Source: Seohaeicola saemankumensis
Lineage (GTDB): Bacteria > Pseudomonadota > Alphaproteobacteria > Rhodobacterales > Rhodobacteraceae
DNA length: 53,771 nucleotides
Direction: 5' to 3'
Assembly: GCF_021021435.1 (NCBI RefSeq)
Contig: NZ_JAINWI010000023.1
Location: 1 to 53,771 of the forward strand
Below, piece by piece: positions 1 to 53,771 of the stretch (positions are counted from its first letter, which is position 1; each line of letters starts with the position of its first letter). Made by a program: the position numbers and the translations under genes. The notes beneath the pieces were generated by a model, which ran no database searches, had not been told where the DNA came from, and worked only from the letters and a program-made list of their open reading frames with translations.

Positions 1-3
1 TGA

Positions 4-489
4 TGCCGTCGGGGGGCGGTCACATCATCAGAGCCGGGCTACGCCGAAAGCAAGATTGGCCGCATCCATCAAATTCTAGACCCCGTCGTGCGCGCAGCCG
101 AAAACATGGGCATCACTCTTGTGATCGAAAACATTCAGGACGTTCGCCCAGAAACACGTCGCGCGATGGTGGATGGCTTTGGCTCACAAGCAATCGCACT
201 TTCCATCGACACCGGGCACGCTCAGTTAGCCCGTCGCATGTCTGGCGCCCCACCCGTCGCTGACTTTATCACTGATGCCGGTGCGCAGCTTGCCCATGTC
301 CACCTGCAAGACGTCGATGGCCATGCCGACCGCCACTGGGCCCCGGGGGAAGGGGAAATCGAATGGACAGCTGTCTTCCGTGCCTTGGCTGCTTGCGAAA
401 GCGACCCGCACCTCGTGCTGGAACTGCGTGATAATGCGGACATTCCGAAGGGATTTCGCGCGCTGAGTGATCTTGGTGTGGTGATTTGA
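4..489 (+). CDS. Sugar-phosphate isomerase/epimerase-like TIM-barrel protein, partial
   Basis: The open frame shows the C-terminal half of a xylose-isomerase-like TIM barrel. Metal-site motifs of that superfamily are visible: VIENIQD, SIDTGHA, HVHLQDVDG followed by the DRHWAPGEGEI loop, and LELRDN. The frame is open from base 4, but an in-frame TGA stands at bases 1-3 and no good start precedes the homology. The 5' end is therefore cut by the window edge or broken; a GTG at 88 is the first possible internal start. The stop codon (487-489) touches the left terminus of the IS5 copy at 490, so the natural 3' end may also be lost. The exact substrate cannot be told. The family is certain; intactness is doubtful. 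Confidence 0.7.
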   Translation, partial: CRRGAVTSSEPGYAESKIGRIHQILDPVVRAAENMGITLVIENIQDVRPETRRAMVDGFGSQAIALSIDTGHAQLARRMSGAPPVADFITDAGAQLAHVHLQDVDGHADRHWAPGEGEIEWTAVFRALAACESDPHLVLELRDNADIPKGFRALSDLGVVI

Positions 490-1498
490 CAGCTTGTTGC
501 ATGGGTCGCGGATTTTGGCGAAGACGCCGGTTCTGATATCCTCAAGGTAGCGCCCTATGCCGCATATATTCAACGCTGGTCGACGCGATAAGTTTTCCAA
601 GGCGAAATACACGGTGACGAATTGGTCGGATTTCAACGAGGCTCTGCGCCGTCGCGGAGACGTTACGATCTGGCTTGAGGCCGGGGCTGCCGGGCGATGG
701 TCAGCGCCGAAGCGAAAGGGTCGCGGTGGTCAGCCAAAATATTCGGACTTCGCGATTGAGACGTGTCTGACGCGGGGGCTGATCTTTCACCAGCCGTTGC
801 ATCAGACCCAAGAGTTCGTCCGGTCGCTACTTGGACTGATGGGCGTGGAGTTGCCGGTTCCAGACTTCTCGACCTTATCGCGGCGGGCGATTGACCTCTC
901 GGTCGTGGACGAAAGGCCACAATCCAGTGGCCCCACCACGCTGATCGTGGATAGCACAGGCCTGAAGATCCATCGCGGTTCGGGCTGGCAGGACGAAAAG
1001 CATGGCACGTGAAAGACCCGCAAATCCTGGCGTCAACTGCACATCGGGTATGACCCGGACAGCGGTGAGATCGTCGCCTCACTGTTGACCACAGACCAGA
1101 TCGGCGACGAAACCGCCTTGCCCGACCTCATCGTGGGGATCGCAAGCTAGGTGACCCGCGTTCTGGCGGACGCCGCTTATGATGGCACCGTAGTTTCCGA
1201 TTGCTTGACCCAAAAGTTCTGACCCGATGTCGAGATCACCATCCCGCCACTAATTACCGCTGTTCCCGGCCTACGCGATGGGCGCAACGCTCACATAGAG
1301 CATATCGCCGAGCATGGCCGAATGGCAGGGTAGTCAGCAACGGGATACAATCGCAGAGCCCTCGTCGAAGCCCAGATCGGGCGCCACAAAGACCCTCAAC
1401 CGCATGACCCGCCTCGGTCATGCGGTCTTCAAACGTGCCGCATAGTCGTTCGGGGAAAGGGGCGCCTGCACCCATATTTTGACCCATGCAACAAGCTG
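490..1498 (+). mobile_element. IS5-family insertion sequence, decayed
   Basis: A perfect 18-bp inverted repeat, CAGCTTGTTGCATGGGTC at 490-507 and its complement at 1481-1498, bounds a 1009-bp segment holding a single broken transposase frame. Length, repeat position and transposase type fit the IS5 family. No obvious target duplication is seen in the flanks. It separates the isomerase from ptxC. Confidence 0.85.
557..1445 (+). pseudogene. IS5-family DDE transposase, inactivated
   Basis: The N-terminal 151 residues read openly (for example FSTLSRRAIDLS and LIVDSTGLKIH, which carries the first catalytic Asp). The frame then meets TGA at 1010. The same frame resumes with KTRKSWRQLHIGYDPDSGE and LADAAYDG (second Asp), interrupted by further stops near 1148, 1219 and 1332. 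The tail LNRMTRLGHAVFKRAA lies in a shifted frame ending at 1445. At least four stops and one frameshift mean no active transposase; any movement would need help in trans. Confidence 0.85.
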
Positions 1499-1569
1499 GC
1501 ATGAAAGAAAACTGAACCGTTGAGGTGATGGCTCATTGTTCGAGCAAATCACCTTGGCATCTGCTTAAA

Positions 1570-2394
1570 TCACCGGAACTTCGCACGGAGCATATTGCTG
1601 AGTATATCCACAACGGTCACACAGGCGAGGATGACCAGCAAAACCGCTGACACCTGTGGGTAGTCCAGAAGGCGGAGCGAGCCGACGAGCTCAGTGCCGA
1701 TACCGCCTGCACCAACCATACCCATGACGGTCGAGGCTCGAAAATTATATTCCCAGCGATACATGCTCACATCTGCGAATTGCGGAAAGACTTGAGGCAG
1801 GACGCCATGCAGGATGACTTGCATTGACGTGGCTCCTGACGCCTCGGTCGCTTCAATCGGTGCAGGATGCGCGTGCTCGATGGCCTCCGCAAAGAATTTT
1901 CCGACCATTCCAACCGAATGGAGGCCAAGGGCCAAAACACCAGGCAACATGCCAAACCCTACAGCTGCAACGAAAATTATACCCATGATCAATTCTGGGA
2001 TCGAGCGAAGCGTATTCAGGACGACCCGCGAGACTTGGTAGATAACCTTGTTGGGCGATGTGTTCCGTGCGGCCAAGAAGCCCAGTGGCAAAGAGAGAGC
2101 GACCGCCAGCGCCGTGCCGGCGATAGACATAGCCAGCGTCTCGACAAGGGGTCCTACCCAGTCGCGCCAACGGCCGAAATCCGGCGGGAACATCTCAGTG
2201 CCGAGGATACCGATAGCCGGCAAGCCGCTGGTCAACCGGCTCCGATCTAGCATCCCGGTCATCCATAGCGATACAATGACGATCGCGGCGACTACGGCGA
2301 TTTGAAGGAGCAGCTTTCGCCGCCCCTTGCTGTCCTCGGCCAGCACATCTTCAGCGTTGGTCAGCGCAGGCTGGGCAGTCAAGAGGCGGGTCAT
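1570..2394 (-). CDS. ptxC: Phosphite/phosphonate ABC transporter permease (PtxC/PhnE type)
   Basis: The 274-residue inner-membrane permease has a hydrophobic segment near residues 30-48 and four or more further segments from about 80 onward. An EAA-type cytoplasmic loop (EATEASGATSMQVILHGVLP) contacts the ATPase. It is last in a minus-strand operon ptxA-ptxB-ptxC, 24 bp after ptxB. By family it forms the channel of a phosphonate-type importer. The divergent neighbour ptxD points to phosphite as substrate, an inference from context. PhnE and PtxC cannot be separated by sequence reading alone. Confidence 0.88.
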   Translation of the reverse strand: MTRLLTAQPALTNAEDVLAEDSKGRRKLLLQIAVVAAIVIVSLWMTGMLDRSRLTSGLPAIGILGTEMFPPDFGRWRDWVGPLVETLAMSIAGTALAVALSLPLGFLAARNTSPNKVIYQVSRVVLNTLRSIPELIMGIIFVAAVGFGMLPGVLALGLHSVGMVGKFFAEAIEHAHPAPIEATEASGATSMQVILHGVLPQVFPQFADVSMYRWEYNFRASTVMGMVGAGGIGTELVGSLRLLDYPQVSAVLLVILACVTVVDILSNMLRAKFR

Positions 2395-2418
2395 GGCGGT
2401 CTCCTAGTTCGGGCATTC

Positions 2419-3294
2419 TCAGTCGGCTTGCAGGTTCTTGCGGATGTCACGGATGATGTCGTAGTCGGCATCCGTGATTGCTGCGAACCCGTCGGCCTTG
2501 AACGGCGTCAGGACTGCATCGCCCGCGTCGGTCCCTGGCTCCAGCGTCAGGAAGGCGTCCTTGATTGAGTCTTCAAGCGCCTCGGTCATGTCGGTGCGCA
2601 TAACCCAAGGATATTGTGGGATATCGGCGGAGTAACCGATGACAATCAGCTTCGATGCATCAACCGACCCCTTGGCCAGCAGGCTCTCGTAGATCGGACG
2701 GCTCAGACCGCCGACAGCGGCATTGCCCAGCTCGACGTTGCGCGCCACCGCGTCGTGCGCGCCCGTGAAGTTCTGGGTATAGTCATCGCCCTCCGTCACG
2801 CCTTCGAGCATCATCGTGTATTTCGGCGCGAAGTGGCTCGAGGTGGATGCCTGATCGCCAAAAGCCACATCGATGCCCGACCCTTCGATATCGTCGATCG
2901 AGTCGATACCGCTTTCGACATTGGCAATGAGGACAGACTGGTAGGTGGTGCTTCCATCCGTCACGCGCGCGGCGAACGGCTCGATGTCCAGATCGCCATC
3001 CGCCATCTTGGCCTTGGCGATGGTGTAGGAGGCCGGCCCAAAATACGCGACATCCACGCGGCCAAAGCGCATCGCCTCGATCATCGAAGAGTAATCGGTC
3101 GTGACGATCAGTTCGATATCCTTGCCGAGCTTCTCTTCAAGATACGCGGCCAGCGGCTTGTTATCCTGGATCACGGTCGAGGCGTTTTCATCAGGAAGCA
3201 GCGCGACGCGCAAAGTGTCCGGATCATAATCGCCTGCTGCGAATGCGGCTGTTGAGGCCAGCAGCATGGCGGTGAGAGTTGCGATATTCTTCAT
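2419..3294 (-). CDS. ptxB: Phosphite/phosphonate ABC transporter substrate-binding protein (PtxB/PhnD type)
   Basis: This periplasmic binding protein begins with a Sec signal peptide (MKNIATLTAMLLASTAAFAA). The ATG at 3294 is preferred over an upstream in-frame start at 3306 because GGAG lies 6 bases before it. PhnD-family features follow: LRVALLPDENAS, then DYSSMIEAMRFGRVDVAYFGPASY and the AFGDQASTSSHFAPKY loop that contacts the oxyanion in this family. It lies between ptxA (23 bp upstream) and ptxC. It would deliver phosphite, or possibly methylphosphonate or hypophosphite, to the PtxA/PtxC transporter. Confidence 0.88.
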   Translation of the reverse strand: MKNIATLTAMLLASTAAFAAGDYDPDTLRVALLPDENASTVIQDNKPLAAYLEEKLGKDIELIVTTDYSSMIEAMRFGRVDVAYFGPASYTIAKAKMADGDLDIEPFAARVTDGSTTYQSVLIANVESGIDSIDDIEGSGIDVAFGDQASTSSHFAPKYTMMLEGVTEGDDYTQNFTGAHDAVARNVELGNAAVGGLSRPIYESLLAKGSVDASKLIVIGYSADIPQYPWVMRTDMTEALEDSIKDAFLTLEPGTDAGDAVLTPFKADGFAAITDADYDIIRDIRKNLQAD

Positions 3295-3317
3295 GGCAGT
3301 CTCCAAGAGTTGAAAGA

Positions 3318-4097
3318 TCAGTTGGTCGTATCGGCCGGCGCGCCGTAGATGCGCGACAGCGCGGCGTTATCCAGTGCCGAGGGCGGTCCGTCAAAAACGA
3401 TGTCACCATCACAGAGGCCGATGATGCGATCGGCATAGGCCTTGGCAAAATCGAGTTGGTGAAGGCTGACAATGACGGGAATTCGGTCTTCGCGGCATAC
3501 GTCGCGGAGGATTTTCATCACCCGGTCCGAAGATGCTGGATCGAGCGATGCGATAGGCTCGTCCGCGAGGATCAGCTTTGGCTCCTGCGTGAGCGCGCGC
3601 GCAATGCCGACGCGCTGCTGCTGGCCACCCGAAAGGCTGTCACAGCGTGTCAGCGCCTTGTCAAAGAGGCCCACGCGGCTGAGAGATTCCAGCGCAAGGT
3701 GTTTCTCGGCGCGCGAAAAGCCTGCCAAACTGCTCCAGACAGAATGGCGACCGAGACGCGCCATGAGGATATTGCGCAGAGCGCTCAGGCGGCCGATCAG
3801 TTGGTGCTGCTGAAAGATCATGGCGGTGTCGCGCCGATGAAACCGGATATCGCGGCGCGACTTCAACTGCTGGCCCGCCGATGTCACGATATGTCCTGCG
3901 CTTGGCTGGGTCAGCAGGTTGAGAGTGCGAAGAAGCGTAGACTTACCGGCGCCCGACGGACCAAGAAGGACGGTCACTTCCCCGTCCATGAATTGGCAGG
4001 TGGTCTTATTGAGTGCGCGTGTGCCGTTCGGGTACACGACTTCGACATCGTCGACGCTCAGAATATCACGTCCCATAATACTCATTGACCCATCCAT
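3318..4097 (-). CDS. ptxA: Phosphite/phosphonate ABC transporter ATP-binding protein (PtxA/PhnC type)
   Basis: The 259-residue ABC ATPase shows Walker [10 protein letters not shown] (46-54), a Q-loop at IFQQHQ (94-99), signature LSGGQQQR (155-162), Walker B LILADEP (175-181) and a switch His in SLHQLD. It is the first gene of the minus-strand ptxABC operon, reading away from ptxD across the 4098-4218 regulatory region. GGAG stands 10 bases before the chosen ATG; Met5 or Met8 are alternative starts. It energises import of the oxyanion bound by PtxB. Confidence 0.9.
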
Positions 4098-4130
4098 CGC
4101 ACCGATTCTCCTTCTGTTAGTTCTTTGATA

Positions 4131-4164
4131 CGCAATATATATGACAGTTTTATTACATATTGCG
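4131..4164. promoter_or_regulatory. Inverted repeat in the ptxA-ptxD divergent promoter region
   Basis: CGCAATAT (4131-4138) and ATATTGCG (4157-4164) form a perfect 8-bp inverted repeat with an 18-bp spacer, midway between the two divergent starts. An AT-rich dyad in this position suits a LysR-type operator, and PtxE is encoded at the end of the plus-strand operon. Binding by PtxE is inferred. Confidence 0.5.
4141..4158 (-). promoter_or_regulatory. PHO-box-like PhoB site upstream of ptxABC
   Basis: On the minus strand the sequence reads ATGTAAT-AAAA-CTGTCAT. This is two 7-mers separated by 4 bp, as in the alphaproteobacterial PHO box (CTGTCAT-N4-CTGTCAT); the second half is perfect and the first differs at two positions. 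It points toward ptxA and overlaps the inverted repeat at 4131-4164. Known ptx operons are phosphate-starvation inducible, so the site makes sense, but it is a motif call only. Confidence 0.5.
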
Positions 4165-4218
4165 ATATATGTTCCTTGCTGTTAGTGATTGGAAAATCGC
4201 AGCTAAGGATGTTGGATA

Positions 4219-5214
4219 ATGGTCAAAATTGTAGTGCCCAACTGGATCGAAGATGAGACGCTGGCACGCCTTTCAGCGCACGGGGATGTCGTGACCAGCG
4301 AGGGGCGCGATCCACTCGCCGACGACGAATTGCGTGCGGCTTGCGCGGATGCATCGGCGTTGATGGCCTTCATGACCGAGTGCGTCGACCGCCCATTTCT
4401 GGACGCCTGCCCCAAATTGAAGATTATTGCCGGCGCATTGAAAGGCTTCGATAATCTTGATCAGCGGGCCTGCACAGATGCCAGGGTGCTGTTGACCTAT
4501 GTTCCGAACCTTTTGACCGAGCCGACGGCCGAGTTGGCCATTGGCCTCAGCATTGCGCTCGCACGGAACATGCGTGCGGGAGACGCGCATCTACGGTCAG
4601 GAACGTTCGCCGGGTGGCGGCCCAATTTTTATGGTGGCAGCCTGCAAGGCGCGACCGTGGGCATCATCGGCGGCGGTGCAGTGGGCCGCGAGACAATGCG
4701 GCTCCTTTCGGGTTTTCGAGGCCGGCGCATCTACTTCGACGAAAATCGCCTCGACCCCACGACGGAAAAAGCTCTCGATGCGCAGTACGCTCCGCTCGAT
4801 GATCTCACCCGCCTGTCTGACTTCATCATCCTTGCGCTGCCATTGACGGACCAGACCAAGCACATCGTGAATGTATCTTTTCTAGCAGCGATGAAACAAG
4901 GGACTTATCTGGTCAATCCCGCGCGCGGATCGTTGGTGGATGAGGCCGCCGTCGTGGAGGCGCTGAACACAGGCCGCCTTGCCGGCTATGCCGCGGACAC
5001 GTTCGAGATGGAGGATTGGCATCGCCCGGATCGGCCAAGGCAAGTTCATCCAGCGCTCCTCGCCTGTGACCAAACGGTTCTGACACCGCATATCGGATCG
5101 GCAGTCAGCGAGGTGCGCCGCCAGATTGCAGCCGAGGCCGCCGATGAGATCATCGCCTTTCTTTCTGGCAAGCGGCCGCGCCACGCCGTCAATCCCGAGG
5201 TGCTCGAGACGTGA
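4219..5214 (+). CDS. ptxD: Phosphite dehydrogenase (NAD-dependent)
   Basis: The protein oxidises phosphite to phosphate with NAD+ in the cytoplasm. Its 331 residues belong to the D-isomer 2-hydroxyacid dehydrogenases. They match the remembered Pseudomonas PtxD in diagnostic stretches: ALKGFDN, PTAELAIGL, GGYAAD-type TFEMEDW and TPHIGSAV. Catalytic residues align as Arg236, Glu265 and His291, and the Rossmann loop is GGGAVG (151-156). Acidic Asp174-Glu175 at the end of the second strand indicates NAD rather than NADP. AAGGA lies 9 bases before the ATG. It overlaps ptxE by 4 bp and diverges from ptxABC. Assignment over other 2-hydroxyacid dehydrogenases is strong because of EMEDW and the transporter context. 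Confidence 0.92.
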   Translation: MVKIVVPNWIEDETLARLSAHGDVVTSEGRDPLADDELRAACADASALMAFMTECVDRPFLDACPKLKIIAGALKGFDNLDQRACTDARVLLTYVPNLLTEPTAELAIGLSIALARNMRAGDAHLRSGTFAGWRPNFYGGSLQGATVGIIGGGAVGRETMRLLSGFRGRRIYFDENRLDPTTEKALDAQYAPLDDLTRLSDFIILALPLTDQTKHIVNVSFLAAMKQGTYLVNPARGSLVDEAAVVEALNTGRLAGYAADTFEMEDWHRPDRPRQVHPALLACDQTVLTPHIGSAVSEVRRQIAAEAADEIIAFLSGKRPRHAVNPEVLET

Positions 5215-6077
5215 ACCCGACTGTTCTCAAAAGCTTCGTCGCGCTGGCCGAACTCGGCAGCTTCCAGACTGCCGCCGTCCGGATCGGCATCGCGCAGCCT
5301 ACCCTGTCGCAACATATCAAGAAATTGGAGGAGGACTTAGGCGCGCCCTTGATCCAGCGCAGCCATAGCGGCAGCCGCCTGACCGACGCCGGGCTGCGAC
5401 TCCTGCCACATGCACAGCAGATTCTTACATCCACTCAAAGGGCACAGGCCGCCGTTTTATCCGAGTCGCTCAAGATCGGGTGCAGCGGCAACATCGCATC
5501 ATACTTCATGCCGGATGCGCTGGCATCCTTTCTCAAACAGACATCATCGCAGATGCGATGGGAGGTCATCTCAGCCCCAAACCCTCGCGTTGCGCAGATG
5601 TTGCTGGCCGAAGAGATCGACATCGCCGCGATGGAGTGGCCAATTTCCCACCCCGCCGTAACGGTGGCTCCTTGGCTCAGCGATGAAATGATCGTCATCC
5701 TGCCAAGCGATCATCCACTTGCCACGCGCGAAGAGATCAGCTTTGCCGAACTCAAGACGCTCAAGATGCTGGGCGGCGAGCGCGGCAGCGGGACCGGCAC
5801 CCTTCTGACAGAAGCACTAGGGCCCCAAGCAGAAGATGTCGACACCATCGGCAATGTGGGCTCGACCGAGGCAGTTAAGCGCAGCGTGGCCGCCGGTCTG
5901 GGCGCGTCCATCGTGCTGGAGACGGCGGTGCGAGGCGAAATTGCTTCGGGCTCGCTGGCACGAGCAAGGCTCGAAGGAATGCCTTTGAGAAAGCAGTTTT
6001 TCATCGCGCAAATCACATCAAGCGCCGAGACCGGCCCAGCGGCCCGGCTTTTCAAGTTTCTACTTGAGTCCGACTGA
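5211..6077 (+). CDS. ptxE: LysR-family transcriptional regulator (PtxE type)
   Basis: The 288-residue protein has an N-terminal winged helix-turn-helix (residues 1-60, with SFQTAAVRIGIAQPTLSQHIKKLE) and a LysR substrate-binding domain from about 85. The GTG start at 5211 overlaps the ptxD stop (GTGA), implying translational coupling. PtxE is the conserved LysR gene of ptx operons. Here it would act on the divergent region 4098-4218. The inducer is not visible from sequence. Confidence 0.85.
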   Translation: MNPTVLKSFVALAELGSFQTAAVRIGIAQPTLSQHIKKLEEDLGAPLIQRSHSGSRLTDAGLRLLPHAQQILTSTQRAQAAVLSESLKIGCSGNIASYFMPDALASFLKQTSSQMRWEVISAPNPRVAQMLLAEEIDIAAMEWPISHPAVTVAPWLSDEMIVILPSDHPLATREEISFAELKTLKMLGGERGSGTGTLLTEALGPQAEDVDTIGNVGSTEAVKRSVAAGLGASIVLETAVRGEIASGSLARARLEGMPLRKQFFIAQITSSAETGPAARLFKFLLESD

Positions 6078-6120
6078 CGACCCTACCCGGATAGATTGGA
6101 TCGACGCGCTAGTCACAGAG

Positions 6121-6397
6121 GGGGTTCCGTCGCAAAGTTCAGTGTGGCCAAGAAAGACGCTTCCTCGGTTGCGCGTCACGCGGCAAGACTGGCATAGATC
6201 TCGAAGGGGCAACCACTTCCCAACTCTCCTTTCCTGATCATGTGTGCCGTTTCTATACCGTCCAAAGTTGCAGTTGCTGATCTGAATGACTTGAAGCCCA
6301 ACATCGGCCTGATCCGCCGTTTTACGCCTCGGTGATCCTGCTCAACGATGTTGTTATCCGGCATGAATGATCTCGGCACCCCAATCGGAGGTTTATA
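6121..6397 (-). pseudogene. IS6-family transposase remnant (C-terminal part)
   Basis: The minus-strand reading gives PDNNIVEQDHRGVKRRIRPMLGFKSF and an MIRKGEL tail (stop at 6176), the hallmark C-terminus of IS6-family transposases. GGTTCCGTCGCAAAGTT at about 6123-6139 matches the usual IS6 terminal repeat, so one end survives. The N-terminal two thirds of the gene and the other end are missing. Confidence 0.8.
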
Positions 6398-6604
6398 ATA
6401 CCTCGATGTGGGTTAGAATTGACCCACCGGGATTGGGGTGTTGGGAGCACGAATGGCGGGCAGGCCGAAGTATCTCATGAGCTGAGAGCTCGAGTTGTTA
6501 TCTGGCCGCCCCTTCGACTTGCCCGGTTGCGCTGCGAGCGCGGATCCGTAGTTGTCGTGTGGCCCGCTGGCTCCCTTGTTTTTGAACATTGAAAGGAGCC
6601 AATC
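6398..6604. other. Junction region between IS fragments
   Basis: No convincing gene. The stretch GTGGGTTAGAATTGACCCAC near 6405-6424 is an imperfect dyad resembling the internal end repeats of the IS21 element at 39540-42010, so it may be a scrap of an IS21-type end. The remainder is probably the left non-coding end of the IS110 copy that starts coding at 6605 (GGAG lies 6 bases before its ATG). Confidence 0.35.
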
Positions 6605-6798
6605 ATGAAGATCATTGCCCTCGATGTGCATCGTACCTTCGCACAAGTGGCGATCCTGGAGAACGGCAAGATCAGGGATGCCGGTCGCCTGGAGCTTGAG
6701 CGCGAGCATATCCTGAAATTTGCAAAGCGGCTAAATGTGGAGGACGAGATCGTTCTGGAAGCGACGGTCAACACAAAAGCCATCGTGCGACTGCTAAA
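6605..6798 (+). pseudogene. IS110-family transposase, N-terminal fragment
   Basis: About 64 residues of an IS110/IS1111 DEDD transposase are readable, starting MKIIALDVHRTFAQVAILE and including the first catalytic Asp region and IVLEATVNTKAIVRLL. Homology stops near 6798 and sequence homologous to the interior of tniA begins at about 6802 in another frame. The junction therefore truncates both genes. Confidence 0.8.
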
Positions 6799-6834
6799 CC
6801 GAGGATCAACCCCGCAGTCGAGAACATCATCGCG

Positions 6835-8205
6835 GTGACCCTGCGGGAGATGTGGTTGCGCCCGGAGCAGCCGGACCTTGCACCGATCGTTGAAGAGATC
6901 CGCACCCGCTGCGCAGAGGAAGGGCACACTCCGCCCGCCTATGTCACTGTCGCCCGGCGCATTCCCATCCTGTTCACCCCGGAAGAAATTGCCCGCCGCC
7001 GCCTGTCAGATGGTAAACACCTGCACCGGCTGAAGCCGCGACCGGGCTACATCCGGGCTAACCACGCACTCGACGTTGTCCAGATCGATCACACGCCGGC
7101 AGACATCCAATTTGTTGAGGTGATTGATGACCACGGTGTCTTCGTTGGTCGCCCCTATCTGACCATCGCTGCAGATGTGGCCACGAGCGCGATCATCGGC
7201 TTCTGCCTGACCCTCGAGCGGCCGTCACGACTGTCTGTCGCGCTTTGTCTGGCGCACGCGATGTGCTGCAAGACTGCCTGGCTGGCAGAACGCGGCATCG
7301 ATCATGCCTGGCCAATGCATGGTCGCCCGAAGCAGATCGTCGTCGATTCCGCCAAGGAGTTCCAAAGCAGCACCTTCAGCAGAGGATGCGCGGACTATGG
7401 CATCGCCATACGCATGCGGAACAAGGGCACCGTGCATCGGGGCGGAGTCGTCGAACGCCTGCTGGGGAAAGTGAACACCGCGTTACGGGCCTTGCCCGGT
7501 AAGACAGGGCGTTCCATCGCGGATCGGGGTGACTATGCCTCGGAAGCGCGGGCACGGCTCAGCTTCGCGGATCTTGAACGCTGCATCGCGCTCGCGATCA
7601 TCGACCACAACCTGAGCCAGAATGCGCGCAAGCTGACCGTTCCGGCGAAAGAGTGGAAAGATCTGTTCCAGCCGAAGGACCGGCCGATCGATGCACCTGT
7701 CGATGTGCTGCTGAATTTCCTGCCACGCAAGACGCGGAAAATTTCACCTCAGGGCATCAGTCTCTTCGCCATCGACTATTTCGAACCTTGGCTGGGCCCG
7801 TTGGTCGCGCGTCGTGATCGGCTGGCCCCGCTCGATCTGTGCTATGATCCTCGCGACATCAGCCATGTCTACGTCAAGGATCCGGATACGCAGGCCTGGC
7901 GGCCGGTCAGGCGACGGGACGGACTGGCCGAGCCGATCACGCTTTGGCAGCACCAGGCGGATCGACAGCGGCGGCGTGAAGTCCAGCGGCGCCCCGTGCA
8001 GGAGGCAGCAGCCATCCGACGCGAAATCGCTGCAACTGTTGCCGCCGCCAAAACCCCCAAAAGCCGGTTGAAGGAGATGACCCGCGCCCGGCATGCCACC
8101 GGGGCAAAGAAACCTTATGCCGACTTCGCTGCGCCTTCCGCCTCGGCCCAGGCAAAACTCGACCCGGATCGTCCGCGGCGGGTCTTCCCGGTCGAGGATT
8201 GGTAA
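6835..8205 (+). CDS. tniA: TniA/TnsB-like DDE transposase, 5'-truncated (unit 1)
   Basis: This is a retroviral-integrase-fold transposase of Tn7/Tn5053-like elements. DDE motifs from the GTG at 6835 are VVQIDHTPAD (Asp85), IVVDSAKEF (Asp171) and GGVVERLLG (Glu207), followed by a Mu-type C-terminal barrel and a basic tail ending PRRVFPVEDW. Homology to the second copy at 38899 begins at about 6802 (RINPAVENIIAVTLREMW). The second copy has about 85 residues more at its N-terminus, the DNA-binding helix-turn-helix part. That part was lost at the IS110 junction, so the protein probably cannot bind transposon ends. It is followed directly by tniB. Confidence 0.85.
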   Translation: MTLREMWLRPEQPDLAPIVEEIRTRCAEEGHTPPAYVTVARRIPILFTPEEIARRRLSDGKHLHRLKPRPGYIRANHALDVVQIDHTPADIQFVEVIDDHGVFVGRPYLTIAADVATSAIIGFCLTLERPSRLSVALCLAHAMCCKTAWLAERGIDHAWPMHGRPKQIVVDSAKEFQSSTFSRGCADYGIAIRMRNKGTVHRGGVVERLLGKVNTALRALPGKTGRSIADRGDYASEARARLSFADLERCIALAIIDHNLSQNARKLTVPAKEWKDLFQPKDRPIDAPVDVLLNFLPRKTRKISPQGISLFAIDYFEPWLGPLVARRDRLAPLDLCYDPRDISHVYVKDPDTQAWRPVRRRDGLAEPITLWQHQADRQRRREVQRRPVQEAAAIRREIAATVAAAKTPKSRLKEMTRARHATGAKKPYADFAAPSASAQAKLDPDRPRRVFPVEDW

Positions 8206-8206
8206 G

Positions 8207-9088
8207 GTGCCGGATCACCTCATGCCCGCCACCGTCCCGCTCTTGCAAGCCGATGACGCAGTGCGGATCGCCCATGTGCGCGCGCCGCGCTGGATCAGCC
8301 ATCCGGCCGCCGGCGCGGCGCATGACGCGATGCGACTGCTGGTCGAGCGGCCGCCATCCCTGCGCCCACGCGGTTTGCTGCTTGCCGGTCCCTACCACAA
8401 CGGCAAAACCATGATCGCCGAACGCTTCGCCGTCGAACATCTGCGTGCCGCCGACCAGCAAAAGGTGTGGGTGATCCAGACCCGAGAAGGTGCAGGGCTG
8501 TCGCATTTCTATGCCAGCATCCTGTCTGGATTGCGCGCACCACAAGCCGATGGCTGGCGCAGCCTGTCCCGCGCCGGCGATCAGGTGGATCATCTTCTGG
8601 AGCGCTTGAAGCCGCGCCTTTTGATATTCGACGAGTTCCACAGCGCATTGCGCGGGCGGCGCCAGGATGTGAAGGCCATCTTCTCGTTCTTGCGGCGGAT
8701 CGCACGGGTGCATGACATCTCACCCGTCCTTGTCGGCGAAATCGCGATCTACGATGCGGTGCATGATACGGACGAAATGGGCTCACGTTTCGATACGATC
8801 CCCATTCCACGATGGCCGTATGACGAGGAATTCGCGACGCTTCTCGACAGCCTGGAAGCCAGTCTGCCGCTCGCCGACACCTCCGATCTGTCGCGCGAAC
8901 CCTTGGCGAAGATCATCCATGATCTGTCAGAGGGGCTGATCGGCGAGGTTGTCGAGATCGTCACCCGTGCCGCAGTGGCGGCAATCTCGCGCGGTGAGGG
9001 CCGGATCACGGGCGCAACCCTGTGGGACCTCGGCTATGTGCCTCTCTCGAGGCGCCGTAATTCCGCTTTGCGTCACGATATGACATGA
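8207..9088 (+). CDS. tniB: TniB-like AAA+ ATPase (unit 1)
   Basis: The AAA+ transposition regulator has Walker A GPYHNGKT at about residues 61-68 and Walker B LLIFDEFH at about 138-145. By family it is the ATP-dependent target-selection partner (TnsC/TniB) that links TniA and TniQ. The GTG at 8207 is chosen because it sits 1 bp after the tniA stop, with GAGG upstream; the ATG at 8222 is the alternative. It overlaps tniQ by 4 bp (ATGA), as expected for a tniABQ operon. Confidence 0.85.
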   Translation: MPDHLMPATVPLLQADDAVRIAHVRAPRWISHPAAGAAHDAMRLLVERPPSLRPRGLLLAGPYHNGKTMIAERFAVEHLRAADQQKVWVIQTREGAGLSHFYASILSGLRAPQADGWRSLSRAGDQVDHLLERLKPRLLIFDEFHSALRGRRQDVKAIFSFLRRIARVHDISPVLVGEIAIYDAVHDTDEMGSRFDTIPIPRWPYDEEFATLLDSLEASLPLADTSDLSREPLAKIIHDLSEGLIGEVVEIVTRAAVAAISRGEGRITGATLWDLGYVPLSRRRNSALRHDMT

Positions 9089-10095
9089 GGTTTGGGCCGA
9101 CCGAGATATCCGTCACATCTGCAGAGCGGTATGAAAGTGTGGCGGGAAGCCGTTGGCCAGTGAGCATTATGCCCGCACCAGGTGAACTTCTGTCGAGTTG
9201 GCTGCACCGCCTCGCCTACGCGAACGGCATACCTCCGCACTATTTTGGCACGCTTCTCGGAGCGCCGGGTGAGAACTGGTCGGCGCGGCTTGATCGGGCG
9301 TTGCCCGATCGCATCCTGCAGTTTCTGCGAGAGCATACCGGCATACCCGTGGAAGACATCGCGGCTCTGACCATTGCCCCTGACCCTTTGGCTGTGCTGC
9401 GTTTGCCCCTGCGGGCATCGCCTCAGCAGAGTTGCGCACCCAGGAGGCAGGTTACCTGGCTGCAGTTCTGTCCCGCTTGTCTGACGGAAGACGAAACGCC
9501 CTATTTTCGCCGAGACTGGCGCCTCGCGACACGCGTTTCTTGCTTTCGCCACGGCTGCCGACTTCGGGACAGGTGCCCATCCTGCGGACAAGGATTGGCT
9601 CCGTTCAGCCAGAAGCGTCTTGTGCCGCATCAGATCTGCGCCTGGTGCGGCGCGGCCCTCTGCAAACGCATCCGTCCTGCCACCAATGGGGTTCGGCGTC
9701 TTGAGCGTCTGATCGACGATCTGCTTCGTCTGCAGGCATCAGGGCATCGAATGGCAGAGGGGCGATCACTCCCGGACCTTCTTGGATCAGCCTGCTTTCA
9801 ATTTAGTCGACGGCCAATGTCCATCGCGCGCCTCTCTCATCGGGATCGCTATCAGCTGTTTCAGAAATTGGCGGAAGGGCGGTCGACGCCGTTCGAAAAG
9901 AGAAGAAGTTCCGCGATTATCTATTGGAAACGCGTCGTTCAGGCTGCGCCAGCTTGGAGCGGACTGGTCACATCATTCAGCGATGCCGTCCTGCCTCGGC
10001 CCAAAGCTGGGCCTTGCTCTACCACCGCTGGCCCGCATTTGGCGGATCTCGTTCAGGCGGCCGCGCGGCTCGATCAGCAGCGGCAAGCGCTGTAA
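9085..10095 (+). CDS. tniQ: TniQ-family zinc-finger protein (unit 1)
   Basis: TniQ/TnsD-type target-selection protein of 336 residues. The conserved start of the domain is PAPGELLSSWLHRLAYANG (about 31-49). Cysteine clusters of a zinc-binding fold follow: FCPAC, VSCFRHGC, CPSCGQG and CAWCGA (about 128-192). It ends 17 bp before the stop of the convergent ScpB-like gene. The same tniQ-ScpB junction is seen at 42996/42980, indicating an inherited unit rather than chance neighbours. Confidence 0.88.
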   Translation: MRFGPTEISVTSAERYESVAGSRWPVSIMPAPGELLSSWLHRLAYANGIPPHYFGTLLGAPGENWSARLDRALPDRILQFLREHTGIPVEDIAALTIAPDPLAVLRLPLRASPQQSCAPRRQVTWLQFCPACLTEDETPYFRRDWRLATRVSCFRHGCRLRDRCPSCGQGLAPFSQKRLVPHQICAWCGAALCKRIRPATNGVRRLERLIDDLLRLQASGHRMAEGRSLPDLLGSACFQFSRRPMSIARLSHRDRYQLFQKLAEGRSTPFEKRRSSAIIYWKRVVQAAPAWSGLVTSFSDAVLPRPKAGPCSTTAGPHLADLVQAAARLDQQRQAL

Positions 10096-10111
10096 AAATT
10101 CCCGGTGAGTT

Positions 10112-10768
10112 TCAGGCGCGCGCGGCCAGCCCGGCATCATTCAGCTGTTCAGCATCTGGCAGGTCGCGCAAGCTCTCCAGCCCGAAAGCTGCGAGGAACG
10201 CGTCTGTGGTCACGAAGGTATAGGGGGCACCACGACGCGGCGCGCGCGGCCCAGTTCCAATCAGACCCTGCGCATGCAGCCTTCCGATCAGGTCCCGGCT
10301 GATCTCTTTGCCAAAGATGTCTTTGAGCCCATCGCGGGTGATCGGCTGGTGGTAGGCGATGGCCGCCAAAATCGCGACGTCGAACTCGTTCAGGTCCAGC
10401 AACTGGTCTCCGACATCCGCTGCGGCGCGGATCGCAGGCGCGTAAACAGGCCGCGTCCGGAACATCCACCCCCCTGCGACCATGGCAATCTCGAACGCCC
10501 GCCCTTCCAGATCAGCGGCAAGGTCTTCCAACAGCAGATCAACCGAAGTCCCCTGCCCCACTATGCGCGCCAGATCCTCGCGCGGTACAGGCGAGGCAGA
10601 GGCAAACAGCACCGCCTCGATCCGGCGCATCCATTCCCGCCAGCGCAACTCCGGTGGCAGGTCGAGCAACTCGCGATCAAGCTCAGCTTCTGGTCGATCC
10701 TTCGACTTCCTTTCCGGTCGCATGTCCGAACCGCGAAACCGGTTCCCACTTTCGCTGTCCATGCTCAT
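10112..10768 (-). CDS. scpB: ScpB-like winged-helix protein (unit 1)
   Basis: The 218-residue protein matches segregation and condensation protein B: LRWREWMRRIEAVLFASASPV, the DLLLEDLAADLEGRAFEI wing region, and AAIAYHQPITRDGLKDIFG with a GLIGTGPRAPRRGAPYTFVTT second winged helix. Housekeeping ScpB works with SMC and ScpA kleisin, but no scpA or smc is here. It follows the DUF1403 gene by 2 bp and is about 80 percent identical by eye to the copy at 42980-43639. A polar N-terminal extension of about 30 residues precedes the ScpB core. Its role in a transposon is unknown. Confidence 0.85.
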   Translation of the reverse strand: MSMDSESGNRFRGSDMRPERKSKDRPEAELDRELLDLPPELRWREWMRRIEAVLFASASPVPREDLARIVGQGTSVDLLLEDLAADLEGRAFEIAMVAGGWMFRTRPVYAPAIRAAADVGDQLLDLNEFDVAILAAIAYHQPITRDGLKDIFGKEISRDLIGRLHAQGLIGTGPRAPRRGAPYTFVTTDAFLAAFGLESLRDLPDAEQLNDAGLAARA

Positions 10769-10770
10769 GG

Positions 10771-11247
10771 CTACACCCCGTAGAGCCGGAATGTGTCGCG
10801 CCCGGTTAGCTCACGGACCGCGCCGAGATCGACAAGCCGGTCACAGAGCCGCCGCGCCGCGCGGTCCGGCAAAGGCAGGGCACTGGGCGCCACGGCGTCC
10901 TGCGTCAGGAATATTTTCACCGCCGCCCCTGCCCCCTTGGCCCGAAGCTTTGGTGCAACTCCTTTCAAAAGCGAAGCCCGACGCGCGAGATCGACAGCCA
11001 GACGCGCGGCCTCGACCGCGGATGCGGTCACTGCGCGATGACAGGCTAGGCGCAAATCGTCACCCCGCTTGCGCAGGTCTGTGCGTTTCAAACCCGCGGC
11101 CAGCAGCGGCACGACATGATCCCAACCAAGCGCCTGGGCGAGGGCGGCGTCCGCGAGGATCAACGCCGGGACTTCGGCACGGGGTGCCTCCGTCAGGACA
11201 GCATCCAGCGCCATCGCGGCACGGGTCACCGGCGCTCCCTTCCCCGT
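10771..11247 (-). pseudogene. DUF1403-like protein, C-terminal fragment
   Basis: The remaining residues, from about GKGAPVTRAAM to LTGRDTFRLYGV, match the C-terminal half of the complete protein at 43642-44526. Homology stops exactly where the tniABQ transposon begins (TGTCGCG at 11248). The open frame runs on through the transposon end to 11292 with a chimeric N-terminus. The missing N-terminal half and the expected neighbouring recombinase gene are not found on the far side of the transposon, so a deletion accompanied or followed the insertion. Confidence 0.85.
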
Positions 11248-11313
11248 TGTCGCGTTGCCCTTTAATCTGAGACGCGACGCGTTTGGCGACAATTTTTGCC
11301 CTTAATTGTGAGA
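11248..11313. repeat. Left end of the tniABQ transposon with two transposase-binding repeats
   Basis: TTGCCCTTTAATCTGAGA (11255-11272) and TTGCCCTTAATTGTGAGA (11296-11313) are two copies of one motif, oriented inward and about 41 bp apart. The inner copy overlaps the end of tniQ. The same motif occurs four times at the other end. Confidence 0.85.
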
Positions 11314-12093
11314 TACGGCTGTCATGGGGCCCCTGTTTCTCGCGCACCTTTGCGCGATGTGATCAACCGCGGCAAGCAATCGAGGCTCCTTCTCGAAGGC
11401 GCGCAAGAGAGCAACCCTTGCATAGTCGTCGATGCTTTTGCTGACGATGGCTGCCTTAGCCAAGGGATGAGATCGAGCGGCGGCGATTGCGGCGAGGCAG
11501 AACAGCCTAACTTCCGATCTGGGGTTCTGGACAGCGAACGACGGATCCCCGCGGAAGGTTTTGAGTGACATGGCAAAGGTGACTGCGCGCATTGCGCGCC
11601 GAAGTTGCTTGGGGCCGCGCGAGCGCGCGGCGCACTCAAGCATCTCTGCCCCGCGGCGCGCTCGGTATATCAGTTTTCCAGATATTTGTTCCTCACGGAG
11701 TTTGCCAAGGGTCTGCACAAGTCTCGTCCCGCAAACTTGGCAGTCAAATGCCCAGGCCCGCCTCCAATGCCTGAGCGAAAGGCCCTCTCTGGCGCATTGC
11801 ATGCAATGCTGGAATGGCATCTGAGCCGTCAGCGAGGCTTCTCGTGGCGTCATTGCCGGAAAGGTCAAAGATCGAACAACATCTGGGTTAACCCGTGCGG
11901 CGTTGGCAATCTTCGCCGCCGCAGCCGCGTCGACGTTGAAGTCCAAGGCGGTGCCATGCGCGGTATCGATTCTGAGATGAGCCAGTAGTTCCGCATCATC
12001 ACAGTAGTTGGCCGCCGCCAGCCGAGACAACCAACCTGACAACAACTCGTCTGGCAGCGGCGCGACAGTCTTGGGCAGCGGGTGCGGCTTCAC
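11302..12093 (-). CDS. tniQ: TniQ-family protein (compact transposon)
   Basis: This 263-residue TniQ protein has LPDELLSGWLSRLAAANY (about 14-31) and a reduced zinc site, HCMQCAREG and FDCQVCGTRL. The GTG at 12093 is taken as start because it overlaps the tniB stop in GTGA, giving translational coupling; a longer frame upstream to 12153 would overlap tniB by 64 bp. It should choose the target site together with TniB. It is unrelated in detail to the unit 1/2 TniQ proteins, so the two transposon systems are different families. Confidence 0.82.
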   Translation of the reverse strand: MKPHPLPKTVAPLPDELLSGWLSRLAAANYCDDAELLAHLRIDTAHGTALDFNVDAAAAAKIANAARVNPDVVRSLTFPAMTPREASLTAQMPFQHCMQCAREGLSLRHWRRAWAFDCQVCGTRLVQTLGKLREEQISGKLIYRARRGAEMLECAARSRGPKQLRRAMRAVTFAMSLKTFRGDPSFAVQNPRSEVRLFCLAAIAAARSHPLAKAAIVSKSIDDYARVALLRAFEKEPRLLAAVDHIAQRCARNRGPMTAVSHN

Positions 12094-13013
12094 ACCCGGG
12101 ACTTCTGGAGCCGCCGATGGGGGTTCGCATGGCGCGACCAAACCGGCGTCCATTTTGCGATTGCGTCATCGGTGATGCATTCCTCGCCTGTGATAATGGC
12201 GTCGATGGAAAGATCCTTGACCAGAGCGAAGATGCGCGAGGTCACCCCACCGGTCAGTGCCAAGACCTGCTTGAGAGATTTGACCTTCAGGTTGGACTTC
12301 TTTTCCAGTGGCATGGCAGCAATAAGGGTCTGGATCATGTCCGAGAACTCGGCATCGTCGCGCCAGTTTGGCAGATGATGTTCGTCCAGCCGTCGGGCAA
12401 GCTGGATATCACCGCGAATAGCATCGACGGCCTCGCTGACCCCAAGGCAGACCAGTGACACCTCGAGTTCATTGCTGAGATACCGCAGGACATTGAGAAA
12501 TCGGCGCTGTTCGCGGTGGGTCCCGGCCAAGAGATTGTGGACCTCGTCGATCATGATCATCCGCAGGCCAAGGTCGCGTAAGAGCGCGATGACACGGACT
12601 TCGAGGGAAGCCACATTTTGAGCGCGGGCGCTAAGAGCCGTCGCCGGGGCGCCGACGGCGGCCAGGATGTGCAGGTAAAACCGCCGTTCATCAGGTGCGG
12701 GCGGCGCTTGCAACAGCAGAAGCGGTGTGCGGGTGATGCCCGACGCCGGATCGTATTCTGGTGCGTACTTGCGCGACAGGTTTCGGGCAATCATCGTCTT
12801 TCCGATCCCGGAGGCGCCATGCACAAGAAGCCCAGGCATACGGGTTTGTCGTGGCGCTTCGATCATGCCCTGCAAGCGGTCCAACACCTGTTCCGCCCGA
12901 GGAAAGCCGATCCAGATATCCGATTGAATGAGGGCGATCCGGCCGTCTTCTTCAGTTGTCCCTGCCCTCAATTCACCATCTCTCCACCTTGAACAATGGG
13001 CGCGATGTATCAC
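12090..13013 (-). CDS. tniB: TniB-like AAA+ ATPase (compact transposon)
   Basis: The AAA+ ATPase shows Walker A HGASGIGKTM (about 64-73), Walker B RMIMIDEVHNLL and a downstream arginine-rich lid. It resembles TniB/TnsC of Tn5053-like transposons, which couples target recognition by TniQ to strand transfer by TniA. The frame starts 41 bp inside the tniA end. An in-frame TTG at 12971, right after the tniA stop and with GGAG upstream, is an alternative start that would give a 14-residue shorter protein. Confidence 0.85.
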   Translation of the reverse strand: MIHRAHCSRWRDGELRAGTTEEDGRIALIQSDIWIGFPRAEQVLDRLQGMIEAPRQTRMPGLLVHGASGIGKTMIARNLSRKYAPEYDPASGITRTPLLLLQAPPAPDERRFYLHILAAVGAPATALSARAQNVASLEVRVIALLRDLGLRMIMIDEVHNLLAGTHREQRRFLNVLRYLSNELEVSLVCLGVSEAVDAIRGDIQLARRLDEHHLPNWRDDAEFSDMIQTLIAAMPLEKKSNLKVKSLKQVLALTGGVTSRIFALVKDLSIDAIITGEECITDDAIAKWTPVWSRHANPHRRLQKSRV

Positions 13014-14607
13014 CCGTATCGATCGGGCGCAGCCCTTCGGTTGTCGAGACGGCCGAGTTCGTGCCCTTCAATGTCCCTTTTCTTTCACGGGTTCTGCGTT
13101 CGGCCTTCGTCAGGCCCCGGCTTTCAGCTTCGATCTGGCGTTGCTGTCGGATCAGCTCAGCCAGCACCAGCTCATTAGACCCGGACTTGCCAAGGGCACG
13201 GGCCTTCCTCATCGCTTCGCGATATTCCCAGAGCGAGACGGGCGGAATTTCCAGGTTTCTGTACCGCGCCTCAACATACCGGCCATCGTCCAGTTCGACC
13301 CAGATCATTGAGATATCGCGAGGATCGTAGCGAACGACCACCTTTCCATCCCCGCGCCCAATGTGGCCTGCAAGGGCATCTGACCAGTACCTTATCTGGA
13401 ACAGATGGATGCCGTCACGCCTGATCTTGCGCAGTTCACTCGGCAGGAAGCTCACCTGAAAGGCTTCCATCTCGAAGGGGATGTCGCCTGTCATTTGCTC
13501 TGAGAGCGCCTCCCATTTGGCAACGGGCGTGCAGCCAAGACTTGAATGAATGCTGTTGTTGTAACGGCAGATTTCCAGAGCAAACCAGCGATCGAATTCG
13601 CTCAACGTCATCGTGGCCTTGCTTTCGGCGTCATAGTCGCCCTTTGCCGCGATCGAGGATTGCGTTGTTCCCGGCAACAGGTGAACGGCCCCCATCATGG
13701 TGCCGATCAACCGTTCGATGTGACCACCGAAGTGAGGACTTGCTGGCGGTCGATAGACCAGATCGATCCCCCAATCCGCACAGGCCGACCGAAAGGCGCG
13801 CGACCGGAAATCGCGGCCATTGTCGACATGGACACTCTGCGGTTTGCCCTGTGCCGGCCAAGGAACATCGCACGCCAATTCCGCAAGAAGTTCCTCCTTG
13901 AGGGCCACCGCCTGTGTCAGGCAAAGCGCCACTGACAGACGCGAAGGTGCCTCGAGAGAGGTGTAATATCCGGTCACCATCCGCGTTGCGACGTCGATCG
14001 CCAGCGTGACCCAAGGCCGCCCAATTGGTTTGCGTTCAAAGCCGTCGACAAGAATGATGTCCGCCGGTGTATGATCAATTTGGACGATCTCCAGTGGCAT
14101 ACTGGCCTTGTTCTCACCTGTGACCGGCGCAAACTTCTGGCGGGCCGCCTTTGCGCCCTCTCGTGCCTTCGCAACTTCGCGGGCATCCATCGCATCCAGA
14201 CGACGCTGAACCGTTCGCCGTGTCGGCGGTTGCAAGCCCTCCTGCCAGCAAGCGCTGCGGATTTCTGTCACGACGCGCGACAAGCTCGAACGCTCCCGGC
14301 GCAAGAAATAGCGGCGAAGGTGCTCCTCGATTACCGCTTCGACTTTGCTGGATATTAACATCGTCCCGGTCGGGCGGCCCCGTTTCCGCGGAGCCAGAGC
14401 GCTGGTGCGCCCACCCTCTTCCGCCAACCGTTTTATCCAACGCCAGACCGTCGCCCTGCTGACACCAAGCTCCCAAACGGCGTCATTGATGCCACGTTCC
14501 AGGCTGCCAGTCCCATTGAGATATGCCTGAACAAGAGGGCGCAGCACCGCGGCCCTGCGCGCCTCTTCAGCACCAACAGCAACGCAGTCTTCGCCATCAT
14601 CATTCAT
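12973..14607 (-). CDS. tniA: TniA/TnsB-like DDE transposase (compact transposon)
   Basis: This complete transposase of 544 residues has an N-terminal helix-turn-helix (about 38-62, WELGVSRATVWRWIKRL) and a second DNA-binding region to about 150. The catalytic core carries QIDHTPAD (Asp178), VHVDNGRDF (Asp262) and GGHIERLIG (Glu298), followed by a C-terminal barrel and a basic tail (TKAERRTRERKG) likely to bind TniB. ATG 14607 is preferred over a TTG at 14622. All three acidic residues are present, so it should be active on the terminal repeats at 11248-11313 and 14639-14753. Confidence 0.88.
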   Translation of the reverse strand: MNDDGEDCVAVGAEEARRAAVLRPLVQAYLNGTGSLERGINDAVWELGVSRATVWRWIKRLAEEGGRTSALAPRKRGRPTGTMLISSKVEAVIEEHLRRYFLRRERSSLSRVVTEIRSACWQEGLQPPTRRTVQRRLDAMDAREVAKAREGAKAARQKFAPVTGENKASMPLEIVQIDHTPADIILVDGFERKPIGRPWVTLAIDVATRMVTGYYTSLEAPSRLSVALCLTQAVALKEELLAELACDVPWPAQGKPQSVHVDNGRDFRSRAFRSACADWGIDLVYRPPASPHFGGHIERLIGTMMGAVHLLPGTTQSSIAAKGDYDAESKATMTLSEFDRWFALEICRYNNSIHSSLGCTPVAKWEALSEQMTGDIPFEMEAFQVSFLPSELRKIRRDGIHLFQIRYWSDALAGHIGRGDGKVVVRYDPRDISMIWVELDDGRYVEARYRNLEIPPVSLWEYREAMRKARALGKSGSNELVLAELIRQQRQIEAESRGLTKAERRTRERKGTLKGTNSAVSTTEGLRPIDTGDTSRPLFKVERW

Positions 14608-14638
14608 CGATATTTGCCGCAAATGTCTGTGAACCCTG

Positions 14639-14753
14639 TCTCAGGTTTAAGGGAAAAAATATCAGAATTAAAGGCAAAATCTCATATTTAAGGGCAAAGC
14701 TCAGCCGTTGATTTCGTTGGATTTCCCATCTCACAATTAAGGGCTACGCGACA
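14639..14753. repeat. Right end of the tniABQ transposon with four transposase-binding repeats
   Basis: Four related motifs run TCTCAGGTTTAAGGGAAAA (14639), TATCAGAATTAAAGGCAAAA (14660), TCTCATATTTAAGGGCAAA (14680) and TCTCACAATTAAGGGC (14729, outermost, running into GCGACA). The first three have a 20-21 bp period. With two copies at the left end, this asymmetric array is typical of Tn7-like elements. It sits just upstream of tniA and may also serve in its autoregulation. Confidence 0.85.
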
Positions 14754-14766
14754 CCTGACAATCTTT

Positions 14767-14784
14767 ATCTAACATATGTTAGAT
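14767..14784. promoter_or_regulatory. Perfect 18-bp palindrome, orphan operator candidate
   Basis: ATCTAACATATGTTAGAT is a perfect 18-bp palindrome 14 bp outside the transposon right end and 134 bp past the 3' end of the monooxygenase gene. Its AT-rich dyad looks like a MarR- or TetR-type operator. The gene it may have served is no longer next to it, as the transposon end replaces that flank. The rest of 14754-14917 shows nothing else. Confidence 0.5.
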
Positions 14785-14917
14785 TATCAAGCCTTCAGAC
14801 ATCGCCCTGGGAGGTTAGCGGCTCGGGCATTCCATCAGAACACGATGGTATCTACCACCCGCCAACATGCAGCCCATTGCGGGCGTGCGTTCGGGCGCTG
14901 ACGAATGAATCTGTTTC

Positions 14918-15952
14918 TTAAGAAAGTGCCTTGCGTACTTCCGGCGCGACGCGGGTGCCAAAAAGTTCGATAGCCCGCATCAGGGCGGCGTGATCGACCG
15001 CGCCAATGGCCATCTGCAACAATATGCGCGAAAAGCCGAAGAGTTCGTGTGCGGCGAGAATTTTATCCACGACCTCATCTGGCGAACCGAGAAACAGCGA
15101 CCCGCCCGGCGCTGCGGCAGCTTCGACCTGGGGTCGCCTCATTGGCGGCCAGCCGCGTTCGGCGCCAAGCCGGGTCATCACCTCGGCATAGGCCGGGGCG
15201 AAATTTTCCAGCGCCTGATCCCGTGTGTCGGCCACGAAACCGTGCAGGTTAAGCGATGTTTCAAGGACGCCGGCGTCATGCCCGGCTTGCGTGGCGGCGC
15301 GTCGATACAGATCGAAAAGGGGCGCGAAGCGCGATGGCTGTCCGCCGATGATACCGAGCGCCAGCGGCAGGCCCATCTGACCGGCCCGCGCCACGGAGTC
15401 CGGCGTTCCACCAACCGCGACCCAGATTGGCAGATTTTTTTGGACCGGGCGCGGGTAGACACCGCGTTGCGGAACCGGAACGGTATGCGTCGTGCCGGGC
15501 CAATCCAGGATCTCATCTTCGTTGGCGGCCAGAAGCTTTCCCAGCTTTTCAATGAAGAGCCCATCGTAATCGTCCAGTTCCTGACCGAAAAGCGGAAAGC
15601 TTTCGATGAACGACCCACGCCCGACCATCACCTCGGCGCGGCCACTCGACAGGTTGTCGAGCGTGGAATACTGCTGGAACACGCGGATGGGGTCCTCCGA
15701 GCCCAGCACCGTGACGGCGCTGGTTAGACGGATCCGCCGGGTGCGGGTCGCGGCGGCCGCGAGCACCATTGCCGGGGCCGAGACAGCGTAATCGGCGCGA
15801 TGGTGCTCGCCCAGGCCGAAGACGTCGAGTCCCACCTGATCGGCCAGTTCGATCTCCTCGACAAGGTGGCGCAGCCGGGTTTCGGGGGATACAGTCGCCC
15901 CCGTTACCCGACTCGTACCGGCATCGCCAAAGGTATAGAGGCCGATTTCCAT
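14918..15952 (-). CDS. LLM-class flavin-dependent monooxygenase
   Basis: The 344-residue bacterial-luciferase-like TIM-barrel oxidoreductase uses reduced flavin. Typical motifs are [59 protein letters not shown] and [18 protein letters not shown]. The second ATG (15952) is chosen: GGAG lies 8 bases before it but only 2 before the first ATG. It is the last gene of the six-gene minus-strand operon that begins with the DoxX-like gene at 19355. The substrate is not predictable; the setting suggests detoxification or catabolism of a small organic compound. Confidence 0.88.
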
Positions 15953-15975
15953 GTGCATTTCTCCTTGTGCGCCGC

Positions 15976-16611
15976 TCAGAGCCCCAGGGCCGCGTTCAGG
16001 GGCGCCATTGCCTTTTGCCAGCTTTCCCGCGCCTCCAGCCGCTCGATCCAGGCGGCGACGGCGGGCCGGGCTTCGAGCGCAATACCTGCCTGACTGCGAT
16101 ACATGAAGGTTGTGGCGAGGTAGAAGTCCGCAAGGCTGAGGTTACCCACGATCCAGTCCTGCCCGGCCAGTCCCTGTTCCAGCACGTCCAGGAACTGATC
16201 GGTGGCCTTGCGCTCGGCCTCGATCACCGCGGCGTCGGGTTCGCCCATGCCGAACTTCTCCTTCAGGAACAACTCGAAGGACAATTTCTGCATTGCGGGG
16301 CCCAGATGGATCGCTTGCCACCAGGCCCATTGTTCCATCAGTCCCCGCGACTTCGGGTCGGACGGAACCAGCCCCGCGTCCGGCTTCAGGCTGGCCAGAT
16401 AGGTACAGATCGCGCGGGATTCCCACAGCACGAAATCCCCATCCTCAAGCACCGGCACCTTGGCGTTGGGGTTGCGCGCAAGGAAGTCTGCGGCGCGGGT
16501 GTCACCTTTGAAGACATCGACCTCGATGATTTCGAGGTCGATCCCCAGTTCGAATGCCACGGCGCGTACGCGCAGGGTATTGGGTGAGAAGTTGGCGTTG
16601 TAGAGCCGCAT
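15976..16611 (-). CDS. Glutathione S-transferase family protein
   Basis: The thioredoxin-like N-domain ([42 protein letters not shown] with the cis-Pro and Glu-Ser glutathione contacts) precedes an all-helical C-domain with [14 protein letters not shown]. At 211 residues it is normal for a cytosolic GST. ATG 16611 is preferred because AGGA lies 8 bases upstream. The catalytic position is Ser/Asn in YNANFSPN, as in theta/beta-like bacterial forms. It sits in the detoxification operon, 10 bp after the reductase gene, and presumably conjugates or reduces electrophiles. Confidence 0.88.
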
Positions 16612-16621
16612 GGTGATCATC

Positions 16622-17518
16622 CTAGCTCGGTGGGGTCTGCAGTGCGGCCCGGTTCGCCAACAGGAAGTCGCGAACCGACTGGCCCGACTGGCCGGTCAGG
16701 GTGTTCAGGTTGTCGCTCGCCACGTCGAGATAATCCTGCGCAATCGCCTCGTCGAAGGAGACGAAGACCCGCGCCATGAATTCCGGCAACCCGTTGCCGA
16801 TCATCGCCTGCACCAGATCCTCGGCAGGCAAGGCAACATAAGGAATATCCTTGCCAGCGACCTCGGACAGAATGGCCGCGATCTCGGCCTGGCTGACGGC
16901 TTGCGGCCCAGTAATATCAAGGGTCTGCTTGCCAGTGGACGTCATAAGCGCCGCAGCCGCCGCACGGGCGCAATCGGCGCGCGAGACATAGCCGGTCTTG
17001 CCCTCTGCGGCGGCGGCATAATGACTGCCCATCGCGATGCTCTGCGGGCCGCCCATCAGCAGGAGGTCGGCATAGAGGTTGTTGCGCAGGATGGTGTAAT
17101 CGGCACCGCATGCCGCGATCAGCTTTTCGGTTTCCTCATGGTCGGAAGAGAAACCAATCGGGCTGTCTGACACCGGGTTGGTGAGCGACGTATAGACTAT
17201 ATGATCGACACCCGCCGCCGTCGCGGCCGCGACGGCGTTGGAATGGGCAGCGATCCGCTTGCCCGGCTCAAGATCGTCGGTCGAGATGATGAGCAGGCGC
17301 TTGCCGCCCGCGAAGGCGGGTTCGAGCGACGCTGGATCGTTGAAATCGCCTTGACGCGCCTCGACGCCCTTTGCCTTTAGATCGGCCAGCTTTTCGGGAT
17401 TGCGCGACACCGCAACGATCGGACTGGCGCTGGCATCGACCAGCAGTTCGACGACCTGCCGGCCGAGCTGGCCGGAAGCGCCGGTGACAATAAAGGGTCC
17501 GTTCTGAATATTGCTCAT
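16622..17518 (-). CDS. NAD(P)-binding reductase, QorB/NmrA-like
   Basis: The 298-residue atypical short-chain dehydrogenase starts with the dinucleotide loop GASGQLGR (13-20) and continues with KLADLKAKGVEARQGDFNDP and the TSLTNP stretch. The architecture resembles quinone oxidoreductase 2 (QorB/YtfG), which reduces quinones with NADPH. In enterobacteria ytfG adjoins an HxlR-type gene, and this operon is likewise divergent from an HxlR gene, which supports a quinone/electrophile role by analogy. Confidence 0.8.
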   Translation of the reverse strand: MSNIQNGPFIVTGASGQLGRQVVELLVDASASPIVAVSRNPEKLADLKAKGVEARQGDFNDPASLEPAFAGGKRLLIISTDDLEPGKRIAAHSNAVAAATAAGVDHIVYTSLTNPVSDSPIGFSSDHEETEKLIAACGADYTILRNNLYADLLLMGGPQSIAMGSHYAAAAEGKTGYVSRADCARAAAAALMTSTGKQTLDITGPQAVSQAEIAAILSEVAGKDIPYVALPAEDLVQAMIGNGLPEFMARVFVSFDEAIAQDYLDVASDNLNTLTGQSGQSVRDFLLANRAALQTPPS

Positions 17519-17563
17519 GGTTTGTCTCCTAAGAAGTGAAGTCTGGTGATGGGCCGTCTGCCC

Positions 17564-18061
17564 TTAGCCGTGGATTTGGACGGGTGCAGGGTTCGCCAGC
17601 TTGCCGCGGGCGAAGTCCCAACTACTGTGCAAGAGCCGCAGCATCACATCGATCTCGGCCTCGTCGCGCGGGGCGAAAGCCATGACCGCGTTGGCCGGAA
17701 TGACGCCTTGCCGCGCCATCGGATGCGGCTCACCCCAGCCCTTGGCGATCAGTTCCTCGACCATCGGCAGCGGCAGCATCAGATGCGACGAGCCATCATA
17801 GCCGGGGTGCACGTGAGCAAATTCGCGACCGATCATGAAGGCCTCGCGCGGGCCGCATGCGTGCGCATGTGGCAGTACCAGCGCCTCGGCGCCCGGCACC
17901 GAGATGCCGGAGGGACGGCGTTCGACGAAGGGCAGTTCGAAGGCGCGAAGCTTGAACAACGCATGGATCTCCGGCGGCGAGTTCTGCGACACCTGTTCAT
18001 GGGGGGCGCAATCGGTGGTCGTCGGACGCGGGCCCGTGCGCAACGGCAATTCGAAACTCAT
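17564..18061 (-). CDS. Luciferase-domain (DUF5519-like) protein
   Basis: The 165-residue protein contains HPGYDGSSHLMLPLPMVEELIAKGWGEPHP, the conserved block of the small luciferase-domain family seen beside oxidoreductases. ATG 18061 is taken because it lies just after the dioxygenase stop (18066); a longer frame upstream to 18256 runs inside the dioxygenase gene and is discounted. No catalytic residues are known to me for the family. Co-transcription with redox enzymes suggests an accessory role. Confidence 0.65.
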   Translation of the reverse strand: MSFELPLRTGPRPTTTDCAPHEQVSQNSPPEIHALFKLRAFELPFVERRPSGISVPGAEALVLPHAHACGPREAFMIGREFAHVHPGYDGSSHLMLPLPMVEELIAKGWGEPHPMARQGVIPANAVMAFAPRDEAEIDVMLRLLHSSWDFARGKLANPAPVQIHG

Positions 18062-18065
18062 GGTG

Positions 18066-18881
18066 TCACCCGAAACGGAAGGCGCTTTCCACAGCGCCCA
18101 TGACATGATCTTCCAGCGTCTTGGTGCCGTGATCGGCCCCGGCTGCGCCGGCCACGACATGCAGCGGGATGAGGTGTTCCTCGCGCGGGTTGGCCTCGCG
18201 CCCGCCCGGGGCTTCGGCCCAGGCCGCCAGCATCGCGTCTCGGCGGACGGGATCATCCTGCGTGACGGCGTCTGTCAGCCACCGGTCGAACTCGGACCCC
18301 GCGACAGGTCCGGTCGCACCGCCGCGCATCGCCCGCATCATCACCCCCATGTTGTGATAGGTGTTGCCCGAGCCGATGATCAGAACCCCCTCGTCACGCA
18401 GGGGCGCCAGCGCCCGGCCCGCCGCCAGATGCGCCTCCGGGTCGAGATCGGCGCGCAGGGAAAGCTGGACGGTGGGAATATCTGCATCCGGGAACGCCAC
18501 CTTCAGTGGCACGAATACCCCGTGATCGTAACCGCGCGTAGCGTCTTCGCCCGTCGCGAACCCTGCACCTTTCAAAAGGTCGCGCACGCGGGAGGCCAGC
18601 GTGGGATCGCCCGGCGCTGGCCAGGTTAGCTGATAGGTATGCGGCGGAAATCCGTTATAGTCGAACAGCAACGGTGGCGCGGGGTTGGTCTGAATGGTAA
18701 AGATCCGTTCCTCCCAGTGGCCGGAGATCACCAGTAGAGCCTTGGGCCTTTCCGGCAGGTCCGCCGAGAAAGCCTCAAGAAACCGGCGCTGCCGATCCCA
18801 GGTGTCGGGCGGGTTCCAGTCCATGAAAAAGCACGGCCCGCCTCCGTGAGGAAGGAATACCGCAGGTTGCCTGTTCGTCAT
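18066..18881 (-). CDS. Class III extradiol dioxygenase (DODA/LigB type)
   Basis: The 271-residue non-haem iron or zinc enzyme of the 4,5-DOPA dioxygenase family has metal-ligand motifs LPHGGGP (His12), ISGHWEE (His55) and NPREEHLIPLHV (His near 232), plus the GYDHGVFVPL loop. By family it opens catecholic rings with O2. In this operon it pairs with a flavin monooxygenase and a quinone-reductase-like protein, so an aromatic or quinone substrate is plausible. The start lies 66 bp after the DoxX-like gene. Confidence 0.88.
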   Translation of the reverse strand: MTNRQPAVFLPHGGGPCFFMDWNPPDTWDRQRRFLEAFSADLPERPKALLVISGHWEERIFTIQTNPAPPLLFDYNGFPPHTYQLTWPAPGDPTLASRVRDLLKGAGFATGEDATRGYDHGVFVPLKVAFPDADIPTVQLSLRADLDPEAHLAAGRALAPLRDEGVLIIGSGNTYHNMGVMMRAMRGGATGPVAGSEFDRWLTDAVTQDDPVRRDAMLAAWAEAPGGREANPREEHLIPLHVVAGAAGADHGTKTLEDHVMGAVESAFRFG

Positions 18882-18947
18882 GTCATCATCCTTTCCAGAT
18901 CCGGGCGCAGCAGGACACCCCCGATGCCGCGCCCGCCCGGAGTCCGA

Positions 18948-19355
18948 TCAATTTGCTGCCGCAGAGGACACCGGTGCATAGGCCGATTTGACCGCGCGCA
19001 CGCGGTTCGCGATCAGCCACGACACGATCAGAAGCACCCAGGCCACCACAGCAGGCGGCCAGCCCGGATCGCCCGCGCCGACATGCGCCCCGAAGGCCAG
19101 CACCAGATGCCAGAACATCGCCGCATAGGCCCAATCGGCCAACATCGCCGAAGGGCGCCACAGGATGGTCACCGCGCCGATGATCTTCAAGATCGCCAGC
19201 GGCCAGATTATGTAGGTGGGATACCCCAGCACCTCACGATACATGCCCGCGACCATATCGTAAGATGAGATGTAGAAACCCGCGCCGCCCAGATAAACCA
19301 GCGCCACAAGCCCGGTCGCGATCCAGTAGACATACCGTGCTGTCTTGTCACTCAT
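18948..19355 (-). CDS. DoxX-like four-helix membrane protein
   Basis: The 135-residue inner-membrane protein has four hydrophobic helices (about 8-28, 45-62, 72-90 and 103-118) and DoxX-like features GGAGFYISSYDM and WPLAILKIIGAVTIL. ATG 19355 is chosen over upstream ATGs because GGAG is 7 bases away. First gene of the operon facing the HxlR regulator. DoxX proteins are linked to quinone or oxidative stress pathways, which suits the operon. Confidence 0.78.
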   Translation of the reverse strand: MSDKTARYVYWIATGLVALVYLGGAGFYISSYDMVAGMYREVLGYPTYIIWPLAILKIIGAVTILWRPSAMLADWAYAAMFWHLVLAFGAHVGAGDPGWPPAVVAWVLLIVSWLIANRVRAVKSAYAPVSSAAAN

Positions 19356-19487
19356 TGCCATTCTCCTAGCTGCCTTCAACTTGTGAAGCAATTTTTTCCG
19401 CTGTAGGTATGTTTAATGACTATACTTCAGAAACGAAAGTAGGCACTATAAAGTAACTAACTTCCTATGAGCGAAAGGATTGCCGCA
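19356..19487. promoter_or_regulatory. Divergent promoter region between DoxX-like operon and HxlR gene
   Basis: AT-rich intergenic DNA between two divergent genes. GTATGTTTAATGACTATAC around 19407-19425 is a dyad with GTAT/ATAC arms, and AGTAGGCACTATAAAGTAAC follows with partly repeated GTA/TAC elements. HxlR regulators bind such short AT-rich dyads near their own promoter; the exact operator is not determined. Confidence 0.45.
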
Positions 19488-19841
19488 ATGAAGACCGTCC
19501 TGCCCCCATCGTGCCCCATGGAAGCAATGCTGCGGGTCATTACCGGCCCCTGGACAATTTACATCCTGTGGGTTCTGTCCGAGCAGGGACCGCAGCGCTT
19601 CGGTGCGATCAAGCGCCTGGTACCCGGCATTTCCACGCGGGTCCTGACCGAAAGACTGCGAATGCTGGAACATGCCGGTGTCGTTTGGCGCGAGCAGGCC
19701 ATGACCATCCCGCCCGCTGTCACCTACGGGCTCACCGAGCGCGGCGCGGAGCTGCGCGGCGTACTCGATACGCTTGGTGCCATCGCGCACCGCTGGGAGG
19801 CCGAGGGCGCCTTTACTAAAACTTCATCTGCGGCGGAATGA
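19488..19841 (+). CDS. HxlR-family transcriptional regulator
   Basis: The winged-helix regulator has the family signature CPMEAMLRVITGPWTIYILWVLSEQGPQRFGAIKRLVPGISTRVLTERLRMLE. The conserved N-terminal Cys just before the helix, used for thiol sensing in quinone- and aldehyde-responsive members, is present (PSCPME). ATG 19488 has AGGA 8 bases upstream; another ATG at 19467 lacks such a site. It is divergent from the DoxX-like gene and is the natural regulator of that operon, probably relieving repression by quinones or electrophiles (inference). Confidence 0.87.
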   Translation: MKTVLPPSCPMEAMLRVITGPWTIYILWVLSEQGPQRFGAIKRLVPGISTRVLTERLRMLEHAGVVWREQAMTIPPAVTYGLTERGAELRGVLDTLGAIAHRWEAEGAFTKTSSAAE

Positions 19842-19892
19842 CGGCGTCCCGTTCTTCGCCGGAAAACTGTGTGGTGTTTGTCCGAGCAACCT

Positions 19893-20801
19893 TCAAGAAA
19901 AGGTCCGGCGCTCTGCGAGAACGCGAGGCAAGCGATCTTTCATCGCGGTGTAGCCCTGTTCGATGGCGGCTTTGGCCTCATGAAACGCGAGAACATTCAG
20001 ATGGGACAGGTTCAGATCGACCATGACGTTCGGCGGGTCTCCGGCAAGGCGACTGCGGCGGATCTGGTCGATCATCACGTCGAGCGCCGTTGACAGCACC
20101 TCGATATATCCCGGAGGCTGAGAAACCACTTCGGGGCCCTTCGCCAGATAGGCCGCCGCAGCGGGCTGAAACTGCCGTGGCAGCTGGCCGATCAGCACCT
20201 CGGCGTTGACCTGCGGAAGCAGGCTGCGCCGGGAAGCGCTGCTGTGTGAGGAAAGATTGCCAGCATTCGGATCGACGGCGATGACGATGTCGGCCCCGAG
20301 CGCGCGGCAGGCCGAGACCGGCACCGGATTACTCATGCCGCCGTCCATCAGCCAGCGATTGTCGTGGTGGACCGGCGTGAGAATGCCGGGAATGGCGATC
20401 GAGGCCCTCACCGCGGGCAAGAGGGCGCCATCGCGCAGCCAAAGTTCACGCCCACGATAAAGGTCTGTGGCCACTGCAATGAATGGCCGGTCAAGCTCGG
20501 AGAAGCCGGGGCGCAGGCCAAGTGTCTCCAACGTCTGCAGGACCGTATTTCCGGCCACCAGCCCTCCGGCCCTCAAGTCGAGGTCGATCATCCGCGCCAT
20601 CGAGAAGGGCGTGACCGCGCGCGCGAAATCCTCCAGCCGGTCGAGCGCCCCCGAGCAATACGCGGCCCCGACAAGCGCGCCCATCGAGGTACCCGCCACG
20701 ACATCCGGACGCATCCCTGCGTCTTCTAGCGCCCGCAGCACGCCGATATGCGACCAACCGCGTGCGCCGCCGCTACCAAGGGCCAGCCCGATCCGAACCA
20801 T
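19893..20801 (-). CDS. Patatin-like phospholipase (RssA type)
   Basis: The 302-residue serine acyl hydrolase has oxyanion loop GSGGARG (9-15), nucleophile motif GTSMG (Ser39) and the dyad Asp in DGGMSNP (Asp153). No signal peptide is seen, so it acts in the cytoplasm or at the inner face of the membrane. It is last in an operon after the ABC1 kinase (9 bp gap) and convergent with the HxlR gene. It likely hydrolyses membrane lipid or acyl esters. Confidence 0.88.
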   Translation of the reverse strand: MVRIGLALGSGGARGWSHIGVLRALEDAGMRPDVVAGTSMGALVGAAYCSGALDRLEDFARAVTPFSMARMIDLDLRAGGLVAGNTVLQTLETLGLRPGFSELDRPFIAVATDLYRGRELWLRDGALLPAVRASIAIPGILTPVHHDNRWLMDGGMSNPVPVSACRALGADIVIAVDPNAGNLSSHSSASRRSLLPQVNAEVLIGQLPRQFQPAAAAYLAKGPEVVSQPPGYIEVLSTALDVMIDQIRRSRLAGDPPNVMVDLNLSHLNVLAFHEAKAAIEQGYTAMKDRLPRVLAERRTFS

Positions 20802-20810
20802 GCGCTCCCC

Positions 20811-22481
20811 CTATTTCCGCCCGTTGCGCCAGATCGACCAGAGCAGGATGAAGCCGCCGATCACCGCCCCGAAAAACCCCAACATCGCGAAGCTGGCCAG
20901 CCCGAACGGCAGGTCCGCCCCCGAAGCTGCCGTCACGATCGAGGAGCCGACGGTCAGCGCCGCGACCACCACCGCCAGCGTCAAATGCGTGACTGACTGG
21001 CGCATCTTCTCGGCGATCCGCTCGATCTCAGCCAGTTCCACCCGCAATCCTAGCCGTCCGCGCCGTGCGGCGTCCAGAAGCTGCGTCAGATCGCCTGGCA
21101 GGCGCGCGGCCAGCCGGGCGCTGTCGCCCAGGCCCTGCCGGGCGGCGCGCGCCATCGCCTCCGGGCCGTGGCGCTGCCACATCAACCGTTCGAGGATCGG
21201 CCGGGCGGTGGCGACCATGTCGAAGCTGGGGTCGAGTTGCCGCCCCATTCCGTCGAGTGAGACGAAGGCTTTGACCAGCAGTGTGAGATCCGGCGGCAGG
21301 GCAAGGTCGTGCGCGCGCATCAGCGCGGTCAGGTCGAAGACGAGTTCGGAAAGGTTCAGCGCCCCAAGTGGCCGCCCATATACCCGGTCGATGAACGCCT
21401 CGAGCCGGACTTCCAGCGTGGGGTCGTCCTGCGCATCGGCTCCGGCCCAGTCGCGAAGGATCCGCGCCACGCGGTCGGGGCGGCGCTCCACGATCCCGTA
21501 GAGCAAATCGACCAGTTCGTCGCGGCGCCTTCGCGACAGGTGACCGACCATGCCGAAGTCGATAAAGACCAGCTCGTTGCCGGGCAGGAAGAACACATTG
21601 CCCGCATGGGGATCGGCATGAAAGAAGCGCTCTTCCAGGATCATGTGCAGCACCGCATCCGCCCCACGCGCGGCGATCCTCTTCAGATCCAGCCCGGCGC
21701 CGTGTGCCGCAGCCAGATCGCCGCCGGGAATTCCCTCTATGCGCTCCTGCACATTCATGACCTCGCAAGTCCAGTCCCAGAGGACGCGCGGCACATGGAT
21801 GTCGGCCCGGTCGCGGAATCCGGCGGCTACACGTTCGGCATTGCGGCATTCGTTGGCCAGATCCAGTTCGGCCCGGATCGACCGGGCGAATTCGGCCAGG
21901 ATTTCGTGCGGGTGATAGCGCACAAGATCTGGCCATTCGGCCAGCGCCACGCCGACGGCGTGACGCAGAAGGCGCAGGTCGGACTCGATCACCCGGCGGA
22001 TGCCAGGGCGACGGATCTTGAGGATAACCTCTTCGCCCGTTGCCAGCCGCGCGCCATGCACCTGCGCGATGGAGCCAGCGGCCAAGGGTTTGGTGTCGAT
22101 CCTCTCGAAGATCGCCGAAAGCGGTTGACCCAGTTCGGCCTCGACCTCGGCGGCAAGCTCAGCGAAGGGCACGGTGGGCACACGATCACGCAAGCGTTCG
22201 AGTTCCGCGATGATGTCGGGCTCAAACAGGTCGATCCGGGTGGACAGGATCTGCCCCAGCTTGACGAAGGTTGGTCCCATCTCTTCAAGCGCGCGGCGTA
22301 GCCGCTCAGCTGAGGTCAGGCCGCTGCTGTCGGCGTCACCGGCTTTCTGCGATCCGGTTTTGTGCCACCGACGCGAAAGGCCGGCGCGCTCCAGTGTCTC
22401 GGAAAAACCGTATCGCGCCAGAACCGCAACCAGATCGCCCAGTCGCCGTAGATCGGGCGTGACGCCGAGTACAACGGACAT
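20811..22481 (-). CDS. ABC1/AarF/UbiB-family atypical kinase
   Basis: At 556 residues this is a full-length member. KxGQ motif FVKLGQ (72-77), Ala-rich loop AAGSIAQVHG (134-143) replacing the usual Gly-rich loop, Lys155, catalytic HADPHAGN (288-295) and DFG (308-310) are all present. Two C-terminal membrane helices (about 505-550) anchor it. UbiB proteins support ubiquinone synthesis and lipid handling. This plasmid copy sits between a helical lipid-surface-like protein and a patatin lipase, so a lipid-granule or membrane role is as likely as quinone synthesis. Confidence 0.88.
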   Translation of the reverse strand: MSVVLGVTPDLRRLGDLVAVLARYGFSETLERAGLSRRWHKTGSQKAGDADSSGLTSAERLRRALEEMGPTFVKLGQILSTRIDLFEPDIIAELERLRDRVPTVPFAELAAEVEAELGQPLSAIFERIDTKPLAAGSIAQVHGARLATGEEVILKIRRPGIRRVIESDLRLLRHAVGVALAEWPDLVRYHPHEILAEFARSIRAELDLANECRNAERVAAGFRDRADIHVPRVLWDWTCEVMNVQERIEGIPGGDLAAAHGAGLDLKRIAARGADAVLHMILEERFFHADPHAGNVFFLPGNELVFIDFGMVGHLSRRRRDELVDLLYGIVERRPDRVARILRDWAGADAQDDPTLEVRLEAFIDRVYGRPLGALNLSELVFDLTALMRAHDLALPPDLTLLVKAFVSLDGMGRQLDPSFDMVATARPILERLMWQRHGPEAMARAARQGLGDSARLAARLPGDLTQLLDAARRGRLGLRVELAEIERIAEKMRQSVTHLTLAVVVAALTVGSSIVTAASGADLPFGLASFAMLGFFGAVIGGFILLWSIWRNGRK

Positions 22482-22483
22482 GC

Positions 22484-23176
22484 TCAGACGTCCTTTTCGG
22501 GCGGCTCAGTCCGGTCCTTGTCATGCCGCGGCCCCAGCGTATCGGCCAGCCCGGCCAGGATGCCGCTGCCGATCGCGGCGATTGTTGCGGCGCCGGCCCG
22601 CGCCGTGTGGGCAATGTCTGAGGGTCTTGGCGCGACATGCGGGGCATGGGGCCGTTCCAGCGCTGCGAGCGCCTCGCGCACCGCGGTACCGGTCCGCGTG
22701 CCGGAGTGTTGCAGATGTTCGGCCAGATCGCCAATAATGCGCGCCGAGACTTTCGTCCCGCTTTTCACCACCGCGACCAGCGCCTCGAAATAGAGCCGGT
22801 CTAGTGTGGCAAGATCATCGACGGCGCGCCTCAGATCCTGTTCGGAAAACGCGGCTGCTTGGCTGCGCGCCTCCTCGATTGCCAGCTTCGAGGCCATCGC
22901 GGCACGTTCCAGTGCATCGTCGATTCCGGCCACTGTCTGCCGGAGCGCCTCGACACTTTCGGCTTCGTCTTCCGGCACGACCTCCGCGGCCCCTTCAAGA
23001 ACCGAGCGCAAGACGTCGCGAATCTGGCCCTCTTCCAGCGGTCGGTCCGACAGCGCGCGCATCACCACATCGCGCACCGCCTCGCGGGTGGCCTGAGGCC
23101 CCTCGACCGCTTCGCGCCCTTGCCGCCTGAGATCGGAGGCATCGGGGTGCTGCCCCTTTTCGACTTCCTCTGTCAT
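22484..23176 (-). CDS. DUF6781-like helical protein
   Basis: The 230-residue protein is almost entirely amphipathic helix, rich in Ala, Glu and Arg (for example SQAAAFSEQDLRRAVDDLATLDRLYFEALVAVVKSGTK), with a glycine-containing hydrophobic stretch near the end (GAATIAAIGSGILAGLADTLG). ATG 23176 is chosen (AGGAAAGAG upstream) over a longer frame to 23236. It is the first gene of an operon with the ABC1 kinase (2 bp gap) and patatin. The make-up resembles phasin- or apolipoprotein-like proteins. The family name is a memory match and the function is unknown. Confidence 0.6.
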   Translation of the reverse strand: MTEEVEKGQHPDASDLRRQGREAVEGPQATREAVRDVVMRALSDRPLEEGQIRDVLRSVLEGAAEVVPEDEAESVEALRQTVAGIDDALERAAMASKLAIEEARSQAAAFSEQDLRRAVDDLATLDRLYFEALVAVVKSGTKVSARIIGDLAEHLQHSGTRTGTAVREALAALERPHAPHVAPRPSDIAHTARAGAATIAAIGSGILAGLADTLGPRHDKDRTEPPEKDV

Positions 23177-23507
23177 CAATCTCTTTCCTTCCTGTCTGCA
23201 TTGCCCGTGGATATTACACAGCTCAATAAAAGCCAATGAATCGGCCGGACCTTTCTATTCGGTCTTGATTCTCGATGCGAAAAAACCGAACTTCAGCCCT
23301 GCCAACCGTCGCCCAATCCGTTACGCCGCGCCAGCATGGACGGCACGTCGCGTGCGGCCCGGCGCAAACAAACTATAGGCGGACTCGGCCTGGACACAGT
23401 GACCGAGATCAAAGTCGGCAAATTCAGATGGGAGTATTTGGCACTGCCGAGCGGAGCGATCTATCCCCGCGCAGTTGGCCGAAAGAGATGGCCGGAGAGG
23501 CAGTGGA
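23177..23507. other. Divergent intergenic region upstream of hlyD-like gene
   Basis: About 330 bp between the divergent DUF6781-like and HlyD-like genes. Short frames in it have no recognisable product. It must hold the promoters of both operons, but no clear operator, terminator or repeat was seen. Confidence 0.5.
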
Positions 23508-24581
23508 ATGAAATTCACTCGATGGCAGTTTCCAGGCTTGGTGGTAATTGTGGCCATCTTGGCGGGCGTTATGGTCGCGGGCTGGTGGTTGCTTCGACCG
23601 GCTGCGTTGCCCGACGGGGTTGTCTCGGCCAACGGGCGCATCGAGGCGGTCGAGATCCACGTGGCGACAAAGAATGGAGGACGCCTGCGATCCGTCCTGA
23701 TCGCTGAAGGCGAATTCGTCACCGCCAACCAGGAGCTTGCAGTGATGGACTCGGCGACATTGCAGGCCCAGCTGCGCGAGGCGAAAGCGAATCTATCTCG
23801 CGCGGGCATAGCGGTCGAGATTGCCCGAAGCGGTGTCGCCCAAAGCGAGGCACAGGCTCGCGCGGCAGAGGCGCAGGTCGAATTGCGCGAGGTGGAGCTG
23901 CAGGCCGCAGCCATCCGACTTGCGCGCAGCGAGGGACTGGCCGACACGGGCGCCTCGCCACAGTCCCGCCTCGACGACGACAGGGCCGCTCATCAGGCGG
24001 CGCGCGCCGCCGTCGCTGCGGCCGAGGCACAGCTTGCGGCGGCTCAAGCTGGGATCCAGCGAGCGAGGTCAGATGTCATCGGCGCCGGATCTGGCGTTGA
24101 GGCGGCCCAGGCCACGATCGCCCGGATCGAGGCGGAGCTCGCCGATACTGTGCTCAGGGCACCCCGCGACGGGCGGGTGCAGTATCGCGTGGCCGAACCG
24201 GGCGAGGTGCTTCCCCCCGGCGGCATGGTGGTGAACATGGTCGATCTGGCCGATGTGCACATGAACTTCTTCCTGTCTACCGCGCGGGCTGGCAGGCTGG
24301 CGTTGGGGGACGAGGTGCGGCTGATACTCGATGCGGCGCCGGAATTCGTGATTCCCGCACGGGTGTCCTTCGTCGCCAGCGTCGCGCAGTTCACGCCGCG
24401 CACAGTCGAGACAGAAGCCGAGCGCGAGAAGCTGATGTTCCGCATCCGTGCCCAGATCGACCCGGACCTGCTCCTCCGGCACGCGGCACTGGTCAAGACC
24501 GGCTTGCCGGGCACCGCCTATGTCCGTATCGACCCTTCGGGGGATTGGCCTCCCGAACTTCTGCCAAGACTGCCGCAATGA
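23508..24581 (+). CDS. HlyD-family membrane fusion protein (periplasmic adaptor)
   Basis: The 357-residue adaptor has a single N-terminal membrane anchor (about 7-28, [20 protein letters not shown]), a lipoyl-like half motif around [17 protein letters not shown], a long coiled coil (about 80-200) rich in Ala, Glu and Arg, and a beta-barrel segment after [22 protein letters not shown] 23508 with GGAG upstream is preferred to 23475. It overlaps the next gene by 4 bp (ATGA). It would bridge the RbbA/YhhJ-type ABC complex to an outer-membrane channel encoded elsewhere. The E. coli parallel is yhiI-rbbA-yhhJ. Confidence 0.87.
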
Positions 24582-27319
24582 CCACGGATGATCAGGTCAT
24601 CCGGTTCGACGGCGTCGGCCTACGCTACGGCAAGGTCCATGCGCTCAGCGATGTCAGCCTCGGTGTTCCGGCCGGCTGCATGGCTGGGCTTATCGGCCCC
24701 GACGGAGTCGGCAAGTCCAGCCTGCTGGCGCTGGCGGCCGGGGTGCGCCGGATGCAGACCGGACGCATTAAGGTACTGGGCTGCGACATGACCCGTGCAG
24801 GATACCGCGCCAAGGTAGGGCCGCGCATCGCCTACATGCCGCAGGGCCTCGGCCGGAACCTCTATCCCACCCTTTCAGTGCGCGAGAATATCGACTTCTT
24901 CGGCCGCCTGTTCGGTCATGACGCCGCTGAATCCGCCCGGAGGATCGAGGTGCTGACCCGGGCCACGGGGCTTTATCCCTTTATCGACCGACCCGCGGGC
25001 AAGCTCTCGGGCGGGATGAAACAGAAGCTGGGGCTCTGTTCGGCCCTGATCCACGACCCGGACCTGCTGATCCTCGACGAACCCACGACCGGCGTCGATC
25101 CGCTGTCGCGGCGCGAGTTCTGGGACCTGATCGCCTCGATACGCACGGCGCGTGAGGGCATGAGCGTGCTGGTCGCCACCGCCTACATGGAGGAGGCGGC
25201 CCGGTTCGACTGGCTCGCGGCGATGGACGGTGGCCGGATCCTGGCGACTGGTAGCCCGCAGAGCATGTTGAAGACGACCGCGGCCGACTCCCTGGACGCA
25301 GCCTTCCTGCGCCTTCTGCCCGAGGAGGAGCGGCGCTCCTACCAGCCCGTCGAGATCATCCCGCGCGAAGGGCATGACGGCGAGCCGGCGATCGCGGCGC
25401 ATGACCTGACCATGCGCTTTGGCGATTTCAACGCTGTGGACCGGGTGCAGCTGAGTGTGAAGCGGGGCGAGATCTTCGGCTTTCTCGGCTCGAACGGCTG
25501 CGGCAAGACCACGACGATGAAGATGATGACAGGGCTTCTGCCGCCCAGCGAGGGCAAGGTTCGCCTGTTCGGCGCCGAGGTGAACCCGCACGATCTGGCC
25601 ACCCGGCGGCGGGTCGGCTACATGTCGCAGAGCTTTTCGCTTTACCGGGAACTGACGGTCGAGCAGAACCTCACGCTCCATGCGCGCCTCTTCGCGATGC
25701 CGGAGCCAGAGATCGCGCCCCGGGTCGCGGAGATGCTGTCGCGCTTCGATCTTGCTGAGGTGCGCGGTAAGTTGCCCGAACGCTTGCCGCTCGGACTGCG
25801 CCAGCGCCTGTCGCTGGCCGTCGCACTGATTCACCGCCCCGAAATGCTGATCCTGGACGAGCCGACCTCGGGCGTCGATCCTGGCGCGCGCGACGAGTTC
25901 TGGCGCATCCTGATCGAGCTGTCGCGGGGCGAGGGCGTGACTATCTTCATCTCGACCCATTTCATGAACGAGGCCGAGCGCTGTGATCGCGTTTCGCTGA
26001 TGCACGAGGGCAAGGTTCTGGCGACCGGTGCCCCGACAAAACTGGCACAGGAGGTCGGGGTCGCCACGCTGGAGGATGCCTTCATTCACCATTTGGAGGC
26101 TGCGGACGGCCACGCAGTGTTGCGCGCCGCCCCCCTGTCCTCGGACGCGGTGCCGCAAGGCCACGGGCGGGCGCCGCGCGGTTGGCACCGATGGTTCGAT
26201 CCACGCCGGATGTTCAGCCATGCGCGGCGCGAGGCGCTGGAACTCTGGCGCGACCCGGTGCGAATGACCCTCGCAATTCTCGGCAGCGCTATCCTGATGT
26301 TTGTCATGGGCTATGGCATCAACCTCGATGTCGAGGATGTGACCTTTGCCGTGCTCGACAATGACCAGACTGCGATCAGCCGGGACTACACGGCGAACCT
26401 TCAGGGGTCGCGCTATTTCATCGAGCGATCTCCGATCAAAGATTACGCCGATCTGGACCGGCGTATGCGCGCGGGAGAGATCAGCCTCGCGTTGGAAATC
26501 CCGCATGGATTCGGGCGCGACATCACACGCGGGCGCCCAGTCGCCATCGGGGCCTGGATCGACGGCGCCATGCCAACGCTGGCCGGAACCGTGCAGGCCT
26601 ATGTGCAGGGCATACATCTGCACTGGCTGGAACTGCGCGCCCGTGACGCCGGTTATGTCGATGCCTTGGCGGGGCCTGTCACTACCGAGATCCGCTTCCG
26701 CTACAATGCCGACCTGCGCAGTCTGGATGCCATGGTGCCGGCCGTCATTCCGCTGCTGTTGCTGCTTATCCCGGCGATGCTGAGTTCACTCAGCGTCGTG
26801 CGGGAAAAGGAGCTTGGTTCGATCACCAACTTTTACGTCACCCCGACGACGCGGCTCGAATTCCTCCTGGGCAAGCAGATTCCCTATGTCGTGTTGTCGA
26901 TGGGAAGCTTCCTGATGCTGACGGCACTGGCGGTTACAGTCTTTGGCGTGACACTGACTGGCAGCTTTGCAACATTGGCGGCTGGGGCGCTGCTCTATGT
27001 CTCGGCGGCAACGGCGATCGGGCTTGTTTTTTCCGCCTTCACCCGCAGCCAGCCTGCCGCGATGTTCGGTACGGCGGTTCTGACGATCCTACCTGCGATC
27101 AGTTTCACCGGACTGGTCGACCCTGTCTCCGCGCTGCAAGGGTTCGGTCGCGTGATCGGCGAAATCTATCCCACCAGCCATTTCCTGACGATTGCGCGCG
27201 GCACCTTTTCCAAGGCACTGGGCTATGCCGACCTTCGCGGCGCCTTCTTGCCACTGGCGCTTTCGGTTCCGTTTCTGGTCGCGGCAGCAGTTCTATTCCT
27301 CGGCCAACAGGAGCGTTAG
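24578..27319 (+). CDS. rbbA: RbbA-like ABC exporter: two ATPase domains fused to a membrane domain
   Basis: The 913 residues are close to the E. coli RbbA length. The first nucleotide-binding domain has [18 protein letters not shown] and [13 protein letters not shown]. The second has GSNGCGKTT, a degenerate signature [10 protein letters not shown] in place of LSGGQ, and [13 protein letters not shown]; the same oddity is known in RbbA. From about 560 an ABC-2 type membrane domain follows with one helix, a long periplasmic loop and five more helices. It sits between the HlyD-like gene (ATGA overlap) and an ABC-2 permease. It is an exporter of unknown substrate; the name reflects architecture, not proven ribosome association. 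Confidence 0.85.
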
Positions 27320-27322
27320 TCG

Positions 27323-28444
27323 ATGCGCGTCACCAACATTGTGCACCTCGGGATCAAGGAACTGCGCAGTCTGCTGCGCGATCCCGTGATGCTCGTGCTG
27401 ATCTTGTTCGCTTTCACCTTCTGGGTGTATGCAGGGGCGACGGCGATGCCGGAGTTGCTGAACAGGGCGCAGATCGCCATCGTGGACGAAGACCGCTCGC
27501 CTCTGTCCTCCCGCATCGCCGGAGCGTTCCATTCACCTTACTTCGCAGCGCCCGAACTGATTGATCCGGACATCATGGACGCGCGGATGGATGCGGGCCG
27601 GGACACTTTCGCGCTGGTCATCCCTGCCGGATTTCAACGCGATATCCTGGCCGGGCATCCGGTAACGGCGCAACTCAACGTTGATGCAACCCGCATCACC
27701 CAGGCCTTCACCGGCAGCGGCTATGTCCAGGCCATCGTCACGGCGGAAGTCCGGGAGTTCGCGAGCCGACACCACGGTGCAACGGACTTGCCGGTCGATC
27801 TGGTCCTTCGGGCGCGCTTCAACCCAGAGCTTGACAACACCTGGTTCGGTTCGGTGATGCAGGTCATCAATAACGTCACCCTGCTTTCGATCATTCTGTC
27901 CGGCGCCGCCCTGATCCGCGAGCGCGAGCGCGGAACGGTCGAACACCTCCTGACAATGCCCGTCACCCCGTTCGAGATCATGATCTCGAAGGTCTGGTCC
28001 ATGGGGCTTGTGGTTCTCATCGCCTCGGCCGCATCGATCGGTTTGGTGGTTCAGGGATGGATTGGCGTTCCGGTCGAAGGTTCGGTCGTTCTGTTCCTGG
28101 CAGGGGCGGCGTTGCATGTGTTTGCCACGACATCGCTGGGAATCTTTCTTGCCACACTCGCGCGCTCGATGCCGCAATTCGGACTGCTTCTCATCATCGT
28201 TCTGCTGCCGCTGGAGATGCTTTCGGGGGGGGTCACGCCGCGTGAGAGCATGCCCGGAATCATGCAAGCCCTGATGCTTGCGGCACCCGATACGCATTTC
28301 GTGATGCTGGCCCAGGCAATCCTCTACCGCGGCGCTGGCATTAGCATCGTCTGGCCACAGTTCCTGGCCCTTGCGGCCATAGGCGCGGTTCTGTTCGCGA
28401 TTGCGCTTCTGCGGTTCCGGCGCACGATTTCCACAATGGCCTGA
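27323..28444 (+). CDS. ABC-2 type transporter permease (YhhJ-like)
   Basis: The 373-residue membrane protein has one N-terminal helix (about 23-42), a large periplasmic domain (about 45-170) and five C-terminal helices from about 178. EHLLTMPVTPFEIMISKVW and PLEMLSGGVTPRESMPGIMQ are typical of the ABC2_membrane_3 fold. It begins 3 bp after the RbbA-like stop, completing a three-gene exporter operon. Confidence 0.87.
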   Translation: MRVTNIVHLGIKELRSLLRDPVMLVLILFAFTFWVYAGATAMPELLNRAQIAIVDEDRSPLSSRIAGAFHSPYFAAPELIDPDIMDARMDAGRDTFALVIPAGFQRDILAGHPVTAQLNVDATRITQAFTGSGYVQAIVTAEVREFASRHHGATDLPVDLVLRARFNPELDNTWFGSVMQVINNVTLLSIILSGAALIRERERGTVEHLLTMPVTPFEIMISKVWSMGLVVLIASAASIGLVVQGWIGVPVEGSVVLFLAGAALHVFATTSLGIFLATLARSMPQFGLLLIIVLLPLEMLSGGVTPRESMPGIMQALMLAAPDTHFVMLAQAILYRGAGISIVWPQFLALAAIGAVLFAIALLRFRRTISTMA

Positions 28445-28695
28445 GAACAGTTGTAAAAAATCCTCGACATTCGCCGTCTAGAACTCTGCGCACCAGCTTT
28501 TTCGGCCACGGGGCCAGATCGCTTCCGACAGGCGGAGGCCGCCGTTCGTCACATCTGACACTCGCTCGAACAGACAACCATTCCAGCCACGCAAAATGCG
28601 ACCTCGGAGCATCACGACCCGGTCACAGGAGCGGCAAGGCACCATCCGTCCGCGTCACAAGTTTGCACCTTCGGACCGAACATGCGGCTCATTTT
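28445..28695. other. Convergent intergenic region
   Basis: About 250 bp between convergent operons. A small GC-rich hairpin (GGCGGAGGCCGCC, 28531-28543) is present, but it has no T-run and is weak as a terminator. No gene is seen. Confidence 0.45.
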
Positions 28696-31600
28696 TCAAC
28701 TGTTTTTTTCTATCCGGTAATAAAGTACCGGCACGATGATGATTGTCAGCGCCGATGACACGCCTGTGCCGAAGATCAGACTGATTGCAAGGCCGCCGAA
28801 CACCGGATCGGTCAGCATGATGGCCGAACCCAGAACGACGGCAAGCGTGGTCAGAAGGATCGGGCGCGCCCGGACAATGCCCGCCCGATAGGCCGCCTCC
28901 TGCAACGCCATTCCCTGGCTCTGGTTATCGCGGATGAAGTCGATGATCAAAAGCGAGCTGCGGATCGCCACGCCCGCCAGTGCGATGATGCCGACCATGG
29001 ATGTTGCCGAAAAATCCGCTCCCATGATCCAGTGGCCCGGGAATACCCCGATCATTCCCAGCGGAACCGAGGCCATCGACACGAGGGGGATCATGAACGA
29101 CTGATAATATGCGACCAAAAGCAGGAAGACGAACACCAGCGCCAGACCCATTACCATTCCCATGTCGCGGTAGGTGTCCAGCATCAACCGGATTTCGCCG
29201 TTCCACAGCAGTTGATATTTGCCGATCGTATCGGGGGCGGTGGTGGCCAGCGACAGGTTGCCGGTCTCCAATTGAAGCCCGTTGCCGATCTCCATACCGT
29301 CGAACTTGCTGTCCAGATCGGCGATGGCGTAGATTTGCGATGTCTGCGCAAGCTCGCCGCCGACGAAGGTCACACGCTCGTTGTCCTTGTGCAGGATCGG
29401 CCGGTCGCGCAGCCCCCGAACCACCTGCACGAGTTCCGACAACGGTATCCCCTGACCCGCGGCATTCTCAACGATGATGTTTTCAAGGTGGTCGGGATCG
29501 GGCTGCTGGCTGTAAGGCACCCGAACCCGGATCGGGACAACATGTCTGGCATCGTCGGAGTGGATCCTTCCGATGATTTCGCCTGCATATAGGGGCCGCA
29601 GAATGGCGGCTATCTGAGCGTTGCTGACACCTGACAGCGCGGCTTTTTCCTGATCGACGACGATCTTGTATTCGACCACGTCATAGGGTTCGCTGATGGT
29701 GACATCGACCATGTCATATGTCTCGGTAAAAATGTCAGCGGCTCGCTCTGACAGATCTCGCAGAACGTCCAGATCCTTGCCGTAGATCTCGGCCAGCACC
29801 GTGGCCCGCATGGCAGGCCCGGGTGGATCTTCGACCATCTGCACGGTTGTTCCGGGGTATCTGGCGGCGATTGCCTCGATCCGGGGCCGCAATTCGCGCA
29901 CAAGCTCGATCGAGGACGTCTTGCGCGCATGCTTGTCGACCAGATTGACGCGGATCTCGCCGATATTTGCGCCTACCCTGTCACCGCTACCGCGCAGCAA
30001 GGCGTTAAAATCGATCATACCCGACTGGCCGGTCCAGCTTTGCGTATCGGTGATCAGCGGGCTCTGGACCAGGAGCGCATTGACCTCACGCACCAACCGG
30101 TCGGTCATCTCGACCGGCGTCGTTTCCGGTGTCTGCAAGGATACGCTGAAGGTGTTCTTGTTGTCTTTCGGGAGAAAGCCCATGGCGACGCCAAAGGAGG
30201 GCTTTGGCCCGGCCACGCCTTCGGGCCGCACGAATTGCCATGCTGGCTGAAGCACCGTCAGCGACAGCGCTCCAAGCGTCACGCCGTATATGGCCCAGCG
30301 AACGGCACGGCGGTTCATCGACAGTTCCATGAGCCAGCGATAGGCACGCTCTAACCGCCCGGGTCGGGCCTCGGTCGCAGTTTCCTTGTGCCCCATTTCG
30401 ACCCAGCGATAGGCGGCCCAGGGCGTCACCGTATAGGCCAGAAACAGCGAGGCCGCCATGGCGACCGGCACGTTGAACGCGACAGGATAAAAATACTGTC
30501 CGGGCATTCCCCCGACCAGCATCAGCGACAGGAACACCACTATCACCGTCGCGGTGGCAAGGTTCGCGGCACCGCCGACCTCGGCACAGGCGCGAACCGT
30601 GATATCCTTTTTGTTGCCGCCGCCATTGTGATAGCGGCGGTGGATGTTTTCAATCACGACAATCGCGTCATCGACCAAGAGCCCGAGAGATAGGATCAGG
30701 GCAAACAGGCTCACCCGGTTGATAGTGACGCCGTGGAGGAAATCCGCGCCAATCGTCACGAACAGCACCAGCGGCACCGTCATGGTAACAATCAACGCCT
30801 CCTTCCAGCCGAGAAACAGGATCAGGACCAGGAAGACGGTGGAGACCGCGATGAAGAAGTGCTCGATCAGAAGGTTGACCGCGTCATCGGCCTTTTCGCC
30901 GTCATTTCGCGTCACAACGACATGCACGTCGCGCGGCAGGATTTCATCCTGCATGCGCCTGATACGTTCGATCGTGTCATCAGCCACAAAAACCGCGTTG
31001 GTACCCTTCTTCTTGGCAACGCCCAGGGTCACTGCGACCATATCGAGATTCCCGAACTCAGCATAGCGCGAATCGCCAGCACCGAAACTGAATCTACTGA
31101 CCCTTTCGCGCTCCTTCGGCGGCCCATCGACGATGTCTGAAACGTCGCCAAGATAGATCGGTCTGCCGTCATTTTGCCCGACAACCAGGTTTCGAACGGC
31201 GTCGGCATCCTTGAAGAATCCGTCCAGAAATACCGAGCGGGTGCTACCCTCTTGCACTGTGTCACCCGCCGGAACCGACAGGTTGTTTCCGGCCAGGGTG
31301 TCACGCACACGGGACAGCGGAATGCCATAGGCGGCCAGACGATCGGGATCCAGATCTATGCGGATCTCGCGGTCCTGCCCACCCTTGACGGTAACGACCG
31401 ACACCGATGGCAGGCTGTGCAACCGCTCGGCCATGCGCTCAGCCATCTGTTTGAGCGCGAAATCGTCATACGAGTCCGAAGCCAGCGTGACGGTGACAAC
31501 CGGCATGTCGTCCACATCCAGCGCCTTGATCAGAGGGGCGCTGGCACCCGACGGCAGCCTTTCGAGGTTGCTTGAAATCCGGTTATAGAGCTTGACAAGG

Positions 31601-31935
31601 CTGTCTTCCTTGTTCTCACCCGCCTTGAACGATACCCCAACAATGCCGACCGAATTCATCGCCACGGCGTTAGTATGATCGACGCCAACGATCTCGCTGA
31701 CGATCGCCTCGAGCGGTGTCACGATAAGTTGTTCGACCTCAAGTGCCGAGGCGCCGGGCAATTGCACCGTAACCTGCGCGGCCGGAACGATGATCTGCGG
31801 GTTTTCCTCGCGCGGGGTCAAATAGATCGCAATCGCGCCAAAAAAAGTGAGGGCCAGGATCGTCAGGATCGTCAACCGTGAGGTGACGAATATTTCCGAC
31901 AACCGCCAGGCAATGTTGCGTTTCGGCTCACTCAT
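28696..31935 (-). CDS. RND-family efflux permease
   Basis: The 1079-residue inner-membrane proton-drug antiporter has the full AcrB-type layout. A first helix (about 18-38) and a periplasmic porter domain are followed by a helix bundle with LSLGLLVDDAIVVIENIHRR (the paired Asp of the proton relay), then a second porter domain and a terminal bundle (FVFLLLVAYYQSFMIPLVSM, IALAGVAIRSSLLIIDFI). It overlaps the adaptor gene by 8 bp and is third in a TetR-adaptor-pump operon. No outer-membrane factor is present, so a chromosomal TolC-like channel is needed. It belongs to the non-HAE1 group by look; substrates are unknown. Confidence 0.9.
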   Translation of the reverse strand: MSEPKRNIAWRLSEIFVTSRLTILTILALTFFGAIAIYLTPREENPQIIVPAAQVTVQLPGASALEVEQLIVTPLEAIVSEIVGVDHTNAVAMNSVGIVGVSFKAGENKEDSLVKLYNRISSNLERLPSGASAPLIKALDVDDMPVVTVTLASDSYDDFALKQMAERMAERLHSLPSVSVVTVKGGQDREIRIDLDPDRLAAYGIPLSRVRDTLAGNNLSVPAGDTVQEGSTRSVFLDGFFKDADAVRNLVVGQNDGRPIYLGDVSDIVDGPPKERERVSRFSFGAGDSRYAEFGNLDMVAVTLGVAKKKGTNAVFVADDTIERIRRMQDEILPRDVHVVVTRNDGEKADDAVNLLIEHFFIAVSTVFLVLILFLGWKEALIVTMTVPLVLFVTIGADFLHGVTINRVSLFALILSLGLLVDDAIVVIENIHRRYHNGGGNKKDITVRACAEVGGAANLATATVIVVFLSLMLVGGMPGQYFYPVAFNVPVAMAASLFLAYTVTPWAAYRWVEMGHKETATEARPGRLERAYRWLMELSMNRRAVRWAIYGVTLGALSLTVLQPAWQFVRPEGVAGPKPSFGVAMGFLPKDNKNTFSVSLQTPETTPVEMTDRLVREVNALLVQSPLITDTQSWTGQSGMIDFNALLRGSGDRVGANIGEIRVNLVDKHARKTSSIELVRELRPRIEAIAARYPGTTVQMVEDPPGPAMRATVLAEIYGKDLDVLRDLSERAADIFTETYDMVDVTISEPYDVVEYKIVVDQEKAALSGVSNAQIAAILRPLYAGEIIGRIHSDDARHVVPIRVRVPYSQQPDPDHLENIIVENAAGQGIPLSELVQVVRGLRDRPILHKDNERVTFVGGELAQTSQIYAIADLDSKFDGMEIGNGLQLETGNLSLATTAPDTIGKYQLLWNGEIRLMLDTYRDMGMVMGLALVFVFLLLVAYYQSFMIPLVSMASVPLGMIGVFPGHWIMGADFSATSMVGIIALAGVAIRSSLLIIDFIRDNQSQGMALQEAAYRAGIVRARPILLTTLAVVLGSAIMLTDPVFGGLAISLIFGTGVSSALTIIIVPVLYYRIEKNS

Positions 31936-33025
31936 CGGGCGTGCCCCCTGCGGTGGCTTCTATCCGATCGCCGTCGCGCAGCCGATCATCGGGTTGCGCA
32001 ACGATGGCTTCGCCACCCTCAAGTCCGGCTTTGACCTCGATGTCCTCAGCCAATTCGCGCCCGGCGCGCAGCCACCTAAAATGCGCCGCACCATCATCGC
32101 TGACAATAAACACCCCGGGCAGCCCCCCCCGTTCGGTCAGGGCACGCGCCGGTATCGTCACCACCCGATCCGATCCGATGACGAAATGCGCCCGCCCGAA
32201 CATTCCGGGAAAGACATCCAGCCCCGACGGCAAGGCAATCTCGATGTCATAGCGCCGGGTCACCGGGTCACCGGATGGAATGATCCGCAGGATGTCTCCG
32301 GTGATGTCCCACTTGCCGAGCGCATCAATTGCCACCTTCACAGGATCGCCGACGCGCACGCCACCGATATGGCTTTCCGAGACAGAGGTCCTGAACTGCA
32401 ACCTCGCGCTCGATTCGATGGTCAGGATCGGAATGCCGGGAGTCGTCAGATCGCCGACCTGTTTCTGCCGGGCGACCACGATACCATCAATCGGGCTGAT
32501 AATCGTGGTGTATCTGCGCCCCGCCAGGGCGGTATCCAGCGCCGCCTGCGCCTCGGCCAGTCTGGCACGCGCCACGTCGCGGGCGACCCTCGCCTTGCGC
32601 ACGCTTTCATTGGAAACCGCGCCCCGCTCTAGCAGGTTTTCGAGCCTGACAACGTCCTGTTCCACATCGCCTAGGGCCGTACTGGCAGAACTGAGTGCCG
32701 CTTGCGCCCGGTTGATTGCGCCTTCGATATCGGTCGGGTCGATTTCAATCAGGACATCCCCCTTGGAAATCACGTCGCCCTCGTGGACCGTTATTCGCTG
32801 AAGATACCCGGTCGTGCGCGAGGACACCTCGATACGTTCTTGCGAGATCGCACTGCCAGGCGTGCTGTAGAGCCGGTCTGCCTCGGTGATTTCGACACGG
32901 GTTACCGGAAGGTCCAGACTGCGTGGTTCCGGTGCGTGATGCCCTTCGGGATCTTCTTTGCAACCAGCCAAAGCAAGCAGGCCGACCCCAACCAGGGCAG
33001 TACGAAAAAGCGCGTTGAACATCAT
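31928..33025 (-). CDS. RND efflux periplasmic adaptor lipoprotein
   Basis: The 365-residue membrane fusion protein has a lipoprotein signal with lipobox LALAGC (Cys22). Lipoyl half motifs around SSRTTGYLQRITVHEGDVISKGDVLIEID and ISPIDGIVVARQKQVGDL flank an alpha-helical hairpin (about 105-170), and a beta-barrel domain follows. The start overlaps the stop of the TetR gene (4 bp), and its 3' end overlaps the RND gene by 8 bp. It couples the inner-membrane pump to the outer-membrane channel. Confidence 0.9.
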   Translation of the reverse strand: MMFNALFRTALVGVGLLALAGCKEDPEGHHAPEPRSLDLPVTRVEITEADRLYSTPGSAISQERIEVSSRTTGYLQRITVHEGDVISKGDVLIEIDPTDIEGAINRAQAALSSASTALGDVEQDVVRLENLLERGAVSNESVRKARVARDVARARLAEAQAALDTALAGRRYTTIISPIDGIVVARQKQVGDLTTPGIPILTIESSARLQFRTSVSESHIGGVRVGDPVKVAIDALGKWDITGDILRIIPSGDPVTRRYDIEIALPSGLDVFPGMFGRAHFVIGSDRVVTIPARALTERGGLPGVFIVSDDGAAHFRWLRAGRELAEDIEVKAGLEGGEAIVAQPDDRLRDGDRIEATAGGTPDE

Positions 33026-33654
33026 TGGACTTTCCCTGCGTCTGGCTGCGGCGACAACCCCTGCAGCACAAGGTGACTTGCGTGATTGGCAAACGCCATA
33101 TCCCGCTCGTGCGTGACAGGCTGGCCGGTCATTTCTTCGAGAACAGGGGTCAGTTCGACATACCCCAGAACCAACGACAGGACCGACACCGCTGACAGGG
33201 TATCATCGTGATCGGGTGCCAACCGCCGCATGAGGCTTTCAATCTCCCGAAACGGCGCGGCGACAACTTCTTTGGTCAACAACTTGATCCGCTCCTTGTC
33301 GCCGGTCAAAAGCTCACGCTGCAAGAGGCGTGTCATGATCGGGTTGTCCGAAAACTGGCGCGTGAGCCAGACGATCAACCGCTCCAGCATGACTTCGGGA
33401 GCCTCCTGCCCCTTGGCAAGGTCACTGGTCGCCCTGGCCTTGTCGGAAAAAACGAACTCGAGCGTGGCACGGTAGATCGCTTCCTTGCCACTGAAATGGT
33501 GATACAGCGCCGCCGGTGTCGTGTTCACCGCTCGCGCCAGATCACGAATGGACACGGCGGCAAATCCGTTTTCGGCAAACTGGGTTGCAGCGGCCTGCAA
33601 AATCTCGCCCCTTTTGTCTGGCTGCGACGATTTTCTTCCGGTTTGGTATTGCAT
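33022..33654 (-). CDS. TetR-family repressor of the RND operon
   Basis: The 210-residue protein has an N-terminal TetR helix-turn-helix (about 18-62: ILQAAATQFAENGFAAVSIRDLARAVNTTPAALYHHFSGKE) and an all-helical ligand domain. It is the first gene of the operon, overlapping the adaptor gene by 4 bp, with a palindrome 17 bp upstream of its start. Autorepression that also controls the pump is the simple model. Confidence 0.9.
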   Translation of the reverse strand: MQYQTGRKSSQPDKRGEILQAAATQFAENGFAAVSIRDLARAVNTTPAALYHHFSGKEAIYRATLEFVFSDKARATSDLAKGQEAPEVMLERLIVWLTRQFSDNPIMTRLLQRELLTGDKERIKLLTKEVVAAPFREIESLMRRLAPDHDDTLSAVSVLSLVLGYVELTPVLEEMTGQPVTHERDMAFANHASHLVLQGLSPQPDAGKVQ

Positions 33655-33667
33655 GCGTTGTAACCTT

Positions 33668-33685
33668 ACTGAACGATCGTTAAGC
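33668..33685. promoter_or_regulatory. TetR-type operator upstream of the efflux operon
   Basis: AACGATCGTT (33672-33681) is a perfect 10-bp palindrome with extended symmetry (CTTA...TAAG), the classic TetR-family operator form. It lies directly upstream of the TetR start at 33654 and 85 bp upstream of the divergent Crp-like gene, so it may affect both. Confidence 0.65.
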
Positions 33686-33769
33686 TAACTAGATCGCCAC
33701 TTTACGCCCGTCAAGGGCAAGCCGAAATACAAGTCTCCAGCGTGTTCATGCAAAGAGCGAGGGTTCGCA

Positions 33770-34486
33770 GTGAAACCGACCGATCCGAAATTCGCTCACT
33801 GCCTTGCGGCACTGCGCCAATCGCCGTTTTTTGCCAGACTGAGCGGCGATGTTCAGGCCGACATTCTGGGAATGTTCTCTTATGACACCGCGCTCAGGCG
33901 CGACACGAATGTGAGACTGCCCGACGCGGATCAGAGGTTTTCTGCGGTGGTCAGCGGTCGGGCCAAGGTTTCGGTTTACCACCCGGAAACTGGACGCGAG
34001 CATATCTTGGAACTCCTTGGACCCGGCGACGTGTTTGATTTGATCAGCCTGCTGGATGGCCAGCCCCGCGATGTCGTCGTGACGGCGCTGGAGGACATGG
34101 AGATTCTGACCACGAGCCAGGCCCAGGTCAGGCAGTGGCTATTGCAAAACCCCGAGATCAACCGGACATTCCTGCCCTATCTGGGCGAACAGATGCGCCG
34201 CCTGGCCGATCAGGTCGAGGACCTGGCGCTATATGATACCGAAGCCCGGCTGGCGCGCCTGATCCTGCGCCACATCACCAGCAACGCACCGGTCCATGGG
34301 CTGCGCCTGATCAACGATCTGTCGCAGGAAACCCTGGCATCCATGATCGGCTCGGTGCGGGTGGTTGTCGGGCGCCAGATGCAGAAATGGAAGCAGGAAG
34401 GCATTCTCTCGACCGGGCGGGGGAAATGGGCGATCGACGATCTGAACGAACTCATCGCCAAGGCTCAGAAAAACCTCGACATCTGA
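33770..34486 (+). CDS. Crp/Fnr-family transcriptional regulator
   Basis: The 238-residue protein has an N-terminal cyclic-nucleotide-binding-like beta-roll (about 20-130, GREHILELLGPGDVFDLISLLDGQPR) and a C-terminal helix-turn-helix (LSQETLASMIGSVRVVVGRQMQKWKQEGIL, about 180-212). A GTG start is used. There is no N-terminal Cys cluster for an Fe-S centre, so it is not an oxygen-sensing Fnr of the classical kind. It is divergent from the TetR operon and precedes the helical-protein pair, which it may regulate. Confidence 0.87.
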   Translation: MKPTDPKFAHCLAALRQSPFFARLSGDVQADILGMFSYDTALRRDTNVRLPDADQRFSAVVSGRAKVSVYHPETGREHILELLGPGDVFDLISLLDGQPRDVVVTALEDMEILTTSQAQVRQWLLQNPEINRTFLPYLGEQMRRLADQVEDLALYDTEARLARLILRHITSNAPVHGLRLINDLSQETLASMIGSVRVVVGRQMQKWKQEGILSTGRGKWAIDDLNELIAKAQKNLDI

Positions 34487-34633
34487 GTCGGTTTTGGCTG
34501 CGCGCCTTCGGCGAGGAATTGCCTGAAAGGTGATTTTCACGAGAAAACGCATGTCCTGATATCTGGGTTGCATCTTGGCTGCGCCCCGACCGGTAATATC
34601 CCGTCTGGATGAGTGCTGGCCGACAAAAGGGTC

Positions 34634-34649
34634 GGTTGGCGCGCCAACC
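34634..34649. promoter_or_regulatory. Perfect 16-bp palindrome before the helical-protein operon
   Basis: GGTTGGCGCGCCAACC is a perfect palindrome ending 18 bp before the start at 34668, next to the GGAG ribosome site. It could be an operator or a leader hairpin that controls translation. The rest of 34487-34667 shows no gene. Confidence 0.45.
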
Positions 34650-34667
34650 TGAAAACGGAGAAAACCC

Positions 34668-35831
34668 ATGTTTACCCAAGTGAGAAAACAGATCACGGAC
34701 TCGGTGAAGGAGGCCAAGAAAAACGGCGCTCTGACGGCAGAGAAAACCCATGCCATCCTGCGGGATGCGGTTGCCGAGGCAGCAACAGACCTGAAGGGCG
34801 GTGCCACGCAAGCGCGCAAACTGTCAAACGAGGCCGTCTCCTCTGCAGTGAAGGCGCTTGAAGAGGCCGGTGGCGCAACCCGCGACACCGTGTCGGCTGC
34901 GGTTGCGGGAACGGTCGAAGGTGTCCGCCATGCCCCGGCCCAGCTCATTTCGGCCGCCGAAAAGGACGTTGCCGGAGCGAAAGAACGGATCGTGAATGAG
35001 GAAGAGAAGCTCGCCGCTAGCCTTCGCGAAAGCCTTGAAGGGGCCAAGGAGGCCGCGCAGGAGTTTACCGGCAACATCCGCGAGGAAATCACCGATGCGG
35101 TCGCCGATGCCAAGCTGGAGATGACCGAGCTTTTGGGCGTGACCCGCGATGCGGTCAGGGACGCGGTGAAGAAGGCCATCGAAAACGGCGAGAAGGTCGA
35201 TGAAAACGTGCGCAGGATCACCCGCGACGCGACGGCCAAGGCTTTGGGCGAGGCGAAGTTCACTGCCGAGCGCGCGCGCAATGTCTCCGAAGCCGTGTTG
35301 TCGGCCGCGGTCGAAGCCGCGGAAGAGACCGGCACGTATGTCTCCGAAACCGCGCAAGCCGCAGCCGAGGGTGTGCGCGAAGGGCTGGGTGTTGTGATCG
35401 AGCAAACCCGGGAAACCATTTCCAGGACCCGCAAGGATGCTGGTGAATATACGGCGAGTGAGCTGAAACAGGTGGCCAAGGACCTCGAATCGGTTGGCGA
35501 CCTGTTCGTCGAAGCCCTGCGTCGGGTTGCCGACCGGTCGGGCAAGGTTGCCCGGGCCATTCTTGACGAAGTTGCCGAGGATGCCCGCAAGGCCGGGTCA
35601 AGCCTGCGTGAGCTGGCCGCCAAGGCCGCAGGCGCAGCGGGTGAGCGACTGAAAGAGCTGGGCAGCGACACGCTGCATGCCGGTGAAAAGGCCGCCCATG
35701 TCGTTGCCGATGAGGCAAGCGAGTTGGGTGCGCGGATGGTAAGCATCGCTAAGGGCGCGGCTGTGGGTATGTGGGAAGGTGCGCGCAAGGCCTATTACCA
35801 TAATGACAACGACGAGAAGAAGGAGCGCTGA
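34668..35831 (+). CDS. Long amphipathic-helical protein, DUF6781-like
   Basis: The 387 residues lack a signal peptide and are nearly all Ala/Glu/Lys/Arg/Val heptad-like helix. Degenerate repeats recur, such as ITDAVADAKLEM, VRDAVKKAIEN, RITRDATAKALGEAKF and TISRTRKDAGEY. A short hydrophobic segment lies near the C-terminus (MVSIAKGAAVGMWEG). It resembles phasins, apolipoproteins and LEA-like proteins in composition and shares style with the product of 22484-23176. It is followed after 2 bp by a secreted coiled-coil protein. Function unknown. Confidence 0.6.
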   Translation: MFTQVRKQITDSVKEAKKNGALTAEKTHAILRDAVAEAATDLKGGATQARKLSNEAVSSAVKALEEAGGATRDTVSAAVAGTVEGVRHAPAQLISAAEKDVAGAKERIVNEEEKLAASLRESLEGAKEAAQEFTGNIREEITDAVADAKLEMTELLGVTRDAVRDAVKKAIENGEKVDENVRRITRDATAKALGEAKFTAERARNVSEAVLSAAVEAAEETGTYVSETAQAAAEGVREGLGVVIEQTRETISRTRKDAGEYTASELKQVAKDLESVGDLFVEALRRVADRSGKVARAILDEVAEDARKAGSSLRELAAKAAGAAGERLKELGSDTLHAGEKAAHVVADEASELGARMVSIAKGAAVGMWEGARKAYYHNDNDEKKER

Positions 35832-35833
35832 TC

Positions 35834-36604
35834 GTGAAAAGGACATTGATCGCAACAGCCATGGCCATCGGGCTTGTCGCAGCTTGCGCGCTCGCGCCGC
35901 TTTCACCCGTTTTCGCACAAACGACGGGCGCAGAGACCGATACCATTAAGGCGGACTGGCTGGGCAGGATAAACACGCGTATCGATCTGGCACAGGCCAG
36001 AGCCGCCCTGCTGCGCGCCAGGCTCGATCTTGAGGCTGAAGAAGCGTCCGAATGGGCAAGCGGTGCGCTCGCCGATGCGCAGGCCCGTATCATGAAAGCT
36101 CGTGAGACCGCGACTAAGAAGGTCGACCGACAGCTGCAATCACTTGCCGCCGATGTACAGGAGGTTAGAGCCACTCTGGCCGCCACGCCTGCCGTCGCGC
36201 GCGAGAGACTCGATGGTCTGATTTCCGAAACCGAGGCGCACCTGCAGGAAATGCGGCAGGCCACCCTTGAAACGGAAGAGGCACAGCGGTTGCAAAGGCG
36301 TTATGCGCAGATCGAAGCACAGGCCGCCTTGCTGCGGGCGCAGCTTGCCGAATTGTCGGATGAAACCGGTGAAACGGTCGCGGCTCACCTTGATGACGCA
36401 CTGGCATGGTATCGTAGCACTAGGGAAGGCGCGTCTGAAGAGTGGCAGTCCGGTCTGACGGAAATCACCGGGGCCATCGAAGCCGCACAGCGCAAGATCG
36501 CTGAAGACCGTGAACAGGCCGCTGCGGCGATTTCGGCCCTTGCGGAACGGGCCGCGGATATTGTGAAAGGATCGGAGGCGGGGGACACCAACAACGACAA
36601 CTGA
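35834..36604 (+). CDS. Exported coiled-coil protein of unknown function
   Basis: A Sec signal peptide (MKRTLIATAMAIGLVAACAL...FAQT, cleavage near residue 28) leads into about 225 residues of charged coiled coil with no globular domain seen (RTRIDLAQARAALLRARLDLEAEEASEWASG-type heptads). A Cys at 18 lacks a perfect lipobox, so a periplasmic protein is likelier than a lipoprotein. It is the second gene of a two-gene operon and ends before a strong hairpin. It may pair with the cytoplasmic helical protein across the envelope, but that is only a suggestion. Confidence 0.6.
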   Translation: MKRTLIATAMAIGLVAACALAPLSPVFAQTTGAETDTIKADWLGRINTRIDLAQARAALLRARLDLEAEEASEWASGALADAQARIMKARETATKKVDRQLQSLAADVQEVRATLAATPAVARERLDGLISETEAHLQEMRQATLETEEAQRLQRRYAQIEAQAALLRAQLAELSDETGETVAAHLDDALAWYRSTREGASEEWQSGLTEITGAIEAAQRKIAEDREQAAAAISALAERAADIVKGSEAGDTNNDN

Positions 36605-36623
36605 TCGCTCATCCGCAGTCTAT

Positions 36624-36654
36624 CCCCGGTGCAGGCACGAAACCTGCACCGGGG
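36624..36654 (+). terminator. Strong hairpin after the helical-protein operon
   Basis: CCCCGGTGCAGG (36624-36635) and CCTGCACCGGGG (36643-36654) form a perfect 12-bp stem with a 7-base loop, 20 bp after the stop at 36604. There is no T-run, so it may act as a transcript-stabilising hairpin or a Rho-assisted terminator. Confidence 0.65.
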
Positions 36655-36704
36655 GAGTGTCATGAACTCTGTAAATCTGGCTTGGGCCATGCGGTTTCAG
36701 ATGC

Positions 36705-36877
36705 TCAAGCGTCGAAGCGCTCGCCGAATAGTATGGCGAAGTGATTGCAGGCCGCGACTAACCCCGAACATTTCGGCCATACTTCTTGAATTTGCGGATG
36801 GCGACGTAAATCAGCTTGGTCGCCGCCTCGATCGCCGGGAAGGACCCCGTGTCTTGATGGGTTTCCAGGTCAGGGAT
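36705..36877 (-). pseudogene. IS256-family transposase, C-terminal remnant
   Basis: Minus-strand readings in three frames give KPIKTRG, then SFPAIEAATKLIYVAIRKFKKYG, then ACNHFAILFGERFDA with a stop at 36705. This is the conserved IS256 C-terminus, broken by two frameshifts. It is cut upstream by the IS427-type element at 36882. Confidence 0.75.
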
Positions 36878-36881
36878 CTAG

Positions 36882-37720
36882 AGTCAGGATTCACAACCAA
36901 TAAATGACGGTCGCGGCGAGGGCGCAGGCTGAGAGGAAGAGGATCGGGCAGCGGTCGTGACTGGTGGCGATGCGCCTCCGGTCCTTCAAGCCGGCGAACA
37001 TGTTCTCGATCCTGTGGTGCATGCGGTAGAAGTCGGTATCGTGCGAAATCGTGACCCTCAGCCTTGCGCGGGATGGGATGCGTGGGAAAAGACCCATTTT
37101 TATCAGCGCGTTGCGGAACCAGCCTGCGTCGTAACCGCGGTCTGCCAACAGCGCCCTGGCCTCCGGGATGGGTGACAGAAGCGCCCGCGCGCGAATGTAG
37201 TCCGAGGTCAGATCCTCCGATGGGGACATCTGGATAGGGCGGCCCTTCGCATCGGCTAGGATGTGCAGATTGGAGTTCAGCCCGCCCTTTGTGCGCCTGA
37301 TCAGCCGTCCGCGTCCCTTTTTGAACCGCCAGGGTGGATGTGGTTCGGTGCGCCTTCGCATGGGGCGCGTCGATCATGATGACCTTGGTCTCCTGCGTCT
37401 GCGCCGCCAGTTCAGTCAAGTTCTTGGCGAACACGCCCACCCGGTTCCACCGTTTCAAGCGGTTGTAGGGCGCCTTTGGCGCTCCACACACCTCCGGCGC
37501 ATCGGATCGGCGCGACCCATTGTTATTGATGAAGATAATGCCGCTCAGAACACACCTATCATCAATACGTGGCTTTCGATGGCTCTTTGGAAAATAGGGC
37601 CGAAACCACGCCACCTGCCCGTCGATTAGCCAAAAGAGATTGCTCATGCTGCTCCTAATTTGTTTGGGGGGTGTGATCACACCGCAGATCGGGCTGGAAC
37701 CAAATCAATGGGCCCTGAGC
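36882..37720 (-). mobile_element. IS5-family (IS427 group) insertion sequence
   Basis: An 839-bp element flanked by a direct CTAG at 36878-36881 and 37721-37724, the target duplication usual for this group. Imperfect terminal repeats are AGTCAGGATTCA at the left and GCTCAGGGCCCA read inward from the right. It carries one transposase in two frames. It inserted between the IS256 remnant and the DUF1612-like gene. Confidence 0.82.
36891..37647 (-). CDS. IS427-type transposase in two overlapping frames
   Basis: The first frame (from ATG 37647: MSNLFWLIDGQVAWFRPYF) covers the DUF4096-like start and the first Asp (VIMIDAPHAKAHRT). The second frame (to 36891) holds RRTKGGLNSNLHILAD, LLADRGYDAGWFR (second Asp) and the NMFAGLKDRRRIATSHDR C-terminal Glu region. 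The frame change lies at the run TTCAAAAAGGGA near 37320. IS427 elements commonly make the full transposase by ribosomal slippage at such a run; the shift read here is +1 (or -2), so a mutation is also possible. Confidence 0.75.
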
Positions 37721-37738
37721 CTAGTAAACTTGGGAAAC

Positions 37739-38737
37739 TTAATGGCATGCGCGCCACATCCTAAAGCGCCCATTCCCCGTAACTTCTTGTATCAGCCCAT
37801 GAGACTCCATCCACGCCAGATTGCGCTGAACGGCCGCTCGACTGGCGCCTGAAAGGCTTTGGGCCATGGGCGCCGATACAAGCGGCCATTCGGTGAAAAT
37901 GGCTCGCAAAACTGTCGGAGTTCGGCCTGACAGTTGCGACGTGACGTTTTCCGCCAGAGCAGCCCATGCCTCAACGCTGTCTAGGTGGCGCGCCGAGGCC
38001 AAAACGGCGCTGTTCATCCCATCCAGCCAGCGGGCCAACCGCTCCAATGGCAAGCCGGAGGCACGCAGCCCCCCTGCCCCGCCCATGGCCAGCGGTGCAA
38101 AAATGGCTCCGCGTCCGTCGCTGGCTGCGACTCTGGCTGCAGTGACCGCTGCCTCGATCCTGTCTCCTTGTTGGCCGAGGCCTGCGAAGCTCCAGAGGTG
38201 AAACCCCATGCAAGCCCGCGTGATCGGATGGAGCCGCTCCGCCGCCGCCATCACGTCCAGCCATCCGCCTACGCGATCCTCAAGCCGCTCGGCACTGTCC
38301 TCGATGTTCTCGGGGTCGCGGCGATCCAGGAAGGCCGCCAAGTCATCCTTCGGTCCGGGGCCGCCTGTCAGGCGCCGAACAGCCCATCCAATTCGTGCCA
38401 AGGAGTTTGGGTCATCCTGTGCGCCTGACAACCGCATCGATACCCAGAGTACCAGACGATCAGAGCTCACCCGATCCCCTGCGAACCAACTCAGGTCTGC
38501 CGCTTCGATCAGAGCCAGTCTGTGCCGCCAGCCTTCCGGACCGCGCAGCAACCGATCATCCAGCGCACCCAAGCGTCCAGCCACCTTTGCCAGAAGCGCA
38601 GCGTGAGTCCCCTCCGCCTTCGCCCAGTCATCGATGACGGACGTTTCAGGCGGTTCCGCCCACGGCCCGGGAGGCAGGTAATCCGGCTCTTCTTCGATCG
38701 GACCCGGAAGGAACCAGAGATCCTCTTCTTGTCGCAA
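37739..38737 (-). CDS. DUF1612-like protein with C-terminal winged helix
   Basis: About 332 residues. The N-terminal part starts DLWFLPGPIEEEPDYLPPGPW and contains GPEGWRHRLALIEAADLSWFAGDRV and RRLTGGPGPKDDLAAFLDRRDPEN. The C-terminus holds a DNA-binding helix-turn-helix (APMAQSLSGASRAAVQRNLAWMESHGLIQEVTGNGRFRMWRA, about 287-330). Compared with the fragment at 45893-46531 it lacks about 28 N-terminal residues. The only available start is TTG 38737, and the reading frame above meets a stop near 38765. It was probably 5'-truncated by the adjacent transposon unit. Function unknown; likely a regulator or recombination accessory. Confidence 0.72.
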   Translation of the reverse strand: MRQEEDLWFLPGPIEEEPDYLPPGPWAEPPETSVIDDWAKAEGTHAALLAKVAGRLGALDDRLLRGPEGWRHRLALIEAADLSWFAGDRVSSDRLVLWVSMRLSGAQDDPNSLARIGWAVRRLTGGPGPKDDLAAFLDRRDPENIEDSAERLEDRVGGWLDVMAAAERLHPITRACMGFHLWSFAGLGQQGDRIEAAVTAARVAASDGRGAIFAPLAMGGAGGLRASGLPLERLARWLDGMNSAVLASARHLDSVEAWAALAENVTSQLSGRTPTVLRAIFTEWPLVSAPMAQSLSGASRAAVQRNLAWMESHGLIQEVTGNGRFRMWRACH

Positions 38738-38898
38738 TTGCTTTGCCGTTTCATCAAAAAGTTCTTACAGGATTCCAGTAGGATGAAGCGTAATCCGACG
38801 CGATATTTTACGTTTCGATTTCAATTTTAAACTCGCGTTTCAACAAGCGAGAGACTGGGGCAGAAAATGGAGTTCAGCAACCGTGGTGCGGCGGGTTC
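38738..38898. repeat. Probable left end of tniABQ unit 2
   Basis: AT-rich region between DUF1612-like and tniA (unit 2). CGATTTCAATTTTAA (38816-38830) nearly repeats, in inverted orientation, CTACAATTGAAATCG at 45862-45876 by the right end. TTTACGTTTCG and CTCGCGTTTCAACAAG look like further copies. CGACGCG at about 38796 may be a degenerate form of the TGTCGCG end, but no clean TGT terminus is visible, so the exact boundary is unresolved. Confidence 0.45.
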
Positions 38899-39539
38899 GT
38901 GATGCTGCGCGAAAACGAAGCGTCTGACGAGGCTTGGGCGAAGGCAACGCGTATCGGACGAGAACTGGATCGAATTTTGGACGGGCAAGAGCCTATGCGC
39001 ACCGCAGTTGCTCGGGCCGCATCCGAATTGCGTCTCTCGACGCGCCAAGTCTACAACCACCTGCGCCGATACCGCACCGAGCGCCGGGTTTCTTCGCTGT
39101 TGCCAAAGACTGGTGGGGCCCGGCGCACAAGGATCAGCCCGGCTGTAGAGGAGATCATTGCGGCAACGCTTCGGGAGATGTGGCTTCAGCCCGAGCGACC
39201 GGACCTTGCGCCGATTGCCGATGAAATCCGCACCCGTTGTGTCATCGAGGGTCTTGATCCGCCCGCCTATGTCACCGTTTCCAAGCGTATCCCACGACTG
39301 TTCACGCCCGAGGAGATTGCCCGACGGCGACATTCAGGAGGGAAAAGCCTGCGGCGTCTGAAACCCCGCCCAGGCTATATTTGGGCCAAACACGCACTCG
39401 ATGTTGTCCAGATAGACCACACCCCCGCCGACATCCAGTTTGTGGAAGTCATCGATGGTCAAGGCATCTATGTCGGACGCCCCTATCTCACTATCGCTGC
39501 CGATGTGGCAACAAGCGCGATTATTGGCTTCTGCCTGAC
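38899..39539 (+). pseudogene. tniA: TniA/TnsB-like transposase, N-terminal part (unit 2)
   Basis: Residues 1-213 are intact: helix-turn-helix region (ASELRLSTRQVYNHLRRYRTE, about 45-65), RISPAVEEIIAATLREMW and the first Asp motif VVQIDHTPADIQF (about 170-180). At 39540 the IS21 terminus begins and the rest of tniA is absent on the other side. It supplies the N-terminal sequence missing from the unit 1 copy, so the two can be compared to define the full protein (about 540 residues). Confidence 0.88.
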
Positions 39540-39666
39540 TGTCAATGAGCGTTCAAAACTGACCCGGTTTCAGCATTTGAATTTGACCCACCCCTTGTGG
39601 CGCAAAGGCCCCAGGCGGGCCGCCCTCATATAGCGAGTCCGTCTGGGGCCTTTGCTTGCGCGACGT

Positions 39667-40398
39667 TTATGTTTTTCTGCGTCGCTTGCTCTGTGCGAAC
39701 CGGTATGACGTGTTGCCTGTCTCGATGATTGCGCAGTGATGGGTTACGCGATCCAGAAGCGCGGTTGTCATCTTGGCGTCACCGAAGACCGAGACCCATT
39801 CGCCGAACTCCAGGTTCGTCGTGATGATGACACTGGTCTTCTCATAGAGCTTGCTGATCAGATGGAACAGCAACGCGCCGCCGGACTTGGGGAACGGGAT
39901 GTAGCCCAGCTCGTCGATGATGACGCAGTCCAGGGCCGAGAGCTGCCGGATGATCTTCCCGGCATTGCCCTCGGCCTGTTCCTTGATCAGGGCGTTGATC
40001 AGGTCGACGGCGTTGAAGAAGCGCGCCTTCTTACCATTGTTGATCAGCGTGGTGCCCAGAGCGATGGCGATGTGGGTTTTGCCGGTGCCGGTTCCACCGA
40101 CCAGAATGAGGTTGTGCGCCTCTTCAGTGAACTGGCCCGTGCAGAACGGTTCGATCTGGGGCTGGGTGACCGCGGCCGCGGCGTAATCGAAGGTGGCGAA
40201 GTCCTTGTGGTGGGGGAACTTCGCAATCCTCATTTGATACTGGATGGAGCGCACCCGCCGCTCTACAGTCTCAGCGTCGATCAGTTGCTTTATCGCTGTG
40301 GTCAGACTTGGTGGCTTGCGCGCGGACAGCAAATCATGGGCGCAAGCTGCCATCCCGTGCAGCCTCAGGGCGGTCAGTTGGTCGATGAGGGCGTTCAT
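39667..40398 (-). CDS. istB: IS21 helper ATPase IstB
   Basis: The 243-residue AAA+ ATPase has Walker [12 protein letters not shown] (about 99-109), Walker [12 protein letters not shown] and the [15 protein letters not shown] sensor region. The start overlaps the istA stop (ATGA). IstB stimulates strand transfer and target choice by IstA. It appears complete. Confidence 0.93.
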
Positions 40399-41894
40399 GC
40401 GGCAGCCTCCTCAGCCGAGCACAGCGCCTCATAGCGCTTGCAATCGGCCTCGGGCCGTAAGGTCAGCTGCGGATAGGTATAGGCGTCGCTGAGCGGCGTG
40501 ATGACCGGCTCCACCAACTGGTTAATCAGGTTGATGATGGCAGGCAGGCGCAGGGTGTTTTGTTCCACCGCCAGTTCGCAAGCCGTCTCGACCACCTCGA
40601 TCCCGTGATCCTCGGCCAGCAGAAGCAGATCGACGAACTCCCGATCCCCGCCTTTGCCGGCCATGTAGTGCTCCCTGATCCGATGCATGGCCCCAGGCAG
40701 TTGCCAGTCCACAAAGGGGGCGCCGTCGCGCAGGGCGCCGGGCTTGCGATCCAGCAGCGGCACGTAGTGCCAAGGTTCAAAATAGCTGACATTGCGGGTG
40801 AATCGACGCTTGTGCTCGGCGATGACATCCTGGCCCGACACCAGCACGATCCGGCCTGCATAGGCGCGCAGCGACACATGTTGCCCCGCGAACCGGGACG
40901 GCACGCTGTAGCGATTGCTGGCATATTGAACCAGGCAGGTGGAGCGAACACGAACGGTCTTTTCCACGTATCCGTCAAATGCTCGCCCCAGAGGGCGCAG
41001 TTCGGCGCGTTCGTCTTCGAACAGCTCTGCAATCGTGCGATCCGATTGCTCGGGATGGGGCCGGTTTGCCAGCTCCTCACAGCGCAGGCGCAGCCAATCG
41101 TTCAGCGCATCGAGATCATCAAAGGCAGGTTTGGGCACAAACAACCGGCCGCGCAAAAACTGGACTTGGTTCTCGACCTGTCCCTTCTCCCAGCCCGCAG
41201 CCGGGGTGCAGGCCACCGGCTCCATCACGTAATGGTTCATCAAGGCCAGGAACCGGGGATGGAATATCCGGTCCTTCGAGCGCGAGACGTAGGTCACCAT
41301 GGTCTTGGGGTTGTCGATGATCACCCGGCGTGGAACCCCGCCATAGAAAGACAGCGCCTTCGCAAAGGCATCCAGCACCATCTCCTGGGCTTCGCCGGGA
41401 TAGGCCACGACAAAGGGCTTGCGGCTGTGGCACAGGCGGAAATGGGCAACCTTCACCTTCTGCTCGATACCGCCCAGGACAACCCGTTCTTCGCTCCAGT
41501 CAAATTGCAGCGCATCGCCTGCCGCAAAATGCAGCGGGATAAAGGCCTCGCCCGAACCGGCACCGGCTCGCTTCAGATCGCGGACAAATCGCTGAACTGG
41601 CGAATAGGAACCGGTGTAGCCTTCCACCACGAGCTGCTCATAGAGCGTCTGGGCCGTCCGCCGCTCCCGGAGTGGTCGCTTCTGGTCCTGATCGAACAGC
41701 TCCTGAAGCCGAAGATCAAACCCGTTGCACAGTTTGTGCCGAACCGGCGGGGCCTGGCGCTGGTAGCTCGGCGGGCTCTCATCCTTCAGATACTTCTTGA
41801 TCGTGTTCCGCGATAATCCCGTCGCCCGCGCAACAGACCGGATGCTGCGTCCCTCAACCAATACCCATCGTCGGATCTTCGACACGCTTTCCAT
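40395..41894 (-). CDS. istA: IS21 transposase IstA
   Basis: The DDE transposase of 499 residues has an N-terminal helix-turn-helix ([26 protein letters not shown], about 14-40). Catalytic motifs are [23 protein letters not shown] and [19 protein letters not shown] 41894 fits the family start ([11 protein letters not shown]) better than the longer frame to 41981, which begins in the terminal repeats. All core residues are present, so the element could be active. Confidence 0.92.
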
Positions 41895-42010
41895 CAGTAA
41901 CACCTGCTCTTTCCTCCGCACGTTTAGTGCGGATGTTAACGAAAACAGGTGGGTCAATTTTACTCGCTCATAACCCACCAAAGTGGGTCAATTTTGCACG
42001 CCGCTTCACA

Positions 42011-42996
42011 GCAATGAGGTGGGGCAAGGCTGGCCCGGCGCTGTTGCACCGGCACCCGGAGAGCTTCTGTCGAGCTGGCTGCATCGGCTGGCCATGGCCA
42101 ATGGAATTCCACCTCAATATTTTGGGCGGGTTCTGGATGTCGCAGGTGGGGATTGGTCTGCGAAGCTTGACCGAGATCTTCCCGGGCGAGTCCTTGATCT
42201 CCTGATCGCGCGAACCGGATTGCCCGTCGAGGATATTGATGGCCTGGCATTGATCAGCGACCCACTGGCCCGGTTGCGTGTGCGGCAGATCGCAAGAACA
42301 GGAGATGTCCGCACATCGACCGCTCGGGTCAATCGCCTGCAATATTGCCCGCCATGCCTGAAAGAGGATCGCGCACCGTTCTTCCGGCGCGGCTGGAGCC
42401 TGGCGACGCGCGTTTCCTGCTTTCGGCATGGATGCCGCTTGCGCGATCACTGCCCTGCCTGCGGCGGCGGCATTGCGCCTGCTCGACAAAACCGCCTTCT
42501 GCCGCAACATTTCTGCGTCTGGTGTGATGCTGATCTCCGAAAACCCACCTTGCCCGCCGAGTATGATGTGCAGCGTCTCGAGCGGCTCATCGACGATTTG
42601 CTTCGAATGCATGTTGCGGGACATGGCGGGCATGGAAAGACATCCCTGCCTGCCACGCTTGGAGCGGCTTGCTTCACGTTCAATGGCGAGCCTACGCCAA
42701 TTTCGCGCCTGCCGCACCGGGTCCGATACGCATTGTTCCGCCAATTGACCGATGGAATGACGCACTTCCAAGAACGTTCCGAGCATCCCGCAATTGATCT
42801 CTGGACCCGCATTGCACTGGCTGCGCCCAAGCATTCCGACTTGGTGGCGTCATTGAGTGCAGAGATCACGTCACGGATAACACCAAGGGCAAAGACGCGC
42901 TCCAGACATCCTGATTTGGCGGACTTACAACAGGTCATCGTTCGCCTTCATTCAAACCGCCGCACATCATTGGCAACGGCTATGCCTGCCAATTGA
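42011..42996 (+). CDS. tniQ: TniQ-family zinc-finger protein, N-terminally clipped (unit 2)
   Basis: It matches the unit 1 TniQ from APAPGELLSSWLHRLAMANG onward, with zinc clusters YCPPCL, VSCFRHGC, CPACGGG and CVWCDA. The first 20-25 codons of the unit 1 protein are missing at the IS21 junction. The open frame begins inside the IS end at 41983, so a chimeric start could still express it. It overlaps the 3' end of the convergent ScpB-like gene by 17 bp. Without tniB it is probably not functional in transposition. Confidence 0.82.
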
Positions 42997-43639
42997 TGAC
43001 CCCCGCATCCTCCATCTGCTCCCGATCGGGCAGGTCCTGCAGCGACTCCAGATCGAAAGCGACCAGGAACTGCTCCGTCGTCACATAGGTATAGGGTGCC
43101 CCGCGCCGCGGCGAGCGTGGCCCGCTGCCAATCAATCCACGCGCATGCAATCGTCCGATCAGATCCCGACTGATCTCTTTTCCAAAGAGGTCTTTCAGCC
43201 CGTCCCGTGTGATCGGCTGGTGGTAGGCGATGGCGGCCAGGACAGCGACATCGTACTCGCGCAGATCGAGGTCCTGTTCATCTATGTCAGCGGCGGTTCG
43301 GATCGCCGGGGCGTACGCGGGCCTCGTCCTCAGCATCCAACGGCCGGCGACCTCTGTCACTTCGAATGATCTGCCGTCAAGGTCAGCGGCCAAGTCCTCG
43401 ATCAGAAGCTCAACCGAAGCTCCCTGCCCTACCACCCGAGCCAGGTCCTCGCGCGGCACCGGCGATGCGCTGGCGAAGAGAACGGCTTCAATCCGCCGCA
43501 TCCATTCGCGCCAGCGCAATTCGGCTGGCAGATCGTTCAGCTCCCGATCGAGGTCGGTTTCGGCCTGATCCTTGGCCGTTTTTGGTGGTCGCATGTCCGA
43601 ACTTTGAGCCCGGTTCCCACTTTCGCTAGCCATGCTCAT
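42980..43639 (-). CDS. scpB: ScpB-like winged-helix protein (unit 2)
   Basis: 219 residues, the same layout as the protein at 10112-10768: a polar leader, LRWREWMRRIEAVLFASASPV, and the tandem winged helices with AAIAYHQPITRDGLKDLFGKE and GLIGSGPRSPRRGAPYTYVTTEQFL. It starts 2 bp after the DUF1403 stop, implying co-translation. ScpB dimers normally bind the kleisin ScpA under SMC. With neither present, DUF1403 is the obvious candidate partner (inference). Confidence 0.85.
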   Translation of the reverse strand: MSMASESGNRAQSSDMRPPKTAKDQAETDLDRELNDLPAELRWREWMRRIEAVLFASASPVPREDLARVVGQGASVELLIEDLAADLDGRSFEVTEVAGRWMLRTRPAYAPAIRTAADIDEQDLDLREYDVAVLAAIAYHQPITRDGLKDLFGKEISRDLIGRLHARGLIGSGPRSPRRGAPYTYVTTEQFLVAFDLESLQDLPDREQMEDAGVINWQA

Positions 43640-43641
43640 GC

Positions 43642-44526
43642 TCAGACCCCGTAGAGCCGGAACGTGTCGCGGCCGGTCAGTTCGCGCACTGCGCCGAGAT
43701 CGACCAACCGGTCACAAAGCCGCCGTGCGGACCGGTCCGGTAGTGGCAGGGACGCAGGCGCGACGGCATCTTGGGTCAGGAACATCGAGACGGCGGCCTC
43801 CGCGCCTTTGGCGCGCAGCTTCGGCGCGACCGCTTTGAGATGCGCTGCCCGACGCGCGAGGTCAGTTGAGAGACGCATGGCCTCGACCGCCGATGAGACG
43901 AGCGCACGATGACAAGCCGAGCGTAGGTCTTCGCCTCGCTTGCGCATGTCGGCCCGTTTCAAGCCTGCGGCCAGAAGCGGCACGACATGATCCCAACCAA
44001 GCGCCTGGGCGAGGGTCGCGTCAGCAAAGATGAGCGCGGGCACCTCGGCACGGGGGGCATCGTTGAGTACCGCCTCCAGCACCATTGCCGCGCGACTGAC
44101 CGGTGCCCCCTGCCCGGCATCGAGCCAACTCGCGATCTGATCACCCTGAAGTTCAGGCAGCGCCCGGACCAGAGCCTTCACGGTCACCGGCTTTTCCGTG
44201 GCGCGACGCCACGCCAGACAGGTTTCTCCTGCCGGGCCGGGCAGGTCGCCGGGACGCAGCAGATGGACCACGTCGCGCAATTCACCCGCCCGTTCCAGAC
44301 GACCCGAAAACGCGACACAAGCCTCGGCCGCGCGCAGCGCGAGCCGGTCCCGCAGCAAGGCCTGGGGGACAGGCTCGTATCCTAACACAAGATGCAGGTG
44401 GCTCAGTGCTGCGCCCGACAAAAACGCCACATCTTCAAGGGTTTCGGCGTGTGCCGAGGTGACCCAGGGCGGCATCCGGGGTACGCTGTCAGGGTCGCTG
44501 TCGAAGGTTGGCCGGGCATATGTCAT
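43642..44526 (-). CDS. DUF1403-like protein, complete
   Basis: 294 residues, mostly helical. Notable stretches are LEDVAFLSGAALSHLHLVLG, LPQ-like VPQALLRDRLALRAAEACVAFSGR, EVPALIFADATLAQALGWDHVVPLLAAGLKRADMRKRG and a C-terminal ARRLCDRLVDLGAVRELTGRDTFRLYGV that looks like a winged helix. It is first in an operon with the ScpB-like gene and divergent from the tyrosine recombinase, 114 bp away. It is typical of alphaproteobacterial plasmids in my recollection. Function unknown; partnership with the ScpB-like protein is proposed from spacing and conserved pairing. Confidence 0.8.
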   Translation of the reverse strand: MTYARPTFDSDPDSVPRMPPWVTSAHAETLEDVAFLSGAALSHLHLVLGYEPVPQALLRDRLALRAAEACVAFSGRLERAGELRDVVHLLRPGDLPGPAGETCLAWRRATEKPVTVKALVRALPELQGDQIASWLDAGQGAPVSRAAMVLEAVLNDAPRAEVPALIFADATLAQALGWDHVVPLLAAGLKRADMRKRGEDLRSACHRALVSSAVEAMRLSTDLARRAAHLKAVAPKLRAKGAEAAVSMFLTQDAVAPASLPLPDRSARRLCDRLVDLGAVRELTGRDTFRLYGV

Positions 44527-44605
44527 GCCACAACACTATCTCGCGGCGGCGCTTTTGACTACCAAATAGTGTCGAAACCGCCCCTCTTTGCCGAGCATTT
44601 CTACG

Positions 44606-44630
44606 TCCAATAACCTTGCGTTATCGGACA
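44606..44630. promoter_or_regulatory. Inverted repeat between DUF1403 and the tyrosine recombinase
   Basis: Arms GTCCAATAAC (44606-44615 region) and GTTATCGGAC, 9 of 10 bp symmetric around the 5-bp centre CTTGC, end 10 bp before the recombinase start. It can be an operator for the divergent genes. It also has the form of a tyrosine-recombinase core site (two roughly 10-bp arms around a short spacer). Confidence 0.55.
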
Positions 44631-44640
44631 TAAAAATGAT

Positions 44641-45792
44641 ATGCTGGGAAGCATGGGTAATCTCACAAATAACAGCACCAAAATCGAGGGTTCGGGCGGA
44701 TCTGAGTCCGGGATTTCGAGCTCAGCACCCCATACCGCGCCGAACAGTGACGAGCGCGACGAGAGAACCTCTCGGGACGGAACCTCAATCGCTCTGCCCG
44801 CCCATGTGGCCGGCTCCGGCGCACTCGACCGGCTGATCGACACCGCGCGCGACTACGCCGAGGCCTCTACAGCTGAGAACACCAACAAGGCCTACTCGGC
44901 CGACTGGAAACACTTCACCCGTTGGTGCCGGTTGAAAGGGACGGATCCCCTGCCCCCCTCGCCCGAGATGGTCGGGCTCTATGTGGCGGACCTGGCCGCC
45001 GCGACCGGGGCGTCCCCTGCTCTCTCGGTCTCCACTATTGAGCGCCGCCTCTCCGGCCTCGCTTGGAACTACAGGCAGCGGGGGTTCACTCTTGATCGCA
45101 AGGACCGCCATGTCGCCACCGTCCTGGCCGGGATTAAGCGCAAGCATGCGCGCCCACCGATTCAGAAAGAAGCAATCCTGCCTGAGGACATCCAGGCCAT
45201 GGTGGCCACCCTTCCCTACGATCTCCGCGGGCTCCGAGACCGGGCGATCTTGCTCTTGGGCTATGCAGGTGGCCTGCGCCGTTCAGAGGTGGTCTGCCTC
45301 GATGTGCATAAGGACGATACACCGGACTCCGGCGGTTGGGTCGAAGTCTTCGACGGCGGCGCCCTGCTCACCCTCAATGCCAAGACCGGATGGCGCGAGG
45401 TTGAGGTCGGGCGTGGCTCAAGCGACCAGACCTGTCCCGTCCACGCGCTTGAGCAATGGCTACACTTTGCGAAGATCGACTTTGGGCCGGTCTTCGTGCG
45501 CACCTCGCGGGACGGCAAGCGTGCCCTCGAGTCCCGCCTCTCCGACAAGCACATAGCGCGACTGATCAAGGCAACCGTTATGAAGAGTGGCATCAGATCC
45601 GATTTGCCGGAAGCCAAACGGTTGGCAATGTTCTCGGGGCATTCCTTGCGTGCCGGGCTCGCCTCGTCGGCAGAGGTTGATGAGCGCTATGTTCAAAAGC
45701 AACTCGGACATGCGTCGGCCGAGATGACCCGGCGCTACCAGCGCAGGCGCGACAGGTTCAGGGTGAACCTGACCAAAGCCGCAGGGCTGTGA
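44641..45792 (+). CDS. Tyrosine site-specific recombinase
   Basis: The 383-residue integrase has a core-binding domain (about 70-170) and a catalytic domain with the full set of active residues: Arg213 (GLRRSE), Lys248 (NAKTGW), His334 and Arg337 (SGHSLR), His357 (LGHAS) and nucleophile Tyr366 (RRYQRR). The first 60 residues are Ser/Gly-rich and probably disordered; Met5 is an alternative start. It is divergent from DUF1403/ScpB and adjacent to the transposon right end. Roles could be integration, cointegrate resolution for the TniABQ element, or plasmid dimer resolution. Confidence 0.9.
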   Translation: MLGSMGNLTNNSTKIEGSGGSESGISSSAPHTAPNSDERDERTSRDGTSIALPAHVAGSGALDRLIDTARDYAEASTAENTNKAYSADWKHFTRWCRLKGTDPLPPSPEMVGLYVADLAAATGASPALSVSTIERRLSGLAWNYRQRGFTLDRKDRHVATVLAGIKRKHARPPIQKEAILPEDIQAMVATLPYDLRGLRDRAILLLGYAGGLRRSEVVCLDVHKDDTPDSGGWVEVFDGGALLTLNAKTGWREVEVGRGSSDQTCPVHALEQWLHFAKIDFGPVFVRTSRDGKRALESRLSDKHIARLIKATVMKSGIRSDLPEAKRLAMFSGHSLRAGLASSAEVDERYVQKQLGHASAEMTRRYQRRRDRFRVNLTKAAGL

Positions 45793-45892
45793 AGCTCAGG
45801 AATCTTGACGCGTTGGTGAAGCGCTAAGATGAAATTCCAGCGCCTCAGTTTCAGCTTACGGCTACAATTGAAATCGGGAATTAAACGCGACA
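45793..45892. repeat. Right end of tniABQ unit 2
   Basis: The segment ends ...GAATTAAACGCGACA at 45892, so read inward it starts TGTCGCGTTTAATTCCCGAT. The same first 8 bases, TGTCGCGT, begin both ends of the transposon at 11248-14753. Inside it are repeated elements CTACAATTGAAATCG, TTTCAGCTTACG and AAGATGAAATTCC, probably transposase-binding sites. The DUF1612 homology of the neighbouring fragment stops exactly at this end. Confidence 0.72.
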
Positions 45893-46531
45893 GTGCTGCC
45901 CGAGCCCCGCTAGGCCCCATAGGTGAAAGCCCATAGCGGCGCGGGTGATCGGGTGCAGGTCATTGGCTTGCCCCATCAAATCCAGCCAGCCGCTCGCACG
46001 ATCCACGAACGGCTCGATCTCATCACTTAGGTTCTCGGGGTCACGACGGTCTAGGAAGGCGGACAGGTCCTGCTCTGGCCCCGGTCCACCCGTCAGCCGC
46101 CGCACTGCCCAACCGACACGCGCGAGCGCCGCGGTGTCGTCCTGCACGCCGGACAAGCGCATGGATATCCAAAGCGCCAGCCTATCCTGGCTGATGCGAT
46201 CACCCGCGAACCAGCTAAGGTCGGCAGCCTCGATCAGGGCAAGTCTGTGCCGCCATCCTTCCGGGCCCCGCTTTAGCCGTTCATCCAGGGCACCGAGGCG
46301 ACCGGCCACACGAGCAAGACGCGCGGCATGGCCCGCCTCTGCTTTCCGCCAATCCTCGAGGACTTCGGCTTCACACGGTTCGGCCCGTGGTCCGGGCGGC
46401 AAATAATCCGGCTCCTCTTCCATGGGACCGGGCAGGAACCAAAGATCGTCTTCAGACGCCTGTTCAACCTCCTCACCGTCGAGGATGAGAGCATCATAAT
46501 CATCATGCAAGACAGGCGCTTGAGGCTTCAT
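45893..46531 (-). pseudogene. DUF1612-like gene cut by the transposon end (N-terminal 212 residues)
   Basis: It begins MKPQAPVLHDDYDALILDGEE and aligns with the protein at 37739-38737 through SGWLDLMGQANDLHPITRAAMGFHLWGLAGLGQ, then enters the transposon end at 45892 and stops. The C-terminal winged helix is missing. The sequence differs clearly from the other copy, so it is a paralogue, not the other half of one gene. It shows the true N-terminus lost from the other copy. Confidence 0.82.
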
Positions 46532-46534
46532 ATG

Positions 46535-46556
46535 TGCAAAATATCTAAGTTTTGCA
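46535..46556. promoter_or_regulatory. Inverted repeat at the DUF1612-like start
   Basis: TGCAAAA (46535-46541) and TTTTGCA (46550-46556) form a perfect dyad with an 8-bp spacer immediately before the ATG at 46531. The spacing fits an operator for a winged-helix protein, perhaps the DUF1612-like protein itself. Confidence 0.45.
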
Positions 46557-46701
46557 TTTTACCCAAGAGTTTTGTCGGGATGCCTTCACGCTCCTTATAT
46601 AGCACGCACAGGCGATGGTCGGCGAGGGCACTCTGATCGCGCTGACCGCACAGAAACCAAGGGCTTTGTGTTGAGCAGGGCCACAGAGTGCACCCTTGCA
46701 T

Positions 46702-46715
46702 CCGTTTGCAAACGG
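46702..46715. promoter_or_regulatory. Palindrome upstream of the serine resolvase (res or operator candidate)
   Basis: CCGTTTGCAAACGG is a perfect 14-bp palindrome 46 bp before the resolvase start. AAACTGCAAAAC (46737-46748) partly repeats its half-site. Resolvase genes usually lie next to their res site and are repressed through it, so this is the natural place for one. Confidence 0.45.
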
Positions 46716-46760
46716 TCGTTTATTGGTGGTATATGAAACTGCAAAACAGGCCCCTACCCC

Positions 46761-47669
46761 GTGCCCCTTATCGGCTACGCTCGCGTTTCAACCGAAGATC
46801 AGACCCCCCTGCCCCAGTCGCAGGCCCTGAAATCCGCAGGCTGCGCCGAGATCCATGAAGAACAGGCCTCGGGTGGCAATCGTGCGCGGCCGGTGCTGGC
46901 GCGGGTGTTGGAACGCATCGGCAAGGGCGACACGCTGGTCGTCGTGCGCATTGATCGTCTGGCGCGATCGCTGTCGCATCTCTTGGAGGTGATCGAGCGG
47001 CTTGAGGCGAAGGGCGCGTTCTTTCGCTCCATTCAAGATCCGATCGACACTGCCTCGCCCCAGGGCAAGTTCACGCTGCAGGTTCTGGGGGCCGCGGCCG
47101 AGTTTGAACGCGCCCTGATACGGGAACGCACGAAGGCCGGCTTGGCGAGTGCAAGGACCAGAGGACGCGTGGGTGGCAATCCAGGCCTGCGCGCACGAGA
47201 CCCTGCCGCACAGCGCAAGGTGCGGCTGGCGCGACAGGACAGCTACATGGAACGTCTGAACAAGACGGCACAAGACTGGGTGCCCCATGTTCGTCGCCTC
47301 CGGCCTGACCTGGCCTGGGAAGACGTGGTGCGCATCATCAACGCCCCCCTGCCCCGCGAGCGCCATTGGACGCAGAGCCGGCTGCTCCGCGCCGTGAAGG
47401 CCTATGTCCGCGACGGCTTCCTGCCTGCCAAGGTGCTGGCCCGCGCCGGGCGCCGCGAAACGGACGATCGCCTGCCCGCCATTATTGCTGGCATCAAGGG
47501 CGCAGATCCCGACATCACGCTTCAAGCGATCTGTGAACGGCTGGAATCTATGCGTGAACGCACGCCTCGTGGCCGATCAAGATGGCAGCCGTCTTCGGTG
47601 AAAATGCTGTTGGAGCGGGCGGAACGACTTGGCCTCATGCCGTACGAATCGAGCCAAGATCTGATGTAG
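46761..47669 (+). CDS. Serine resolvase (small serine recombinase with extended C-terminus)
   Basis: The catalytic domain has GYARVSTEDQ with Ser10 and Arg8, VVVRIDRLARSLSHL and the long E-helix region FTLQVLGAAAEFERALIRERTKAGL. A C-terminal extension of about 170 residues (302 in total, versus about 185 in Tn3 resolvases) carries helix-turn-helix-like blocks. Location next to repABC suggests plasmid multimer resolution. It is transcribed toward repA. Confidence 0.88.
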   Translation: MPLIGYARVSTEDQTPLPQSQALKSAGCAEIHEEQASGGNRARPVLARVLERIGKGDTLVVVRIDRLARSLSHLLEVIERLEAKGAFFRSIQDPIDTASPQGKFTLQVLGAAAEFERALIRERTKAGLASARTRGRVGGNPGLRARDPAAQRKVRLARQDSYMERLNKTAQDWVPHVRRLRPDLAWEDVVRIINAPLPRERHWTQSRLLRAVKAYVRDGFLPAKVLARAGRRETDDRLPAIIAGIKGADPDITLQAICERLESMRERTPRGRSRWQPSSVKMLLERAERLGLMPYESSQDLM

Positions 47670-48010
47670 CTTCTGACCCGAATCCAAAAAATTTCACCGG
47701 GAGAAAACTCCGCAGGAGGCAGAAAGTGCCATTAGTTGCTTGGGGTTAGCTGCTAATGTGCCAACTCAACAGAGTAGCGACTCGATTCGGTTAGATTTGT
47801 ATTTAATATATCTATATCAATGACTTGCTGAGTTTTTTACCCGGCAACACCTATAGGTGTTGTGGATAACTTTCACACTACATTTAGATTCTTCTTGCCG
47901 GACTCACTGGATCGTGGCATTCCCATTCTGACGGCAAAAAGCGTCAGACACGCTGTACACCGTCAGAATGACTAAGAGCCTCAACAGAGGCCGAGAGTGG
48001 GCGGCAGGAC
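47670..48010. other. repA upstream region with palindromes, AT-rich tract and DnaA box
   Basis: No gene. An AT-rich stretch (TTTGTATTTAATATATCTAT, about 47797-47816) is followed by a perfect 18-bp palindrome CAACACCTATAGGTGTTG (47845-47862). This abuts a perfect DnaA box, TTATCCACA on the minus strand (47861-47869). Next is a perfect 11-bp inverted repeat CATTCTGACGG / CCGTCAGAATG (47924-47934, 47960-47970) with GCGTCAGACACGC between the arms. These can serve as RepA/RepB operators, parS-like sites or parts of an origin. Confidence 0.6.
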
Positions 48011-49210
48011 ATGGATGATCGTAACATTGGATACACGCAAGGCATAGGCTCTTCCGATATCGGAGCATTTGCCGACAATCTGGCTGAGTCTTTGGATCGC
48101 CAGATGAAGATCGCTTTCGAACCCGAGGAACGAAAGTCCCTACGCCGCTTCAGTTCCACCGAAGTCGCCGGCCTCCTGCGCGTAAGCACATCTAACCTGC
48201 GCAACCGGCACAAGGACGGAAGCTTCCCGGAAGTGCATACAGACAACCGCGGACACCGGTTCTACACAGCCCAAGAGATTGATGAGTTGCGCGATGTTCT
48301 TGGACGCACTGGAAAGAACGCAGAAAGCTACCGCCCAGGTCGACGTGATGGCGATCGTCTCCAGGTGATATCCGTCGTCAACTTCAAAGGCGGTTCATCA
48401 AAGACTACTGCAACGATTCATCTTGCGCAAAGGTATGCCTTGCGCGGTTACCGCGTGCTGGTCCTAGACCTCGATCCGCAAGCAAGTTTGACCACGTTTT
48501 TCGGCTTTCGGCCCGAGCTTGAGTTCGCCGATGGCGGCACAATCTATGATGCTTTGAGATATGAGGACCAAGTTCCTCTCTCGAAAGTCATCCAAAAGAC
48601 CTACTTCCATAAGCTCGACATGGTGCCCGCCGGTTTGATGCTCTCGGAGTACGAAACCGAGACCGCAAACGCTCTCGCCCGTCGCGTACAACCCATCTTT
48701 GCAGAGCGCCTCGCCTTGGCGCTTGAAGAGGTTGAGGCAAACTACGACATCGTCCTGATCGACTGCCCGCCTCAGCTTGGGTTTCTAACCCTGACTGCGC
48801 TGGCAGCCTCGACGGGGCTTTTGGTTACCGTGATACCTGGCATGCTTGACATCGCATCCATGAGCCAATTCCTGAAGCTTGCTTCAGAAACGGTCAAGGC
48901 GGTGGAGGAAGCCATCGGTCGGCGTGTCACATGGGATTTTGTCAAGTTCCTGATTACCAGATATGAACCGTCGGACGGGCCGCAGACCCAAATGGCAGGC
49001 TACCTGAGATCAATTCTGGCAGGTCAGGTCATGACAGAACCGATGCTTAAGTCTACGGCGATCTCCGACGCTGGGATGACCCAGCAGACCGTCTACGAAG
49101 TCGATCCAAGCCAGTTCATCAGAAAGACAATTGATCGCGCCCTGACAAGCGTGAACGGCGTTGGCGATGAGCTGGAGCAGACGATCCAAATGGCATGGGG
49201 GCGTCGCTGA
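48011..49210 (+). CDS. repA: Plasmid partitioning ATPase RepA (ParA type)
   Basis: The 399-residue protein has an N-terminal helix-turn-helix (FSSTEVAGLLRVSTSNLRNRHK, about 53-74), deviant Walker A VNFKGGSSKTTA (about 121-132), LDLDPQASL and VLIDCPPQLGF. It drives partition and, as in other repABC systems, represses the operon with RepB. AGGA is 4 bases before the ATG. It overlaps repB (TGATG). Confidence 0.94.
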   Translation: MDDRNIGYTQGIGSSDIGAFADNLAESLDRQMKIAFEPEERKSLRRFSSTEVAGLLRVSTSNLRNRHKDGSFPEVHTDNRGHRFYTAQEIDELRDVLGRTGKNAESYRPGRRDGDRLQVISVVNFKGGSSKTTATIHLAQRYALRGYRVLVLDLDPQASLTTFFGFRPELEFADGGTIYDALRYEDQVPLSKVIQKTYFHKLDMVPAGLMLSEYETETANALARRVQPIFAERLALALEEVEANYDIVLIDCPPQLGFLTLTALAASTGLLVTVIPGMLDIASMSQFLKLASETVKAVEEAIGRRVTWDFVKFLITRYEPSDGPQTQMAGYLRSILAGQVMTEPMLKSTAISDAGMTQQTVYEVDPSQFIRKTIDRALTSVNGVGDELEQTIQMAWGRR

Positions 49211-50178
49211 TGGGGCGAAACATCTTCAACCAGCCTCCAAAGGATGAGACGGAGAGCGCAGCCCCCTCCCCTACCCCACCAAGAGCGGCAAAGCTGCCGG
49301 GATCTGTTGGCGGATTGCGTGACTCGTTGCGCGAGATCACTGCAAACTCGATCCGCGACATCAAGCCCGATCAGATTGATATGGATGGGCTGCGCGATCG
49401 GTTGGTGCTCGAAGATTCCAGCATAGATGAATTAGCCGAGAGTATCGCCAAGCATGGCCAACAAGTGCCCATCATGGTCCGTCCATCTGCCCAACCGGAC
49501 AGATACCGCATCATCTACGGCCGCCGCAGGCTTGCGGCGATCCGCAAGGTCGGTGGAACGGTCAAGGCAATTGTTCGAACCTTGGATGATGACGCTTCTC
49601 TGATCGCTCAAGGCCAGGAGAACAACCTCAGGCTTGACCCGTCTTTCATAGAAAAGTCACTGTTTATCAAAGAGATGCAGGAATCCGGCTACAAACCCGG
49701 TGTCATCCAGGACGCTCTGGGTCTGACCCGGCAAGGCGTATCCAACCACAGGGTCGTCATAGAACAACTGCCAGACGGTCTTGTTCAACTCATCGGGCCA
49801 GCACATGGGATCGGACGACGGCAGTGGAGTGATCTGGCTGCCTTATCGGTGAAGGTAGATTTGGTGGACGCCGCCAAAGAGGCGCTCGCCACTCTGCCCG
49901 ACGACACACCTAGTTCCGAAAAGTTCCAAGCGGTCTATTTGGCTTGCTCGAGCAAAGCACGTAGCGACAAGAAGCCGCCCAATCGTGGCCTGACGTCGGT
50001 CATCAAAGATGAGAACGGCAGTTCATTGGGCACGCTGACAGTCGATAAGAAGGCGATCGCTATCAAGGTCACCAAGAAGGACAATCCAGAATTCGGCCAA
50101 TGGCTCGAAGAACACGCGGAAGCTACGCTTTTGCAACTCTTCGTACAGTGGCGGAATGAGAGAGGCTCTGGGTCCTAA
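49210..50178 (+). CDS. repB: Plasmid partitioning protein RepB (ParB type)
   Basis: The 322-residue DNA-binding protein starts MGRNIFNQPP, as is common for RepB. The ParB N-domain has SIDELAESIAKHGQQVPIMVRP and YGRRRLAAIR plus AQGQENNLRLD; a central helix-turn-helix is at IQDALGLTRQGVSNHRVVIEQLP. The start at 49210 (overlap with the repA stop) is preferred to 49195. It should bind the palindromes described at 51474-51598 or upstream of repA. Confidence 0.93.
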   Translation: MGRNIFNQPPKDETESAAPSPTPPRAAKLPGSVGGLRDSLREITANSIRDIKPDQIDMDGLRDRLVLEDSSIDELAESIAKHGQQVPIMVRPSAQPDRYRIIYGRRRLAAIRKVGGTVKAIVRTLDDDASLIAQGQENNLRLDPSFIEKSLFIKEMQESGYKPGVIQDALGLTRQGVSNHRVVIEQLPDGLVQLIGPAHGIGRRQWSDLAALSVKVDLVDAAKEALATLPDDTPSSEKFQAVYLACSSKARSDKKPPNRGLTSVIKDENGSSLGTLTVDKKAIAIKVTKKDNPEFGQWLEEHAEATLLQLFVQWRNERGSGS

Positions 50179-50227
50179 CCCAGGCCACACAGAGCAACAC
50201 GAGCAGAGGAGAAAAGCGAAGACCCGA

Positions 50228-50281
50228 AAGAAAAGAGCCCCCCAAAGTTTCCCCTGGAGAGCCCTCATCATCTGATTAGCA
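50228..50281 (-). ncRNA. Antisense ctRNA (incompatibility RNA) in the repB-repC gap
   Basis: On the minus strand TTGACC (50310-50315) and TACATC (50287-50292) are separated by 17 bp, a good promoter. About 15-45 bases downstream the transcript can fold with GGGCUCUCC (50256-50264) pairing to GGGGGGCUC (50235-50243), counting three GU pairs, and runs into UUUU. This predicts an RNA of about 50 nt opposite the repC leader, as known for repABC ctRNAs (incA). The dyad CACCGATTCGGTG (50320-50332) lies just upstream. Confidence 0.7.
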
Positions 50282-50416
50282 TCTTTGATGTAGCAATCTC
50301 CAGCATACCGGTCAAGAGTCACCGATTCGGTGGACTGATATTTTTTGCCTTTTTCCGCGAAAATTCGAGGAAAGAGACGGGGAAGTTGTGGGCCGAACGG
50401 TCGTCGTGAACAAGCC

Positions 50417-51472
50417 ATGGCATTTACAAAACTCTCGATCGAAGCCGCAGGTGCTGATGCAACCCGCGAATCATTTCCCCCATCTGAAACCGACGTCTGG
50501 ACCATCTTCAGAGCCCTGAGAGATGCACGCAGCGTGTTTGGTCTACGTCCTGGCCACATACAGACACTTCAAGCAATGCTCAGTTTTCTGAAACCTGGCC
50601 ATGGCGAAACGGTTTTTGCGTCGAACAATTCACTTTGCCAGCGCGTTGGCGGAATCGACGAACGGACACTCCGCAGGCACATCAACCGCTTCGTTGAACT
50701 CGGATTCATAAAGCGCAATGACAGCTCGAACCGAAAACGCTACCGCGTTCGCTCATCCGGCGGGGAGTGCATCAGTTATGGATTGTCTCTCACCCCCCTG
50801 CTCCAACGTGCGAGCGAGCTTATAGCCATCGCGCAAGAGATCGAGAATAACCGGCGAGATCGGATATTTGTCCGCAAACAAATCCTTACAAAGCTCGCCC
50901 ATTTGGAAGAGCACGATCCTAGCAACGCATTCATCAACCACGCACGGAAAGCTCTACGCAGGAAGCTGAGCCTCCCCGAATACCACGCTCTGCTCGCCAA
51001 TACAGATGAAGAATGCCAGAGTTTATCTACCCCGGATGATCCGCCTGAAACTATGGAATTGCCCGCCAATGACGGACAAACTGTCCGGCATCAATCTAAG
51101 TCTGAAGAAGAAAAAAAAGATTTAGATAGCAACATAGCCCTTGAGGCCCTGAAACCAGACTTGCTGACCTCAGTCTGCAATCAGGCGACATCGTTCTCCA
51201 CAGAGAGACTTAGAAACTGGTTGGACATTGAAAATCATGCTCGAACACTTGCACCCATGATGGGCATTCACCCAGAGACTTTCGAGAAAGCCAAGAGTTC
51301 TGTAGGAGCTCAGAAAGCGTCATGCGCGATCTTCATCATGCTACAGCTTGGAAAACGCATCAGGGATTTTGGGGCGTATTTTCACAGTATCACCCTGGGT
51401 CAAAGGCAAAACCAATTTGATCCATTAGCTTTGATCAAGCGACTGTCCGAAACCAATGATCGAACTGTCTAA
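50417..51472 (+). CDS. repC: Plasmid replication initiator RepC
   Basis: About 351 residues (a longer frame starts at 50345). The N-terminal replication domain has ETDVWTIFRALRDARSVFGLRPGHIQTLQAMLSFL and the winged helix FASNNSLCQRVGGIDERTLRRHINRFVELGFI. The C-terminal domain after a charged AT-rich linker contains ASCAIFIMLQLGKRIRDFGAYFHSITLG. In repABC plasmids the origin lies inside repC; the A-rich stretch around 51098-51130 is the likely site. Expression is expected to be limited by the ctRNA at 50228-50281. Confidence 0.93.
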   Translation: MAFTKLSIEAAGADATRESFPPSETDVWTIFRALRDARSVFGLRPGHIQTLQAMLSFLKPGHGETVFASNNSLCQRVGGIDERTLRRHINRFVELGFIKRNDSSNRKRYRVRSSGGECISYGLSLTPLLQRASELIAIAQEIENNRRDRIFVRKQILTKLAHLEEHDPSNAFINHARKALRRKLSLPEYHALLANTDEECQSLSTPDDPPETMELPANDGQTVRHQSKSEEEKKDLDSNIALEALKPDLLTSVCNQATSFSTERLRNWLDIENHARTLAPMMGIHPETFEKAKSSVGAQKASCAIFIMLQLGKRIRDFGAYFHSITLGQRQNQFDPLALIKRLSETNDRTV

Positions 51473-51473
51473 T

Positions 51474-51489
51474 GTCCACCGCGGTGGAC
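51474..51489. repeat. parS-like palindrome 1
   Basis: GTCCACCGCGGTGGAC, a perfect 16-bp palindrome starting 1 bp after the repC stop. An identical copy lies at 51583. Paired 16-bp palindromes next to repC are the usual form of repABC centromeres. Confidence 0.75.
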
Positions 51490-51582
51490 TTCGAACGAGA
51501 AGCGGCGCTTGTGACAACCAAAACTGTCCAAACGCACCTCGTGGCGCGTGGTGGTTCTTCAGTTTATCTCAGACCAGCAGAT

Positions 51583-51598
51583 GTCCACCGCGGTGGAC
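51583..51598. repeat. parS-like palindrome 2
   Basis: An exact second copy of GTCCACCGCGGTGGAC, 109 bp from the first and also preceded by AT and a T-rich context. The DNA between the copies and on to the Fic gene (51490-51684) shows no other gene. Confidence 0.75.
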
Positions 51599-51684
51599 AA
51601 GTGACACACGAGCAAACCTTGATGAAAATCTCGCAGGCCAAGGAAGAAATCGGCGGCCAGGCATTAAACCCTAAATCCCTACAA

Positions 51685-52887
51685 TTATTGTGGGAGGTCA
51701 CCATCTCCAAAGAGGTTTGGAAAGAGCCGCTCTCGATAATCCAACGGAAACGCCAACCGAACTGGCGTCTTCGGCGAGACGGAGGTCAAGTATCCGGCGG
51801 CGGTCAGTTTACTCAGCGTGTTACGAGCAGTACGCTCGGACGTCTTGAGCACAATCTGCGCGTCGCCTCGTTCCAGTGCACCATGCCGAAGAACCGCTGA
51901 GATCAGTTCAGGCGCGCGCTTGTCATCGATGGTATCTGCAACAAGACGACGATACCGTTGGTCCAGTCCGCCTAGATCGAACAATCTTGCTGAGAAGCTG
52001 ATCTGGTCGAGCGTCACCTTTAGGAACCATTCACTAAACGTCTTCAGTGCCGCTTCTGACAGGTTCCCCCGTCCATCGCGGTCTCCGCGGCGTGGGCTGT
52101 CGGCCAGATCCATCATCCGTTTGTACTCGCCCCGATCGGTCAGCCCGCGGGCCAGCCCGCGCGATACGGACCAGAGCCCCTGGCCACCGATCCCTGCTGT
52201 GAGGGCCATGGTATGAGACATCAATCTGCTGACGCGCCCGTTGCCATCCGGGAAAGGGTGGATGTAGTTCAGCCGATGATGTGCAGAGGCGATCGCGATG
52301 ATCCGTCCGCTCGAAGACCGCGCTGCAATTTGAAACCGTTTGTCGAAATGGTCCATGAATGCCGCGACGCGCGACGATGAAGGAGGTAGGTGGCGCCCGA
52401 CCGCAACTTCCCGATCGTCATCCTGGCGCATGCGTCCCGGAACGATGGGCACTTGTGTGCCGTCGGGATGTTCGATGACCCGAAACTCATCCGGCATCTC
52501 GTCGTAGAAGCTCTTATGGACCCAAGTCAGGAATTCGACGGATGTGGGGCGGGGCAGGGTGCCTATGCGATGCATCTCATCGATGGCCCGTTGAACGATG
52601 ACGTGCGCTCGGGCCTCAAGGGCGAGAGGACGGGTTTCTTCCTCAAGCTCGGCGCCAGCCAGCGCCCTTTCGATGTCGCGGGGGCGTGTGTTGTGTCCTT
52701 CGATCAGGTTGGAGTAGTAGCAGTTCATCACGCGGACAAGATCGGCAAGCTCGGCTGCGCTGTCAGGATGCAACCCTTGTCCCAGCCCGGTGGCTTCCCT
52801 CTGGATGTCGACCGAAAGGTCTGCCAATTCTGTGGGAATATGCTCCTCGAAGAAGCAGGGTTCGATTCTGGCGGGTGTTTCCAGCAT
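51685..52887 (-). CDS. Fic-domain protein (predicted AMP transferase) with N-terminal autoinhibition
   Basis: The Fic core motif HPFPDGNGR (about residues 210-218) matches HPFx(D/E)GNGR exactly, preceded by the beta-flap (PDGTQVPIVPGRMR). An inhibitory helix with SNLIEG (Ser59, Glu63) lies N-terminal, making it a class II Fic protein. A C-terminal winged helix (about 340-390, TSERTARNTLSKLTAAGYL) suggests DNA binding or autoregulation. ATG 52887 is assumed; the frame stays open to 52932. By family it transfers AMP from ATP to Tyr/Ser/Thr of a target. It sits directly behind the replicon and may be a stabilisation or regulatory module; no separate antitoxin gene is seen. Confidence 0.88.
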   Translation of the reverse strand: MLETPARIEPCFFEEHIPTELADLSVDIQREATGLGQGLHPDSAAELADLVRVMNCYYSNLIEGHNTRPRDIERALAGAELEEETRPLALEARAHVIVQRAIDEMHRIGTLPRPTSVEFLTWVHKSFYDEMPDEFRVIEHPDGTQVPIVPGRMRQDDDREVAVGRHLPPSSSRVAAFMDHFDKRFQIAARSSSGRIIAIASAHHRLNYIHPFPDGNGRVSRLMSHTMALTAGIGGQGLWSVSRGLARGLTDRGEYKRMMDLADSPRRGDRDGRGNLSEAALKTFSEWFLKVTLDQISFSARLFDLGGLDQRYRRLVADTIDDKRAPELISAVLRHGALERGDAQIVLKTSERTARNTLSKLTAAGYLTSVSPKTPVRLAFPLDYRERLFPNLFGDGDLPQ

Positions 52888-52956
52888 TTTTGCCGATCTT
52901 TTATGTTTGCAAAGTAATTGAAAAACATACACATTTCGTATTCCAAAGCAAGATTT

Positions 52957-52989
52957 TGCCGATATACATTGCCGATCTTTGGTGCCGAT
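52957..52989. repeat. TGCCGAT repeats with 13-bp period upstream of fic
   Basis: TGCCGAT occurs at 52957, 52970 and 52983, exactly 13 bp apart, with a fourth copy at 52891 next to the proposed fic start. On the fic strand the unit reads ATCGGCA, often as AAAGATCGGCAA. The arrangement looks like cooperative binding sites for a regulator, possibly the winged helix of the Fic protein itself. It is too short to be an iteron origin. Confidence 0.55.
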
Positions 52990-53180
52990 TCAGAATTGCT
53001 GCATGAAATCAATGGCTTCGGCAGTTGTGCTGGGCTTTTCGGTTTTGTTGTGTGCCCAAAGGGGCCGGAGAAAGTGAAAGTGTCCTTCGGGTTTTGTGAC
53101 TGACGGATGAGGGCCTTTGGGGTCCCTCAGATGGGTCCGGGCCGGATTCCGGTCTGTCTTTCCTGATGAAGGGCATTCCG

Positions 53181-53651
53181 ATGCAAACAGGTGTCTTGCG
53201 CGTGTTGCGCGCAACCGCTGCCTCGTGGTGGCGACACAAGGAACTACGCCGAACCGGCCAGACGGGGCAGGCACAGCAGCTCAAGCGCGAGACCATCCTG
53301 CGTGATCTCGGCTATCTGAAGCAGGCGGCGTTATTGCCAAACGCGCATGTGATCTGCGGAGAGGGCGGGACGTTCCTCCATCTGGGTTGGACCACCGTGT
53401 CGACCTTCGCGCCGATCGAGCGATTTCCCTTGGCCACTCTTGCGGTCGCACGAGGGACCCCGTTCATCGATATCCGACCCGTCACCGATGTCATCGCCTT
53501 CGCGAACCTGCCGCGGGTGGCGCGGGACGGATCGATCGACCCTGAGCCTTGCGGCCCTGGCAGGTCCGTCTCGCTGACCGCCTACATCGACATGGTCGAA
53601 GCCCTCGGTGGCAGGATCGCCAACGATCCACGCCCCCGTCAGTCAACCTGA
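53181..53651 (+). CDS. Hypothetical protein upstream of ardC-like gene
   Basis: About 156 residues from ATG 53181 (AAGGG 7 bases upstream; an ATG at 53166 is also in frame). Basic N-terminus (RATAASWWRHKELRRTGQTGQAQQLKRE), then a mixed region with VICGEGGTFLHLGW and IERFPLATLAVARGTPFIDIRP. No signal peptide or membrane helix. I do not recognise the family. It precedes the ArdC-like gene by 40 bp on the same strand, so both probably belong to one plasmid-transfer or anti-restriction operon. Confidence 0.6.
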   Translation: MQTGVLRVLRATAASWWRHKELRRTGQTGQAQQLKRETILRDLGYLKQAALLPNAHVICGEGGTFLHLGWTTVSTFAPIERFPLATLAVARGTPFIDIRPVTDVIAFANLPRVARDGSIDPEPCGPGRSVSLTAYIDMVEALGGRIANDPRPRQST

Positions 53652-53691
53652 TCACCATTTCCTCCCACCAAAACTCGAAAGGAGGCCAGCC

Positions 53692-53771
53692 ATGGCCCGA
53701 TCCCGCACGCCCAAATTCGATGCCTCCGAGGTCATCACAAACGAAATCATCCGTATCATTGAGCGCGGCGT
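53692..53771 (+). CDS. ArdC-like antirestriction protein, start only
   Basis: The window ends after 26 codons: MARSRTPKFDASEVITNEIIRIIERG. This fits the start of the ArdC N-terminal single-strand-DNA-binding domain (…D.Y..VT..II..IE.G.). A strong AAAGGAGG ribosome site stands 7 bases upstream. Full ArdC proteins are about 300 residues with a metallopeptidase domain, which cannot be checked here. Confidence 0.65.
   Translation, partial: MARSRTPKFDASEVITNEIIRIIERG

Follow-up and report, generated by a model that had tools for sequence, protein, structure and literature searches.

A plasmid-borne tyrosine recombinase–DUF1403–ScpB module, carried by one Tn5053/Tn402-like transposon lineage, is probably a site-specific resolution system

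Why would a transposon carry a condensin-type protein? The window analysed here, a stretch of 53,771 nucleotides from Seohaeicola saemankumensis, raises this question twice, with two copies of a unit that combines tniA, tniB and tniQ with reverse genes for a ScpB paralogue and DUF1403 (Table 1). The sequence-only reading had described both copies as diverged, alike in gene order, and with tniQ and ScpB stop codons that meet or overlap. Divergence was confirmed (65-75% DNA identity where alignable). The gene order is present in full in copy 1; copy 2 is without tniB, where an IS21-like element (reverse ORFs 41981-40395 and 40398-39667) has supplanted tniB together with the tniQ start and the C-terminal portion of tniA. 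The stop codons overlap by 17 bp in copy 2 and lie 16 bp apart in copy 1. Copy 1 is damaged on both sides: the tniA start is gone, and DUF1403 is cut by a reversed tniABQ element in which no resolvase gene was seen. The divergent tyrosine recombinase read in copy 2 has a Pfam match, and the TGTCGCG end is indeed its right end at 45892, with a matching left end TGTCGCAATTGC at 38730.

Table 1. Features of the window and the evidence for each
Feature	Position	Strand	Evidence or remark
IS110-like fragment cutting copy 1 tniA	~6606-6815		named from sequence reading
Copy 1 remnant: tniA fragment, tniB, tniQ, ScpB (-), DUF1403 C-terminal part (-)	6802..11247	+	
Copy 1 tniA, 5' truncated	6835..8205	+	
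Copy 1 tniB	8174..9088	+	PF05621, 147 bits; start approximate (profile match from 8174, listed ORF from 8093)
Copy 1 tniQ	9085..10095	+	PF06527, 96 bits
Copy 1 ScpB paralogue	10112..10768	-	PF04079, 118 bits
Copy 1 DUF1403, C-terminal part only	10771..11247	-	PF07183, 190 bits, profile 143-312 of 312
Different tniABQ element cutting copy 1 DUF1403	11248..14753	-	Pfam; ends TGTCGCGTTGCCC / TGTCGCGTAGCCC by reading
HTH13g (helix-turn-helix gene), cut by copy 2 left end	37739..38729	-	
Copy 2, type II element end to end (TGTCGC...GCGACA), internally damaged	38730..45892	+	ends match those of relatives
Copy 2 left (tniA-side) terminal repeat	38730..38755	+	TGTCGCAATTGCTTTGCCGTTTCATC
Copy 2 tniA, N-terminal part only	38899..39570	+	end approximate
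IS21-like element in copy 2	39550..42000	-	limits approximate; named from sequence reading
Copy 2 tniQ, 5' end altered	41983..42996	+	PF06527, 85.6 bits
Copy 2 ScpB paralogue	42980..43639	-	PF04079, 120.5 bits
Copy 2 DUF1403, full length	43642..44526	-	PF07183, 328.8 bits
Copy 2 accessory inverted repeat	44548..44582	-	GGCGGTTT-N19-AAAGCGCC; presumed DUF1403/ScpB site
Copy 2 recombination core (putative)	44603..44631	-	ATGTCCGATAA-CGCAAGG-TTATTGGACGT
Copy 2 tyrosine recombinase	44641..45792	+	PF00589, 55.4 bits; R-K-HxxR-H-Y set intact
Copy 2 right (recombinase-side) terminal repeat	45867..45892	-	TGTCGCGTTTAATTCCCGATTTCAAT
Second HTH13g copy, cut by copy 2 right end	45893..46531	-	
Serine resolvase, divergent from HTH13g (target module)	46761..47669	+	PF00239, 139.6 bits
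repABC-type plasmid maintenance genes: ParA, ParB, RepC	48011..51472	+	

The six-gene transposon is real. Elsewhere, too, this gene order is bounded by the same ends: in other genomes, relatives with all six genes share TGTCGC ends and measure about 6.55-6.62 kb; both ends were found at L013, L026, L028, L029, L054, L056, L057, L059, L060, L154, L216, L217 and in the window. Since several copies with the same limits hold all six genes, the link between ScpB, recombinase and tni genes is not the product of two chance insertions. The element shares with Tn5053/Tn402 the genes tniA, tniB and tniQ (Pfam/HMM, in the window and its relatives) and, at its ends, imperfect inverted repeats of about 25 bp that begin with TGTC. 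The passages of PMC7765201 on these transposons describe tniABQ, 5-bp target repeats and insertions next to a resolvase gene, which the non-tniA end faces. Our element is like them in its tniABQ genes, its target repeats and its resolvase-side insertion in the same orientation. Repeats of 5-6 bp flank 3 of 10 readable insertions, namely TCCTC (L013 and L029, counted once), CCACA (L057) and the 6-bp ACCAGA (L060), and are absent from the other seven (L026, L028, L056, L059, L216, L217 and the window). The sequences abutting copy 2 (cttct / gtgct) form no target repeat and belong to two different copies of HTH13g. Most insertions of the six-gene relatives share a single hot spot next to a serine-resolvase gene. 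It lies within the divergent HTH13g gene, at a depth of 76-93 bp and about 300-320 bp away from where the resolvase gene starts, and the non-tniA end faces the resolvase; L014 sits at -60, and L201 and L216 lie elsewhere. Empty target sites were also identified. Ends, hot spot and target repeats show a transposon that enters a resident serine-resolvase module on its helix-turn-helix side, probably as a Tn5053/Tn402-like res hunter. Unlike Tn5053/Tn402, the element has no tniR serine resolvase-res in the window or in relatives; a tyrosine-recombinase module stands in its place. HTH13g was also considered as a DUF1403 paralogue and set aside: the profile comparison was suggestive only (probability 43, E 2.5e-4, 86 C-terminal columns), and the AlphaFold model of HTH13g was poor (pLDDT 52).

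Do ScpB and DUF1403 belong to the transposition machine? We surveyed 95 DUF1403 loci, defined as places of at least 197 bits outside the window's genome among 394 drawn genomes, with weaker and partial matches left out. A separate set of 80 loci overlaps with the survey in some genomes (L054/L151, L075/L163, L083/L166) and is biased towards close relatives because it comprises the best 80 of 520. ScpB directly follows DUF1403 in 94 of the 95 surveyed loci, and rep/par genes are found no more than 8 kb away at 59. A search of 5 kb around each locus met no tni gene at 76; sequence of that length is available on both sides at 67 of the 95. The trio of ScpB, DUF1403 and recombinase is mainly a free-standing plasmid module, and one Tni lineage carries it. 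It sits mostly beside plasmid maintenance genes, in Alphaproteobacteria. DUF1403 matched 697 of 72,556 plasmid records by tblastn, and no paper on DUF1403 was found in the library searched. The module occurs on many plasmids of marine and soil bacteria and is apparently undescribed.

The sequence-only reading had proposed that a trio found mostly without tniABQ, and transposon ends that exclude it, would reduce the link to chance; this came half true, in that most loci are without tni. For that reason we rejected the idea that a Tni/Tn7 machine always needs the trio. The same reading suggested that ScpB and DUF1403 might serve TniABQ transposition, by shaping target DNA or protecting the new copy. 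Linkage is conserved within one transposon lineage, as such a role would have it, but the tni-free majority argues against it, as do tniABQ elements of other kinds (type IIIa, type IIIb and the element that cuts copy 1), whose ends enclose neither ScpB nor DUF1403. Given the loci without tni and the nearby rep/par genes, the two proteins probably do not belong to the machinery of transposition, target shaping included, and we regard a service to transposition as very unlikely.

What, then, would the module do? Between the recombinase and DUF1403 genes lies a near-invariant core, ATGTCCGATAA-N7-TTATTGGACAT, with 11-bp arms and a 7-bp spacer, which we take to be dif-like. At up to 6 substitutions it was found in 114 of 123 loci, versus no match in one mononucleotide shuffle of 1.52 Mb. 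Across 96 non-redundant leaders, picked for having the core at -105, it carries 1.67 bits per base versus 0.38 on the recombinase side (-45 to -12). Of 388 family genomes, 55 contain the exact pattern, and 53 of these 55 also have a DUF1403 match; 61 of 70 core sites lie within 500 bp of such a match, partial matches counted. With as many as 2 mismatches allowed, the window's genome contains only two core sites. Of the 78 survey loci with a core, 55 show it exactly 105 bp before DUF1403. A second, accessory inverted repeat is phased with the core, about 52 bp or about 5 helical turns away; it is present in 155 of 162 core loci and in 21 of the 23 that lack a full core (these include duplicates: L083 = L166, checked, and L095 and L184, which look the same), versus 17 of 1850 shuffled leaders. 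The R-K-HxxR-H-Y residues are identical in all 137 aligned recombinases, which had been pre-selected for full length and high score. In three genomes the system is split, with recombinase, core and repeat adjoining rep genes and DUF1403-ScpB elsewhere. Fixed core-DUF1403 spacing and split systems together link the DUF1403-ScpB pair with the site of recombination. At 17 of the 95 survey loci no core could be recognised in the 400 bp next to DUF1403, and 22 of 87 gave no recombinase match within 6 kb upstream, so the pair may have a different function.

Sequence identity breaks at this core. In 15 locus pairs from different genera, identity is 99.5-100% up to the core and 73-81% beyond it; L063 and L065 show no mismatch over 7,909 bp and then 79.9% identity. 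The 58 loci whose recombinase lies no more than 300 bp away gave 1653 pairs, of which 18 had at least 93% identity on the recombinase side and less than 85% on the DUF1403 side, and 6 the reverse; these pairs are not independent events and form about six clusters on the recombinase side by inspection. For 14 of the 15 pairs at 99% or more, the best break was no further than 17 bp from the core centre, and a scan over alternative cut positions peaked at the core; in L054/L059 the break is at +111 or beyond, away from it. Hybrids were found with the right end and without tni (L069, L077) and with tni and without the right end (L014, L027, L135, L153, L201); L027 is the only one backed by a two-sided sequence comparison, the others by ends present or missing. 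The breaks look like footprints of recombination, and the hybrids require intermolecular exchange, which counts against a strictly directional resolvase that would disfavour it.

Such exchange, together with the PHROG integrase matches of the recombinase, could also suggest an integrase that inserts the plasmid or the transposon at attachment sites of the chromosome, where DUF1403-ScpB would act as directionality factors. However, the cores sit mostly inside modules, and the observed exchanges are module-to-module swaps between two cores, with no insertion at a foreign site seen. We consider an integrase very unlikely.

The ScpB homology invites a partition role, in which ScpB-DUF1403 would load SMC onto the plasmid or condense it, recruiting chromosomal SMC-ScpA near rep genes, the recombinase being a mere neighbour. 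Rep/par proximity fits this, as does the host genome, where the only ScpA match and a separate ScpB lie side by side on contig C15. Like the SMC-ScpAB condensin, the module has a ScpB-family protein (PF04079; nearest PDB chains 1t6s and 3w6j); unlike in that condensin, the module ScpB scores 79.6 and, in copy 2, 85.6 bits, under the NCBIfam equivalog cut-off of 89.2, and the host keeps its own ScpB by ScpA. No SMC or ScpA was recognised in the module. DUF1403 has no sequence match to ScpA, and we rejected it as a hidden kleisin: good matches among solved structures were absent (one at E 0.45), and its model resembles Fic. The eight best Foldseek matches were all Fic proteins (probability 0.54-1.00, TM at most 0.59, weak E of 0.03-0.52), three of five models having pLDDT 58-64. 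The Fic active-site motif is HPFx(D/E)GN; inspection by eye of a consensus built from 59 DUF1403 proteins did not show it. These results, and the tie between the pair and the recombination site, speak against partition, which we judge unlikely. A seemingly natural DUF1403-ScpB fusion in L199 was dismissed as well: its 597 aa do not stay in the reading frame of ScpB, and the gene therefore appears decayed. PADLOC gave no match for DUF1403, ScpB or the recombinase, and a defence system was discarded.

We conclude that this is probably a plasmid site-specific resolution module, carried by one Tn5053/Tn402-like lineage, with DUF1403-ScpB as accessory factor. The best reading is a tyrosine-recombinase system for multimer and cointegrate resolution organised like TnpS/TnpT. 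In the Tn4651-type TnpS/TnpT-rst system, as portrayed in parts of PMC7157771, a recombinase and a divergent helper flank a site of core plus second inverted repeat. Here too, divergent recombinase and helper genes flank such a site; unlike there, the helper, in place of TnpT, is a pair from the DUF1403 and ScpB families, and the module travels mainly on plasmids and on a Tni transposon instead of Tn3-family elements. Section 11 of PMC8649781 already notes tyrosine resolvases in the Tn5053 clade, and a passage of PMC10194956 suggests that a XerD-like recombinase downstream of repABC resolves dimers of rhizobial plasmids; the word ScpB is absent from the main text of both papers. The dif-like core is shared with XerCD/dif and the XerD-like recombinases beside repABC; unlike XerCD/dif, the module has one recombinase, a 7-bp spacer and DUF1403-ScpB neighbours.

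Judging from the sequence footprints, the recombinase would cut and rejoin DNA at the core in the divergent region. DUF1403 and ScpB would bind the phased repeat about 52 bp away as an accessory or architectural factor and probably also control their own promoter. On plasmids the module would convert dimers to monomers. In the transposon it would resolve the cointegrate made by TniABQ, replacing res-tniR; that the recombinase resolves cointegrates, as proposed earlier, is very likely. A more specific version seems to us evenly balanced: condensin-derived ScpB and a Fic-fold, DNA-binding DUF1403 as topological gatekeeper of the recombinase. ScpB would then work independently of SMC, enforcing or regulating the resolution of plasmid dimers and transposon cointegrates, also in trans, and modules could exchange halves across unrelated plasmids.

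In the window, the transposon would have captured the free-standing module as its own tool. If the resolution reading holds, DUF1403 would gain a function, as would many plasmid-borne genes now annotated 'SMC-Scp complex subunit ScpB', and a resolution system of repABC-type plasmids, which include a Ti plasmid record, would have a mapped site. Such sites would drive the shuffling of plasmid backbones, and a res-hunting transposon would carry the module while other Tni elements land in such modules.

The sequence-only reading had taken the tyrosine recombinase, DUF1403 and ScpB genes as parts of a tniABQ mobile unit. We surveyed 95 DUF1403 loci (at least 197 bits, from 394 genomes drawn from the same family) and found that this trio is mainly a plasmid module. 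The claim stands for six-gene copies with shared ends, which do exist, but fails for the 76 of 95 loci that had no tni genes within 5 kb (5 kb on both sides was available for 67). In 12 loci tni genes lay downstream in convergent orientation, and in 7 they lay between recombinase and DUF1403; the best 80 of 520 relatives were richer in tni (15 downstream, 11 between, 56 with none within 5 kb). ScpB followed DUF1403 in 94 loci, a dif-like core lay within 400 bp upstream of DUF1403 in 78, and rep or par genes were at most 8 kb away in 59. Among the 87 loci where 1.3 kb or more of sequence was available, 65 had a divergent tyrosine recombinase upstream of DUF1403, 52 of them within 300 bp. DUF1403 tblastn matches occurred in 697 of 72,556 plasmid records, and the module was also present on Ochrobactrum, Agrobacterium, Bradyrhizobium, Methylocystis and Sinorhizobium plasmids.

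Some loci departed from this layout. A tniABQ set occupies the expected place of ScpB in L225, the sole survey locus without ScpB. An annotated VapBC lies between recombinase and core/DUF1403 in a Ti plasmid record (L018, 7136-7791), and by reading only, L051, L058 and L068 have toxin-antitoxin-like genes upstream of the core, between it and the recombinase. The 59-kb contig PCCY01000024.1 carries two modules, L086 and L087, arranged in the same order and separated by about 39.5 kb; they are identical over the 2 kb compared. Either a dimeric plasmid or a wrap-around in the assembly would account for this doubling.

Alignment of 54 distinct recombinase/DUF1403 intergenic regions revealed the near-invariant core ATGTCCGATAA-TGCAAAC-TTATTGGACAT. 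With up to six substitutions allowed, 114 of 123 loci had it, and a single mononucleotide-shuffled version of this 1.52 Mb gave no match; in most loci the core started exactly 105 bp before DUF1403. In 96 non-redundant leaders, picked for a core at this spacing, information content was 1.67 bits per base in the core and 0.38 on the recombinase side (-45 to -12). These leaders also show a further inverted repeat, GGCGGTT..AAAGCGCCG (the accessory repeat), whose centre lies 52 bp, or about five helical turns, from that of the core. It was found in 155 of 162 core loci versus 17 of 1,850 shuffled leaders. Of 388 family genomes, 55 have the exact core pattern, and 53 of these have a DUF1403 match; the reversed control pattern was absent among the matches listed for these genomes. 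Counting partial matches too, DUF1403 was no more than 500 bp away from 61 of the 70 core sites. The window's genome has two core sites at no more than two mismatches, on contigs C16 and C21; its module on contig C8 keeps the spacing with a core that is more diverged. Solo palindromic cores, with neither accessory repeat nor intact recombinase nearby, were seen at L250, L251 and L252, and one IMG/VR contig of 4,029 bases (L246) has an exact core match at 325-353.

Comparing 1 kb on each side of the core (58 loci, 1653 pairs), we found 18 pairs with at least 93% identity on the recombinase side and below 85% on the DUF1403 side, six pairs with the reverse, and ten with at least 93% on both. Identities correlated at 0.81-0.84 within one side versus 0.49-0.56 across the core. 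No mismatch separates Celeribacter L063 from Salipiger L065 in the 7,909 bp leading to the core; beyond it, identity is 79.9%. In 14 of the 15 pairs at 99% or more, the best break was no further than 17 bp from the core centre (two-log-unit intervals, -26 to +17); L054/L059 is the exception (+111 to +120). With the cut moved as a control, 14-17 such pairs were counted for positions -50 to 0 and no more than 8 for any other position (8 at -100, 5 at -150). Four transposons (L026, L054, L056, L059) share a near-identical half of 1,240-1,250 bp from core to right end, the other halves having diverged. Hybrids of transposon and plasmid module were found in both reciprocal kinds, a right end without tni (L069, L077) and tni without right end (L014, L027, L135, L153, L201); L027 alone has two-sided support (74-76% on the recombinase side, 93-95% on the DUF1403 side), and L135, which belongs to the same genome as the window (contig C21), has tni fragments only. 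As judged from these alignments, recombination at the core during evolution is shown.

Split systems occur in three genomes (G687, G753, G460): DUF1403-ScpB lacking a recombinase and a complete core (L212, L203, L222) and, elsewhere, recombinase, core and accessory repeat beside repAB(C) without DUF1403-ScpB (L247, L248, L249). In G753 the parts lie 49 kb apart on one contig. Therefore, the accessory repeat is kept for the recombination site, and not solely as a DUF1403 promoter element. Gene order, spacing and split systems together suggest that DUF1403-ScpB belong to the recombination module. Since the repeat was also found at 21 of 23 loci without complete core (L222 being one of the two that lack it), DUF1403 probably also controls its own expression. 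DUF1403-ScpB without adjacent recombinase or complete core were seen at L203, L205, L209, L211, L212, L218, L219, L221, L222 and L226, and likewise at L208, with a recombinase 4.4 kb off; most of this group retain the accessory repeat, and for three of the pairs a recombinase with core is found at another place in the genome.

Every one of the 137 full-length recombinases aligned has R, K, HxxR, H and Y. For DUF1403, AlphaFold run on 59 sequences gave a best model with pLDDT 80 and pTM 0.82, while three of the five models reached pLDDT 58-64. The predicted fold is all-helical and includes one long helix; confidence is low at the C-terminal end. Fic proteins made up all eight of the top PDB matches to this model (probability 1.00 for six, best E 0.03). 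By eye, the Fic active-site motif was not found in the consensus of the 59 sequences. The module ScpB is a paralogue scoring under the ScpB equivalog cut-off; a separate ScpB adjoins ScpA on contig C15 of the window's genome.

The six-gene transposon is real. Copies with identical limits enclosing TyrR, DUF1403, ScpB, TniQ, TniB and TniA were found in relatives: L013, L026, L028, L029, L054, L056, L057, L059 and L060, and further L154 (with a nested IIIa element), L216 and L217. The right end lies 103 bp beyond the recombinase match in the first nine and in the window, and eight measured elements spanned 6,555-6,619 bp. The empty site, seen in five plasmids, is a serine resolvase and a divergent helix-turn-helix gene (HTH13g) spaced exactly 226 bp apart in all five, adjoining repA in all three records long enough to show it. 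This pair was noted as a second, parallel resolvase-plus-HTH module; profile comparison, suggestive only, indicates that HTH13g may be distantly related to DUF1403.

Inserted elements have their recombinase end facing the serine resolvase. The tniA-side flank mapped to HTH13g +78 to +89 in 7 of 8 measured elements (that of L059 is unmapped). Of 10 further loci (L075 and L163 being one locus), seven had this flank at +76 to +89; L014 lies at -60, and L201 and L216 had no match. In L026, L028 and L056 one flank lies at the hot spot, and the other carries a deletion that runs towards the resolvase. Of the ten insertions that could be read, three have target repeats. One genome carries two copies, L216 and L217, whose flanks differ and which have CCGGC split between the outer sides of opposite ends; this fits replicative transposition, a 5-bp match being weak evidence. 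The target behaviour of the element resembles that of the Tn5053/Tn402 res hunters (PMC7765201).

Coordinates and loci of the features described
Feature	Position	Content or loci	Target repeat
Copy 1	6802-11247	5'-truncated tniA, tniB, tniQ, then reverse-strand ScpB and C-terminal DUF1403 part	
Second, reversed tniABQ element	11248-14753		
Copy 2	TGTCGC at 38730 to GCGACA at 45892	tniA N-terminal part, IS21-like element, tniQ, ScpB(-), DUF1403(-), divergent tyrosine recombinase	
Copy 2 flanks	37739-38729, 45893-46531		
Accessory repeat, window	44548-44582		
Core, window	44603-44631		
Region between divergent serine resolvase and HTH13g	46540-46760	also L239-L243	
Plasmid genes, window	48011-51472	ParA, ParB, RepC	
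Insertion inside HTH13g	ATG+78 to +82	L013, L029	TCCTC
Insertion inside HTH13g	ATG+88 to +92	L057	CCACA
Insertion inside HTH13g	ATG+88 to +93	L060	ACCAGA
IIIa insertions		L022, L030, L041, L048, L082, L100, L062	
IIIb insertions		L050, L064, L075, L081, L085	

The window (bases 1-53771 of C16; genome of 4.09 Mb in 75 contigs) is plasmid-like, as its ParA, ParB and RepC genes show. The recurring gene pattern reported from it is true, and both copies are damaged. Copy 1 is truncated, its DUF1403 stopping at the start of the second tniABQ element. This element, of another lineage, breaks into the gene; no resolvase gene and, by eye, no target repeat was seen for it. In copy 2 an IS21-like element stands for the remainder of tniA and for tniB. 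Its flanks fall in two different HTH13g copies; the region was therefore rearranged after insertion.

Two other tniABQ families, IIIa and IIIb, have the recombinase side of the module as a target: their insertions lie about 25-55 bp away from the core and leave it whole. L085 has the direct repeat GAATC around IIIb, and the IIIb copies of L075 and L081 are lodged in a IIIa right end. For IIIa, no target repeat could be made out by eye. The tniQ-side end of these insertions points towards the core, an orientation relative to the recombinase gene that reverses the usual res hunter rule.

The trio has the layout of the TnpS/TnpT system (PMC7157771), tyrosine resolvases within the Tn5053 clade are already recorded (PMC8649781), and an XerD-like gene downstream of repABC on rhizobial plasmids, with suggested dimer resolution, and the serine recombinase RinQ are described (PMC10194956). 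The literature searched, which leaves out most subscription papers and bioRxiv preprints, contained no mention of DUF1403, none of ScpB together with repABC and a tyrosine recombinase or with repABC and an integrase, none of ScpB with site-specific recombinase, plasmid, repC and Rhizobium, and none of 'SMC-Scp complex subunit ScpB' with transposon.

At the level of sequence, our comparisons show the module, its site, and the ends and target of the transposon. Two points speak against the working that we propose: 22 of 87 DUF1403-ScpB loci had no recombinase match within 6 kb upstream, some of them on short contigs or with tni in between (a Pfam scan of upstream ORFs at ten recombinase-less loci gave no recombinase match), and the hybrids would need intermolecular exchanges. 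In our proposal, the recombinase would carry out exchange at the core, and DUF1403-ScpB would bind the accessory repeat and serve as an architectural or control factor. The purpose would be the resolution of dimers and cointegrates.
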